A stretch of 64,000 nucleotides of DNA from Liolophura sinensis (Eukaryota; Mollusca; Polyplacophora; Chitonida; Chitonidae). Location of the stretch: contig NC_088298.1 in the NCBI RefSeq assembly GCF_032854445.1, positions 20,919,295 through 20,983,294 of the forward strand, written 5' to 3'. The notes below the pieces were generated by a model. That model was not told where the DNA came from, searched no databases, and saw only the letters and a list, made by a program, of their open reading frames with translations. Shown piece after piece: positions 1 to 64,000 of the stretch. Position numbers and translations under genes: made by a program. The stretch's first letter is position 1. Each line of letters begins with the position of its first letter.

Positions 1-107
1 AATACATCTTACATGAATGAGGTTGACAAATCATACTTGGATTTGACTTAAATAATAAAAAATGAATGGAAATTATGAAATTAAACATTGCTTTTTTTCC
101 TCACAAG

Positions 108-3100
108 GTCATTTGGGAAGGAGCTGAAGGAGGATTATGTAGAGAAAATAGAGAAAAGTTTCCACACACTTTATCTCTCTGAAGGGTAAGTGGAAATATA
201 TAAAGGTTTCTACTCATTTATCTATCTGAACGGTGTGTGGAAATAGAGAAAAGTTTCCACACACTTTATCTGTCTGAATGGTAAGTGACAATAGAAAAGA
301 TTTTTGCACACTTTACCTGTCCAAAGTGTAGGTGAAATAGAGAAAGGTTTCTACACACATTATCTGTCTGAAGGGTAAGGGAAATATAAACTCTAAATAT
401 AATCCCGGATAGCACAGTTGGTAGAGCGTCCGCCTAGGGAGCGGTAGATCCAGGATCAATCCTTGGTCGAGTCACACCTAAGACTTTAAAAGAGGAAGTT
501 GTAACTTCCTCGCTTGGCGTTCAGCATGAAGGGGATAGTGCAACGACTGGTTGACCCGTATCAGTATAATGGCTCGGGCGGGGCGGCTTACTTGCCTTCG
601 GTAAGTCGTCTCAGTGATGCAGCACTAAATAAAAGAGCGGTGGAAATCCGTCCTGCAACAAGGAGGCACATTACACGTGCATGCACCCTAATGATTCCTT
701 CGTCGTCATATGACTGAAAAATTGTTGAGTACGACGTTAAACCCCAAGCACTCACTCACTCACTCTAAATATAATCGCTCACGATGCTTCAGTGTGGCAT
801 CACTTTGGAGGCATGGACTCGCCCTGACGCAAGAACACGCAGTATATGTACTAACCCCTAATGACTCCTGACTGAAAATTTTTCAAAGTACGATGTATAA
901 CCCCAAGCATACATACATATATATGCCAGCTTTGTTGTGGAAGGAAACTGGGCTGATCATCGACAGGTTGCTTCCAGACCTTCCCATGTACGACCAAAGA
1001 GGAACAGAAGCGTTAGGACATAAGATTAACGGGAAAATAAGGGAGTTAATTTAATTTACCGATCACTTATCTTACCATGTTCCAGAGGCACAATTCACAC
1101 CTCTTTCCTATAGAAACTTGGCAAGTTCACTGACGTCCGCATTATTTGTCTACTCTAAATTACTTTTTGTGAAACTTTTTTCAGACGCCCATGTTATAGT
1201 AAATGTGGTCATGTGGTACAGTAGAACTTTTTTACCTTTACCGATGAAAGAGGAGTTGGAGCTGGAAACTCCCCTATTGTTGTTAGGTGAATAGGATAGG
1301 GAATAGGGTTTATAATAGGGCACAGGTTTCATGTTAGATGTCGGAGATAATGGTGGTATGGTGTTTAGGGAACTGTGTAGAGCCAGGCGGAAACCCACAA
1401 CCATCCCCGGGTGGCTTGCAGACCTTCCTGTATATGACTGGAGAGGAAACCAGCATGAGCTGGACTTGAACTCACAGTGGTCACATTAATTAAGACATAA
1501 AATCCCAAGCACACACATGTACATACTGCCCACAAACTACACTGTCAAACACATGATTTTAACACTAACTGGAGAACTTTATGAAATGAGGTGTGAAGTC
1601 CCTCCATAAATCAGTTGTTTGTCTCTTTGAACAGGTACAACGCTGCTGCTTTGATTACAACAGAGGGCCTCAAAGTCCCATATCTGGACAAGTTTGCTGT
1701 GTCGATGAAAGCCCAAGTAAGATAGCTGGTTAGAGAGTCTGTCGAACAAATAATACAGAGCTGCTGTGTAACAGAAATGTTTAAAAACAAGGTCAGAGTT
1801 AACATGAATTTCTTCTGAGTATATTATAGAGCGTCCGCCTAGGGAGCGGTAGATCCAGGATCAATCCTGGGTCCTCGCTTGGCGTTCAGCATAAAGAGAA
1901 TAGTGCAACGGCTGGTTGATCCACATCAGTTTATTGGCTTGTGCGGGGCAGCTTACTTGCCTTCGGTAAATCGTCTCAGTGAAGTAGCACTGGATATAAG
2001 AGTGGTGGAAATCCGTCCTGCAACAAGGAAATGCACCCTAATGACTCCTTGGTTGACTCCATGACTGAAAAATTGTTAAGTATGACATTAAACCCCAAGC
2101 ACTCACTCACTCTCAGTATATTATGAATATTAACCGCTTTGCGGTAAACTATATATGTGCATGTATATAAAAAATCTATACATACAAATGTCTGTTTACA
2201 GTTACTGTTAGGCAGTACCAGTTTTACGGCTGAGCTGACACTAAAAAATCCAAAAGTGGAATAAAAACTGAAAGTCCATGTTTTTCTTTTGTTTCATCTT
2301 GATGTTTTGTATGATCGTCACGTTTTTCTTTTGTCTCATCTTGATGTTTTGTATGGTCGTCAAGTTTTTTGTTTTTTTCCTCATCTTGATGTTTTTTATG
2401 ATTGTCACATTTTTCTTTTGTCTCATCTTGATATTTTGTGTGATCGTCACGTTTTTCTTTTGTCTCATCTTGATGTTTTGTATAATCGTCACGTTTTTCA
2501 AGGCCTTGTGATCATTTAGATACTTGTACATGTATGTCATCACCAGGAAGAAGTGCAAACGATAGTCTACATTTTCCACAACTGAGGTTCTATTGTTATT
2601 TTTATTCTTTCCTCCGACAGACTTATCGGCATATAAAACAATAATTACGGTTGGTGTGGCCTTAGTTATTCTTGGACACACTATTACTATTACTTGATTG
2701 CAGTAAAATAAGTAAATAGATGGCAAATAACTTATAATTTTTGTTGTTGTCAACAGGGTGAGGGGACTGGCGAGATGGTCTGGGAATGTGTCCGCAAAGA
2801 ATTCCCGCAGCTGTTTTGGCGATCCAAGGGAGATAATCCCATCAACCCATGGTTAGTACCTCCTGGCTGGTTCAGATCTCTACAAGTGAAATCAAAAATG
2901 TGGGAATGCTAAATACAGATTGCTCAACATTAATAGTAGAATGTTCAGCATCTAATTAATTTGCTTCAAGTGTACAATTTTTTCCAATATGTAAGACTCC
3001 CGGATAATGTTCAAGAATTTCTTCCCACTTTTCTCTAATTTAGCTGACGTTTCACTTGAAAATTTAGTGCTTTTGGTGAAATTAAAATGACAATATTGTG

Positions 3101-4189
3101 AAGTTTCATGTCGTGAATTTTAGGTATTTCAAGAAGTCCGAAGGTAGCTGGAGTGATGGAAAATGGACCGTGTTCTGGTATGAAATTATCTTCTTGCACA
3201 GAGGCATTCTTCAGTTTTTGAACATTTTGATAGCTTATGTTGTGGCATAATTAAAATCAAATTTTGTGAAAATTTTTACTTACAGAGGGTGTATGTGTCC
3301 TGATAGTTAGCGTGCAAGCATAGCATAATCAACCAGGGACCTCTAGTCAATGCGGTTGCTGTAAGTCCAGCTCATGCTGGCTTCCTCTCCGATCGTAAGT
3401 GGGGAGATCTGCCAGCAACATGAAGAGGGTCGTGTGTTTCCCCGGAGCTCTGCCTGGTTTCCTCCCACCATAATGCTGGCTGCTGTCATACAAGTGAAAT
3501 ATTCTTGAGTACAGCATAAAACTGCAATGAAATAAATCAATAAATATACATGTAATATGTAAATGGGACTTTTTCCCAGAGGTCATACTGAAAATGAACA
3601 AAACTAAACTCGACCTTTCTGTTGGTTAGAAACATCAATTTGTAAATCATATATAACCAAACTGCATACATGTATACTGCTATTTGCCTAATGCATGTAC
3701 CTGTGATTAAGAATAAAAGAGACGAAGAGAGACAGAGAATCATACAGATGTGCTATTGTAGACACCTCACAGTATAGATTGGTTAAATAGTAATACTTAA
3801 TTAAACGTAAAGCATCATTAGCAAATTGATCAAGAACCTGGCACAAGGACAAAAAAATTGTGTTGACATATCATTACTTTTGTTTATTACTTTAGTACAC
3901 ACAGGAAAGCATGGCCTCTACAATGTTTATAAGAAACTGTCCAGGAATTTGCTGCAGTTTTTTGACATCTCTGGATTAGGTATCATTCTACCAGCCTACT
4001 GAACCATGCATGTGCTAAGTAACCATAATTATCAAAAGTAAAAATAAAAAACATTCATAATTCCAACTTAATAAAGAAATGAAAGCACTTTTTGTTTCAC
4101 TTTTGACCAGGTATGGAGTTGGTGAACATCATCTGTCGTCAGAGCTGATTGATTATGCGTTAAGACTAGAAAGTTCATTCGTTGACTGA
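108..4189 (+). CDS. NAGS: N-acetylglutamate synthase, C-terminal exons (5'-partial gene)
   Basis: Makes N-acetyl-L-glutamate from acetyl-CoA and glutamate in the mitochondrial matrix; the product activates ammonia-dependent carbamoyl-phosphate synthetase. Five exons join in phase: 108-185, 1635-1716, 2757-2851, 3124-3177 and 4111-4189 (stop TGA 4187-4189), giving about 128 residues. The product matches the end of the animal NAGS acetyltransferase domain as I know it: SFGKELKEDY, YNAAALITTE, PYLDKFAVS, then GEGTGEMVWE (the acetyl-CoA loop region), FPQLFWRSKGDNPINPWYFK and WTVFWYG. The tail after FWYG is short and ends in SSFVD. The upstream amino-acid-kinase-like domain and transit peptide lie outside the window. 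Splice sites are canonical GT-AG; the donor after 3177 (gtatga) is weak. The first exon's donor region is tandemly duplicated. Family assignment is very secure; exon ends are inferred from frame continuity. Confidence 0.94.
143..390 (+). repeat. Tandem copies of the NAGS exon 3' end plus splice donor (~47 bp x 5)
   Basis: The last 40 or so bases of the NAGS exon ending at 185, with the adjoining donor and about 10 intronic bases, recur four more times downstream. Copies start with agaaaagtttcc-like sequence near 150, 200, 245, 292 and 338. Donor-like gtaag survives at 186, near 280 and near 375; the other copies have decayed to gtgtg or gtagg. Copies diverge by roughly 10-20%, so this is an older array than those in CFAP65. 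Confidence 0.8.
391..776 (+). mobile_element. tRNA-headed SINE (family B), full length with target-site duplication
   Basis: The element spans about 405-762 and is flanked by a perfect 14-bp direct repeat, ctctaaatataatc, at 391-404 and 763-776. The head resembles a tRNA: a box A region (agcacagttggtagagcg) and box B-like gatcaatcc. The body carries the conserved ggctcgggcggggcggctta segment, and the tail is (CACT)n. A short ORF inside it is not a gene, because the same reading frame recurs with changes in every copy. It sits in the NAGS intron in sense orientation. Confidence 0.85.
800..915 (+). mobile_element. Diverged 3' fragment of SINE family B
   Basis: The segment shares the tail of the family-B SINE (cctaatgactcc, a ctgaaaa run, acgatgtataaccccaagca) but has lost the tRNA-like head. 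It is old and much diverged, and its boundaries are approximate. Confidence 0.5.
912..1012 (-). mobile_element. Fragment of tRNA-headed SINE (family A), antisense
   Basis: A partial copy of the commonest element in the window. It is recognisable by the order ggaaactgggc, caggttgctt, cagaccttcccatgtacg. Both ends are lost and the boundaries are approximate. Confidence 0.5.
1048..1205. repeat. Unnamed dispersed repeat, copy 1
   Basis: About 160 bases align with 63779-63955 near the right end of the window. Shared blocks include taatttaccgatcactt, tatagaaactt/tgtagaaactt, and cttttttcagacgcccatgt followed by tatagtaaat. No coding potential and no SINE head were seen. The family is unknown to me. 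Confidence 0.65.
1345..1495 (-). mobile_element. Partial SINE family A, antisense
   Basis: The segment contains the family-A landmarks in antisense order: aaacccacaaccatcc, gcagaccttcc, gagaggaaaccagcatgagc, tggacttgaactcacag. The last is the complement of the box B region. The tail is missing. Confidence 0.65.
1818..2124 (+). mobile_element. 5'-truncated SINE family B with target-site duplication
   Basis: A 10-bp direct repeat, agtatattat, at 1818-1827 and 2115-2124 flanks an element that begins inside the tRNA-like head (agagcgtccgcc) and ends in (CACT)n. About 40 bases are deleted internally relative to the copy at 405-762. 5' truncation with a target-site duplication is the usual signature of LINE-driven retrotransposition. 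Confidence 0.8.
2270..2505 (+). repeat. Minisatellite, 42-bp unit x ~5
   Basis: The unit combines ttttcttttgtctcatcttg with atgttttgtatgatcgtcac. It lies in the NAGS intron between 1716 and 2757. Because 42 is a multiple of three, both strands stay open over the array; that is a repeat effect, not a gene. Confidence 0.85.
3295..3548 (+). mobile_element. SINE family A, sense copy
   Basis: The order is a decayed tRNA-like head (gttagcgtgcaagc), a box B-like segment (gctgtaagtccagctcatgc), ggcttcctctccgatcgtaa, tctgcctggtttcctcccac, attcttgagtacagc and an aataaatcaataaatat tail. It lies in the last NAGS intron. Confidence 0.75.
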
Positions 4190-5317
4190 AGATTTCCAGA
4201 GGAACGTTCATGGATTGACAAACAACTGATATGCAGATCGGAAGGATGTCCATTAGCTGGTCCACAAGTGATTGAACACTCATTGGTCGAAAAGCAACTT
4301 ATTTGCAAATAGCGTATTCATTGGATGGGATACAGCTGTTCCATATTCATCAACTGACTGAAATGTGGAGTATGGATTCTCTTTGGCTGAAATGAAACTA
4401 ATTTGCTTATGAATATGTATAAGCTCAGATCCAGATGATTAGCATACTGTTGTTCATTGGTGAAACTACAGTTAATTTGCATATGGACATTTTAAGACTG
4501 CTGTGCGATCAATTTGCATACTAACACACCCAGTTGGTTCCACCACTTAGATCTTTATCTGATTGAGCTGGTATTTTATTTTGTTTCATGTTATGTTATT
4601 GCTACCTTTGTTAAGTGTTTTTTGTTTGACCTCTTAAAGACTAATTTACAAAGTAATATGCTTCCAAGAAATGTTATTTTTTTGTGCCATTTCCACAAGG
4701 CTCAACTTGATCTCGTGTCGCATCTAGTCACAGTTGTAATGGTTGGTAAAGTATGGTTTTATTTAGATTAAGAAGGCACAATAGTTTTATAGTTGTGAGG
4801 TTGGTTAGTGTGTTTGAGGGAAATCAGCCTACCTCAATCCTGTGCTAACTGTCAGATGGTAAAAATACTCAGCGACTCTTAGCAGCCTGGCACTCTTACC
4901 CATGGAGGGATATCTCAAGAGACGACAAAATCGTAAAAGTGAAAGATAGTCACGAGTACTGCGTAAAAACACCAATCAAATCAAACCAAAACAGTGGTTA
5001 AGGGTTGTTCACATAGCCTAATAAAAAAAGAGAAATAGCGGGTATCTCACATGGTGAATAATTAAACTTAGGAAAAATTAGGTTTTTCATTTGACAAATA
5101 GAACATTGAATTATTCACACGAGAAAATATGGAAATTTGGTGGCTCACCTGACAGGTTAGAAAAATCGAATTATTCACATAACAAAATACAGAAATTTGG
5201 TGGAGATCCTGTTACCACAACAAACATTGTCATTCACTGAAAATTTAAATGTGCCGTTCATATAAGTGTAGCTTAATGGTTGCAGTATGAAAAGTCAAAC
5301 AAACATATACTATGTAT
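4190..5317. other. NAGS 3' UTR and downstream unique sequence
   Basis: No gene is visible. The segment 4190-4530 contains several loosely related stretches around octamer-like atttgcat/atttgcaa (4295, 4398, 4473, 4510). I see no convincing polyadenylation signal close to the NAGS stop, so the transcript end is undefined. The remainder is AT-rich and featureless. Confidence 0.4.
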
Positions 5318-5540
5318 TTATTTTATGTGATTGGTGTTTTATGCCATAATCACTATTTCACTTGCACGATGGCAGCCAGTGTTGTGGTGTGAAGAAACCA
5401 GGCACAGCCTGGGTAAATAACAACCATCCGCAGGCTGCTTTCATGGGAAGCCAGCATGAGCTGGACTTGAACTCACGGCGACCACATTGATGGGAGGCTT
5501 CTGGATCATTGCATGGCGCAGGGGTGCTGACCCGCCTCCC
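5318..5540 (-). mobile_element. SINE family A, antisense copy
   Basis: It begins with an atttattt tail complement, then gattggtgttttatgcc, cagccagtgttgtgg, caaccatccgcaggctgc, gccagcatgagctggacttg, aactcacggcgacc. The tRNA-like end is degraded. A poly-C tract (about 5568-5585) follows it. Confidence 0.75.
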
Positions 5541-7516
5541 CAGACCCCTCTGCCCCCCCAACCCCTCTGCCCCCCCCCCCCCCCCAACTACACACACACA
5601 TGTACTCACACAAGTTGAGACAATAGCTTGTCAGAGGATATACCAGACGTTTTTATTTTGTTTTAAATTGTACAAAGTCAAGTGTAAAAGCAAGTTGTAT
5701 CTTCTGGGATAATTGTAGAGAGAGCCACTGAGAGACAGCAAATGTCTAAGGAAAGTCTTAATTTGTGAAAGGGGGCTCATTGACTAACAAAGGAACACAC
5801 CTAGTCTTTATAACTGCCAATTTGTGAAGGCATTTCTGCCTTACATATTCCCAAGTCAAGAGTAAAAGACTCATCAGGGGTTGTCTTGCCTGACACTGTC
5901 TAATTGTGTATTGTGCTTGGGTCGTAGGTTTAGGCGTTCAAGTTAATGAAAGAATAATGTTATCTGTAGCTGTGTCAGTAATGGGAAAACAATTATGTTT
6001 AGGTACACAGATTTGCGTGATTTTTTGAATTTCGATATATTGCAAAAAATATGAATGTTTCTACCATATCTATTTTTCTCAAACTTACACTCTCTTAATT
6101 CTTGCCTTTCAAACAGAATAGAAAGAATGAAAAAGGGGAGATAATCTAACCTTACTTCTAAATACGTAATTCTGATTCACTACTTTACCAGACAGCAGAT
6201 CAGAGGTTAAACATAAGCTCCGACTTGTTTGCTCAGTGTCAGTGTTAAGAATTAAAGTATATGTTAAGCTTGTAAACCTTTCTGAAATGCACAGTGTACG
6301 AGATATCCCCATGCATCGAACATATTCAACTGCTTGTTCAACTTTTGCCAGGAATTTGTCACTACGGGGGGAGTGGGGGGGGGAGTCATGGCAAGGGAGA
6401 GAACCGTGGAGTACATATGCATGTACTTGTGTTAAAATTTTAGGACTGAATGGCAGATGATAGCAGTGAAAGTTCAGATTGGCTCTGAATTCCGGTTTCA
6501 CACTGTGTCTTACCAATGCTGAATTTATTCGGTGGTTTCAGAATTTAGAGAATAGTATTGCTTTAGGAGTATTGCTCATTAATCTGATTAGAATTGAACA
6601 TCCTCACCCCCTTGAAGTGAATATTATGAAATGTGGAAAATATATATCTTGCCTTGTGATTAAAACAAACGATTAGCAAATGGATGATGCGAAATCGGAG
6701 ACATTACTTGTTATGACACATTATGTGTGTGTGTGTTTGTATGACTAGAGTATCTAAAATAATTCACTTGAAAGTGTCTGTATAAGATGTATAACTGTGC
6801 ACAAGTCTGCGTTTGTAACAACTTTGCACGAAATAGTTTGCAACAAGTTTGTGCCTTGCAGTTTTGCACAATACACTGTGGAACAACATCGCACAATGCA
6901 GATTGAAACAACTTGCTCAAATTATATGTAGTTTGCAGTAACTTTCTGTTTTCCAGTTTAGCAGTTCAAACAACACATCTGTGATAAGTTAATTTGAGCA
7001 GACTAGCTAGGTAATAAGTGAACAAAGTGTGTATATCAAGTAATACTCTTTTGAATTGGTAATAATAGGTCATTGGGTTCAAGGTACTTGTAAACTGGGT
7101 TCGTGAGTCTGGGGTGAAATGAGCTGTCAGAAGAAGTCTAATTAAAATACTTGTGGAGTCTTTGGATAGGAGGAATTTTCAATCAATGTGATTCATTGGT
7201 TAAATATTATGATCTCCCAAGGTTTTAAAGATCTGATTAGTTTTATTTCAGTGCACACAGTATTACTGTGTTAATGAAATATTCCAGAGGAATTAAATGC
7301 ATGAAACTGTTCAATTGCTCATTGGGCTGATATAAAATGATGTTCTGTCTCAGACATGTCTACCATGGAAAAAATGCTCATTGACTAAAAATAAAGGAAA
7401 GCTTAAAACTGGTAAAAGTTATTCATAGAAAAGACTTTGTTTTTTGTTTTTTTCTTTGATGAAGGCAATCTCTTTGAACTCTTGAATATGAGAATATGAT
7501 GGCTTAACATAGACAC
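5541..7516. other. Intergenic sequence without recognised genes
   Basis: AT-rich intergenic DNA. Short ORFs here have no codon pattern, conserved motif or splice context that I would trust. A (GT)n run is at about 6724-6738. A cluster of related ttgcacaa/tttgcac words at 6795-6900 may be a decayed short repeat. Confidence 0.4.
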
Positions 7517-7826
7517 TGCTATTGGCCACACACTTCAGTTTCGAGGACAAGACCTGAACGGAGAATTGCTATTGGCCACACACTTCAGTTTCGAGGACAA
7601 GACCTGAACGGAGAATTGCTATTGGCCACACACTTCAGTTTCGAGGACAAGCTCTGAACGGAGAATTGCTATTGGCCACACACTTCAGTTTCGAGGGCAA
7701 GACCTTTACGGAGAATTGCTATTGGCCACACACTTCAGTTTCGAGGACAAGACCTGAACGGAGAATTGCTATTGGCCACACACTTCAGTTTCGAGGACAA
7801 GACCTGAACGGAGAATTGCTATTGGA
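7517..7826 (+). repeat. Minisatellite, 50-bp unit x 6
   Basis: The unit begins tgctattggccacacacttc and ends gacctgaacggagaat. The six copies start at 50-base intervals from about 7518 and are nearly identical, so expansion was recent. Confidence 0.93.
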
Positions 7827-7891
7827 AGTGGAAGCATAGAGATTCTCTATGTCAAGAACATGTTGGAAAGTTTGACAGTTTTTTGCCAAAA

Positions 7892-8005
7892 GCCAAGTGG
7901 TTTACTCCGGGCACTCTGGTTTCCTCAACCCATGGCATTAATTGCTGTCATGGAAGTGAAATACCATGGTATTATACATTAGGTGCTAATCAAATAAATC
8001 AAATG
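7892..8005 (+). mobile_element. 3' fragment of SINE family A
   Basis: Only the distal part is present: tccgggcactctggtttcct, ggcattaattgctgtcatgg, aagtgaaatacc, then caaataaatcaaat. It is diverged and its boundaries are approximate. Confidence 0.5.
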
Positions 8006-8235
8006 TCAGGTTGTTTTCACCTGCGTGAGCGAATAGTGGAATAATCTTATAAAACCAACATGAATCAATTTGGGAATACAGTCTCATAAAAATGGCGTCT
8101 AAGAGACAGGAATGGGAACAATCTGTGGAAAACCAACATGCATCTTAAAAAGGCTTTCCATGTTTAAAAATTGTATGTCAGTGAAGTTATGTTAATCTTT
8201 TAGACATTATCATTATCAAGATATTTCCATATTTT

Positions 8236-9490
8236 ATACCCTACCCTGTGACAGTATTCTGACACCATCAGAACACCCTACCCTGTGACAGTATTCTGAC
8301 ATAGCACAACACCCTACCTTGTCACAGTATTCTGACACAGCACAACACTCTACCCTGTGACAGTATTCTGACACAGCACAACACCCTACCTTGTGACATT
8401 ATTCTGACATAGCACAACACCCTATCCTGTGACAGTATTCTGACATAGCACAACACCCTACCCTGTGACAGTATTCTGACATAGCACAACACCCTACCCT
8501 GTGACAGTATTCTGACATAGCACAATACCCTACCTTGTGACAGTATTCTGACATAGCACAACACCCTACCCTGTGACATTATTCTGACATAGCACAACAC
8601 CCTACCCTGTGACAGTATTCTGACATAGCACAACACCCTACCCTGTGACAGTATTCTGACACAGCACAACACCCTACCCTGTGACAGTATTCTGACATAG
8701 CACAACACCCTACCCTGTGACAGTATTCTGACATAGCACAACACCCTACCCTGTGACAGTATTCTGACATAGCACAACACCCTACCTTGTGACAGTATTC
8801 TGACATAGCACAACACCCTACCCTGTGACAGTATTCTGACACAGCACAACACCCTACCTTGTGACAGTATTCTGACATAGCACAACACCCTACCCTGTGA
8901 CAGTATTCTGACATAGCACAATACCCTACCTTGTGACAGTATTCTGACATAGCACAACACCCTACCCTGTGACAGTATTCTGACACAGCACAACACCCTA
9001 CCCTGTGACAGTATTCTGACACAGCACAACACCCTACCCTGTGACAGTATTCTGACATAGCACAACACCCTACCTTGTGACAGTATTCTGACATAGCACA
9101 ACACCCTACCCTGTGACAGTATTCTGACATAGCACAACACCCTACCTTGTGACAGTATTCTGACATAGCACAACAGCCTACCCTGTGACAGTATTCTGAC
9201 ATAGCACAATACCCTACCTTGTGACAGTAGTCTGACATAGCACAACACCCTACCCTGTGACAGTATCCTGACATAGCACAAACCCTACCCTGTGACAGTA
9301 TTCTGACATAGCACAACACCCTACCCTGTGACAGTATTCTGACATAGCACAACACCCTACCCTGTGACAGTATTCTGACATAGCACAATACCCTACCTTG
9401 TGACAGTATTCTGACATAGCACAACACCCTACCCTGTGACAGTATTCTGACATAGCACCATACCCTACCCTGTCACAGTATTCTGACAAC
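8236..9490. repeat. Satellite array, 36-bp unit x ~34
   Basis: The unit is cctaccctgtgacagtattc followed by tgacatagcacaacac, repeated about 34 times with few point differences (c/t in ccctgt, atag/acag). 36 is a multiple of three and the unit lacks stops on the minus strand, so long ORFs with a 12-residue period appear there. They have no start context, promoter or conserved counterpart, and I do not regard them as genes. The array merges at its right end into a related 46-bp array. Confidence 0.95.
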
Positions 9491-10402
9491 AACACAACAC
9501 CCCATAGGCCCTACCCTGTCACAGTATTTTGACAAGAAAAAAACACTCTAAAGGCCCTACCCAGTCAAAATATTCTGACACTAACACCACACCCCATAGG
9601 CCCTACCCTGTCACAATATTCTGACCCTAACACAACACCCTATAGGCCCTACCCTGTCACAGTATTCTGACACTAACACAACACCCCATAGGCCCTACCC
9701 TGTCACAGTATTCTGACATCAACACAACACCCCATAGGCCCTACCCTGTCAGAATATTCTGACACTAACACAACACCTCATAGGCCCTACCCTGTCACAG
9801 TATTCTGACACTAACACAACACCTCATAGGCCCTACCCTGTCACAGTATTCTGACACTAACACAACACCTCATAGGCCCTACCCTGTCACAGTATTCTGA
9901 CACCAACACAACACCCCACAGGTCCTACCCTGTCACAGTATTCTGACAAGAATACAACACTCTATAGGCCCTATCCTGTCACAATATTTTGACACTAACA
10001 CAACACCCTAAAGGCCCTACCCGGTCAGAATATTCTGACACTAACACAACACCCTATAGGCCCTACCCTGTCACAATATTCTGACACTAACACAACACCC
10101 CATAGGCCCTACCCTGTCACAGTATTCTGACATCAACACAACCCCCTATAGGCCCTACCCCGTCAAAATATTCTGACACTAACACAACACCCCATAGGCC
10201 CTACCCTGTCACAGTATTCTGACACTAACACAACACCCCATAGGCCCTACCCTGTCACAGTATTCTGACACTAACACAACGCCCCATAGGCCCTACCCGG
10301 TCACAGTATTCTGACACCAACACAACACCCCACAGGTCCTTCCCTGTCACAGTATCCTGACACAAACACAACACCCCATAGGCTCTACCCTGTCACAGTA
10401 TA
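9491..10402. repeat. Related satellite array, 46-bp unit x ~20
   Basis: The unit is cataggccctaccctgtcac, agtattctgacactaacaca, acaccc. It shares the ccctaccctgt-acagtattctgaca core with the 36-bp array on its left, but has a 10-base insertion and gtcac in place of gtgac. Copies are more diverged than in the 36-bp array. Confidence 0.92.
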
Positions 10403-10539
10403 GGCCTATGACCCACTGAGATGACAACAACACGCACCATGTATACTGGGTCTACATGCTAGCCTATAGTGTCCATTACACAGAAACTTAAATGTTTACG
10501 CTGGTGTAAATATGTGTTTGCTTTGCTATTAGCATCTAG

Positions 10540-10600
10540 TCGGAGATTGCTCTGACGTAACCTTAGGTTACGGGCAAAGATGACCAAATCTCGGACTAAT
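10540..10600. repeat. Imperfect inverted repeat (hairpin) upstream of CFAP65
   Basis: The outer arms agtcggagatt and aatctcggact pair with one mismatch. The inner arms form cgtaacct-t-aggttacg, a 17-base palindrome at 10556-10572. It lies about 430 bases upstream of the candidate promoter. It may be a transposon relic or a protein-binding palindrome; the sequence alone does not decide. Confidence 0.5.
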
Positions 10601-10991
10601 TAATATCCCTTACCGGGAAACATCACGGTCCAAATGTTTTTCATTTTTCTTGTTTTGTTTTTTTTATGTCTGTTTCTGTTTGAGTGGAAAAAACATGACT
10701 TAGATTTTCAAGTTGGCTATAGATTTAGGTTGTTTCTTTCCAGTTCAGCTTTCGTATTAACTGGTACACGCTGAGCGGTCAATAGTATGGCGCATCCAAA
10801 TATTCCTCAACCAACAGTCAGCGTACTCGGACTACGTATCGGCATGATAGTTTAACACGTGTTCAGCTGCACTAAAATACTCTTCGGCAGAAAAAGAAAC
10901 CTTTCAGATAACCGGCATTTAAAGGCAGTCCACTACTGGAGGAACTTATCTCCCACGGAACAAGACGGAAACTACCGAGCGGCAGTGGACG

Positions 10992-11046
10992 GCTACCTAG
11001 CAACACCGCCATATTGGTTGTTTTCATCGGCAACGAAAATGGCCGC
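10992..11046 (+). promoter_or_regulatory. Candidate CFAP65 promoter with X-box-like, CCAAT and YY1-like sites
   Basis: GCTACC-T-AGCAAC at 10992-11004 matches the RFX X-box (GTNRCC N0-3 RGYAAC) at all but one fixed position. A second weaker site, read on the minus strand as GTTGCC-GAT-GAAAAC, lies at 11020-11034. Between them ccgccatattgg (11006-11017) holds an inverted CCAAT box overlapping a minus-strand ATGGCGG, and aaaatggccgc (11036-11046) is YY1-like. RFX factors and X-boxes are the known control of motile-cilium genes, which fits CFAP65 downstream. The transcription start is not visible; I place it near 11000-11060 by inference. Confidence 0.55.
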
Positions 11047-11157
11047 TCCGTGAAGCACTGCCGACAGGGCTGTGAATTTGAGACCGTTTAGCAGTTATTT
11101 GTGGCCTAATTAAAATAAAGGCCGTTCTTGATGTACAACTAGGACTGATCTGTGTTG
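11047..11157 (+). other. CFAP65: Probable non-coding first exon of CFAP65
   Basis: The segment follows the promoter motifs and ends at a good donor (gttg|gtaaga at 11158). The next acceptor, ccccacag at 12238, leads into the exon with the start codon. The 5' boundary is a guess and there is no transcript evidence. Confidence 0.4.
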
Positions 11158-12238
11158 GTAAGATTTGGTTTTGATAAACGTGATTCACAAAACGATTTTA
11201 GATGGCACTTAAACAGACGATCTAAATCTTTGCTGCTGTTGTTGTTGCTCTTGTGGCGCGCACTCGTCATTTGATTCAATGTTTACACTGAACAGATAAT
11301 GCGATAAATTTCCTGTCTGTTAATCGGTAGTGAATAAATCAAACGTTAACGACCGTTTCATGATTATCTATGTGGCTTATCTGATGACTTTTTTAGTTGC
11401 TGATATTTTACAAACAAACAAGTAGAACACAATTATGATTGAATGGAGTCTTCAATGGACGGGTTTATATATGGATAGGTGTAGTCCATCTAGATGTACT
11501 CGTTGTGCTATTTTACAATTCTGACATTGTTTCTACTTTTTTGAGAGGCTGTCATGGACTCATTGTTAAGATGAATGTCATAATTGTAAAATAGTATACT
11601 GAGTCCATCAAGATAACATGGACGAAGATAGTTGATATACTGAATCAAATAGCACATCAAAATCAATGCTGTCAGAGTATTTATGATACAGAATTGTTGT
11701 CAGTTTTTGATTTAATGGCAGCCATGGAATTCCACACATTGGTTAAAATTTTCATTTATTGTTTTATCCAAACAGTTAACCTTGAACCTTTAAGGTTTCT
11801 GCAAAAAACTAATGTTTCTTTAGTGCTGATTTATCACATGCTTACTTGACATAGTCATACAATCTATTAACTAGAACTTTGAAACGTGCATTGTTCCATA
11901 ATATATCATTACAATGTTAGATGGACATTAGATAGATAGGGCCTAATCATTGTTTTAATACTTGATGCATAGGCCTACTCCATAGGTGAAACAGGCCTGC
12001 TACGTTTTGGTTGAGTTATAAAAGAACATTGATAAATATCAATAAAAAGCATTGTATTGGCATGCAGATTAAAATAATGTCAAAATCAAGGGGAGGTTAA
12101 CATCGATTAAGGTGTCATTTTCTCTGTTCCCTGTTTTACTCAATTGCTTCAGTGAAGAAAAAAGAAAAGTTTAATTTTGTGTTTACATTGCAGTAATTTG
12201 TAAATTAATTAGGAATAATGTAATGTTTTTCCCCACAG
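11158..12238 (+). other. Probable 5' UTR intron of CFAP65, with an inverted repeat
   Basis: AT-rich and without a gene. Arms ctattttacaattctgacat at 11508-11527 and the complement of the same sequence (one mismatch) at 11575-11595 form a hairpin, with further weaker pairing around gtccatc/gagtccatc outside it. This looks like a small transposon relic. Confidence 0.4.
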
Positions 12239-15200
12239 GGATTTGTTACAGTAACAGACAGAAAGCATGCCGACTTTATCTGTATCACGCCCTCCAAAAT
12301 TTGAGCCCAGTCGGCAGAAATTTGAGGCTGGTATACCTAAAGGACAGAGAGAACCTGCTGCCTCTCGGGCAAAGTACAGCATTATGGGATTGAAGTCAAC
12401 AGTGGGCTTGTGTGGCAGCGATGGGAAGCTGGAAAGGAATACACCAAACACATTGTGCTAAAAAATGTTAAAGTAAAAACAGAGAAGATTAAATATCAGT
12501 AAGTTGATTCAGGAATTAAATATTAGCATGAGATTCATGGATTACTACAAGTAGATTTTCAAATTATGTGTTTACATATATGCATAAGTTCATGGAAAAT
12601 TTGACGGTTAACAATTTGCATTCATATAACAGCCAAAATTTTATCTGAGGTTACATGTATGTGTGCAGCGTGTGGGTACAAATTGTAGTTTCTTCCAGTT
12701 GACATTTGTCAAGTTAAGAGCAGAAGTTTTCTCTGAAGATTTGTCACAAGAAAGCCACTTAAAGATTTTATTAACTAACCCGCCTGGTCTAATGTGTAAA
12801 ATTATCAGTGTAGACCTTGATTTTATGTAAATTAAGCAGAAAACACAGTGAATGGGGGCAGAAGCATTTCGTTTTGGATTACTGAAAATCCTCTGGTCTT
12901 GATTAATTTCCTCATATCTTGCTAGCAATAAGAGCCATTTCTTCTTGCAGGCACTTTTCCTAGTCCCAAGATCTTTCCACTATAACATCCTCAACTCTTT
13001 CCATTATAACATGGTACACCAGGCTATCTGCAGCAAACATGACATAGGTGTGCCTCCAATTTGTTTGTTTCATTTGAAGTGTTGGACCTTGACCTCAGTA
13101 TAAATTTGCTGTTGTTGTTTTCAGCTCGCCTGATACTCGTTTTTTCTCCACACTTTACCCTAAAACCATCGTTTTGAGTGCAGGCACCAGTTTTACCCTG
13201 CCCGTAACGTTCAGGCCTCTTGAGAGGGTGGAATACCGCGATAAAATCATCTTTCAGACCAAGGTTAGTTTAATGCTTACAAGCATCTCCCGAGCACCCA
13301 AAATACAATGTTTGTTTGCGTATATAGGCCTGTCTCTGATGGAGCATTGACACCATTTAAAAAATGCCCAGTATACGATGTTGACATTTGTAGGCCTTGA
13401 AAAGCAAGTAGAGATGCAGGTTTATCTTATTAAAGCAGAGCAATGATACAGAAGAGACTGATCATATAGATAAAGTTTGTACAGTTAGAAAAATTTATTG
13501 AAAATGAAAATCTGTAATGTTTGTGTACACCATTTTAATGACTTGAATGAATATATTTCATTAAAGACCATTAATGTTGTGTGTTTGAATCTAGCTCTTC
13601 CTGCTGGGGATGTGGATTTATGTCAGGAGGTTTCTTTATTACCTCCCCAAAATAAATAAATAAATATATAAATAAAATATTTCCTTTAGCAAATGTCTCT
13701 TTAATCTGTATCTCTGTGGTAACTGTTGTAGATGCACAACAATACTAGATCTTCAGACTGACATTTATATAGTATATCAAACCATGAAGTAATGAAGGTA
13801 TGGAACATGTAGTTACTGTACTGACAAGACATGCTTGCTGTTTTCTGGACTTGTAGGAAGGTACTTTTGAGGTGGAACTAAAGGCTGTACTTCCTCAGGT
13901 TGACATCCTCATTCCAGATCGGCTGGAGTTTCCCATGTGTGCTGCACAAGACACTGTCAAAGTCGAGTTTAAGGTGAAAAATACTGGGTAAGCTGGATGA
14001 CAACTACATCTACATATACAATACAACATGAATTCTTGTGAGCAAGTTGTATGCACATAGTTCTGAGGTTAATGGGAGACTTGAGGACGAGCTACACAGG
14101 AGCTCCAAATGACAGTAGAATGCAACGTTTTGCTCTGTGACATTGCAGTTCGAGTATTTCATATGCATTGTATGAGCACATATACGCTGATAATTGTAAC
14201 GTCATAAAGGAAAGAACAACTGAGTTCACAGCTTTGAACCGTCTTGATGGAGGCGAGAAGGAGTTTTATGAGTTATTCATTCTCTTTCAATGACTCAGGT
14301 GTTTAAGCATTGAATTGAAGGTTCCCCTGCATCAGCTGTTTCCTGTGGCTTAAAGTGTTGATAATTTATTTATTTATTTAATTTATGTGACTTGTTTGAC
14401 ACCCATACTGACTTGCTTTTCACTTATATCATAACTCGCCGCCAGGTGCTTATGTTTTGATGTCATATCAGTTAGTTTTCAACAAAACAACTTCTGAAAT
14501 GTGGGTCAAATTTAAATCCAAAACCGTATTTGTCATGTAAGAAGTAGTTTTCCCTGCCATATGAAAGTAAATGGCTTTGTCCATTTATACATGTGTAATA
14601 TCTGAAATCCATGTTTTTTCAGTGATTTGCCAACAACTTTCCAGTGGGACGTCTGTGACCCATTCATGATCCAGCCAATGGAAGCCTCGTTTCAGCCTCA
14701 ATCAGTCTGTGCTGTCACAGCCACGTTTCAGCCTCAGGTTTGTACCTCTGTAACAATACAATTTGTAATAAAAAGGCAATTAGTAATAATCATTACCAAA
14801 AAACCACTCCCAGAGTGGCTTTTTGTAATAACTGATTCCGTTCAAGAATTTAATACAAAAACCACTCTCAGAGTGGCTTTTTGTTATAATTATTTTACAG
14901 ATGCCTTTTCATTGCAAATTGTGGTATAGCACTCCATATTACAGAAAGCGACACTATATTATAAGAATTTATTACAATTTGCATCTTATTGCAAATTGCA
15001 TTGTTACACATTGATAGTGGCTTGATGTAATAAATTATTACAAATTGCAAGTCCCACAGTGGCTTTTTCTTATAACATATTCCCTTCAAGAATGTATTAC
15101 AAAGGGCTGCTCTCAGGGTGGTCTTTCTGTAATGATTATTACACAGTGCTTTATTACAAATTGCGTTGTAACATTCTGAGAGTGGCTTTTGTTATAAATT

Positions 15201-18200
15201 TTTACAAATTGCCATTCCCAGAGGTGCTTTTTGCACTAACTTGTTCCTTTGAAAAATGTATTACAAAAAGTCACTCTAACAATGGTTTTTGTAATAATTA
15301 TTACAAAATTACCTAAAAGTAACATCGAAAACACCTCGGTAAACATTGTCAACCCTGGCAGTAGACATCAAAATCTCCCCTTGTATACATTATAAACCTT
15401 CAGAGTCAACACCAGACTCCCTGGCAGTCACCATCATAAAGTCTTTCAGAAGACATCAAAAACAACCACAACAATCACAAAATCCCCTCACACTAAACAT
15501 CACACACCCGTATTATAAATGATCGTATTGGTAAAATTATGTTATCACAAATTGCACTAATGCAGTTGCGCAATTTGTAATAATGCAGTTTGTAACAAAT
15601 ATGTTCTTAAAGGAAGTTATCGTCATCATTCTCATACATGACATATGTCAGGTAAGGCTTGGTCATCATTAGATGAAATGTGTCAGTGTATTCTTGAATG
15701 AAATAAGCTGTTACAGAAAGACACTCTGGGAGTTGCAATTTGTAATAATTTATTACAAAAAAACCTCTGTGGGAGGTTTCAAATTGCGTTTTTATTACAA
15801 ATTGCGTTCATGTGTGGAATGCAATTTGTAATACGCAATATGTAATAAATATATTCTTAAAGGAAATGACTGTCATTATTGTCATTCATGAAATATGTCA
15901 GATTAGGCTTTAGATGAAATTTTCGAGTGTCTTCTTGAAAGGAATAACTTATTAAACAAAAACCACACTGGGAGTTGCAATTTGTATTAATTTATTACAA
16001 AAAACCAGTCTGAGAGTGGCTTTATCTAATAGTAGAGTTGGTACAGTACCTCTTGTTGGATATTGAAAGTGAAAGTAGTACACAACAACAAAGGAAAAGT
16101 GTATTGTACACACAGCATATATAGTACAAAGTGAAAATGAAACTATTTCATCTTTCTTTGACAAGCCTCTTTTCCATATCCGTCTGTTGGTGTGGTTTTC
16201 TCCTGTTTTGAATTGTAATTTTGTAAAGCATTTGTTTAATGATTGTGGTTTTATTTTTTTTAGGGTGCATCAGTTTACGATGCCGTTGCGTACTGTAGGT
16301 ATGGGCCAGATTTCTCTCTTCAGAAGGCGATCAAGCTGTATGGAATTGGTGAGTGCATGTCAAAATATTCGTTACCCCTTAATGACTCAAAATATGACCC
16401 CAAAAATGCATTTTTGGAGGCAAATAAATGTCTTCAGACATTACTTTTGTTGCTTAATTTTATGTTTTCCAAGTAAAATATCATTCTACCATCCAATCTA
16501 ACTTCAAAACACCTTTCTAAAATCAATAGAACTCTCAAAATCAGGAAAATCAGTTCAGCTTGTAACTTGTAACTTCAAACTAGAATAGGTAAATTAATAA
16601 TAGTTTGAAGTTAGAAGTTACAACTCGTAAAATCTAGCAGAAGTTCTCCATTATGACCAATGTACAGTTTTACTTTTTCACCTTTAATGGGTTAATGCCC
16701 CTTACTTATTTTTTCTTAATATTGCATCCTTACTTTAGGATGCTACTCAATTCATTTCCATTTACCACCTGAATTCTGGTGTGTGATATTAAAACACTGA
16801 TCAATCCATCAATCAATCAATCAATCAATCAATCACATCACACCAATGAGGACTGAGTAGTTAGACATAAGACGTTAAAATTTGGTTCCTCAGCTGGTTC
16901 ACAACTTCTGTGACAAAGTGACAAAATGTTGATTTGGAGTATTTTCACAAAATAACCAATATGTTTTCGTCCTACAGGTAAATATCCTCACATTTTGGTG
17001 TCCAGCCCTGGAAGCACCACCTCCAGCCTGGATCAGTCAAATTTAGAGGCTGTCATCCAGTTCGACACTATTCCCATTGGTCATTGTGAGGAGAAGTGGG
17101 TGGAGCTTCATAACCTTTCTCCTGTGAGTGATTGTCATACATCCTTTGGCAATTTATTTATTTGATTGGTGTTTTACATCGTACTCAAGAATATTTCTCT
17201 TATACAAGGGAGGCCAGCATTATGGTGGAAGGAAACCACAACGATCATCCGCAGGCTACTGGCAGACCTTCAAACTCACGGCCCATTGGCATTTCAGGCA
17301 CAGTGTTTTACAAGACATATTTACTTTGTGTTCAGTGTGATTTAGCATAATATTTGCTGCAGTACTATCCATTATTGTATTTGGTCATGGGGTTAGCCTG
17401 GTTTCCTCCCTCCATAATGCTTGCTGCCATTGTATAGGTGAAACATTCTTGAGTACAGTGTGAAACACCAATCAAATAAATAAATAAATATTATATTATT
17501 GTAACAAGAGCAGCTTTCCAGTGCTTATACTAGCACTGCTTTGCTTGTGGGGATTTCCCTTTAGCTCGATTGATAGGCAGGTAGAGTGGATTTAAGATGT
17601 GTAAATCTGAGCTCAAATCCTTTGACTGTTACACTGTTATTCAGATCTGTGTGTCTTGCATTCTTCTGGTCAATAAGCTCAAAGAGCTTTCACAATACAT
17701 GAGGCTGAGAACCTTGCTATTGCTGTTTATTTTTGTCTTTCTTCGTTATCCATACTGTGCATGAATTTAGTTTGAAAAAAGCACTTTCCCAAGAAGTGTT
17801 TTAAAAGGCAGGATTCATGGCCATTTTCCTATGTTTAACACAGCAAAAGGACCCTAATATAAGAAAAATTGAACATCAGGCCAGTCAAAAGTAACCATTT
17901 AATTAGCTTGCTCTCACCATTTTTATGTCAAGATGTATTGTTTATTTTGCCTTTTCCCTGTTAAGCTTTAAGAATTATTTTGTATAATTTGTTGTCCATT
18001 AAGGGCGATAATTTAAATTTATTTATATTTTAGAGGGTAAAGGGAAAACAATAAAATTTATTACAAACTCAGGTGTGTAAGACTTGTGCTTAACATTACT
18101 AAAAGCTAGTTCCTACTATATGAGAGGCAGTGTCCTGGGTGTTGGCTGTGTACCATCTCTGTAAGTGTTACCCGTGCTGTGGGCTCAACATCTTGTGTGC

Positions 18201-18825
18201 CTTTAACGAATCACACAGTCTGAGTGAGTGGATGATTTGATCATTTCATGTTTATTGTTTCAGGTGAGTGCTCCATTCATGGTGGAGCGTCCTGTGGGTG
18301 TGAGGCAGATAGACACAGTTTTTCACTGTCTCCTGCAGCAGGGGGTGGTGCCAGCCATGTCCAGTATCAGGATACCAGTAATATGCACATTTCTGTTTCA
18401 TCTGTCACAGACAGTGTGACAGACTGTATTAACACCACTCAGCAGTTTCACTGTGAATTTAGATGAACAGAACATTTGTTAAGACGTGTCACAAGCATTT
18501 TGATTATTACAGTTCTAAGGTCAAGTTCATTTAAATGTCTGCAGCTAATGAATGGAGCCGATATCATGATCCCTAAATATGTACAAGGTCATTTAATAGG
18601 AATTAGTGAAATCTCTTTGGAAAGAAATCTTTTTTTTTTTTTAATTTCAAATTATCCTGATGTGACATCAACATATTCTTGATGTGACATGTTGTTTTTC
18701 ATTTTTCATTTTCCAGATAACATTTACACCAAACACAGTAGATACAACCAGCATTGACTATTTCCACGTGTTCGCCATCGGCAATGTGAGCAAGAGTGTT
18801 GTCAAGTGTGTGGGATCGTCAGAAG
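12239..18825 (+). CDS. CFAP65: CFAP65 exons 1-8 (residues ~1-357)
   Basis: Exons: 12239-12498 (ATG 12267), 13125-13263, 13857-13987, 14623-14737, 16264-16348, 16978-17123, 18264-18377 and 18717-18825. They encode the variable N-terminus and the first ASH-type repeats. FSTLYPKTIVLSAGTSFTLP and VTFRPLE are typical strand patterns, followed by LEFPMCAAQ, NTGDLPTTFQWDV and ITFTPNTVDTTSIDYF. Exon 7 uses the weak donor cca|gtaata; an earlier stop-free alternative was not found, and the join to exon 8 (IRIP-ITFTPN) fits the family. Exon 1 contains the apparent one-base deletion described separately. Confidence 0.9.
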
Positions 18826-21800
18826 GTGAGAATTCTGTGTGTATAGGTTACATTACCATTAGTGAAAAGACAAAAAAAAAACAACAACATAGAATTAAGT
18901 ACACAACCATCTGCAGGTTGCTGGCAGACCTTCCATGTAAGGCCGGAGGAAACCAGCATGAGCTTCAGATTCCAAGTGAATGCATCAGTACAAGTGTAAT
19001 TTTCAGACTCTGACGAAACAACTATCTCAGGAATAAAGTATGTTACATCATTAGCAACACCAGACTTCATCACGGAATACATCAGCACAGATATCATTTT
19101 TGATAGTTTTATGAAACAACTATACCAGGAATGAAGTATGTTACATCAATAGTAACACTACTCTTCATCAGGGAATACATCAGCACAGATATCATTTTTG
19201 ATAGTTTTATGAAACAACTATCTCAGGAATGAAGTATGTTACATCAATAGTAACACCACTCTTCATCAGGGAATACATAGGTACAGATATCATTTTCTGT
19301 AGTCTGATCAAATATCTATCTCACTACAGGAATGAAGTATGTTTACATCAGTTGTAGTACCAGACTTGAGTAGGGAGCACATCAGTACAGATATAACAAT
19401 ACAGCACTTAATCAATTATCTCAAAATCAATGAATAGTCATAAAAGGCCCTCTGTAGTATAACACAAGTATGTCCTCATGCCTACGTGTCCGGTCTATTT
19501 TTCTGAATAGTTGTTCATTACATTTATGTGGACTCGCGAGCTGTTCCCATCTGGCTTGGTGGCTCATGCACTTGGTAGAGTGACTCAAAAAGTCATGTGC
19601 CAAAATTTAACACTGGTCTTGAGATTGTTGTAAAATTATCTTCATCAGTAACATCTGGGTTGTGTATTTTCCTGCTACTGTAAGTAATTAAATGTGTATC
19701 TTAGCATTTTTCACCAAGTATCTGACTGAGCTACTGGAGCTCAAGTTTGCCACCTTATTGGTCAAGGGGCCCATCCGATCTGGCAAGACGAATGCTTAGC
19801 TGGATGAATCAGGTCAAGTCGATGTTCCACCCCCTGACATGCCTGATATAACATGATATGCTATGTGTGTTAAAATCTGCGCATCAGTATGACCCAGGAG
19901 CCTCTCACCAATGTGAGCGCTGTGAGTTCAAGCCCAGCTCATGCTGGCTTCCTGCACGGTCGTACGTGGGAAGGTCTATCAGCAACCTTCGGATGGTCGT
20001 GGGCTTTTTCTCCCACCATAATGCTGGCTTTTGCATATAAAGCCATTTCTAAAAATGAAATCAAACAAAGGTTTCAGAAGTGAATGATGTTTTTTTGTTA
20101 TTTGTTATTAGTGTATGTGTATGTTGCAGGTCCAAGTGTAGGATTGAGCTCAAACTCTGTGAACTTTATGCAGATTAATGTTGGGGAGGTGGCCACACGG
20201 ACTGTTGATGTCATCAACAACTCCAACACGGAAGCTTCTGTGCAGGTCAGTGTACGACAGACATAAGGGAAGTAACTGGTGGAGAATAACAGGACCAGTG
20301 GTTACCTTTTTTTCCTTTCTTCAAATTGCTGAGAAGACCTCAAATTCAAAAGCATGTAGTGATGTGATGTAAATCTGTTGTCTGTCTTAGCTGCATTTTT
20401 CCATGGGTCCACTCATCTTTAAAAAGCCCCATGAGATACCCTTTGCAGCTGTGTGCTCACCTTAACTTGCTCGAGTTTGGAACTTTTGCTGTACAAAAGA
20501 ATAAATGTAAGAGGGTAACTTGGTCTTCTCAAGTCCTAAAGGCTGTGCTACAATATTTCCTTATGTATGGGATAAAAAGGGGAGACTACTTCTTACTTAC
20601 TGTAATTCTTCAACCATTTCACATGTTTACAAGGTTTTCATTCAGGTTTTGAAGGCATTATTCTGTGTAGACTGGTAAAAATTATACCTGTTGTGGTTTT
20701 GTCTCCAAAATCAAATTAAACATGTGCATAAATTGCGTTGAAAGTTGCCCTTTCTTATGTGAAAAGGGGTGGGGGATTTAGGGTGCGAAACATTTGGACC
20801 TAATTTTGTTAGGTAATTAAAAAAGTTTTTGTGTGCTCTGCAGTTCATGATCGACTGTTTGGTGAGCGTGTTTGACTTTGATCATACGTGCCTTACCATG
20901 AAGCCATATTCACGAAAGACGATCATTCTTCGCTTCAAGCCTCAATATCCCATCAACTATTACAGGAGAATTTCGTGTCTGGTCCACAACCAGGTAAGAC
21001 AGAATTGGACAGTCACGTAAAGTTTATAGTGTTCGTCTTGAATGCCAAGATGGCCAGAATTGGCTGTTCAGTAGAATTCCTCTTGTATTTTTATAAAGAA
21101 TTATTGCTTATTGGTCCTAACACGACAATGTCTCAATCAATCCACATATTTATAGTCCTGCCCTCACTTGAATGCAGTAGTGAAGACACAGTAAAGTGGC
21201 CCACCGAGTAAAAGTGTATAGAACAAATATAATATACTCATACCAGCTGATCAGAATTATTCCCATATCCTTGGGCTGTAGATCAAGCAGAGAAGTATGA
21301 AGATTTCATATTAATTTTGATCTTAGACATGACCAGATCGGAGTGATGACCTTCACAAAATTTAAGGTCATCCAAAGTGTGAAATGTATTAGATCCTATT
21401 TATTTCATTGTAAAACAACATGAAAGTGGATAAAATACCACAATTAAACAGCAATTGGTCCAAAATTATGAGTTTTTGCATGATACGATGTCATCTTTGT
21501 GATGACCTTGGCTCAATTTGAAGTCATGATTTCTGTTTTGATTTCTTAAAAAACGGGTGAATGACCAAACATTTTGACGTCTGCCAGACTTGGATAGCTT
21601 GGATCTCCCAAAATGGAAGCTGGTTTTCAAACCACACCATCTCCAGTGCAGTACAAAGGGTTTAAGTCCAGCTATTTCCACATAGGCGGGTTTTATGTTA
21701 AATGATCCTGCATTCCCTGTTACTCTCCGTAGTGTTTTATCATGTACTGGTAAGTTGATGCATCTGAACATTTGTCATCGTCACTAATCTAATGCTGTTT

Positions 21801-24800
21801 TCCTGCTTCCTCACCTTATCTAGGGTCCCTTGTTCCTGGACCTGATAGGAACCTGTCACTCAGAGCTGGTTAAGCCGTCTGTCCTGCTGGCCAAGCACAT
21901 TGACCGCTACTGGACACATGTTCAGAGAGGCTTCTCCGTGTTCTCACCAGAGGTCAGTTTACATGTACACTGCCTGTCTTTCTAAAAGGGGCGACCTTGG
22001 AACCCTGAGGCTCATTCTGGCTGATTAGATTGATGTTCTTGACAACTGTTTTATTTATTTATTTATTTATTTAACGGCAGTCAATTTTATGATTTGAGGA
22101 ATCCCTGTGGTAAGTCACTGAGGAAATTTCATTTCAAGAGACACTTGAAAGAAAAGAAAGTTTCCACTTATATATGTACATACCTGTACTTCTGTTCTGT
22201 GTCACCCTTTCATTCTCACGGCAGATTTTGCCAGATTATTTACCATTCAGCTAAGTACTTATGGCTTAATGCTATGTCAGCAGTATTTCGGGCATACCCT
22301 AATTTTTGGGACAGATATATATGAGGTGCTGAAAGCAGAGTATTATATTTCTTTCGTAGCTTTTTAGAAAAGTAAAGATATGAGTATGTTGTTCATTAGA
22401 TCAACATACTGGTCTATGGTTCATATTAAATCATGTGAGAAAAAAGAAACTAAATATTCCTGCTACAGCTACATGTATATTGGCTAATAAGAGCAGACCA
22501 GGTGTCCCCAAAATGTGAAGAAATGGGGTATCATGGTAAAAAAACGATTTATTCATTTATTTGATTGGCATTTTACTCCATACTGAATAATATTTGTGGC
22601 CAGCAGTATTGCGGGAGGAAACCAGGCAGAACCCTGGTGAAACCCATCCACAGGCTGCTAGCAGACCGTCCCTTGTATGACCGGAGAGGAAGCCAGCATG
22701 AGCTGGACTTGAACCCTCAGCAGCCACATTTGTGAGAGGCTTTTTAGTCATTGAAAACATCTGTGAATCAGAAAACACACAGAGAAGGGAAGGATGGTTT
22801 CCACTTGGCTCGGAACAGTTTTCTCCAGCTATAAACCCGACTACCATCGGTGAAATATTCTCAAGGACATTTCATGAAGCCATATTAATATGAATAAATA
22901 ACTCTTTTTGTTTTTACAGGAACTGAATGAAATGATCAAAAATAAGACCTTAGAAGTGGATGAAACAGGAACCATTCTTCCAAAAGAGGTAAAAAATAAA
23001 AAAGAAAGAAAACAAAGCTGAGATGAAAATATTTTATACAATACCTTGTACAATCATCTAAAAATTTTAAACACAGAAGTAAAACAAAGTTTACTGCCAT
23101 GTCTTTTGTGATAAATTTACAATTTCTTGAATCTTTGCCACACCTGACCCATTACCAAGTATTAAATGTGGAAACTATTTTACTTCCTGTTGGATAAAGA
23201 TATAAATGTTGTGTTTTATTTCATTGATGCAGCTAGCATATTTCATTTTTTTGTTTTGATTTTCTTTTTAAACACTGTAACTGAATATTAAATAGTCATC
23301 TTATTGTAGTAATCATCTTTTCCATGGGTAAGTAGTCCTTAGCTGCACAGAATACTTTTGATTAGTTAAGGTTCAAATCCAGCTCTCTCTTGAATCCCGT
23401 GATACTTTTTGTGAAGTGCCTTGTGAAGGCCTTTATGTTACTGTCTAGTTTAGTTGTACAATATTCAAAATACATCATAAAACAATGGCTGAATAAATGA
23501 ATAAGTATTCTTTTCTTCTGATTGGTTATAGGGAGTAGAGGAGCATGCCCTTGTTGGCCCTGACAACATCTCTCCTATTGATGAATATTTCAATGACGGC
23601 TTTCACTGTGACGTTGTGGTAAGCTTATAGTGCAGTTGTATAACTTCATACATCAGTGACGGCTTTCACTGTGTTCACTGTGACTTTGTGGTAAGCTTAT
23701 AGTGCAGTTGTATAACTTTGTACATCAGTGACGACTTTCACTGTGACATTGTGGTAAGCTTATAGTGCAGTTGTATAACTTCATACATCAGTGACGGCTT
23801 TCACTGTGACATTGTGGTAAGCTTATAGTGCAGTTGTATAACTTCGTACATCAGCGATGACTTTCACTGTGACATTGTGATAAGCTTATAGTGCAGTTGT
23901 ATAACTTCGTACATCAGTGACGACTTTCACTGTGACATTGTAGTAAGCTTATAGTGCAGTTGTATAACTTTGTACATCAGTGAGGACTTTCATTGTGACA
24001 TTGTGGCAAGCTTATAGTGCAGTTGTATAACTTTGTACATCAGTGACGGCTTTCACTTTGACATTGTGATAAGCTTATAGTGCAGTTGTATAACTTCGTA
24101 CATCAGTGACAACTTTCACTGTGACATTGTAGTAAGCTTATAGTGCAGTTGTATAACTTCGTACATCAGTGACGACTTTCACTGTGACATTGTGGTAAGC
24201 TTATAGTGCAGTTGTATAACTTCGTACATCAGTGACGACTTTCACTTTGACATTGTGGTAAGTTTATAGTGCAGTTGTATAACTTCGTACATCAGTGACG
24301 ACTTTCACTGTGACATTGTAGTAAGCTTATAGTGCAGTTGTATAACTTTGTACATCAGTGAGGACTTTCATTGTGACATTGTGGCAAGCTTATAGTGCAG
24401 TTGTATAACTTCGTACATCAGTGACGACTTTCACTGTGACATTGTGATAAGCTTATAGTGCAGTTGTATAACTTCGTACATCAGTGACAACTTTCACTGT
24501 GACATTGTAGTAAGCTTATAGTGCAGTTGTATAACTTTGTACATCAGTGACGACTTTCACTGTGACATTGTGGTAAGCTTATAGTGCAGTTGTATAACTT
24601 CGTACATCAGTGACGACTTTCACTTTGACATTGTGGTAAGTTTATAGTGCAGTTGTATAACTTCGTACATCAGTGACAAACTTCACTGTGACATTGTGGT
24701 AAGCTTATAGTGCAGTTGTATAACTTCGTACATCAGTGATGACTTTCACTGTGACATTGTGGTAAGCTTATAGTGCAGTTGTATAACTTCGTACATCAGT

Positions 24801-27800
24801 GACGACTTTCACTGTGACATTGTAGTAAGCTTATAGTGCAGTTGTATAACTTCGTACATCAGTGACGACTTTCACTGTGACATTGTGGTAAGCTTATAGT
24901 GCAGTTGTATAACTTTGTACATCAGTGACAGCTTTTCACTTTGACATTGTGATAAGCTTATAGTGCAGTTGTATAACTTCGTACATCAGTGACGACTTTC
25001 ACTGTGACATTGTAGTAAGCTTATAGTGCAGTTGTATAACTTTGTACATCAGTGACGACTTTCACATTGTGGTAAGCTTATAGTGCAGTTGTATAACTTC
25101 GTACATCAGTGACGGCTTTCACTGTGTTCACTGTGACATTGTGGTAAGCTTATAGTGCAGTTGTATAACTTCGTACATCAGTGACGACTTTCACTGTGAC
25201 ATTGTGGTAAGTATATAGTGCAGTTTTATAACTTTGTACATCAGTGACGGCTTTCAGATTGTGGTAAGCTTATAGTGCAGTTGTATAACTTCGTACATCA
25301 GTGACGGCTTTCACTGTGACATTTTGGTAAGCTTATAGTGTAATTATATGACTGCGTTCTTCGATGACGGCTTTCACTGTGACATTGTGGTAAGCTTATA
25401 GTGTTATTATATAACTGCGTTCTTCAACGACGGCTTTCACTGTGGTAAGACTAGCACATTCTGTGACTATGTTATAGAACATCAAACACAAACCTCATAT
25501 ATGTTAATGACTCAAAATGAGATTAGTTGATGTCCTCAAGGCCCATTTACACAATATCTGCATGAAGAGAAATAGAACTATTTTAGTTTAGCTAAGCTGC
25601 ACTTATACTACATGTACAAGTAAGATAAGTAAGATAAGTCACAACATAGTTTATTGTTTTAGTACGGTTACGTGACTCTATGGTTTAAATGACAGTTGAT
25701 GACTAGCAAATCAGACACGCTGCTATATCAGAGTTAAGGTTTGTTTTAGTGGGGTTACGTGACCTCTATGGTCTAGTGACCAGTTGATGACTAGCAAATC
25801 AGACACGCTGCTGTATCAGAGTTGAGGTTTGTTTTAAATATTCATAGGACATCATTAGAAAAGATTGTGAGATCTTGAGCTGAATATATTTTGTAACACA
25901 GTCTTATGAGTTCATGAGTAACTTTAGTCAAAAACATTTAGTGAAATATCAGTGTGTTTTAGAAAAAATCTATCCCATTTTAATGTGATTCATAGATCGG
26001 AAAAAAAACAAAAAAAAAAAACAGCTGTGGCCTTGTGGTTAGAGTGTCTGCTTCAAAGTCTGAAGATCTGGGCATAGACTCTGTCAACATCCTGCCACAA
26101 GAAGCCGTTTTATATGTACATGCATCGAATAATTCGTCGTCATCATATGATTGAAAGATTGAAAAGTACAATGTATAAACCAAATCATATATTCATACAG
26201 ATCCCCAATATGACAAACAGGACATGTTAAGTTTTCCATTTCAGTTTTAACAACCAAATCGAAATATAGAACATAACATGCAGCATCATTTTGGAGTTGA
26301 AAAGTTTGTCTACTATTTACATGTGTCAAGCTATGACTTCTGATATAATTAAAGACGTACATCATATAGAGTAACACCAGAGCAGCGATGACAGGGTGAT
26401 CACTGGATAATGGGGATCAAACTCGTCAGTGTACCACAAGCAGGGGTGTTTTCTAGCCATTTATGTAAATGCAAAATCAGTCCTCCAGTTTGGCCATTAA
26501 AATTAATGTGTTTCATGAAACCCAGTTAGACCATAATGTTTTTGTGTTTTATGAGAATGTACCCTAGTTTTATGTTGATATTAACCTGTTAATTTGAAAC
26601 GTTTCCCTGGGTTGACTTCAATGCTGTTAATGTGTTACAGGAGAGCATACCTCATGTGAGTCTGGACACAGACAAGGCAGACTTTGGTAATTGTCAGAAC
26701 CTGAGGATTATAGAGGACAGGTATGTATACACATATTCCATAGTACAAGGGACTGGCCCTGATAGCACACTAGGTTTGGGAGCGGTAGCTCCTGGGTCAA
26801 TCCTGATCTAGTCACACCTAAGAGTTTAAAAGAGGAAGTTGCAGCTTGAAGGCGATAGTGCAGTGACTGGTTAACCCATATCTGTATAATGGCTCGGGCG
26901 GGGCGGCTTACTTGCCTTCAGTAAGGCATCTCAGTGAAGCAGCATTAGATAAAAGAGCTTTGGAAATCCGTCCTGCAACAAGGAGGCACATTACATGGAC
27001 TCTAATGATTCCTTCGTCGACATATACTGAAAGATTGTTAAGTATGACATTTAACCCCAAGCACTCACTCCCTCACAGTACAAGGCAGGCTGATGGCTCT
27101 CTGTAGGCCAGCCACTAACCTGTCAATACAACTGCTAAGAATGCTGTGGACTGCAAGTGGCGTCTTTGTGGAATGTTAGTGGTGTGGTTGTGGAACGCTA
27201 GTGGGGTTTTTGTGGAACGATTGTGGTGTGGTTTGTGGTGTGGCTGTGGAATGCTAGTGGGGTTTTTGTGGAACAATTACGGTGTTTTTGTGGAACGCTT
27301 GTGGTTTGTTTGTGGAACGCTGGTGGTGTGTTTGTAGAACACTTGTGGTGTGTTTGTGGAATGCTAGTGGTGTGTTTGTGGAACGCTAGTGGTGTATTTG
27401 TGGAACGCTAGTGGTGTGTTTGTGGAACACTAGTGGTGTATTTGTGGAACTCTAGTGGGGTTTTTGTGGAACGCTGGTGGGGTTTTTGTGGTACCCTAGT
27501 GGCATTTTTGTGGAATGCTAGTAGGTTTTTTTGGAATGCTAGTGGTGTGTTTGTGGAACGCTAGTGGGGTTTTTGTGGAACGTTAGTGGTGTATTTGTGG
27601 AACGTTAATGGGGTTTTTGTGGAACGTTAGTGGTGTGTTTGTGGAACGCTGTTGATGTGTTTGTGGAATTCTAGTGATGTGTTCATGAAATTTTTGTGGT
27701 GTGTTTGTGGAATGCTAGTTGTGTGTCTCTACAACCCCATTAGATTAAAGTTATGTAAGTGAATTCTGGTGGAATGCTGTGTGCAAGCTGTTAGAATCTG

Positions 27801-30800
27801 TACATTCTTTTCTACATTCTTCTGGGCGAGATACATTCTTACAGCCTCCATGTGTTCTTGTGGATATTGCCGTTTTCATCATTCCAGTCTATGAATGTAT
27901 TTTTATTGCACTGCGTCCTGTGCATTTGTTCATTCCTTCTGTTTCAGACTATTAACATCACAAACCACACTAGAGGGAAAATAACCATTTCAGTGGATTG
28001 GAGGTGAGCTCTCAATCTATAAGCCTTAATGAGCTTAGCATAAATACCTAAAATAACCTCTTCCCCAAAAAATGCCCTGTGAGAGACTTTTTTTACATTC
28101 GAAAATATTACTTTTGGTGCTGACACACTTAGTGTTCCAGTAGGATATCATCCTACCTTCCAAATGTTTGTTAAAACACCTTTAAAAGATCAGTAGATCT
28201 CTCAGAATTAGGCACGATGAGTATCTAAGTCATGGGTGAAATTATGGGTCATATACTGTACTTCAGTAGTGTCACTTGATCAGAACTAGATTTTACAGCC
28301 ATTTCTAACATGATCTGATAGAAAAGCATTTGAAGTGTTAAACTGGATTGAGGATCATGTGACCACAGATTAAATGATACACATAGATGTTTTGTTTTCT
28401 GAAATGTTTGTTTGTCCCCGTGCTGCAGACTCCGGTAAGACGTTCTCCGTGTCACCAGCTACAGTGGATCTGCCTCCTATGAAGTCCATGTCATTCCAAG
28501 TCTCATTTAAACCTGTGAGTTATCTATCTATGTTCTATGAGCCTAATTTTTTCAATCATTTATGGACGACATCTTCTTATACAGGCGGGTCCAGTGATTT
28601 AAAAGTATATGAGAACTTAATTGACTTAAGTCAGGAGTGCCATTAGTTTTGTTTTAGAACAAGACTAATTTTAAGATTTAAGCCTGGCGTAACTTTTAAC
28701 AACTGTTCCTTGTATTATACTTTGACATATTTAGAAAGGAAGTGTCCTATTAAGTCTGCTATGTGTGTGTGTTTTTTTAAACCCTCTGCTAACTTCTGTT
28801 ACCCCAAAATAGTGTAATTCAGATTTTTTTTTTGTAGTGTTTTTCAAATTGAGGAATTAATTATTTGTGTATGTTTTCTTTATAGTAGGAATTCAATCAA
28901 AAGTTAATGTTAGCTGATTACTCTAATTCGTCAGCCTTTTTGCACCCGTTTGTGTGGTGTTTATTCAACCATATTCTGAAGGAATCAATCCGTGTAGACT
29001 GATAAAATTATACTTTTCATGAAACCCGGAAACTAGCCAATGCAACCAATGCAGTTTTGTCTCCAAAATCAAATTAAAAATGTGCATAAATTGTACTGAA
29101 AGTTGCTCTTTCATATTCAAAAAGTTGAGGAATTAGAATATACATAACAATGTCTTGCCAGTGCAGTGAAATATTTAACTCTTTATTTGTTTATGATCAA
29201 CAAAACTAAGATCTCCAAAATTTAATACTGCCTCAGTTTCAGTAAAAATGCTTTTTTAGCTTTTGGTTCTAATCCTTTCGTTGAATTGTTTCAATTTTAC
29301 TGAGGTACATATATTTAAAATGTATTTGTAAATGTAGCTTTATCCTTCAAAATATTTAAAAGCCTTCATAATGTTTTCTGTTTTCAGAATGCTCCTAACC
29401 AGTTTTTCGGGGCAGAGCTGGAGTGCTTTGCATACTACAAGAGCCTGCGAGATTACAGACTGACAGAAGATGTGACACACTGTCCCCCCTGGTGTATGAC
29501 CTTGACTTGTGTCGGTGAGTTTAATTTAAGTTTGTTCAAGTATATGGCTGATTTATTTATTTATTTGGTTGGTATTTTATGACGTACTCACGAATATTTC
29601 ACTGTATATACCATGGCGGCAAGCATTATGGGGACGAGGGGGGGGGGGTGGAGGGAGCTAGGAAACCGGGCAGCGTATAAGGTTGGTGCTTGATCACAGT
29701 ATGACCCACATGTGTCATGGTAGAATATACAATACTGTGATTATGAGATACGTTATGTACTTTGTGTGGAATACATAGAACTGGCTCTGGGAAGGGGGGG
29801 GGGGGCAGGAGTGTAAATATGCATATCACATGTGGAAAATTACATCAGTCGCTTGCCAAAATACAGCGATTTATTCCAAGGACTCTGGTTTCCACTACCA
29901 TGAAAACCGACTACATAAAGTTAAGTTGTTTTCAAGGGACACAGTTTGCTTGATTCCGATTGATTAATCCACCTAATATAGTCTGATTAATTTTTCATCA
30001 AACAAACTTAAGTGCTGGTATCAGAAGTATCATTGTAAGACCCTTATGTGCTTCTGAGCTTATAAGTAGTACATTTTTACTGGCCAAACTTTTACAGGTG
30101 AAATACACAATTTTTAACTATTAGAAGTATTTCCATCTTAAAATTTATAGAATTCAGGTGTGTTCACAAACAAATACTGGCAGAAATTCAATCACTCCTG
30201 TCTCCTCAATCCGTCAGACTGACTATCATTATATACCGTAAATGACCTAAAATTTCGCCCATGACTAAGTCGCACATTTTACCTAGTTATGGGAATTCTG
30301 TTGATCTTAGAAAGATATTTGGAGGTTTGTTTGAAAGTTAGTATCGTATCCTACTGGAAACTGCAAGTTTCAGTATTAAAAGTAATATTTTATGACATTT
30401 AATTGAAAAATTTTAGTTGAAATTTAGCTCATTTACTGTAAACGTAATAAATAAGAAGTACAGTGTCTGAATTAATTTGAAAAGAAAGGAAACAAAAAGT
30501 AAAAAAATACAGGAAACTAATCTTACATTAACCATTGATGCAGTTAGATATTTCTGTTATCTGTTTGTAGGTCACACCTTCATGCCAAACAACGAGACAT
30601 TTTTGCCACGGTACACTTTGGACGACTCTAGGGTGGTCTTCCCAGCAGTCAATGCTAACGAGGCGACGTACAGAACAATTCTGCTGACCAACACTGGGAC
30701 AACGCCAATCATGTTTGACATCGAGAAGGACTCTAAAGAGTGTGTATATAAAAATAGAGTCATCAAAGTACAAAACACAGTACAGCAAAGGCTTGTTGCA

Positions 30801-33800
30801 GGATAAATCTGTGTAGATTTTCGCACATTTGTAATTTACCTGGTTACATATATGACGTATATGCTCTGCCCCATCATTGTGACTTTGCGCTGCTGACATT
30901 GCAGTAGAACATTCAATGTCATTAAAATGACATAGTATGTCTCACTTTTGAGGGCTTAAGTTTTTTCACATGCAGCCGTTATTCCCAGGGCCTGGAGGGG
31001 CAATAATCATTGATATTCGGGTCTGTTTAGGTACACGTAGTTTAACATAAAGTTTATTGGAAATCAGTTGCCTTCTAAGTTCTCTGTGTTTCATGTCAGA
31101 GAAGGTTGGTCGTTTACTTGCAAAAGGGCTGTTGGTTTAATCCAGTGACTCCATCAATAATACTGGCTATGGTTGCATATGAAGTGAAATAGTCTGAATT
31201 CAGAGCTAACAACATCAGTCAATACAGTTTTTAAATTTAAGAGTGACAGTTATTAAAAAAGTAGATGGACATGTATGTTATCACCTTGTGTTTGTATTTT
31301 GCTGTATCTTTGTTAGTTGTGAAGTAATAGATGTAGATATTGTGCAACAGCTCTCAGTCTGTTCTATCTGTTCTAAAGCTGAAGCTTTCATAGCATTTAC
31401 CTACCCATAGTTTTACAAAATTTAGTTCAGATTTTTTTAATACGTCTTTTACTGTATTGTAACTTCTTTCATGATTATCTCCCTTGGACAGGATCTTCAG
31501 TACAAAACCATCCAAAGGACTTCTGACACAAGGGCACCTTGTGATTGTTGTAAAAACCCTCCCAACAGAGGTAGCCATATACAAACGCAAGCTGAAAATG
31601 CGCCTCAATGATTCTGAAAAGCATGATCAGGCAAGTCTCGTTATGTATGTTTTTTTTTTTTCATATTTATCACATTAAGACTTGGAGTATTGTTCAGATT
31701 GTGTCTGGTTGTCAGAACCAAGTGTTGTTTCAGTGAGGCAGTGCTAATATTATGTTGTCATGGAGACCGTTTTGCTAGCAAGGAGACACCTTCATAAAAT
31801 GTTGTTGAAAACGATGTAAAATTTAAGAAAAGGAAAATTACAAGCTACCAATTCAAACAACTGTACAGATCAAGTAACATTTCTTAGATCTTTTTAATGG
31901 TGAATGTTAATTGTTTTTTTCTGTAATAAGAAATTTCTGTTTTTAGGAGTTGGAGCTGTGGAGCTCTGCTGAGTCAGCAGAAGTGTCGCTGGAGTCCGAA
32001 GGTGTGATGTACCTTAAGCCCACGTGTATGGGCACCTTCTCCTTCAGGACATACAGCGTGAAAAATGTCTCCAGGATTCCTCTCAGGTGAGTCAGCAGAA
32101 GTGTCGCTGGAGTCAGAAGGTGTGATGTACCTTAAGCGTATGTGTATGGGCACCTTCTTCAGGACATACAGCGTGAAATATGTCTCCAGGATTCCTCTCA
32201 GGTGAGTCAGCAGAAGTGTCGCTGGAGTCAGAAGGTGTGATGTACCTTAAACCCACGTGTATGGGCACCTTCTCCTTCAAGACATACAGCGTGAAAAATG
32301 TCTCCAGGATTCCTCTCAGGTGAGTCAGCAGAAGTGTCGCTGGAGTCAGAAGGTGTGATGTACCTTAAGCCCACGTGTATGGGCACCTTCTCCTTCAGGA
32401 CATACAGCATGAAAAATGTCTCCAAAATTCCTCTCAGGTGAGTCAGCAGAAGTGTCGCTAGAGTCAGAAGGTGTGATGTACCTTAAACCCATGTGTATGG
32501 GCACTTTCTCCTTCAGGACATACAGCGTGAAAAATGTCTCCAGGATTCCTCTCAGGTGAGTCAGCAGAAGTGTCGCTGGAGTCAGAAGGTGTGATGTACC
32601 TTAAGCGTATGTGTATGGGCACCTTCTTCAGGACATACAGCGTGAAAAATGTCTCCAGGATTCCTCTCAGGTGAGTCAGCAGAAGTGTCGCTGGAGTCAG
32701 AAGGTGTGATGTACCTTAAACCCACGTGTATGGGCACCTTCTCCTTCAGACCGGCCCGGATAGCACAGTTGGTAGAGCGTCCGCTTCGGGACCGGTAGAT
32801 CCAGGATCAATCCTTGGTCGAGTCACACCTAAGACTTTAAAAGAGGAAGTTGTAACTTCCTCGCTTGGCGTTCAGCATGAAGGAGATAGTGCAACGACTG
32901 GTTGACCCGTATCAGTATAATGGCTCGGGCGGGGCGGCTTACTTGCCTTCGGTAAGTCGTCTCAGTGATGCAGCACTAAATAAAAGAGCGGTGGAAATCC
33001 GTCCTGCAACAAGGAGGCACAATTACACGTGCATGCACCCTAATGATTCCTTCGTCGTCATATGACTGAAAAATTGTTGAGTACGACGTTAAACCCCAAG
33101 CACTCACTCACTCACTCACGCACTCACCTTCTCCTTCAAGACATACAGCGTGAAAAATGTCTCCAGGATTCCTCTCAGGTGAGTCAGCAGAAGTGTCGCT
33201 GGAGTCAGAAGGTGTGATGTACCTTAAACCCACGTGTATGGGCACCTTCTCCTTCAAGACATACAGCGTGAAAAATGTCTCCAAAATTCCTCTCAGGTGA
33301 GTCAGCAGAAGTGTCGCTGGAGTCAGAAGGTGTGATGTACCTTAAGCCCACATGTATGGGCACCTTCTCCTTCAGGACATACAGCGTGAAAAATGTCTCC
33401 AAAATTCCTCTCAGGTGAGTCAGCAGAAGTGTCCCTGGAGTCAGAAGGTGTGATGTACCTTAAACCCACGTGTATGGGCACCTTCTCCTTCAGGACATAC
33501 AGCGTGAAAAATGTCTCAAGGATTCCTCTCAGGTGAGTCAGCAGAAGTGTCGCTGGAGTCAGAGGGTGTGATGTACCTTAAACCCACGTGTATGGGCACC
33601 TTCTCCTTCAAGACATACAGCGTGAAAAATGTCTCCAGGATTCCTCTCAGGTGAGTCAGCAGAAGTGTCGCTGGATTCAGAAGGTGTGATGTACCTTAAG
33701 CCCACGTGTATGGGCACCTTCTCCTTCAGGACATACAGCATGAAAAATGTCTCCAAAATTCCTCTCAGGTGAGTCAGCAGAAGTGTCGCTGGAGTCAGAA

Positions 33801-36800
33801 GGTGTGATGTACCTTAAACCCACGTGTATGGGCACCTTCTCCTTCAGGACATACAGCGTGAAAAATGTCTCCAGGATTCCTCTCAGGTGAGTCAGCAGAA
33901 GTGTCGCTGGAGTCAGAAGGTGTGATGTACCTTAAGCCTATGTGTATGGGCACCTTCTCCTTCAGGACATACAGCGTGAAAAATGTCTCCAGGATTCCTC
34001 TCAGATGAGTCAGCAGAAGTGTCGCTGGAGTCAGAAGGTGTGATGTACCTTAAACCCACGTGTATGGGCACCTTCTCCTTCAGGACATACAGCGTGAAAA
34101 ATGTCTCAGAATTCCTCTCAGGTGAGTCAGCAGAAGTGTCGCTGGAGTCAGAAGGTGTGATGTACCTTAAACCCACGTGTATGGGCACCTTCTCCTTCAG
34201 GACATACAGCGTGAAAAATGTCTCCAGGATTCCTCTCAGATGAGTCAGCAGAAGTGTCGCTGGAGTCAGAAGGTGTGATGTACCTTAAACCCACGTGTAT
34301 GGGCACCTTCTCCTTCAAGACACACAGCGTGAAAAATGTCTCAAGGATTCCTCTCAGGTGAGTCAGCAGAAGTGTCGCTGGAGTCAGAAGGTGTGATGTA
34401 CCTTAAACCCACGTGTATGGGCACCTTCTCCAGGACATACAGCGTGAAAAATGTCTCCAGGATTCCTCTCAGGTGAGTCAGCAGAAGTGTCGCTGGAGTC
34501 AGAAGGTGTGATGTACCTTAAACCCACGTGTATGGGCACCTTCTCCTTCAAGACATACAGCGTGAAAAATGTCTCAAGGATTCCTCTCAGGTGAGTCAGC
34601 AGAAGTGTCGCTGGAGTCAGAAGGTGTGATGTACCTTAAACCCACGCGTATGGGCACCTTCTCCTTCAGGACATACAGCGTGAAAAATGTCTCCAGGATT
34701 CCTCTCAGGTGAGTCAGCAGAAGTGTCGCTGGAGTCAGAAGGTGTGATGTACCTTAAACCTATGTGTATGGGCACCTTCTCCTTCAGGACATAAAGCGTG
34801 AAAAATGTCTCCAGGATTCCTCTCAGGTGAGTCAGCAGAAGTGTCGCTGGAGGCAGAAGGTGTGATGTACCTTAAACCCACGTGTATGGGCACCTTCTCC
34901 TTCAAGACATACAGCGTCAAAAACGCCTCCACGATTGTGACAACACTGATACTAAATCAGTGGACAGCTCAACCTTAACAGAAAAATTCTTATGTGGCCA
35001 TATAACGAGGATGTATCAATTAGAATGTGTCACTTTAAAAAAGTTAAACTTTAGGTGAAATACTGTCGTTCATTTCTGCGTTTGTAATGATGTAAATTTT
35101 GTGGGAAAACTTACCATATTAATCATACATTGTAAGAGACCAATGCATGAGCAGTCCAGCTTGGACCTGAATGGCTATTGGGCAGGAAAAGGCACTGTAA
35201 TGGACCAACAGCGAATGTTCTCTGGGGAGACATGTGAGGAAGACAGCCTCGTATGAAGTGACAGATCGGTACTCTGTAGTCACCAGCAACTGTGGTGAAA
35301 TTATGACAAAACAGTATGTTATTTAAAAATCATAATTATTTGTCTTGGTTTCAGATTTGAGTGGAAAATGAAGCATGCAGATGCCCAACTGTTGTCAGTT
35401 ACACCAGACACAGGACTGATTCAGCCCAATGAGACGCAGGTAAGATTCGGCTAAAACGGCTTATATATCGTTTGCCAATAATGTAGATGTAGCTTCCCTT
35501 CTCTCTCTCTCTTAATGTTCAGAGTGAATCCAAATGTTCTGTCAAAGATGCATTGAGCTACATAATTCGTTTGAGGTGTAGTGAACAGTTCATTGAAAGC
35601 TGCACCTAGCATACATAATTTGTTTTAGGTGTAATGAACAGTTCATTGAAAGCTGCACCTAGCATACATAATTCGTTTGAGGTGTAGTGAACAGTTCATT
35701 GAAAGCTGCACCTAGCATACATAATTTGTTTGAGGTGTAATGAACAGTTCATTGAAAGCTGCACCTAGCATACATAATTCGTTTGAGGTGTAATGAGCAG
35801 TTCATTGAAAGGTGCACCTAGCATACATAATTCGTTTGAGGTGCAATGAACAGTTCATTGAAAGCTGCACCTTGCATACATAATTCGTTTGAGGTGTAAT
35901 GAACAGTTCATTGAAAGCTGGACTTAGCATACATAATTTGTTTGAGGTGTAATGGACAGTTCATTGAAAGCTGCACCTAGCATACATAATTTGTTTGAGG
36001 TGTAATGAACAGTTCATTGAAAGCTGTACTAAGCATACATAATTCTTTTGATGTGTAAGTAACAGTTAACTGAAAGCTGTGCCGAGCAGATGATAAAGGT
36101 GGTAAGAGGCCTAGAGAAAAAGGAAAAAAAAAAGAGGTTGACAAATGAATTCTACACTATGATAATAATCATTGTACTGTTGTACAGAGCCACGTTTGGC
36201 AGTTTGCTCCACGGGAAGAGGAAAAATATGTGATGAAACCAACGCTGATTGTCTGGGGGCAGGGCAAGAGCACAGGCTCTTCTGGTGGGAAACGCAAACA
36301 GTTCATCGTCAGAGCAATAGGAGAGGGAACTGTGGGTGAAATCAAGGTAAGAGCCATCCGGGTTGTGCTGAGGGAAATATCAACGTGAATCGTTATATAA
36401 ACTCTGTAGCCTCAAACCCTCTCTCACTGCTTGTGGGGTCTTGTTGACAATAAGCGGTCTATGGCATTAAGACCACTTGTCTTCCACCAGTACAGTGTGC
36501 ATACATCAAATGTGGGAAAGATTGTCAGTAATTTAATTACCAACATTTATGGTGCGATAATTACCTGTGGTTTCCTTCGCCCATAAAACTGACCACCATC
36601 AGTATAAGTGAAAAATTCTTGAGTATGGTGTAAACAACAATCAAATAAATAAATATATAAACCTGTGCGGAAAGAGAAAGTCATTTTATGAAAGCAAGTA
36701 GGTTACTTTCTTTGCTTAAAAAATTCTATGAATTTATTTTGGGGAACTTAAATCTAGGAACCGTAACAAAAGATACGTTACATTTGTATGATTTCAAACA

Positions 36801-39800
36801 TTTAATTGTTTTGTGTGTGCTTGTTATTGTTAAAATATTGTCTTCTTTTCATTTGTGCCTTTGCAGTGATGTTTTGTGGGGCACTGCAACAGAATAATGA
36901 TCAATTTAACTTGACAGAATTCATCATTGTGCAAGAGAAGATACTGTGCTACTTATCACTTGACAAGAGTGTTTGATGCTGACTCTATGATAACGTTCTG
37001 TTTCCTAGTGCGATGAGAGCTATGTCAATTTTGGTGACGTCGTTGTTGGAAGCTCTGCCGTCAAACAGCTGGTTATTTACAACAACAGCAACTGTGGTCT
37101 TCACTATTTCCTTCATGTAGATCAGACAGTAGACGAGGAGGCATCTTCTGCCTGTACAGAATTCGGCAAGAGCCAAGAACCAGGTACAGTACCTACAGCA
37201 GCTAGAAATGCGCAAACTTATAGGAGTCGTTCCAGAGATTTTAAATATAGTTATTATTTCTTCTGCCTGTGGTTTTTAACATTATTTGGATCATACCATG
37301 CTGGTATACTAAAGAGTCATTCCTATTGCTAAAACATTTATAGTACTGTCTCATTAGTGAAGGACACCATATATGACACCCATGAAACAACAATTATAAG
37401 CTGACACTGAGGCCCAGTTGTTCAAAACTTGTGTATGACTTAATATCACATTTAACTTTAAACCAAGTCTTCAAGTCTTCAATTTTGTACTTAGCCTAAA
37501 AAAAAATTTGTACCAGTGTATGAAATAAACTAATACACCTGCTGTTATACTTTGACTGTATCGGCTGCTGAGTTTGGCTAAAGTTTTAAATACAAAATAT
37601 GACTTATTACCAGTACCAGTATTAGGTAAAACACTTCTGTACAACTGGGCCCTGAATGACCAATGATTGCCTGAGGGCTAAACTTGTCAAGCTGAGTGCC
37701 AAGCAAAGATGCATGATATACAGTACAATAGCATGAGGCTATGTGGGATGTGGGAACAGGCTAGGCTTCAGTTGGACTCCTGCAATGTGAATGAAATAAT
37801 GTTGAAACACGGACATTTTTTAGTAAATATGATCTGGATTATGTGAGGTTGAAAGGATTATGCTTTGCACTTTAGGTAAATAACCTAAAATTTGACCCAG
37901 GGCTAACTTGCGTTTTGAGGCTTGTTTGAAATGTAGGATGATGCCCTATCTGAAGTAATATTTTATGATATTTGTTTACCTCAAAAAAATGAACTCGTGT
38001 GGGTGAAATTTTATGTCATTTGTGTCATAAAAACTTGTCTTTCTCTACGAATGGCCACATGGGTGTTTACATTTTCTCTGTGTCTTTTTTTCTGTTAGAC
38101 CTAACAGAAGGTGTGATACCTGCAATGATCACCTGAGTTTATAACTTACCTCTCTGTTTGTCAGTTTTCCAGCTCTCTGATTAGACATAACAGAAGGTGT
38201 GATACCGGCAATGACCACCTGAGTTTATAGCTTACCTGTCTGTTTGTCTGTTTTCCACCTCTCTGATTAGACATAACAGAAGGTGTGATACCGGCAATGA
38301 CCACCTGAGTTTATAGCTTACCTGTCTGTCTGTCAGTTTTCCACTTCTCTCATTAGACATAACAGACGGTGTGATAGTGGCAATGACCACCTGAGTTTAT
38401 AGCTTACCTGTCTGTTTGTCTGTTTTCCAGCCCTCTGATTAGACATAACAGAAGGTGTGATACCGGCAATGACCACCTGAGTTTATAGCTTACTTGTCTG
38501 TCTGTTTTCCAGCTTTCTCATTAGACATAACGGAAGATGTGATACCTACAATGACCATCTGGGTTTATAACTTACCTGTCTCTCTGTTGTCCAGCTCTCT
38601 CATTAGACTTAACAGAAGGCACAATACCTGCAAGGGCCAGACAGTTGATCACAGCCACTGTGCGACCAACCAAGAGAACTACCTACCAGTTTGCCATCTC
38701 TTACAAACTTATCACACCAAATGGTAAGTTTGCTGATTACGTCAGTTCAAACTGGCCAAGGACTTTCTAAGCTGTGCGTGTTTTTTTTTTCCTAGCTGCA
38801 GCTAAGCAGATCAATAAATTGGTTGTGCTGTCCGTCAGTCGGTCAGGATTTTGATATCCTGACTTTTAACATACGACCTAGATGTAATACTACACAAAAC
38901 CCTATATTTGTCCAATTGAGGTGATTACTTGATGAGCTCACAGGTATGAGGGTGGTAAATCAATGTGTGACAAGGTAATTAACACTCAAAATGAGGCAGG
39001 TAGGAGGAGGGGGTCAAGTTTGGTGTGAGGAATATACAATATATATGGGCCAGGTGGTTAATGGAGTAGCAATGAGTTCAAGTCCACCTCATTCTGGTTT
39101 CCTCTTGGGCCATATGTGGGAAGGTCTGCCCGCAACATGCGGATTTTCGTGGATTTTCCCTGGACTCAGCCAGGTTTCCACCCATCGTAATGCTGGTTGG
39201 CATCTTATATGTGAAATATTCTCGAGTACGGCATACAACACCAATCAAATAAATCAATAAATATAATATATAATTGAGAAGAGTAAACAGTATCTTGTTA
39301 GGCCAATATTTCAGCTGTCAACATGTTGCAGGATATCTCAGGTATTGGAAATTTATTCATGTTTTAATACATTGTAAACATCTACACCTGTGAAGTTTTC
39401 TGTTTTATGGATTGTGTAAAAGGGACTTTTTCCCAGAGGTCATCCTGAAAATGAACGAAACTGAACTTGACGTTTCCGTTAGTTACAGACATCAGTTTGT
39501 AAATTTTTGTAGTCATATTTCTTTCTCCATAAAAATGATAATTGCCATTGTAAACTTCAGGATGATGTTATTTTTTGATTTCTAAACAATATCTAAAACC
39601 ACTCACATGGTTACCATACAATGGCCTTCGTTTTTGTCAGACTGTTGAAATATCGAAAAGTATTAAAACATAATGGAGTTTTATTCACCTGTGTTCACTT
39701 AGATTTTAAACATGAAACTAAAACTTGCTTGATTGGCATATTTACAGTTTCACCTACCAATTTATTTCATCGTAGTTTGATTTAATTTTGTCCTTGCCCG

Positions 39801-42800
39801 GTGAAAGGTTCCGGGGCCAGTTTTGCACAGCGTCATATGACAGTTCTTCATCATGAATTTGTTGTACAATATTTTGTACATCACTATTACCATATCATTG
39901 TCCTATATGTTCAATTATTGTACATGTATGCTGTCTTCATTAAACTGGGCCCGGTTTACAGAGCATGAAAAACAACTATATAGAATTGAACATATTCTTC
40001 TTGGTCTTTTATTCTTTGTCAGCAAAAAACTGTTTGTTACAGTTAACCAAAATTCAATTACTGTAGCTTAACCCTTGTTTTACATGTAAGAAACCTCCAA
40101 AGAGCTGGTGGTTTATACACGGTGCGTGCATTCTGGTTTTCGCCAGATTACTTTTATGTTTAACACCAGTCAATCAATCTGTACGTTACAGGTAAATTTG
40201 AGCAGTCCACCCCTCAGGAACCCCAGTACCTATGTCACCTGGTATGTACAGGCGTGTTCCCTGTCATGACTGTCACAGACGCGCGCTGTCAGGGAAGTGC
40301 CGCTGGAATCAGCAAGAAACACATTTGGAACCTTTTTTCTTTGGATGAGTATGTGACTTTCACTTCCAGTTTCAAACAGATTGCTATATGTAATTTATTT
40401 GTACTTTATAAGCACACAACAGAGGAGATAACGGCATTTACAGTTTTATTCTTTGTACTTAAGAGTAGTGGCACAGTTCCATATTTCACAGTTTCATACG
40501 CATAGTACTAGACTTTCCTCCAATAGTTTTAAAGGTACCTGCATAAAGTTGAGTTGAATTAAGTTCAAATTTTCCACATTCATTCTATTCATTTTTCTTA
40601 AGAGTTTGTAAGAGCAGTATGTTTCCAGTAATTTGTGTGTTTTCACGCATGGCTCTTGATCACTTGGTCTTGTTTAATTTATTTATTTTATTCATTTATA
40701 TGATTGGTGTTTTATGCCGTACATCAAGAGTATTTCACTTATATGACTACGGCCAGCATTATGCTGATAGGAAAACAGGCTGAGTATTCATCTTTAAGAT
40801 TTTTTTGCAATTATAATTTTAACCATATGCATCTATCTTTATTTTCAGCCTAAATGTGTGCTTGGATGCAGACCCGACATCATCAGAATTGAAATATACA
40901 ACAGCCACCAGATCCAGGTGAGTTAATGTAAATTTTCGTAAGTTGGTGATCTTCAGTAATTTCCGTAAAAGCTTTTGTCGCCTTCCATAAATGTGATGAT
41001 TATCCTCAATCGAAATCCTCTTTGAATAAGATGAGGGCCTTTGGAAATGGTCTCCGTATTTCTGCAGTAGTTGAGATGTTCTCGACTACAAAGGGTCACA
41101 TGGAAGGTTTCAGTCGTAGCAAACAAGGTCTGCCATCGTGCTAGTTTTGTTTGCAGTTGTTTTTAATGTATATGAAAGAGAAAATTTGCCGCCCTGTCTA
41201 TTGCGTTGTTTTGTTGTTGTTGACTAAACAAAGATATTGTGACTTTGCACCTTCAGCCTCAGACGTAAAGTGTCCGTGTACACACGGGCCATCCTGGACC
41301 TGAATTTCAGCGCTGCGCCCTGTGGAAGCGCCCCCTGTATTATAACACTCCTTCTGGAAAACACAGGCACTGTTACAGCTCAGTGGTAAGTAAACCATTT
41401 TTCACAGTGGTAGTTCTTCAAACTGTTTATGCTTTAAATTCCTTAAATTTAAGTTCCTTCTTAATTGTGAAACAATTTTGAACTTACCTAGACTATTTTG
41501 AAAACCTTAAAATATACCCCCCCCCCCAAAGAAAAACAACACAACTGAAGTAAAAGTTTTTACAAAACTATATTTTTTAAATCATTTATTTAAATGTCAT
41601 TAATATTGTTAATATTGGCTGTCTCTTCTGATGGGACATATATTCTTTCTGTGCTTCTTTATGATTGTATCTTGTGATTTTTTATTTTTTTTATTTTTTT
41701 GTTATGTATGTAGTGTTGTGTATTCTACCTCTTGTCCCCCTAAGACCTTAAAAGAGGAAGTTGTAACTTCCTCGCTTGTCGTTCAGCATGAAGGGGATAA
41801 AGACTGGTTGACCTATGTATCAGTATAATGGCCCTGGCAGGGTGGCTTACTCGCCTTCGGTGAGGTGTCTCAGTGAAGCAGCACTTGATAAAAGATCGGT
41901 GGAAATCCGTCCTGCAACAAGGAGGCTCATTACATGCACTCTAAGGATTCCTTTGTCGTCATATGATAGAAAAATTGTTAAGTGCGACGTTAAATCCGAA
42001 GCATTCACTCCCTCACTCTACCTTGTGTATTTAGTGTATTATATTGTGTATTGTCCCTGTGCCCAGGTCGTTCCTGTTCCCGTCAGACCTTCAGATGGAC
42101 GTTGAACACTGGTCAGAGACAGGAGAGCTGGATGCAGATGAGCTACACCAGGTCTGTCAATGCATCACAGTCAAAGCACCGTCAAATAACCAGTTGATCC
42201 TTTACTGGTGCCTTTTTAACGTTGATTTTTGCCTGTTTTGAATTTTGTATGTTGTGTATTTTGGTCCATGCATAAAATGAATTACATTCGGTTTGTCAAC
42301 ACAACACAATCAGAATGCAGTTGAATCTCTTATTTGTATTGGTTAACTGCAACTTAAGGCTTCATTTTAAAATCATCAGAAAACTCTCTTCTATATTACC
42401 AGAATATACCATGATGGCTGTAACATTGCCCATGTGCTAAAGCAGCATTCGTGCATTCTATAATACCTAGAGATCTGTGCATTCCATAGTACCTAGAGAT
42501 CTGTGCATTCCATAGTACCTAGAGATCTGTGCATTCCATAGTACCAAGAGATCTGTGCATTCCATAGTACCTAGAGATCTGTGCATTCCATAGTACCTAG
42601 ACATCTGTGCATTCCATAGTACCTAGAGATCGGTGCATTCCATAGTACCTAGAGATCTGTGCATTCCATAGTACCTAGAGATCTGTGCATTCCATAGTAC
42701 CTCGAGATCGGTGCATTCCGTAGTACCTAGAGATCTGTGCATTCCATAGTACCTAGAGATCGGTGCATTCCATAGTACCTAGAGATCTGTGCATTCCATA

Positions 42801-45800
42801 GTACCAAGAGATCTGTGCATTCCATAGTACCTAGACATCTGTGCATTCCATAGTACCTAGAGATCTGTGCATTTCATAGTACCTAGACATCTGTGCATTC
42901 CATAGTACCTAGAGATCTGTGCATTCCATAGTACCTAGACATCTGTGCATTCCATAGTACCTAGAGATCTGTGCATTTCATAGTACCTAGAGATCGGTGC
43001 ATTCCATAGTACCTAGAGATCTGTGCATTCCATACTACCTAGAGATGTGTGCATTCCATAGTACCTAGAGATCTGTGCATTCCATAGTACCTAGAGATCT
43101 GTGCATTCCATAGTACCTAGAGATCTGTGCATTCCATAGTACCTAGAGATCTGTGCATTCCATAGTACCTAGAGGTCTGTGCATTCCATAGTACCTAGAT
43201 GTCTGTGCATTCCATAGTACCTAGAGATCTGTGCATTCCATAGTACCTAGACATCTGTGCATTCCATAGTACCTAGAGATCTGTGCATTCCATAGTACCT
43301 AGACATCTTTGCGTTCCATAGTACCTAGAGATCTGTGCATTCCATAGTACCTAGACATCTTTGCGTTCCATAGTACCTAGAGATCTGTGCATTCCATAGT
43401 ACCTAGAGATCTGTGCATTCCATAGTACCTAGAGATCTGTGCATTCCATAGTACCTAGAGATCTGTGCATTCCATAGTACCTAGAGGTCTGTGCATTCCA
43501 TAGTACCTAGATGTCTGTGCATTCCATAGTACCTAGAGATCTGTGCATTCCATAGTACCTAGAGATCTGTGCATTCCATAGTACCCAGAGATCTGTGCAT
43601 TCCATAGTACCTAGAGATCTGTGCATTCCATAGTACCCAGAGATCTGTGCATTCCATAGTACCTAGAGATCTGTGCATTCCATAGTACCTAGAGATCTTT
43701 GCATTCCATAGTACCTAGAGATCTGTGCATTCCATAGTACCTAGAGATCTGTGCATTCCATAGTACCTAGACATCTGTGCATTCCATAATACCTAGAGAT
43801 CTGTGCATTCCATAGTACCTAGACATCTGTGCATTCCATAGTACCTAGAGATCTGTGCATTCCATAGTACCTAGACATCTTTGCATTCCATAGTACCCAG
43901 AGATCTTTGCATTCCATAGTACCTAGAGATCTTTGCATTCCATAGTACCTAGAGATCTGTGCATTCCATAGTACCTAGAGATCTGTGCATTCCATAGTAC
44001 CTAGACATTCGTGCATCCAAGATGTAAAGATAGAGAAACTTTCTTATTTATGTTTAGTATTCAAAGGTTATTCCAAATCTGTAAGTGTCCATATGTGTGT
44101 TAAGGAGTGCTTTGTTCCACTTATGCAATACTGTATAAAATCTAGGTAAAAGTGAGAGATCTGTGCATTCCATAGTACCTAGAGATCTGTGCATTCCATA
44201 GTACCTAGACATTCGTGCATCCGAGATGTAAAGATAGAGAAACTTTCTTATTTATGTTTAGTATTCAAAGGTTATTCCAAATCTGTAAGTGTCCATGTGT
44301 GTTAAGGAGTGCTTTGTTCCACTTATGCAGTACTGTATAAAATCTAGGTAAAAGTGAGCTTGTAAAAGTAACCTTATGTATGTGTGTTTTGACATTTGCT
44401 CCCCGTTTCAGATGAAAGTAATGCACAACAAACTGTTCTCGGTGGAGCCCAAGAAAGGGAAGCTTGCCCCCGGGCAGACACAGTCAGTGACCTTCCAGTA
44501 CCAGCACATCATGGCGGGCACAGATCGGCTGCCTGTCCTGCTCAAGATGGTCAACGGCAGGGAGATCCTGGTGAGAATACATCAACATTTATTAACTCAA
44601 GTTGTACCAATCATGTCTGTCTGCCTGTGAACCCATTTGTATGTCCATAATTCTGTCTATTCTCGGAAATGCATTTGAAGGCAGGGAATTCCTGGCAGGA
44701 AAAATATCAACTTGCATTAGCCTTGTGCAGAAAGGCAGAGGTTTTCTTTGTATTTATTTATTTATTTATTTGATTGGTGTTTTACACCGTACTCAAGAAT
44801 CTTTCACTTATACGACGGAGGCCAGCATTATGGTGGGTGGAAACCGGGCACAGCCCGGGGGAACCCATGACCATCCGCATTGCTGGCAAACCTTCCCACG
44901 TATGGCCAGAGAGAAAGTCATTGCATAGGCTGTTTTGTGTACCTTGCTCTTGAGTCTCCCATTGCATGGGCTGTGTTGTTTAGCTCACCTTTGAGTCTCC
45001 CATTGTATGTGCCGTGTTGTGTAGCTCGCCCTTGAGTCTTCCATTGCATGGGCCGTTTTGTGTACCTTGCCCTTGAGTCTTCCATTGCATGGGCGGTTTT
45101 GTGTACCTTGCCCTTGAGTCTTCCATTGCATGGGCCGTTATGTGTACCTTGCCCTTGAGTCTCCCATTGCATGGGCCGTTTTGTGTAGCTCACCCTTGAG
45201 TCTCCCATTGCATGGGCCGTTTTGTGTACCTTGCCCTTGAGTCTCCCATTGCATGGGCCATGTTGTTAAGCTCACCCTTGCATGGGCCGTTTTGTGTAGC
45301 TCACCCTTGAGTCTCCCATTGTATGTGCCGTGTTGTGTAGATCGCCCTTGAGTCTCCCATTGCATGGGCCGTTTTGTGTACTTTGCCCTTGAGTCTCCCG
45401 TTGCATAGGCCGTTTTGTGTAGCTCACCCTTGAGTCTCCCATTGTATGTGCCGTGTTGTGTAGCTCACCCTTGAGTCACCCTTGCATGGGCCGTTTTGTG
45501 TACTTTGCCCTTGAGTCTCCCGTTGCATAGGCCGTTTTGTGTAGCTCACCCTTGAGTCTCCCATTGTATGTGCCGTGTTGTGTAGCTCACCCTTGAGTCT
45601 CCCATTGCGTGGGCCGTGTTGTTAAGCTCACCCTTGCATGGGCTGTTTTGTGTAGCTCACCCTTGAGTCTCCCATTGCATAGGCCGTGTTGTGTAGCTCA
45701 CCCTTGAGTCTCCCATTGCATAGGCCGTGTTGTGTACCTTGCCCTTGAGTCTCCCATTGCGTGGGCCGTGTTGTTAAGCTCACCCTTGCATGGGCCATTT

Positions 45801-48800
45801 TGTGTAGCTCACCCTTGAGTCTCCCACTGCATAGGCCGTGTTGTGTAGATCGCCTTTGAGTCTCCCATTGCGTGGGCCATTTTGTTAAGCTCACCCTTGC
45901 ATGGGCCGTTTTGTGTAGCTCACCCTTGAGTCTCCCACTGCATAGGCCGTGTTGTGTAGATCGCCTTTGAGTCTCCCATTGCGTGGGCCATTTTGTTAAG
46001 ATCGCCTTTGAGTCTCCCATTGCGTGGGCCATTTTGTTAAGCTCACCCTTGCATGGGCCGTTTTGTGTAGCTTGCCCTTGAGTCTCCCATTGCATGGGCT
46101 ATAACAACATAACTGCATGTCCATGGAAACACAGAAGGTCTCAGTATCTTTGAGATATCCATTTCATATTCTGGCTAAATCTATTGTGGAAACACAGCGT
46201 TATCATTAAACAAAGTGTGAAAAAGTTTGAACTGATGTACAGAAATTCTAATTTCTGGGCATGGTTTGTCTCTACACCACTTTTACACTACTGCTATGGC
46301 TGTTTTTCTTTATATTGTATGCATAGTCTACAACTCTGAGTGGCTAAATTGTAATCATTATAATTAAGAAGAAAACTGACTAATTTTAATTTTGTTTTGT
46401 AGTTGAATTTCATTGGTGTGACAGTTGATGCAGAAAGACGTTACATCCACTTCCCCGCCAACAAACACCTGTTTGCTCCTGTGCCCGTGGGGGAGAAAAT
46501 CAGCCCAAAACAGGTGAGCACAGGAAAAAACAAGAAAAAAGAAAAAATGGTGTATTTAGATTTCCCGTCTTAAAAATACTAGTCAGCTGGGTGTACTGTA
46601 ATTCTTCAATCTTTTCGCGTGTTTTCAAGGTGTTTTTTTAACCATATTCTGAAGGTATTATTATGTGTAGACTGATAAAATTATATTTTCCACAAAGCCC
46701 TGAAAATGGTCAATCCAACCGACGTAGTTTTGTCTCCAAAATCAATTTTAAAATGTGCATAAATTGCACAGAAAGTTGCTCTTTCACATGTGAAAAGGTT
46801 GAGGAATTAGTGTAAGTTAACTGTGATTGGATGTCATGTCTGCTATCTTCAACATGGTTTTCCAGTGAGGCAGCGTGTTAATTGTGGGTCCATCCTGATG
46901 TGAGGAGACACTGTTATCATTTTTATAGAAATGATGTTAAAAGTGACATTGAATCCCAAGAAAGCAAGAAACAAACGAATGCAGAGCTGTTTCATTTTAG
47001 AAATGGTGGAAATTGCTGCTGTACACTACAGGAGTGGAAATAAATTCAGTTCAGGAGCCAAATGTTCATAAATTTTGGTTTTGTCTCCTAGAAAATCAGG
47101 AGCCTCACTTAGTTATATATCCCAGGGAGTCAAATAGGGTATCAAAATGTTCATTAGCTACAGGTTCAAACTTTATAATTTCAAACCAAACAGTAGATAT
47201 TCAGTAAATTGTAACCTTTGTAACCTGTTGTCCATTGCTTTCCTAGATCTATGAGATGTACAATGGAGGAGCTGTGCCTGTGAAATACGAGTTTGATCTG
47301 ACACCTCTACAGATCCTGTGCAAGGTAACTCATCCAGTTTCCAAGCTGTGTTGGCAAGTTTTGATATATTTCGTTAAACCCAAGAGACCTTAACGATTAT
47401 GTATAATACTGTATTTCACCTAAAATTCAGCATTTTTCTGATGGCTATTTTGTTTGGTTCTGATTGGTTCATCCACCTTGTAGGGTTACTTAGGAGTTTA
47501 TTTTTGTGATGTTTGATTAATTTGTGAACAGAAAAAGTGTAGGCATCACAAGTGTCATTTTAGTGCACTTATGTGTATCTAAAAATACATTTTTACAGGC
47601 CCAACGTTGTAAAGTGAAATACAGTAATTTGATAATGCTGGAAATTACTTAAACTTTTGTCCATAATTAAGTGACACATTTTAGTGAATCATTTACCAGA
47701 TAGTTCGACACATCTTAAAAAGGTGTATAAACATAGGATGACATTCGAGAAGTATAAGTCGTATAACCAATCAAATAAATAAATAGTACAGTGGAAGGTC
47801 TGTCAGCAACCTGCGGATGGTTGTGGGTTTCCTCTGGGCTCTGCCTGGTTTCTTCCCACCATAATTCTGGCTGCAGTCATATAAGTTAAATATTCTTGAG
47901 TGTGCCGTAAAACACAAATATTTATCAAATAAATAAATAAATAAACAGCAGAAAAAATTATTAACGCACAAAAGTGAAGATTGTTTAACTTTTAATTGCC
48001 ACTAAAACCTACTTTTATGGGCAATTTTAGGCCAAAATATGTTCGGAAAAACAAAAACAGAAAAATGATACTCCCCTATTAGATTAACTGTATTTAGCTG
48101 TGCAGTGGTTTACACCATCACGTTCAAAACATTACTGGTCGTGGGTTTCTCCCGGGCTCTGCCTGGTCTCCTCCCACTGTAATGCTGGTCGCCGTTGTAT
48201 AAGTAAAATATTCTTGAGTGTGCCGTAAAAAAACACTAATCAAATAAATAAATAAATAAACAGCAGAAAAAATTATTAACGCACAAAAGTGAAGATTGTT
48301 TAACTTTTAATTGCCACTAAAACCTACTTTTATGGGCACTTTTAGGCCAAAATATGTTCGGAAAAACAAAAACAGAAAAATGATACTCCCCTATTAGATT
48401 AACTGCATTTAGCTGTGCAGTGGTTTACACCATCACGTTCAAAACATTACTGGTCGTGGATTTCCCCCGGGCTCTGCCTGGTCTCCTCCCAATGTAATGC
48501 TGGTCGCCGTCGTATAAGTAAAATATTCTTGAGTACGGCGTAAAATACTAATCAAATAAAAAAATCAAAACTTTACTTCTGTTGTTAGTTTCGGTAATAA
48601 ACATCAGTCAGATAATTAAGTCACGAAATGAATGTTGTATTGGTGAAATTTTTGAGTTCTGATATGATGTTAAACAACTATAAAATTTATAAATAAATCT
48701 TGGTGAAGCAAACAAGAATGTGAAGCTTCAGGTCAAAGACTGATTAAGAGTTTAGAAAGTTGAAATTAAGGTCAGGTGCACGGTAGATTTAGGTAATTGG

Positions 48801-51800
48801 AGATTTTTCAAGGAGGATATCAGGCCTTTTCATAACATTCTGTTCTCATGCCAGATAACACTTGTGTTTTACTGTTCAGGAAAACTTTGACCAGCCAGTG
48901 CTAGAATGTCTCAATCCTTGTGGTGAACTGGACCCCGGAAAGACAGCCCAGATCGAGTGGAGATTCTCTCCTGTGGAAGCCAAGACTTATATGGTAAGTT
49001 GTGAGGGGATGGGGGTGATGGAGATTAATGAGGGTGGGGGGTTGTTGGAAGGATGGGGTGGGGGCTGGAATTAGCAGTTAAAGGTCAGGGGCCAGCTATC
49101 AAAACTCTCCTAGGACCTAATTTTGGATTTAACTTTAAGCCAAGTCTTCAGTTTTGTACTTGTCCCAAAAATAACTGTGTAAAAAGTACATTAAATATGA
49201 ACTAAACCTGCTGCAGCTTCATTTGATCTCTGCACAGCTGTATTGGTTGCTGGGTTTTGTTAAAAATTTGTTAAAAAGATATAGTATGACTTAATACAGG
49301 TATTAGCTAATAAACTTTTAAACAACCGGGACCTGCAGTGATATGAAACCTATCCAACAAAGCAAGTGTATACTACTGTCAGAATTTAAAAATGTCATGC
49401 CAGTTATGCCCCTTTGTTATTTACCTGTTGGATATTTAGAAATATCCGGTTACACAACAAACACCAAGACGAAGGTGTTTAAGTCTATTCTACACCAAAA
49501 AATGAAAAACAAATGTGGCAAAAACGGCATATTTCATGCTGCCATTCTCTTTCACTCCCTCCGTAGAGGTCATGTATTTTAGACCAATCAACGGCTAGAT
49601 TTGGCCAAAGTAGTTGAGCTATTTTATTTCAGAAGCTGTGTATGTATGATGTCATGTCTTATTGTTGTGTTACACAGGAATGTAAAAGTTTTTAGCGTAC
49701 ATGCATTATGATGTCCTACCATTAAGCTCAGTTTGGGACGTCTTGAAACAAATGTTACTTTTTCCAAGTCATGGCATCTGGGTGTAAAACATAAACAATG
49801 TAAAAACAAAAGCAATATATACATAAACTGTGTGAAATAACACTTTTATCACTGAAGCAAATTCTGCTTCAATAAAAGGTATTTATTCAAGCATATTGTG
49901 AAGGCATTATTCTGTGTAGAAATGATACTTTTATGAAGCCCTGAAAATGGTTAATCCAACCAATGTTGTTTCGTCTCCAAAATGGAATTGTAAGTGTGTG
50001 TGAAGTGCTCTGAACGATGCTCTTTTATATGCAAAATGGTTGAACAGTTAGGATATACACAGTACATTCTTTCCTCTCAAGGTTGATGTTCCGATCCGAG
50101 TTTATCAGGGTGACACAGCAGTGATCACTTTCACGGGGGTCGGATACGACAAGAGGATCATGGGAAATACCATGCCACTGACCGACCAACCACAGTTAGG
50201 GGGTGTTCCTAGCATTCAGAGCGTGCCTGTGCCAGGGCAGGTAAGAGGCTTTCCCATTGGTGAAAACATGAAGACTGTAATATAGTAAAACTATAAAAAG
50301 GGTTCCTATTGGTGGAGACGTGTTAGCTGTGATACGGTAAAAGTAACAGCTCCTGTCATTGGCTTGTTTGGTTCTTGTATGTGTAGTCACTATACCAAAG
50401 TGTCTAGTGGCAAACCATTGCTGAATATACTTGCTTGTTTGTTACTGATGTCTAGCATTCCACTACCATTCCACAAGCCTGCAGTACATGTAGCTGAGTG
50501 CATGTGTTCTGTGCTGGCACATGAACTCGGTTCCCAGCCTATCATAAGTTCCTGTAACTACCCCTCCTACAATTCCACTTCAGGCATGTAGCTTTTATTT
50601 CCTCATAAAGCAATTTGTTGGCAAACTGGAAATGTATTACTGGTCTATAACAAGAGGCGTACTTGGGATGGTCTGCCAGCCGCCTGCAGATGGTCGTGGG
50701 CTTTCCCCGGGCACTGCCTGGTTTCCTCTACCTTAATGATGGCTGCCGTCACATAAGTGAAATATTCTTGAGTACGGGGTAAAACACCAATGAAATTAAT
50801 CAAATAAATAAAGAGTACAATGGTCAGTTCCACCGATGCATACCCTAGCTGTCATTGTATGAGAAAAGGTATCCCCATTCAGTCTGTTGTCATGAGAATT
50901 TAGCAATACAGAGGTATTCAAACAAAGATTTATAAATGGAGCATTGCCTCTCAAAGTTTACACGTGACAGTGAAGATGATCAGTATGAAATATATGCATG
51001 TATTTATCCTGAGACTATAATGAAAAGTATTTATTTGATTGGTGTTTTACGCCGTACTCAAGAATATTTTACTTATACGACAGCGGTCAGCATTATGATC
51101 GGTGGAAACCGGGCAGAGCCCGGGGGAAACCCATGACCATGTGCAGGTTGCTGACAGACCTTCCCACGAACGACAGGAGAGGAAGCCAGCATGAGCTGGA
51201 ATTGAACTCACAGCGACCGCATTGGTGAGAGACTCCTATGGCACTAGCGCGCTAACCGAGCCACGGAGGCCCCCCATAATGAAAAGCAGAAACATGTTGA
51301 ATAGAATGTATACGATCAGTCAGATGTTAGATATAGCAACCATCTCAAAATGTTAAGTACTGGCCGTTCACGACATATAAATATTTCATATACATTTGTT
51401 TTGTTTTTTTTTTATTACAGCTGGCGTACTTGTCTCAAGAGCGTCTTTCCTTGGGTAACCTCCCCTTGTTTAGCCGTGCCCGCCAGATGGTCTCGGTGAC
51501 CAACAGGTCACGTGATCACAAGGTCTCGTTTGAGTGGCACGTGACATCAGAGAGCGACGGACAGGTGAGAATTGTCCTCAGTTCAGGTTTTACTGCTGAC
51601 GCATATGGGGAGCAGACATTTGCATTGCTAAAATCACCAATAATAGAGACCTTTAGTTAAAAGTTACAAGTTCAACTTGTGACGTCAGACTGGAAGAGAT
51701 AAACTAATTCTAGTTTGAAGTTACAAGGTGATCTTGTAACGAAAAGGTCTCTGATGTCAACAATTCAGCAAATACAAGAGAATTCTTCACATTCTAATCC

Positions 51801-54800
51801 AAGTCTGCAAAATTTCTGCCAGATAACATTAAAATATGCATATTTTGAGGCATTTTTGTGTGGGCCTGACATGCTGAATGCATGTCACATCATGCCAACA
51901 TTGGAGCATTTTCCTCATTCATGGAGTATCAACATCCTTAACTAGTGTGAAGATGACGTTACAGTGGAAAGACGTCAAAACCCTTGGAGCTTTCGGACAC
52001 AGTTGGTGTCATATGTTTGTGATGGTGCTTTGAATGGAAAGTTGTGTCCATGAGATCAATGAGTATGCAGGTATTTGATTGGAATTCATCATTACAGAAT
52101 TTTATACCTTCATGTTCACAGTTATTGTCGATCTACCCAGTTTGCGGCCATCTAGAGCCAGGAGAGAGCCAGATGTGTCGTGTCTGTTTCACCGCTCGTG
52201 GAGTCCCCTCCTTCTATGACCTTGACCTTATCTGTGAGGTAAGACCTTGACCTTATCTGATTTATCCCTGTCGTTAAGAAGGCGGTACATCAACATAGGC
52301 CATTTCTGTATTGTGGTTACATGGAGTTTTCACTTGTTCCTTTGGTACGTAGTTGCAGTGTGATTAATAGACTAGGGCAAAGTGATCTGGGAAGTTGTGA
52401 GTTCAAATCCCACTCTGGCTATGGATCAGTTTACATTGAATTATCTCAGTGTGTTTATTTTTACAAAACACTCCACAAGTATTTCCGAATCTAACTTAGA
52501 CGACTGAGCCTTGTGTGAATTGTGCATACCTTTAATGGCAGGAATACTTCCTGTGAAGTTTAACTATAGTGTCTTTCATATCTTTGTCACTTCAGATAAC
52601 TGATGAAAGCGAAATGAAGAAATACAGAACCAAGATGGCAGAGTGGGAGAGAGAGAAAGAACGTCAGATGTACGAGTTCACAATAACGGAGGATGACCTG
52701 GATGCTGACAAGAGAGTTGGGGCAAATGTCGAAATTCTGGTAAGGTCATTTACATGTGTAGAAGAGTGGCTGATTTGAAAATTATCTTTACAGTGACTGA
52801 TTGGTTGTGTTGAACTCCAGTTTCAACAAAGTTTGTAAAGTTACGAGTTAAATCATAAAACATTTGACTATTTCACGTACATCCTATGCTTCCTTATGCA
52901 CATCTGTAAAACATGTGATGTTAGTGAAATGATGCCCATAAGCCTGTATCAAAAATAGGTGAAGCATGATTTGTACTTTGACAGAGATGATGGATATGTT
53001 TGTTGTTTTTCAGTGATCATGGTGTGTTTGTTGTTGTTGCAGGATCGTCCCCGTAGTGGTCAGTTGACAGCGTTAGAAGACAGTCAGAGACAGAGTAGCA
53101 GCGAGGCAGACCTCTCCAAGTATAAGGTAGGAATATGTCGTCCAAGCTGACAGAACTTTTTTATTTTCATACACTGGTTTTGTCAGATTTGACAGTGTGC
53201 TCTCTGCTCCTCTTCTGTATAATTGAAAGAATAGGAGATACAGTTTAAAATGGAGAACGATAGAGAATAATACATCTGCGGATATATCAACCGTAAAACG
53301 TACCTAGAAATGTACCTAGCAGGTAGATTCTAATAATATTTGCATCCTTATTCCTTACTTGACCCAGATCTTTGGTTAGCTAGGACAAAAAGATGCTAAA
53401 TATGCAATAAAAATGAAATTTACAGTGGATTCTATGCTACTGTAATTCTTAAGCCTTTTCCATGTTTGCAAGGTGTTTATTTAAGCATATTCTGAAGGCA
53501 TGGTTCTGCATTGACCAATAATATTATACTTTTTGTGAAGCCCTGAAACTGGCCAATCCAATCAATGTAGTTTTGTCTTCAAAAATCAAATGAAAAGTGT
53601 GCATAAATTGAATTGAAAGTTGATATTTCATATGCGAAAAGGTTGAGGAATTAGAGTAATCCAATATTTGCATCCTATACTTGACTTGACGAGTTTTTTA
53701 TTAGCTATAAGACAATATTAAGCTGTTATAAAATTAGCAAAATATGTTAATTCACTGAATAAATGACCCAGTGTGAAGAAAAATCTGAAACTTCCATGAA
53801 GAGAAGATGTGAGATAAAGTGGAAAGAGATGCCAAACCGTGTGTAAATCCATCACTCTTTGGCTGAACTGTGACTTAACTTTTTGTATTACAAAGCTGTC
53901 ACCACGCTACATCAGCACAGGGTATGATTTCTTTGTAGAACGAGCAGCCAGGTACGCATAAAACCTGTATGCTGTCATATGAAATGAAATGCATGCAGCT
54001 TAAGAACAGCCGTGAAAAAATAAATAAAAGCAGATTTATGAATAATAGGAAGTACACATCAGCAACAAATCTATAAATAGAGGCTATGTAATGAGTGACC
54101 CAAAGATATCAAATTTATTAAATGAAAACTACTACTGGAGTTTATTAAATCTGATGTCGAGGGTCACGAATTTCATATTTTATTTATCTCATAAATGCCT
54201 TATTGTAAATTTATAGCGGAAAAAATCATTACGATTTAGACTTTTTGGAAACTGTGTTGACGTCTAACCGCGTAGGGATATCACATATGTAGGTCAAGTG
54301 AAGCGTCATCAGTAAGTGACAAGTACCTGGCAGGGCATAATATAGTACAGACAAAATTTATTTACATAACAACTTTTAATATTTATGTATAACTCTGGCA
54401 TGTCCTTGTCAATTTTTACGATATCTCCTGGTCGAAAGTTGGCCGTGTTTACATATGCAGACGACAAGAAAAAGTTTTAAAAAAAGTAGTGCCTGTAGAG
54501 CCGAGTTGGAACTTTTGATTGGTCGATTCGATGAATGAAAAGATACACGGGCCAATCGAAGTCTCGGAATTTATGTTACACGTGGTGCATATAAAAACAA
54601 TATGTCATGCCTTTATTACCCGGAAAAATGAACATTTGTGGGATAAATCATTTTATCCCATTTCAGACTCTTCCACCCATCAAAACGCTGACTGCGGATG
54701 ATCTACATGAACTGGAGAAAGAGAACCGTAAGAAAGCAGTGACTCTGTGGGAGCGGCCTGTGGCTCCATCTCCTTTCATCCTTCACCTGGGAGTGACAGC

Positions 54801-57800
54801 TCGCACGCACGACGTGCGTGAATTCCAGGATAACTTCCCAGAGGAGTACAGGGCTTTCTTTATTGACAGGTCAGTGCACAATCCTTTGTGTAGGGCTTTA
54901 GAATTGCCTTCTAAGCATTTAAGAGAAAGTGGAAAATTGGTGTCTCTCCAGTATTCCAGAATAATTTCCCATATAGGTAGGTCATTCACGATGTGTCCTT
55001 CATGTAAGACTGCACAAAATTTGATTTATAGTACAAGTTTTTAGCATACCAATATCTGCCTCATATGAGAGAGAGGTCCCCATTTGAACTAAGCCTTATT
55101 GGAAAAACCACTATTGAAGCAAAATTTCTAAAACTATCTTTACCTTTTTTTTGTCACATAATTAAATGTGAAAAATTTGCATGTTAAGATGGGCTTTCAG
55201 TGTAAATGATGCCTCCTTTTTTTTTTCACTCTAAACCTGGCACCGCATGGGAAGATCTGCCAGCAATCTGTGGGTGGTCCTGGGTTTTCCTTGACTTTCC
55301 TCGGTTTCATCTCACCATAGTGTTGGCTGCTGCCCTATAAGTGAAATATTCTTGAGTATGGTATGAAACGCCCATTCAAATAAATACATATATCTGTNNN
55401 NNNNNNNNNNNNNNNNNNNNNNNNNNNNNNNNNNNNNNNNNNNNNNNNNNNNNNNNNNNNNNNNNNNNNNNNNNNNNNNNNNNNNNNNNNNNNNNNNNNN
55501 NNNNNNNNNNNNNNNNNNNNNNNNNNNNNNNNNNNNNNNNNNNNNNNNNNNNNNNNNNNNNNNNNNNNNNNNNNNNNNNNNNNNNNNNNNNNNNNNNTAT
55601 CTGTACATGGTATTTACTGAAGGGGGAAGAAATGTGACTTGAAAGGGTTTATAAGAATGGTTCAGTTTTAATTTGTTTATGTTTCTTGTTTTTGATTTTA
55701 TAAACAGAGCATTGAGTGAGAAATCAGTGAGGTCATCTCAGAGTCAGACCAATGAACAAATGTCTGGTCCATCTGTGATCAACTGTCTGGAGTCAGAGGG
55801 ACAGGTGGTAGCAGGAGTCCTCAGTAACATCCTAAGGTGAGACAAACTGTACAAACTGCTCTGTGAGGCCTTTATTTCTGTGACTGACTTACCTGTGTGT
55901 AGGGGGTCCCGTCCAGCAGGCAGGGCAGGAAGGGCTTGGTAATGGGCTCCCACTACACTCTCTCACCTGCTGGTTGGTACAGTTACAAGGGCAAAAGTCA
56001 GATTTGTCCTTTAATCACTGTATAACTGTTTCTGTATATTGGTGGTATTTTTTTTGTTTGTTTGTGAAAGCCTTTGAGAAAACAGTACAAACCAACTGAG
56101 TTATTTTAAATAATAAAGGTATTATTGGGATGTCATTAACACACTGTTTCAAATCAGAAATGTAAATTTCAACACAATATATTAGGAATTTTCTCCCAAA
56201 CTCAGGTAATTAATCCCTTAATCTTTTTATTGTAGGAATAAGGGAATCATTGAGAGAGCCAGTGTTTCATTAAAAAAAAATTAAAATATGGACTAAATTG
56301 CATGAGTGCGTGGAAGACTAGCTGTCTATATTCTTCACTTTATGTACTTTCTTAGTGCTTGGGTGCATAGTTTGTACTGAACGGTGTTTTGGTTGTTGGT
56401 ATTGTGAGTATTGACCCAGAACGTCCATTACCGTCGACGACTGACATACGATGTTCTGTTCCCAGAGGTCTGATGGATGACACATACTTCCATGATGCCG
56501 TCAACAAGATCAGCGAAGAACCCATCCCGTACTTTGATCAGTACCGGCGCCCAGTCACTCTTGGGGCAGGGGTAGTGGAGGCTGCATCAGAACACTTGCA
56601 GACACAGGTGGATGATAGAAAGACCCCGTGCTCTGATATCGGGAACATTGAAACCCCAGACAGCCCTGTGTCTGTACCGGTGAGTTGAGGGAGAAGATGT
56701 GTGCTTGTTGCTCCGTTCTTGTTACGGTTAATATGCAAAAGTCGCCCCACTGTTGCAGATTTTCCAGTGGCACATTTAGAAATAACAAAAACTTCATTTG
56801 TTTTGGCAATCACTGATGTGGAAATGTGCATGAGGGAATAAATTTCATTATTTGTTGAGTTTCAAATTGCGGAAAAAACTAAAGCGAAGATCAAAAGCGA
56901 CTTAGGAATGTACAAGTGCTGGATACAGAGTGCATTGCCTGCCAAGAAAAGGGAAATCGAAAGAACTTCCTCCAGGCCGGCTGAATCTGTACGTGTATCT
57001 TTTATCAGTATTTTTGCGATATAGATTTCCTCGAACAGGCTCAGCTTTATAATGAATAGGTCATTGTGATGTGTCCATGCTCTGTTGAAAAATTGGTATT
57101 GGACGGGGTCCGGTGCAGATTGTCAACACCAAAGGGATGAGTACGATACCACTCTGTAATATACAAAACACTTCACAGTAACCTAATATTCTTGAGTACG
57201 GCATAAAACAACAATCAAATAAATATTCAGTGTTTAGGTTTCTCCACCACAAAAGCATGATTGCATGCCGTTGTCATATGAGTGAAAATTTCTTGAGCAT
57301 GGCATTAAACCAAATCAATCAATCAATCAATCAATCACTTTTTCAGTGGGAGTAAAGTTCCAAAGAACTTGTCCAAATATCTGTAGGATAAAAGATGACA
57401 GTTACATATGCAAACGTATTAGATGAATTAGCTTCACATACAGTTGTAAAGCACAACATGGGTTCAAACTAACTTCTTCAGGACAAGTTGATTTTGTATT
57501 AGCCCTGCTTTAATGTATTTATTTATTTTGTTATTTATTAGTTTCATTGGTGTTTTACGCCGTACTCAAGAATATTTCATTTATACGACGGCGGCCAGCA
57601 TTATAGTGGGAGGAAACAAAGCAGAGCCTGGAGGAAACCCACAAACACCCACAGGTCGCTGGCAGACCTTCCCATGTACCAACGGGCCTTGATTCAAATA
57701 AGGATGTAGAATTCATTGACTTCATATATAAGGATTTTCCTTACCACTCACAAGGAGTCAGTTGATCTTTGAGGAAATGCGAAATAAATAAATAAATGAA

Positions 57801-58529
57801 TAAATAAAACAGGCTATGAAGATTTTTTATCAGATTTGCAGAAGATATTTCTAAAATTGTCAGTTCACCAGGCTATTCTCCTCATTCTTGTTCCAGGAGA
57901 GAACGGCGCGAGGTGTCACACCTAAAACCGGGTCCCCTGTGGTTTGCCCGGGTTCTCCACCCTGTACTCCTGTGGCATCCCAGGATACATTAGACAAGGC
58001 TTTCCTTAAGGAGAAGCAGTTACAGGAGACTCAGGACTTGAAAAAGTAAGTACTCTGTCACTAATCCCCACAAAGCTTGTTCTGGCTCAATTACTGTTTT
58101 TGACCTAAATTTTTATGCACATCTAAGTTACTCATAATGTATTATTGTGAGAGTTGTGTTGTTCTTAGATTCATGATTTTGAGTTTTGTTCAGAAGGTGG
58201 TATGATATCCTACTTCTAAAATGTATCTCCCAGTGCCAGAATTAATAGTTTACAAGCTTTAACATGTCCCTAAAAATTACCTTTTTGGAGCGAATGTTTA
58301 GAACAAATATTAAGAACTGAAACTGAAATTTTGAATAAGATTTTCCATCCTGTTTTCATTTTGCAGACTTCCGGAATTTGGAAATTTAAGTGAGTCAATC
58401 ATTGAGAATACACTGATGAACATTATGTGCGAGGCTCTAAGCGGAGAATTCCGAATAACTGCAAGACCAAGGTTTATCGCCCTGCCCAAGAAACCTGCTT
58501 CAGCCAACAGCAGATCTGGAAGGCTGTGA
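12267..58529 (+). CDS. CFAP65: Cilia- and flagella-associated protein 65 (CCDC108), complete gene, 42 coding exons
   Basis: A large axonemal protein of motile cilia and sperm flagella, assigned in other organisms to the central-pair apparatus; loss in mammals causes malformed sperm tails. The 42 exons detailed in the block entries join in consistent phases to about 1,790 codons, close to the human length of about 1,900. Order and sequence match CFAP65 from end to end, from GIEVNSG and KYHSPDTRFFSTLYPKT through KKHIWNLFSLDE and LFPSDLQMDVEHW to a C-terminal ARPRFIALPKK. Recurrent F-V-P-x-x-G-x-L-x-P-G patterns mark ASH/MSP (Ig-like) repeats, with one charged helical segment near residue 1440. 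The start at 12267 follows an in-frame stop. Exon 1 seems to lack one base and exon 15 to have one extra; otherwise the gene is intact. It has no introns of unusual class except one GC-AG. Confidence 0.93.
12361..12400 (+). other. CFAP65: Apparent one-base deletion in CFAP65 exon 1
   Basis: From the ATG the frame runs to AKYSIMG and then leaves the family sequence, ending at a stop at 12459. The conserved continuation (GIEVNSGLVWQRWEAGKEYT) is in the +2 frame, which has a stop at about 12337 and no ATG before the conserved part. Adding one base near 12381 joins the two frames as KYS-x-YGIEV. No pair of splice sites offers an alternative. Confidence 0.7.
14765..16035. repeat. Cluster of palindromic 'actctcagagt' hairpin repeats
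   Basis: CFAP65 intron 4 holds at least eight short modules: tttgtaataa or ttattacaaa next to a palindrome such as gccactctgagagtggc or a decayed form of it, then the inverse. Copies lie near 14806, 14860, 15055, 15100, 15180, 15220, 15725, 15970 and 16007. Two longer duplicated blocks start near 15600 and 15840 (aaatatgttcttaaaggaag / aaatatattcttaaaggaaa). The element type is unknown to me. Confidence 0.65.
16559..16631. repeat. Short inverted-repeat element, copy 1
   Basis: cttgtaacttgtaacttcaa and its complement around a short AT-rich spacer form a hairpin. A related structure (gttacaagttcaacttgtga to agttacaaggtgatcttgta) lies at 51660-51741 in another intron. Confidence 0.5.
17148..17290 (-). 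mobile_element. SINE family A, antisense, truncated
   Basis: It begins with an atttatttgattggtgtttt tail complement, then actcaagaatatttctctta, ggccagcattatggtggaag and catccgcaggctactggcag. The tRNA-like end is missing. It lies in CFAP65 intron 6. Confidence 0.75.
17385..17492 (+). mobile_element. SINE family A, 3' half, sense
   Basis: The segment runs from ggttagcctggtttcctccc through gaaacattcttgagtacagt to an (AAAT)n tail. Together with the antisense half at 17148-17290 it forms an inverted pair in the same intron. Confidence 0.7.
18990..19400 (+). repeat. Tandem repeat, ~98-bp unit x 4
   Basis: Copies begin at gaaacaactatctcaggaat or similar near 19015, 19113, 19211 and 19306. Each contains aagtatgttacatca, a variable spacer, then atacatcagcacagatatca. 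Divergence rises toward the right end. It lies in CFAP65 intron 8. Confidence 0.85.
19868..20045 (+). mobile_element. SINE family A, sense, no A-rich tail
   Basis: The order is gagcctctcaccaatgtgag, ctgtgagttcaagcccagct (box B-like), catgctggcttcctgcacgg, cgtacgtgggaaggtct and ctcccaccataatgctgg. It ends abruptly before the usual gagtacgg segment and lies just upstream of exon 9. Confidence 0.7.
20130..23618 (+). CDS. CFAP65: CFAP65 exons 9-13 (residues ~358-541)
   Basis: Exons: 20130-20245, 20844-20993, 21824-21952, 22920-22988 and 23532-23618. Recognisable parts are VGEVATRTVDVINNSNTEAS, FMIDCLVSVFDFD, YPINYYRRISCLVHNQ, GPLFLDLIGTCHSELVKPSV and IDEYFNDGFHCDVV. These follow the order in the family, including the conserved LDLIGTCHS motif at the end of an ASH repeat. 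Exon 12 is only 69 nt. Exon 13 ends at the donor that has been amplified into the 63-bp array. Confidence 0.9.
20598..20785. mobile_element. MITE-like element (family M1), copy 1
   Basis: The segment starts tactgtaattcttcaaccat and ends in a decayed complement (gtgaaaaggggtggggga). The interior is shared with copies at 28918, 46594, 49860 and 53438: ttctgtgtagactgg, ttgtctccaaaatcaaatta, catgtgcataaattgc, gaaagttgcccttt. Confidence 0.7.
22550..22755 (-). mobile_element. SINE family A, antisense
   Basis: Landmarks in order: atttgattggcattttactc, ggccagcagtattgcgggag, aaaccaggcagaaccctggt, catccacaggctgctagcag, gagaggaagccagcatgagc, tggacttgaaccctcagcag. It lies in CFAP65 intron 11. Confidence 0.8.
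23593..25445 (+). repeat. Exon 13 donor array, 63-bp unit x ~29
   Basis: Each unit contains the last 25 bases of CFAP65 exon 13 (tgacggctttcactgtgacg plus ttgtg), the donor gtaagctt and the next 30 intronic bases (ending acttcgtacatcag). The first unit is the functional exon end itself; about 28 more follow with 1-5 differences each. Most keep a perfect gtaagc donor; a few read gataagc, gcaagc or gtaagt. Read through, the donor segment gives an in-frame stop (TTA TAG), so only the first donor preserves the protein. A second level of order is visible, with some variants recurring in the same sequence. Confidence 0.95.
25446..26640 (+). other. Remainder of CFAP65 intron 13, with a SINE-B relative
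   Basis: Two diverged ~110-bp copies (about 25650-25740 and 25742-25830) share tgactctatggtt/tgacctctatggtc and ccagttgatgactagcaaat, with cagacacgctgct. At 26020-26185 a tRNA-like head (tgtggccttgtggttagagt, then gtctgcttcaaagtctgaag) leads into the family-B SINE end (ttcgtcgtcatcatatgatt, gtacaatgtataaacc). No gene was seen. Confidence 0.5.
26641..31630 (+). CDS. CFAP65: CFAP65 exons 14-19 (residues ~542-761)
   Basis: Exons: 26641-26724, 27948-28003, 28429-28514, 29388-29514, 30571-30739 and 31492-31630. Exon 14 (ESIPHVSLDTDKADFGNCQN) must use the donor gtatac at 26725, not the better-looking gtatgt at 26721, to keep phase. Exon 16 (FSVSPATVDLPPMKSMSFQV) is a clear ASH repeat. Exon 17 holds THCPPWCMTLTCVGH, matching the family's cysteine-containing segment. 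Exon 18 reads YTLDDSRVVFPAVNANEATY. Exon 15 carries an apparent extra base, and exon 19 ends at a GC donor; both are described separately. Confidence 0.88.
26742..27085 (+). mobile_element. SINE family B with target-site duplication
   Basis: The element (26751-27076) is flanked by agtacaagg at 26742-26750 and 27077-27085. It contains the family landmarks gtttaaaagaggaagttg, ggctcgggcggggcggctta, cgtcctgcaacaaggaggca and a (CACT)-type tail. It lies just after CFAP65 exon 14 in sense orientation. Confidence 0.8.
27155..27725 (+). repeat. Minisatellite, ~24-bp unit x ~23
   Basis: The unit is gtttttgtggaacgctagtg plus gtgt, with many substitutions. It lies in CFAP65 intron 14. Open frames across it come from the period of 24 and are not genes. 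Confidence 0.9.
27975..27995 (+). other. CFAP65: Apparent one-base insertion in CFAP65 exon 15
   Basis: The exon starts in frame (TINITNHTRGKIT), but its end must be read one base later (FQWIG) to join exon 16 (DSGKTFSVSP) in phase. Removing one base near 27989 gives an uninterrupted segment the same length as the human counterpart between GKI and the phenylalanine of exon 16. No GT in the exon gives the needed phase, so alternative splicing does not explain it. Confidence 0.65.
28918..29143. mobile_element. MITE-like element M1, copy 2
   Basis: The ends are ttactctaattcgtcagcct and the near-complement aaaagttgaggaattagaat. The interior shares gtgtagactgataaaattat, ttgtctccaaaatcaaatta and gaaagttgctctttc with the other copies. 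It lies in CFAP65 intron 16. Confidence 0.75.
29550..29640 (-). mobile_element. SINE family A tail fragment, antisense
   Basis: The segment has an (ATTT)n tail complement, ggttggtattttatgacgta, ctcacgaatatttcactgta and ggcggcaagcattatgggga, followed by a poly-G tract at 29639-29648. It lies in CFAP65 intron 17. Confidence 0.65.
29945..30125. repeat. Dispersed repeat related to 47450-47635
   Basis: Both segments share, in order, gattaatccacct/ggttcatccacct, gattaatttt/gattaatttg, a cttatgtg segment, acatttttactggcc/acatttttacaggcc and gtgaaatac. Their ends are uncertain and I cannot name the family. Confidence 0.45.
30234..30441. mobile_element. MITE-like element (family M2)
   Basis: taccgtaaatgacctaaaat at the left and the near-complement of it (atttagctcatttactgtaa) at the right form terminal inverted repeats around about 160 bases. 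Partial relatives, recognised by segments such as 'gatatcatcctacc', occur near 16380-16560, 28030-28260, 37870-38030 and 58190-58260. Confidence 0.6.
31628..31946 (+). other. CFAP65: GC-AG intron between CFAP65 exons 19 and 20
   Basis: Exon 19 ends cag|gcaagt (intron from 31631) and exon 20 begins after tttttag at 31946. CAG|GCAAGT is the classic form of the minor GC donor class. The join keeps phase (KHDQ-ELEL). A GT donor in phase is not available nearby without a change in the protein. Confidence 0.75.
31947..42151 (+). CDS. CFAP65: CFAP65 exons 20-28 (residues ~762-1137)
   Basis: Exons: 31947-32086, 35355-35439, 36188-36346, 37009-37183, 38595-38723, 40192-40348, 40849-40917, 41257-41385 and 42067-42151. 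Exon 20 (GVMYLKPTCMGTFSFRTYSV) joins exon 21 as RIPLRFEWKMKH, as in the family. Others read LLSVTPDTGLIQPNETQ (ASH pattern), SYVNFGDVVVGSSAVKQLVI, DLTEGTIPARARQLITATV, AAGISKKHIWNLFSLDE, LDLNFSAAPCGSAPCIITLL and LFPSDLQMDVEHWSETGELD. Exon 20's 3' end and exon 24's 5' end have been amplified into arrays inside the neighbouring introns, yet both functional exons remain open. Confidence 0.92.
31970..34935 (+). repeat. Exon 20 array: 118-bp unit x 22, containing near-complete exon copies
   Basis: Each unit holds the last ~117 bases of CFAP65 exon 20 and ends at the donor ctcag|gtgagt, which runs straight into the next unit (gtgagtcagcag then aagtgtcgctgg). The donor of copy 1 is 32087; later copies begin at 32201, 32319, 32437, 32553, 32670, then after a SINE at 33177 and about every 118 bases to 34825. 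Two junctions read gatgag, losing the donor. Copies differ by only a few bases. The last copy has lost its donor (cacgattgtgac). Reading past the first donor gives an immediate stop (AGG TGA), so only donor 32087 yields the family protein. Confidence 0.96.
32735..33138 (+). mobile_element. SINE family B inserted in the exon 20 array
   Basis: The element occupies about 32749-33124 and has the complete tRNA-like head (ggatagcacagttggtagag) and a (CACT)n tail. Both sides carry caccttctccttca (32735-32748 and 33125-33138), a target-site duplication taken from the array unit. Its body is almost identical to the copy at 405-762, so both are young. Confidence 0.88.
35550..36062 (+). repeat. Minisatellite, 53-bp unit x ~9
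   Basis: The unit is taatgaacagttcattgaaa, gctgcacctagcatacataa, ttcgtttgaggtg. It lies in CFAP65 intron 21 and has no visible relation to the flanking exons. The gttcattgaa-containing core has a period of 53. Confidence 0.9.
36563..36660 (+). mobile_element. SINE family A 3' fragment, sense
   Basis: The segment contains gtggtttccttcgcccataa, gaaaaattcttgagtatggt, gtaaacaacaatc and an aaataaataaatat tail. It lies in CFAP65 intron 22. Confidence 0.6.
37412..37654. mobile_element. MITE-like element (family M3), copy 1
   Basis: The ends ggcccagttgttcaaaact and tctgtacaactgggccc are inverted repeats. The interior (aactttaaaccaagtcttc, ttttgtacttagcc, aatatgacttatt) recurs at 49090-49335, where the ends are more decayed. 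A shorter element with gggccagttttgca and taaactgggccc ends at 39812-39953 may be related. Confidence 0.65.
38088..38594 (+). repeat. Exon 24 acceptor array, ~86-bp unit x ~6
   Basis: Copies of gttttccag|ctctctgattagacataaca plus gaaggtgtgatacc, the acceptor and first ~35 bases of CFAP65 exon 24, precede the true exon start at 38595. They lie near 38095, 38171, 38256, 38343, 38430 and 38513. The remainder of each unit (acctgagtttatagcttacc, tgtctgtttgtc) is the upstream intron with its pyrimidine tract. Several copies carry TGA (ctctgat) where the true exon has TCA, so their use would end the protein. One or two copies have lost the AG. Confidence 0.88.
39045..39278 (+). mobile_element. SINE family A, sense
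   Basis: The order is gcaatgagttcaagtccacc (box B-like), attctggtttcctcttgggc, catatgtgggaaggtctgcc, ggtttccacccatcgtaatg, tattctcgagtacggc and an aaataaatcaataaata tail. It lies in CFAP65 intron 24. Confidence 0.78.
40675..40790 (-). mobile_element. SINE family A tail half, antisense
   Basis: The segment runs from an atttatttta tail complement through gattggtgttttatgccgta, gagtatttcacttatatgac and ggccagcattatgctgatag. The rest is missing. It lies in CFAP65 intron 25, about 60 bases before exon 26. Confidence 0.7.
41742..42020 (+). mobile_element. 5'-truncated SINE family B
   Basis: It starts at taagaccttaaaagaggaag and lacks the tRNA-like head, then carries ccttcggtgaggtgtctcag, cgtcctgcaacaaggaggct and a tail of cactccctcactc. 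It ends about 45 bases before the acceptor of CFAP65 exon 28. A tctacct-like repeat on both sides may be the target-site duplication but is imperfect. Confidence 0.7.
42445..44010 (+). repeat. Satellite array, 26-bp unit x ~59
   Basis: The unit is ctagagatctgtgcattcca plus tagtac. Variants (acatct, agatcgg, aggtct, atgtct, cccaga, tttgcg) recur in the same order in places, for example the acatct/agatct alternation at 42820-42960 and 43200-43390. This indicates higher-order duplications. It lies in CFAP65 intron 28. Confidence 0.95.
44007..44358 (+). repeat. Direct duplication of the array edge, ~204-bp spacing
   Basis: A block beginning attcgtgcatccaagatgta and ending tctaggtaaaagtgag occurs at 44007-44157 and again at 44211-44358. 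About two 26-bp array units (44158-44210) lie between. The copies differ by a two-base deletion and two or three substitutions, so the event was recent. Confidence 0.88.
44412..54869 (+). CDS. CFAP65: CFAP65 exons 29-38 (residues ~1138-1575)
   Basis: Exons: 44412-44570, 46403-46513, 47247-47324, 48880-48993, 50082-50240, 51421-51564, 52122-52238, 52596-52739, 53043-53126 and 54667-54869. They encode the most regular ASH/MSP repeats: FSVEPKKGKLAPGQTQSVTF with VLLKMVNGREIL, QIYEMYNGGAVPVKYEFDLT, LECLNPCGELDPGKTAQIEW with SPVEAKTYM, VITFTGVGYDKRIMGNTMPL and LSLGNLPLFSRARQMVSVTN. Exon 36 is a charged helix likely to form a short coiled coil (KKYRTKMAEWEREKERQMYE). Exon 38 contains TLPPIKTL and FILHLGVTARTHD, both conserved in the family. 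All splice sites are GT-AG. Confidence 0.93.
44750..44930 (-). mobile_element. SINE family A, antisense, truncated at its tRNA-like end
   Basis: An (ATTT)n tail complement is followed by gattggtgttttacaccgta, ctcaagaatctttcacttat, ggccagcattatggtgggtg, gaaaccgggcacagcccggg and catgaccatccgc. The 41-bp array begins immediately where the element stops. Confidence 0.8.
44935..46102. repeat. Minisatellite, 41-bp unit x ~28
   Basis: The unit is cattgcatgggccgttttgt, gtagctcacccttgagtctc, c. Shortened units (ttaagctcacccttgcatgg) occur in a regular pattern, which implies duplication of multi-unit blocks. Minus-strand ORFs over it are repeat effects. It lies in CFAP65 intron 29. Confidence 0.93.
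46594..46815. mobile_element. MITE-like element M1, copy 3
   Basis: The ends tactgtaattcttcaatctt and gaaaaggttgaggaattagt are near-perfect inverted repeats. The interior has tgtgtagactgataaaatta, ttgtctccaaaatc and gtgcataaattgcacagaaa. It lies in CFAP65 intron 30. Confidence 0.8.
47765..48560 (+). repeat. SINE-A fragments within a ~315-bp tandem duplication
   Basis: A sense family-A fragment (about 47780-47945) is followed by a block starting caaataaataaataaacagc that occurs at about 47926-48240 and again at 48243-48545. Each block has aaaattattaacgcacaaaa, aaaacctacttttatgggca, ccctattagattaactg, then a SINE-A 3' half (ctgcctggtctcctccca, attcttgagt). The copies are about 97% alike. It lies in CFAP65 intron 31. 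Confidence 0.85.
49090..49335. mobile_element. MITE-like element M3, copy 2
   Basis: The interior matches 37412-37654 (aactttaagccaagtcttc, ttttgtacttgtccc, tatagtatgacttaataca). The terminal repeats are decayed (ggggccagctatcaaaact / aacaaccgggacc). It lies in CFAP65 intron 32. Confidence 0.55.
49860..50056. mobile_element. MITE-like element M1, copy 4 (left end lost)
   Basis: The segment shares gtatttattcaagcatattg, gaaggcattattctgtgtag, aaatggttaatccaaccaat and caaaatggttgaacagttag with the other M1 copies. It ends 25 bases before the acceptor of CFAP65 exon 33, so it may supply sequence near the branch point. Confidence 0.65.
50650..50818 (+). mobile_element. SINE family A, sense, 5'-truncated
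   Basis: The order is cttgggatggtctgccagcc, gcctgcagatggtcgtgggc, gcactgcctggtttcctcta, gaaatattcttgagtacggg and a tcaaataaataaa tail. It lies in CFAP65 intron 33. Confidence 0.75.
51028..51278 (-). mobile_element. SINE family A, near full length, antisense
   Basis: The best copy for defining the family. On the minus strand it reads ggggcctccgtggctcggtt, agcgcgctagtgcc (box A-like), ctgtgagttcaattcc (box B-like), a middle region, gagtacggcgtaaaacacca and atcaaataaat. It is about 250 bases long. It resembles molluscan tRNA-derived SINEs such as the V-SINE group, but I cannot assign a named family without a library search. Confidence 0.85.
51660..51741. repeat. Short inverted-repeat element, copy 2
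   Basis: gttacaagttcaacttgtga at the left and agttacaaggtgatcttgta at the right flank an AT-rich centre with aactaattctagtttgaag. It is related to 16559-16631. It lies in CFAP65 intron 34. Confidence 0.45.
53438..53660. mobile_element. MITE-like element M1, copy 5
   Basis: The ends tactgtaattcttaagcctt and gaaaaggttgaggaattaga are inverted repeats with a few mismatches. The interior is shared with the other copies. It lies in CFAP65 intron 37. Confidence 0.8.
53661..54666 (+). other. Remainder of CFAP65 intron 37
   Basis: AT-rich and apparently unique. The phrase ctacatcagcacagggtatg near 53910 and gttgacgtctaaccgcgtag near 54255 are not recognisable as coding or as repeats. No gene was seen. 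Confidence 0.4.
55240..55397 (+). mobile_element. SINE family A, sense, 5'-truncated, running into the assembly gap
   Basis: The order is cgcatgggaagatctgccag, gtgggtggtcctgggttttc, catctcaccatagtgttggc, gaaatattcttgagtatggt and a caaataaatac tail, then the N run. It lies in CFAP65 intron 38. Confidence 0.7.
55398..55597. other. Assembly gap (200 N)
   Basis: Exactly 200 N, probably a placeholder of unknown true length. The same bases, tatctgt, stand on both sides. It lies inside CFAP65 intron 38, between the SINE tail and exon 39, so no CFAP65 coding sequence seems to be lost. Confidence 0.98.
55708..58529 (+). CDS. CFAP65: CFAP65 exons 39-42 (residues ~1576-1792) and stop
   Basis: Exons: 55708-55836, 56466-56679, 57897-58045 and 58367-58529 (stop TGA 58527-58529). 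This is the C-terminal tail. A low-complexity serine/glutamine start (SEKSVRSSQSQTNEQ) is followed by VVAGVLSNILRGLMDDTYFH and AVNKISEEPIPYFDQYRRP, which match the family closely. A proline/threonine-rich linker follows (GVTPKTGSPVVCPGSPPCTP). The end is LPEFGNLSESIIENTLMNIM, CEALSGEF and ITARPRFIALPKK. The human protein has a long glutamate-rich stretch in the linker that is absent here, which accounts for much of the length difference. Confidence 0.92.
57513..57685 (-). mobile_element. SINE family A, antisense, truncated
   Basis: A tail complement (atttatttattttgttattt) is followed by tttcattggtgttttacgcc, gtactcaagaatatttcatt, cggcggccagcattatagtg and ggaaacccacaaacacccac. It ends near cttcccatgtacc. 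Smaller pieces of the same family lie at 57165-57225 and 57232-57312. Confidence 0.75.
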
Positions 58530-59820
58530 AAAGGGGAGGGAAAATTGGGCGGGTTTTGGGAAAGTTAAATCCAGTTTATTAATTCTTTTGACCGTACGAA
58601 ACATATGCTATCAGTTCAAGAAGATACGTGAGTTATTTGCAGACATAATAAAACACAACACACTTTACAAAAATGTTGGGGACAGGTGGGTTTCTGTCAG
58701 CCTTTTATTAATTAAGGTTTTAATTAAAGTTGGTGTCAAGCATTTGGGATTAAAATTTAGTTTGATGGATACATTTTAGTGCATGTAAGATCTGGATGGT
58801 TGGATTCATCATCTCAGGTCTGGTCCAGCAATTTCAAATATTCAGTGTCATATATTGAATGACAGTGTGGTGAATTTAACTCAGTGTTGTGTATTGAATG
58901 ACAGTGTGGTGAATTTAACTCAGTGTCATGTATTGAAAGACAGTGTGGTGAATTTAACTCAGTGTCATGTATTCAGTGACAGTGTGGTGAATTTAACTCA
59001 GTGTCATGTATTTGATGCCAGCGAAAACTGATAAAAATTCAGTATTACCAAAGGTTTTATTGAGAGGTACATTGTGAAATTAATGCAAGCAAACATCACC
59101 ATTTATCAGAAGGTATTTAATACTAACACCCAGAAAATGTATAGCATTGTATATTTTTATATTCCGAGTATGTAAATGCCTTTAAATTTTCATCTTGAAT
59201 TTGTTTTTTGTTTCAATGTTGAGCTGTCCTTTTCATTAAACAATATTGTTATGTTTTTTCTTGTTCAGGTTTTGACAATGCTGCGTAATAAGAATTTATT
59301 TATTATAGGTTTTATTCCTTGATTTCCGTCCTTGTAAACCTCCGTCTGCCAACGTATTGGGGGAAATCCTTGACAAGCGCTCTTGTTTGTAGAGTTTGAG
59401 ACTGAACTTAATAGCCACGATACTGGTTAATGGTTGTTTTAGAGAAGTTGACTTGACACTTGGGCTTGGTATATCTGTGATATTCATTTACGTATTGTGA
59501 TATTCTCTTCAGCCCTTAAACAAACAGGTAGAAAGTTGGATTTGTTGATCAGCTTTCATACGTTTGTACTTTGTCTGGCTGTTGACTTTGATGTATATGT
59601 ATGTCCTGTACAGACACATGTATGAAATCTATAGTGGTTGTGAAAAAGAATAAAATCAACCCTTATGCTTGGTGTACATTTCTTTTTGAGTTAAATAGTT
59701 TAAATTTCTTTTTGAGTCCATTGGCAGAACGGTTGGCAGGTGCTTCACCCTTCCGTATTCAAAAATGTTTCACTTGTTACACATTGGAAACTAGAGTTCA
59801 GGAATAAAACCATAGGACTG
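58530..59820 (+). other. CFAP65: CFAP65 3' UTR with candidate polyadenylation signals
   Basis: AATAAA occurs at 58647-58652 (about 120 bases after the stop), 59649-59654 and 59803-59808. The first would give a short UTR, and the last would include the 39-bp repeat. The sequence does not decide between them. Confidence 0.5.
58840..59010 (+). repeat. Tandem repeat, 39-bp unit x ~4
   Basis: The unit is cagtgtcatgtattgaatga, cagtgtggtgaatttaact. The last copy fades into atttgatgccagc. It lies in the probable 3' UTR of CFAP65. Confidence 0.9.
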
Positions 59821-60171
59821 TAGCAAGTAATTGATCAGCTTCCCATATATGCAGCACAGATTTCTACCCACTGACACGGCTTAGGACACTCAGGGTGTAA
59901 ACCATGTCGACATAAGCCAAGTTATCAGCAAACTTCATGTAACACTACATGAACTCTCTGGTTCTCCTAGGCCTGACAGAACTATTGGCAGGGAAATCTA
60001 AAAAATGTCTTGTGCCAGGCTGGAATGGGAGACCTTGCAATCTAGAACTAACTGCTCCAAGCAGCGTACTGTTTTGTTGTTATTTCTAAATACTACATTG
60101 CTTTTGTACTGTGGTGCTTGTGACGCAAATAATTTGTTCATAACAGCAGAGAATGATGTGTTCAGGCAGTT

Positions 60172-60872
60172 CAGCTTATTACAACCGGCTTGTGTAGTCA
60201 ACTTATTACAACTGGCTTGTATAATCAGCTTATTACAACTGGCTTGTGTAGTCGGCTTATTACAACCGGCTTGTGTAGTCGGCTTATTACAGCCGGCTTG
60301 TGTAGTTGGCTCATTACAACCGGCTTGTGCAGTCGGCTTATTACAACCGGCTTGTGTAGTCGGCTTATTACAACCAGCTCGTGTAGTTGGCTTATTACAA
60401 CCGGCTCGTGTAGTCGGCTTATTACAACTGGCTTGTGTAGTCGGCTTATTACAACTGGCTCGTGTAGTCGGCTTATTACAACCGGCTCGTGTAGTCTGCT
60501 TATTACAACTGGCTTGTGTAGTCGGCTTATTACAACTGGCTCGTGTAGTCGGCTTATTACAACTGGCTCGTGTAGTCGGCTTATTACAACTGGCTTGTGT
60601 AGTCGGCTTATTACAACTGGCTTGTGCAGTCGGCTTATTACAACCGGCTTGTGTAGTCGGCTTATTACAACCGGCTCGTGTAGTCTGCTTATTACAACCG
60701 GCTCGTGTAGTCTGCTTATTACAACCGGCTCGTGTAGTCGGCTTATTACAACCGGCTCGTGTAGTCAGCTTTACAACCGGCTCGTGTAGTCAGCTTATCA
60801 CAGCCGGCTTGTGTAGTCAGCTTATCACAACCGGCTTGTGTAGGCAGCTTATCACAACCGGCTTGTGCAGGC
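60172..60872 (+). repeat. Minisatellite, 27-bp unit x ~26
   Basis: The unit is ttacaactggcttgtgtagt plus cggctta, with ccggc/ctggc and ttgtg/tcgtg variants. The 27-base period keeps plus-strand frames open (9-residue period LLQLACVVG). I reject this as a gene. Confidence 0.95.
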
Positions 60873-60927
60873 AGGAACAACATTTCACTTGTATGACAGC
60901 GGCTTGAGTGCAGCATAGAACACCAGT

Positions 60928-61140
60928 TATTTGATTGGTGTTTTATGGCATACTCAGGAATATTTCACTTGCACGATTGCGGCCAGCATTATGGTGGGAG
61001 GAAACCCACAACCATCCGCAGGTTGCTGGAGAGGAAGCCGGCAGGAGCTGGACTTGAACTCACAGCTATAGCATTTGTGAGAGGCTCATGGGTCAAATGC
61101 ACTGCGCTTGTGCGCTAACTGCTTCAGCCGCCAAATAAAT
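60928..61140 (-). mobile_element. SINE family A, antisense, near full length
   Basis: The order is atttgattggtgttttatgg, actcaggaatatttcacttg, gcggccagcattatggtggg, caaccatccgcaggttgctg, gagctggacttgaactcaca and gcgcttgtgcgctaactgct, with a complement of the tRNA-like head at the right. Confidence 0.82.
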
Positions 61141-61540
61141 AATGTAGGCGGGAACTGTTGAGCAATCAGGTCGTGTTCAAAGATTCAGGACATGACAGCT
61201 TTGTCCAAAGAGCATAGTTTTCACCACAGTTTAATCTGTCTGACATTTACCAAATGTATAGATGTATGTACATTTATCAATTTATTGTGAACACAACACC
61301 TCTTTTTTTATGTACTGTAACACTGGATGTCCACATCTGCTCATGTTCATTCAATAATCTATTTTTAATATATCATTCAGTTCAATTATGGATCAAAATT
61401 TAGTAGCAGAAAATGAAAATTTGACACAAAAAGTTAAGATCACAACAGTCTGAAGTGGTGCCAGAAATTATGCAGTGACAGTGAATGACGCTAGAGTAAC
61501 ATCGCATTTCTAATACCGACACGCAACAGGAAATGTGTGT
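61141..61540. other. Intergenic sequence without recognised features
   Basis: AT-rich. I see no gene, array or element here. Confidence 0.35.
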
Positions 61541-61890
61541 CATGATCGTTATGATTGTCATGGTCTTTGTGATTTTCATGATTGTCATGATCTTTGTGAT
61601 TTTCATGATTGTCATGATCGTTACGATTTTCATGATTGTGATGATCTTGTGATTTTCATGATCTTTGTGATTTTCATGATTGTCATGATCGTTACGATTT
61701 TCATGATTGTGATGATCATTGTGATTTTCATGATTGTCATGATCTTTGTGATTTTCATGATTGTCATGATCGTTACGATTTTCATGATTGTGATGATCAT
61801 TGTGATTTTCATGATTGTCATGATCTTTGTGATTTTCATGAGTCATGATCGTTACGATTTTCATGATTGTCATGATAGCCATGATCGTTA
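61540..61890. repeat. Minisatellite, 27-bp unit in 54-bp and larger blocks
   Basis: The basic unit is catgattgtcatgatctttg plus tgatttt. It alternates with catgatcgttacgatttt and catgattgtgatgatcattg variants to give a 54- to 108-base higher-order period. The unit is rich in the palindrome catgatcatg-like words, so both strands look alike. Histidine- and aspartate-rich ORFs are artefacts of the period. Confidence 0.9.
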
Positions 61891-62107
61891 AAATGATGCA
61901 GATGTACAGGGTATTACACATGCACAAGAATTGCCAGATAAGGTTTGGGAAACTGACAGGTAGCTGTGTAAGTGTTGTGACATAGAGCTACAACTGTACG
62001 ATCGGCAGCTAGATTCAAGCACATCGCCATATTGGCTTGGGAGATGCTTGTTATCCTTAAGACAAGCTCTATATGGCTCCACTCATACATTGAAAACAAT
62101 GTATTTT

Positions 62108-62318
62108 TTTGATTGGTGTTTTACGCCATTCTCAAGAATTCTTCACTTATACGACAACAGCTAGTGTTATGGTGGAAGGAAACCGCGGTTGGTGGGGGAG
62201 GGGGCGGTTGGGTGGTGGTTGGGTAATCCAGGACCATCTGAAGGTTGCTGATAGACCTTCCCACATACAGCTGGAGATGAAGCCAGCATGAGCTGGACTT
62301 GAACTCACTGCGATATTG
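62108..62318 (-). mobile_element. SINE family A, antisense
   Basis: The order is tttgattggtgttttacgcc, attctcaagaattcttcact, agctagtgttatggtggaag, a G-rich insertion (ggtgggggagggggcggttg), catctgaaggttgctgatag and agccagcatgagctggactt. The box A end is lost. Confidence 0.78.
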
Positions 62319-62319
62319 A

Positions 62320-63778
62320 AAAGAATTCAATAACAGATTGTTCATATGTGTATCAAAGTTTTATTACCTTTTGAGGTCTACAATTGAAAGGAACAGCCAA
62401 AAAAATATATATACATAAATGCTTAAGTATGAAATATAACATAAGTATGAAAATCAGTAAATTTGCAACTTCCGTTAACTTTACAGTCTTCAGTTCTAAT
62501 GAAAGTACATTCAGAACAAATATTATTTAACAACTAAGTGCGAGATAAAAAAAAAGAAACAGGTTGTGATTTCACCTTGCATGAATTTGACGCCCACAAA
62601 TCAGAAAAAAAAAATATATATATGTAGAGTTTTAGATCTGCTGCCTGAGATATTTACAACACGGCATCAAAAATGGCACAGCTGGTCTATAGATTCTCTG
62701 CAGGAAACAGTCCAGTTAACAAAAACTACTACATAAATATAAATATTACATCGAAACAATATCTAGAACCAGATATCCAAGTTTTATGAAATTTATGATT
62801 TTGTAACACTTGCAAGTGGAATGTAAATCTAACTCTTGCTCCTGAAACCATTGATACAAGACATTTTGATTGCAAAATCATTATTCTTTCTGTTTGTTAC
62901 TCGCATTATCTTGAGTTAATCAGAAACGGTGAATTTACTTGTTTTAGAAAATGAAGTTACAGTGCACTTTTGTATAAAAGTTATTCACAGGAAAAGAAAA
63001 CAACAAAGAAAATAATTAAAAATAAGGAAAAAAACTGAAGTAGATCATGTTGTTATTGGTTGTTTAATAGCAACATTTTAAATTGTTATTTGAGTATTAT
63101 AACGAAGACAAAAATTTAATTCAGCTGCACTTTTAACTGCCAGTAATTAACACAAGAATACATGTATTAATTTTGAAAAAAAAAATTTATGTATTTATGT
63201 GAAAAAATGGTGGATATGGTGGATTTCCCCCAGAAAGTCAACCGTTTTAGTTACACATGAATAATAAAAATGAAAAATAATTATGCTTGTTACAGGGCCT
63301 CATTTTAGACATGAGTGTGAGGCTAATTTACATATTCATATAGTATGCCCAGTGCATTGTGTGGGGGGAAAAAATCCACTAGCATGAGATTTTCAGAAGC
63401 ATTAATAACATATGATTTCCATAAACATGCTGGTTCATGACATTTTCATTAATTCTGCAACATCAAAAGCAAATTTCTGGTGCAATTGGGGAAGCAGTAT
63501 ATTTGTTAATCCTGTAAGGTGGCACGAGTGTGAAGAATGACCTCGAGCCATTGTTACGTCAAGAATGGATTACAGCGTAACGTCTACACCATTACAGTGT
63601 ATAAGTTTCTACTGTACCTTTGTCCTGTCTTTGATGTGACGTCATCATGATGAGCTGGGAAAGGTATCATTTCACATCAATAGGGGAGTTTCAAATTTGA
63701 ACTCTTTTGTCACTGAAGGTAAAAAGGGTCTTTCAGTATCATGTGACCTGTGAAAAATGTTAGGCAACCAATGAAGAC
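62320..63778 (-). other. AT-rich sequence, possibly the 3' UTR of a convergent gene
   Basis: No ORF or exon was found on either strand. TTTATT at 62360-62365 would be AATAAA on the minus strand. The following 1.4 kb is AT-rich, mostly unique and free of SINEs, as long 3' UTRs often are. This is a weak inference. Confidence 0.25.
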
Positions 63779-63955
63779 ATTAATTTACCGATCACTTGTC
63801 TCGCCGTGTTTCAGAGTCACAAATGACACCCCTTTCTTGTAGAAACTTCTGAAGTTCACAAACGTTCAGCACCTCAAAATTCTCCATCGTAGGTCCACTT
63901 TACTTAAAATTTGCGAGACTTTTTTCAGACACCCATGTTATAGTAAATATCATCC
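63779..63955. repeat. Unnamed dispersed repeat, copy 2
   Basis: The segment aligns with 1048-1205 in the same orientation: taatttaccgatcacttgtc, tcacaaatgacacccctttc, tgtagaaactt, gacttttttcagacaccca, then tgttatagtaaat. The copies are about 75-80% alike by eye. It may continue beyond the window. Confidence 0.65.
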
Positions 63956-64000
63956 TGCAATAGTTACCTAGCATTTTTTTTTTGACAAGTCACATGACAC

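Follow-up and report, generated by a model that had tools for sequence, protein, structure and literature searches.

Tandem arrays copied from exon-intron junctions in NAGS, CFAP65 and other genes of the chiton Liolophura sinensis

The adjacent genes NAGS and CFAP65 lie within the window analysed in this study, a stretch of 64,000 bp of Liolophura sinensis DNA. Introns of these genes contain four arrays, each of which repeats in tandem an exon edge together with the adjoining splice site. This arrangement raises the question of whether tandem repeats straddle exon-intron junctions by chance, or whether the junctions themselves promote array formation.

Anatomy of the four arrays

The origin of the four arrays from exon-intron junctions of NAGS and CFAP65, proposed in the original prediction, was confirmed by TRF, reading of the DNA sequence and homology. 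Three arrays copy a donor and one copies an acceptor, and the respective splice site is visible in each unit (Table 1). As predicted, the true exon is intact at the outer end of each array, and the decoys are near-identical. The translated exons of NAGS align to human NAGS (4k30) across the array-bearing junction, while for those of CFAP65 the support comes from mouse CFAP65 (9ijj). Exon numbers are those of the original prediction; in our gene model, in which weak exons may be missing, they are one or two lower, at the same positions.

Table 1. Junction arrays and associated features of the window and of the dynein sample
Feature	Position	Strand	Details
NAGS exon (5′ part outside window or uncertain)	110..185	+	true donor GT at 186; homology to human NAGS
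NAGS donor array	146..390	+	unit ~47 bp, ~5 copies, exon end plus donor; TRF, sequence
CFAP65 exon 13	23532..23618	+	true donor GT at 23619; gene model, mouse CFAP65 alignment
CFAP65 exon-13 donor array	~23590..25444	+	unit 63 bp, ~28 copies; copy 1 is the exon edge
CFAP65 exon 20	31947..32086	+	true donor GT at 32087; gene model, CFAP65 homology
CFAP65 exon-20 donor array	31970..34936	+	unit 118 bp, ~25 TRF periods
SINE-like element within exon-20 array	~32751..33117	+	sequence comparison with copy at ~406-770
CFAP65 acceptor array	38091..38619	+	6 copies of an 86-bp unit, the last one being the true exon edge
CFAP65 exon 24	38595..38723	+	true acceptor AG at 38593-38594; gene model, CFAP65 homology
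Dynein-sample donor arrays	L003 1187; L010 334, 9718; L013 4749; L018 6686; L019 913, 8272; L044 705	gene orientation	
Dynein-sample acceptor arrays	L010 5462; L018 5622	gene orientation	

The start of the exon-13 array is placed by TRF at 23674, yet the copying begins within the exon, near 23590. The units of the exon-13, exon-20 and acceptor arrays were used as queries in a search of the genome, in which only the best candidates were scored and common words were skipped. They gave 29, 23 and 6 matches, respectively, all of those listed being located at the unit's own locus. The 29 matches of the exon-13 unit include the true edge, which leaves 28 decoys. At this search depth, none of the three units (of the four) matched elsewhere, as a dispersed repeat or a transposon-borne satellite might have done. 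It had also been claimed that the other arrays of the window bear no relation to exons. This holds where NAGS and CFAP65 were modelled: for 10 of the 14 arrays located in introns there, no alignment to an adjacent exon edge was obtained.

Junction arrays in other genes and the fate of their decoys

We also analysed the surroundings of dynein heavy-chain genes, in 25 stretches of 10 kb each that were picked without regard to arrays; one dynein locus (14.95 Mb of contig C1) was omitted, its matches lying within a long open frame. Ten further junction arrays were identified, and in eight of them the host exon is dynein by homology. A subthreshold match of a dynein exon to the Pfam family TcdA_TcdB_pore (E 0.027) was taken as chance. 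The window and the dynein sample thus contain 14 junction arrays, 13 of them in 306 complete introns and one in an intron cut by the locus end. Both 5′ and 3′ boundaries have been duplicated (11 donors and 3 acceptors), the units are 31-118 bp long, and an array may reach approximately 38 TRF periods.

Exon edges outside the window were mostly defined with our own small gene finder, which uses preset splice-site weights. The following were omitted: (i) predicted exons scoring below 12, (ii) predicted exons inside arrays (L018 5347, 5438; L019 1264, 1475), (iii) weak exons of the window (26641, 38796), (iv) an array within an exon (L009 4292) and (v) arrays of period below 17. At L013 8438, where the acceptor match is weak (score 14), the array was scored as non-straddling.

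On contig C1, 20 arrays built on the donor octamer AGGTAAGT were found among the matches listed. A homology-supported exon is located at the 5′ end of three of them, encoding Branch, GH31 (both Pfam) and RNA polymerase III RPC1. Three other flanks (L037, L039 and L041) carry a gene-finder exon with no Pfam match, and for L037 and L039 there was no useful PDB match either; the remaining 14 flanks have no convincing exon at the array. The window is therefore not special, and junction arrays occur in several unrelated genes of this genome, whose molluscan nature is also indicated by eight haemocyanin domains in a row.

The GT or AG is kept in 107 of 137 copies from 12 junctions (L010 9718, with no copy at threshold, and L044 705 were left out). 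At 11 junctions, the GT/AG positions of the copies are mutated in 21 of 248 cases vs. 410 of 5952 at other positions (P=0.31); the L010 acceptor array, whose copy consensus lacks AG, was omitted from this test. Splice dinucleotides thus decay no faster than other positions, so purging of the decoys was rejected; their decay is near-neutral.

The same dinucleotides are kept no better than other positions, which makes it very unlikely that the copies are functional, as alternative exons or splicing regulators. What speaks for such a role comes from the exon-20 array, in which ten copies have an acceptor-like CAG, following an intron of 76-79 nt and placed in frame with the donor at a distance of 39 nt. 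Judging from its sequence, this 39-nt block, which reads TYSVKNVSRIPL, could act in these copies as an in-frame mini-exon. Among 14 exon-20 copies there are 31 substitutions, distributed over codon positions as 3/10/18. The distinct variants are distributed as 3/3/10, and 8 of 16 are synonymous vs. 23% expected without mutation bias. These codon counts are weak because the variants are spread between copies, and coding selection was rejected as an explanation. It is even less probable that the arrays are artefacts of assembly. Arrays of this kind are hard to assemble; however, their copies diverge from one another by several per cent and in a patterned manner, similar arrays are present in many unrelated genes, and a SINE-like element interrupts one of them.

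Chance placement or preference for junctions

Array frequencies at junctions were compared with a random-seeding test, in which each founding unit was placed at random within its own intron. In the window, 4 of 14 intron arrays straddle a junction vs. 1.8 expected (P=0.07), or 2.4 expected when SINEs are removed (P=0.15). The four cases alone therefore show no significant gain over random seeding, and the claim that their occurrence in about 40 kb excludes chance was not sustained. Since approximately 15 kb of the window is array sequence and exon edges are dense, some junction arrays must come from random seeding.

The comparison of array overlap with exon ends against random placement, suggested in the original prediction for the whole genome, was made for the window pooled with the 25 dynein stretches. 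An approximately twofold excess was found (14 of 68 arrays vs. 7.4 expected, repeats common to several loci removed; P=0.008), which is lost when the usable intron length is taken to be 1.5 times smaller (P=0.13). In a first test, for which the array extents came from TRF only, 7 of 44 arrays straddled a junction vs. 4.4 expected (P=0.13). The excess is nearly threefold for multi-copy arrays, in which a unit of 30 bp or longer is present in at least 3.5 copies (13 of 28 vs. 4.6, shared repeats removed; P=7e-5), a cut that was chosen after inspection of the data. It is also seen in the dynein loci alone (9 of 20 vs. 3.4; P=0.001), and disappears with usable introns 2.5 times shorter (P=0.16). 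Arrays with fewer than 3.5 copies of such units show no junction excess (1 of 14 vs. 1.8). The two- to threefold excess, confined to multi-copy arrays, suggests that exon edges may favour expansion. To this extent the common mechanism proposed for junctions gains support, although slippage, microhomology and R-loops are indistinguishable here.

One reading of the excess is that exon-intron junctions favour array expansion through R-loops, splicing- or transcription-coupled breaks, or microhomology of the donor consensus to exon sequence. Besides the multi-copy counts, it draws on the position of non-straddling arrays, 14 of 54 of which have an exon no more than 35 bp away (8.2 expected; P=0.02); with limits of 20, 60 or 100 bp, no significant effect is seen. 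A larger share of the donor octamers than of their reversed controls is also found in close triplets (675/26,660 vs. 509/29,208 and 1,363/24,497 vs. 490/18,845; whole match counts), but large arrays dominate these numbers. Among the matches listed, at least one array built on the reversed control (C1:14407258) contains a donor-like AAGGTAA and is itself a possible junction array. With the post hoc copy-number cut, the weaker result obtained without it, the sensitivity to intron length and the TRF-extent test on the other side, we consider such a preference possible but doubtful. The junction units are also G+C-richer (0.44 vs. 0.39; P=0.018), which fits another reading: exon sequence, being G+C-richer and less low-complexity, would be array-prone in general, and only arrays at junctions would survive selection, the splice site playing no part. 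The unit of the exon-20 array, nearly all exonic, agrees with this, whereas several units, e.g. that of the acceptor array, are mainly intronic; we regard this reading, too, as possible but doubtful.

Proposed origin, known counterparts and significance

It is probable that the junction arrays are "mirages", i.e. minisatellites born of short duplications across exon-intron junctions. A short tandem duplication would happen to straddle a junction and then expand. With the exon edge and the splice site both in the duplicated block, the outermost copy would stay joined to the exon and further copies would come to lie on the intron side. The spliceosome would use the exon-contiguous site, so that splicing would remain correct in vivo, the protein would be unchanged and the event tolerated; arrays inside exons would be lost. 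Slippage or unequal exchange would bring about further expansion and homogenisation, as for any minisatellite. This genome is rich in arrays, and junction arrays are consequently common. The locality of the three queried units, the ten arrays in unselected dynein stretches, the three octamer arrays that adjoin homology-supported exons, the near-neutral decay of the decoy sites, the chance-level frequency of few-copy arrays and the amphioxus parallels described below argue for this origin; the multi-copy excess is not accounted for by chance and tolerance.

Mirages have been described in amphioxus genes as a minisatellite-like tandem duplication of the exon-intron boundary, and the globins BflGb6 and BflGb9 have the same structure, with splicing apparently undisturbed (PMC3087553). 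A mirage structure has also been discussed for PGBD5 (PMC3902484), and mirages in Adh3 and troponin C are cited in these papers. According to these accounts, a 5′ or 3′ boundary is copied, many copies carry AG/GT and the true exon is intact. Likewise, the units described here span the boundary and hold the splice site, both boundary types are represented and most copies keep AG/GT. Unit sizes are 10-72 bp in Adh3 and 150-160 bp in BflGb6, compared with the range given above. The amphioxus mirages are known from gene-by-gene accounts of a cephalochordate, whereas the present arrays come from a mollusc with a sampled rate.

Minisatellites at exon-intron boundaries have also been reported in human segmental-duplication genes (162 alignments before manual inspection and 27 intron modifications after it), with units of about 30 bp (PMC2812944). 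These have approximately 4 copies, were detected by a comparison of recent paralogues and alter gene structure, while our arrays lie in single genes with the exon unchanged. In Rogers-type intron gain, exemplified by ATP2A1, the 24-bp AGGT repeats of fission yeast and potato RdRp, the duplicated segment carries a splice-site consensus (PMC4974935). The exon-20 array contains AGGT-bearing units, and its copies include AG|GT as well as an acceptor-like site within them; however, Rogers-type cases create a new intron, whereas these copies sit in an intron of possibly older date. A search of mostly open-access literature revealed no report of junction arrays in molluscs, and the available part of a gastropod paper describes simple repeats in introns and no such arrays (PMC3862624). 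The phenomenon is thus already known from amphioxus and human, and the present study adds a mollusc host and a sampled rate.

With near-identical sites, up to dozens of them, placed next to the real one, junction arrays constitute a natural test of spliceosome choice. Their frequency in a mollusc (13 of 306 sampled introns) suggests that they are no lancelet peculiarity, and other minisatellite-rich genomes may carry such arrays. If the two- to threefold junction excess is true, the cause of expansion there becomes testable. Junction arrays are also consistent with the model that new introns and exons arise from material supplied by tandem duplications. Conceivably, though this is far from assured, junctions are preferred sites of array expansion rather than birth by the same two- to threefold factor, with decoy rows in several per cent of introns and in-frame mini-exons in some; in that case, new exons and introns would be supplied by mirages continually and in many places.

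Junction arrays in the window and in dynein loci

The tandem arrays of the window (C4:20919295-20983294 of a genome totalling 609 Mb) occupy, when merged, approximately 15 kb of its 64 kb. The unit sequences confirmed the original prediction that four of them copy an exon edge together with its splice site (three donors, one acceptor). These junction arrays are listed in the table below. An alignment to human NAGS spans the junction of the array in the first gene, and the identity of the second is supported by comparison with mouse CFAP65. The CFAP65 model (39 phase-consistent exons) was built with a small gene finder, using splice-site weights together with codon usage that was taken from homology-supported exons; two weak exons were omitted from subsequent counts. 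A genome search with the three CFAP65 units gave 23 (118 bp), 29 (63 bp) and 6 (86 bp) matches, none of which, among the best-scoring candidates, lay beyond the unit's own place.

Two nearly identical copies of a SINE-like element, each with a CACTCACTC tail, lie at approximately 406-770 and at 32751-33117 of the window, and a further partial copy was recognized by eye at approximately 1828-2110. The copy at 32751 is inserted within the exon-20 array (31970-34936) and is therefore younger than this array. Two adjoining large arrays (8238-10401, approximately 2.2 kb), with NAGS on one side and CFAP65 on the other, have units of 36 and 46 bp with CCCTACCCTGT...ACAGTATTCTGACA common to both. Within the CFAP65 region, a run of approximately 200 N (approximately 55400-55610), either a gap or withheld sequence, lies in the 3′ part and appears as X in translations.

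Junction arrays are not peculiar to the window. Twenty-five stretches of 10 kb at dynein heavy-chain genes, picked by DHC_N2/AAA_6 matches with arrays ignored, were analyzed using TRF, the gene finder and alignment of neighbouring exon edges to array units, and ten junction arrays (8 donors, 2 acceptors) were found. One locus, L010 (C1:95575000-95584999), is a single dynein gene carrying three of them (2 donors and 1 acceptor) in 10 kb; dynein homology was found for two of the three host exons. The window and dynein loci together contain 14 junction arrays (11 donors, 3 acceptors), 13 of which lie within 306 complete introns (268 dynein, 38 window) and one in an intron truncated by the locus end.

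Junction arrays of the window and of the dynein loci (L003-L044; positions in gene orientation)
Locus	Type	Exon edge	Unit and copies	Remarks
NAGS, window	donor	185	~47 bp, ~5 copies	
CFAP65, window	donor	23618	63 bp, ~28 copies	
CFAP65, window	donor (exon-20)	32086	118 bp, ~25 periods	SINE-like element interrupts
CFAP65, window	acceptor	38595	86 bp, 6 copies	
L003	donor	1187		dynein by homology
L010	donor	334		
L010	donor	9718		no Pfam match for exon
L010	acceptor	5462		
L013	donor	4749		dynein by homology
L018	donor	6686		dynein by homology
L018	acceptor	5622		dynein by homology
L019	donor	913		dynein by homology
L019	donor	8272		dynein by homology
L044	donor	705		gene-finder exon within dynein locus; copied exon part only 9 bp

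The 100 listed of 675 AGGTAAGT triplets were grouped into 20 arrays on contig C1, whose 5′ flanks were examined. A homology-supported exon adjoins three of them (L029, Branch; L034, GH31; L032, RPC1) and a gene-finder exon alone another three, while no convincing exon was found in the 5′ flank of 14. In L034 (C1:26352400-26353600) the glycosyl hydrolase family 31 exon continues into a 39-bp donor array with a frame open across several copies, so that retained copies would each add 13 residues.

On contig C8 (37880506-37891931, approximately 11.4 kb) eight haemocyanin beta-sandwich domains follow one another (PF14830, a family that is a mollusc marker), each lying in a 429-529-codon open frame, which makes it probable that the genome belongs to a mollusc.

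Random seeding and possible junction preference

The existence of junction arrays can be accounted for by random seeding. In our null model, a founding unit of the array's length was placed at random in its own intron, with arrays collapsed, and was scored as straddling when it covered 7 bp or more on each side of the exon edge. The original prediction held that four cases argue against chance; this is not borne out by the window alone, in which 4 of 14 arrays straddle, compared with 1.8 expected (P=0.07), or 2.4 with SINEs removed (P=0.15), but an excess does appear on pooling. With repeats common to several loci removed beforehand (8% of intron), 14 of 68 arrays straddle against 7.4 expected (P=0.008), and 10/54 against 5.5 in the dynein loci alone (P=0.034). 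In an earlier test, in which array limits were taken from TRF alone, the result was 7/44 against 4.4 (P=0.13). When arrays with units of at least 30 bp were split by copy number, a division chosen post hoc on data already seen, the excess was confined to those with at least 3.5 copies (13/28 against 4.6, P=7e-5; dynein alone 9/20 against 3.4, P=0.001), and arrays with fewer copies showed none (1/14 against 1.8).

The overall excess would disappear with a usable intron 1.5 times shorter than the length counted (P=0.13), and the multi-copy excess as well with one 2.5 times shorter (P=0.16). Of the 54 non-straddling arrays, 14 have an exon no more than 35 bp away (8.2 expected, P=0.02); at 20, 60 or 100 bp the proximity is not significant. 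The G+C content of junction units is 0.44, compared with 0.39 in other multi-copy units (P=0.018), a difference that might by itself favour them. Genome-wide counts of close triplets (675 per 26,660 single occurrences for AGGTAAGT versus 509 per 29,208 for its reverse; 1,363 per 24,497 for AGGTGAGT versus 490 per 18,845 for its control) point the same way as the junction excess, as counts dominated by large arrays and without a P value. A two- to threefold junction preference for array expansion is possible but unproven.

Decoy splice sites, origin and relation to mirages

Purging of decoy splice sites is not visible. GT or AG is kept in 107 of the 137 recognizable copies at 12 junctions, and, for the 11 junctions whose copy consensus includes the splice site, these positions are mutated as often (21/248) as others in the copies (410/5952; P=0.31). 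Only the acceptor array of L010 departs from this, AG being kept in 4 of its 13 recognizable copies. Ten copies of the exon-20 array, besides the true exon, bear a 39-nt block, CAG|GACATACAG...CTCAG|GTGAGT, with the frame preserved after a 76-79-nt intron, and are predicted from sequence to be in-frame 39-nt candidate exons.

It is probable that the arrays originated in a short tandem duplication spanning an exon-intron junction. As the duplicated block includes both exon edge and splice site, the reading frame would be retained by the copy joined to the exon, and every other copy would turn into intron. Such duplications may be near-neutral, in contrast to arrays within exons, and could then grow via slippage or unequal exchange. 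Intron gain has an established model in which AGGT segments are tandemly duplicated (PMC4974935), and internal tandem repeats at exon-intron boundaries have been described in human segmental duplications (PMC2812944). In amphioxus, where a tandemly duplicated exon-intron boundary is named a mirage, splicing of the globin genes is reported to be undisturbed, and two BflGb6 haplotypes carried 6 and 3 units (PMC3087553). The junction arrays of the window and dynein loci show every mirage feature that sequence could test. Our literature search found no report of junction arrays for molluscs; they belong to the already described mirage class, to which a probable mollusc is now added.
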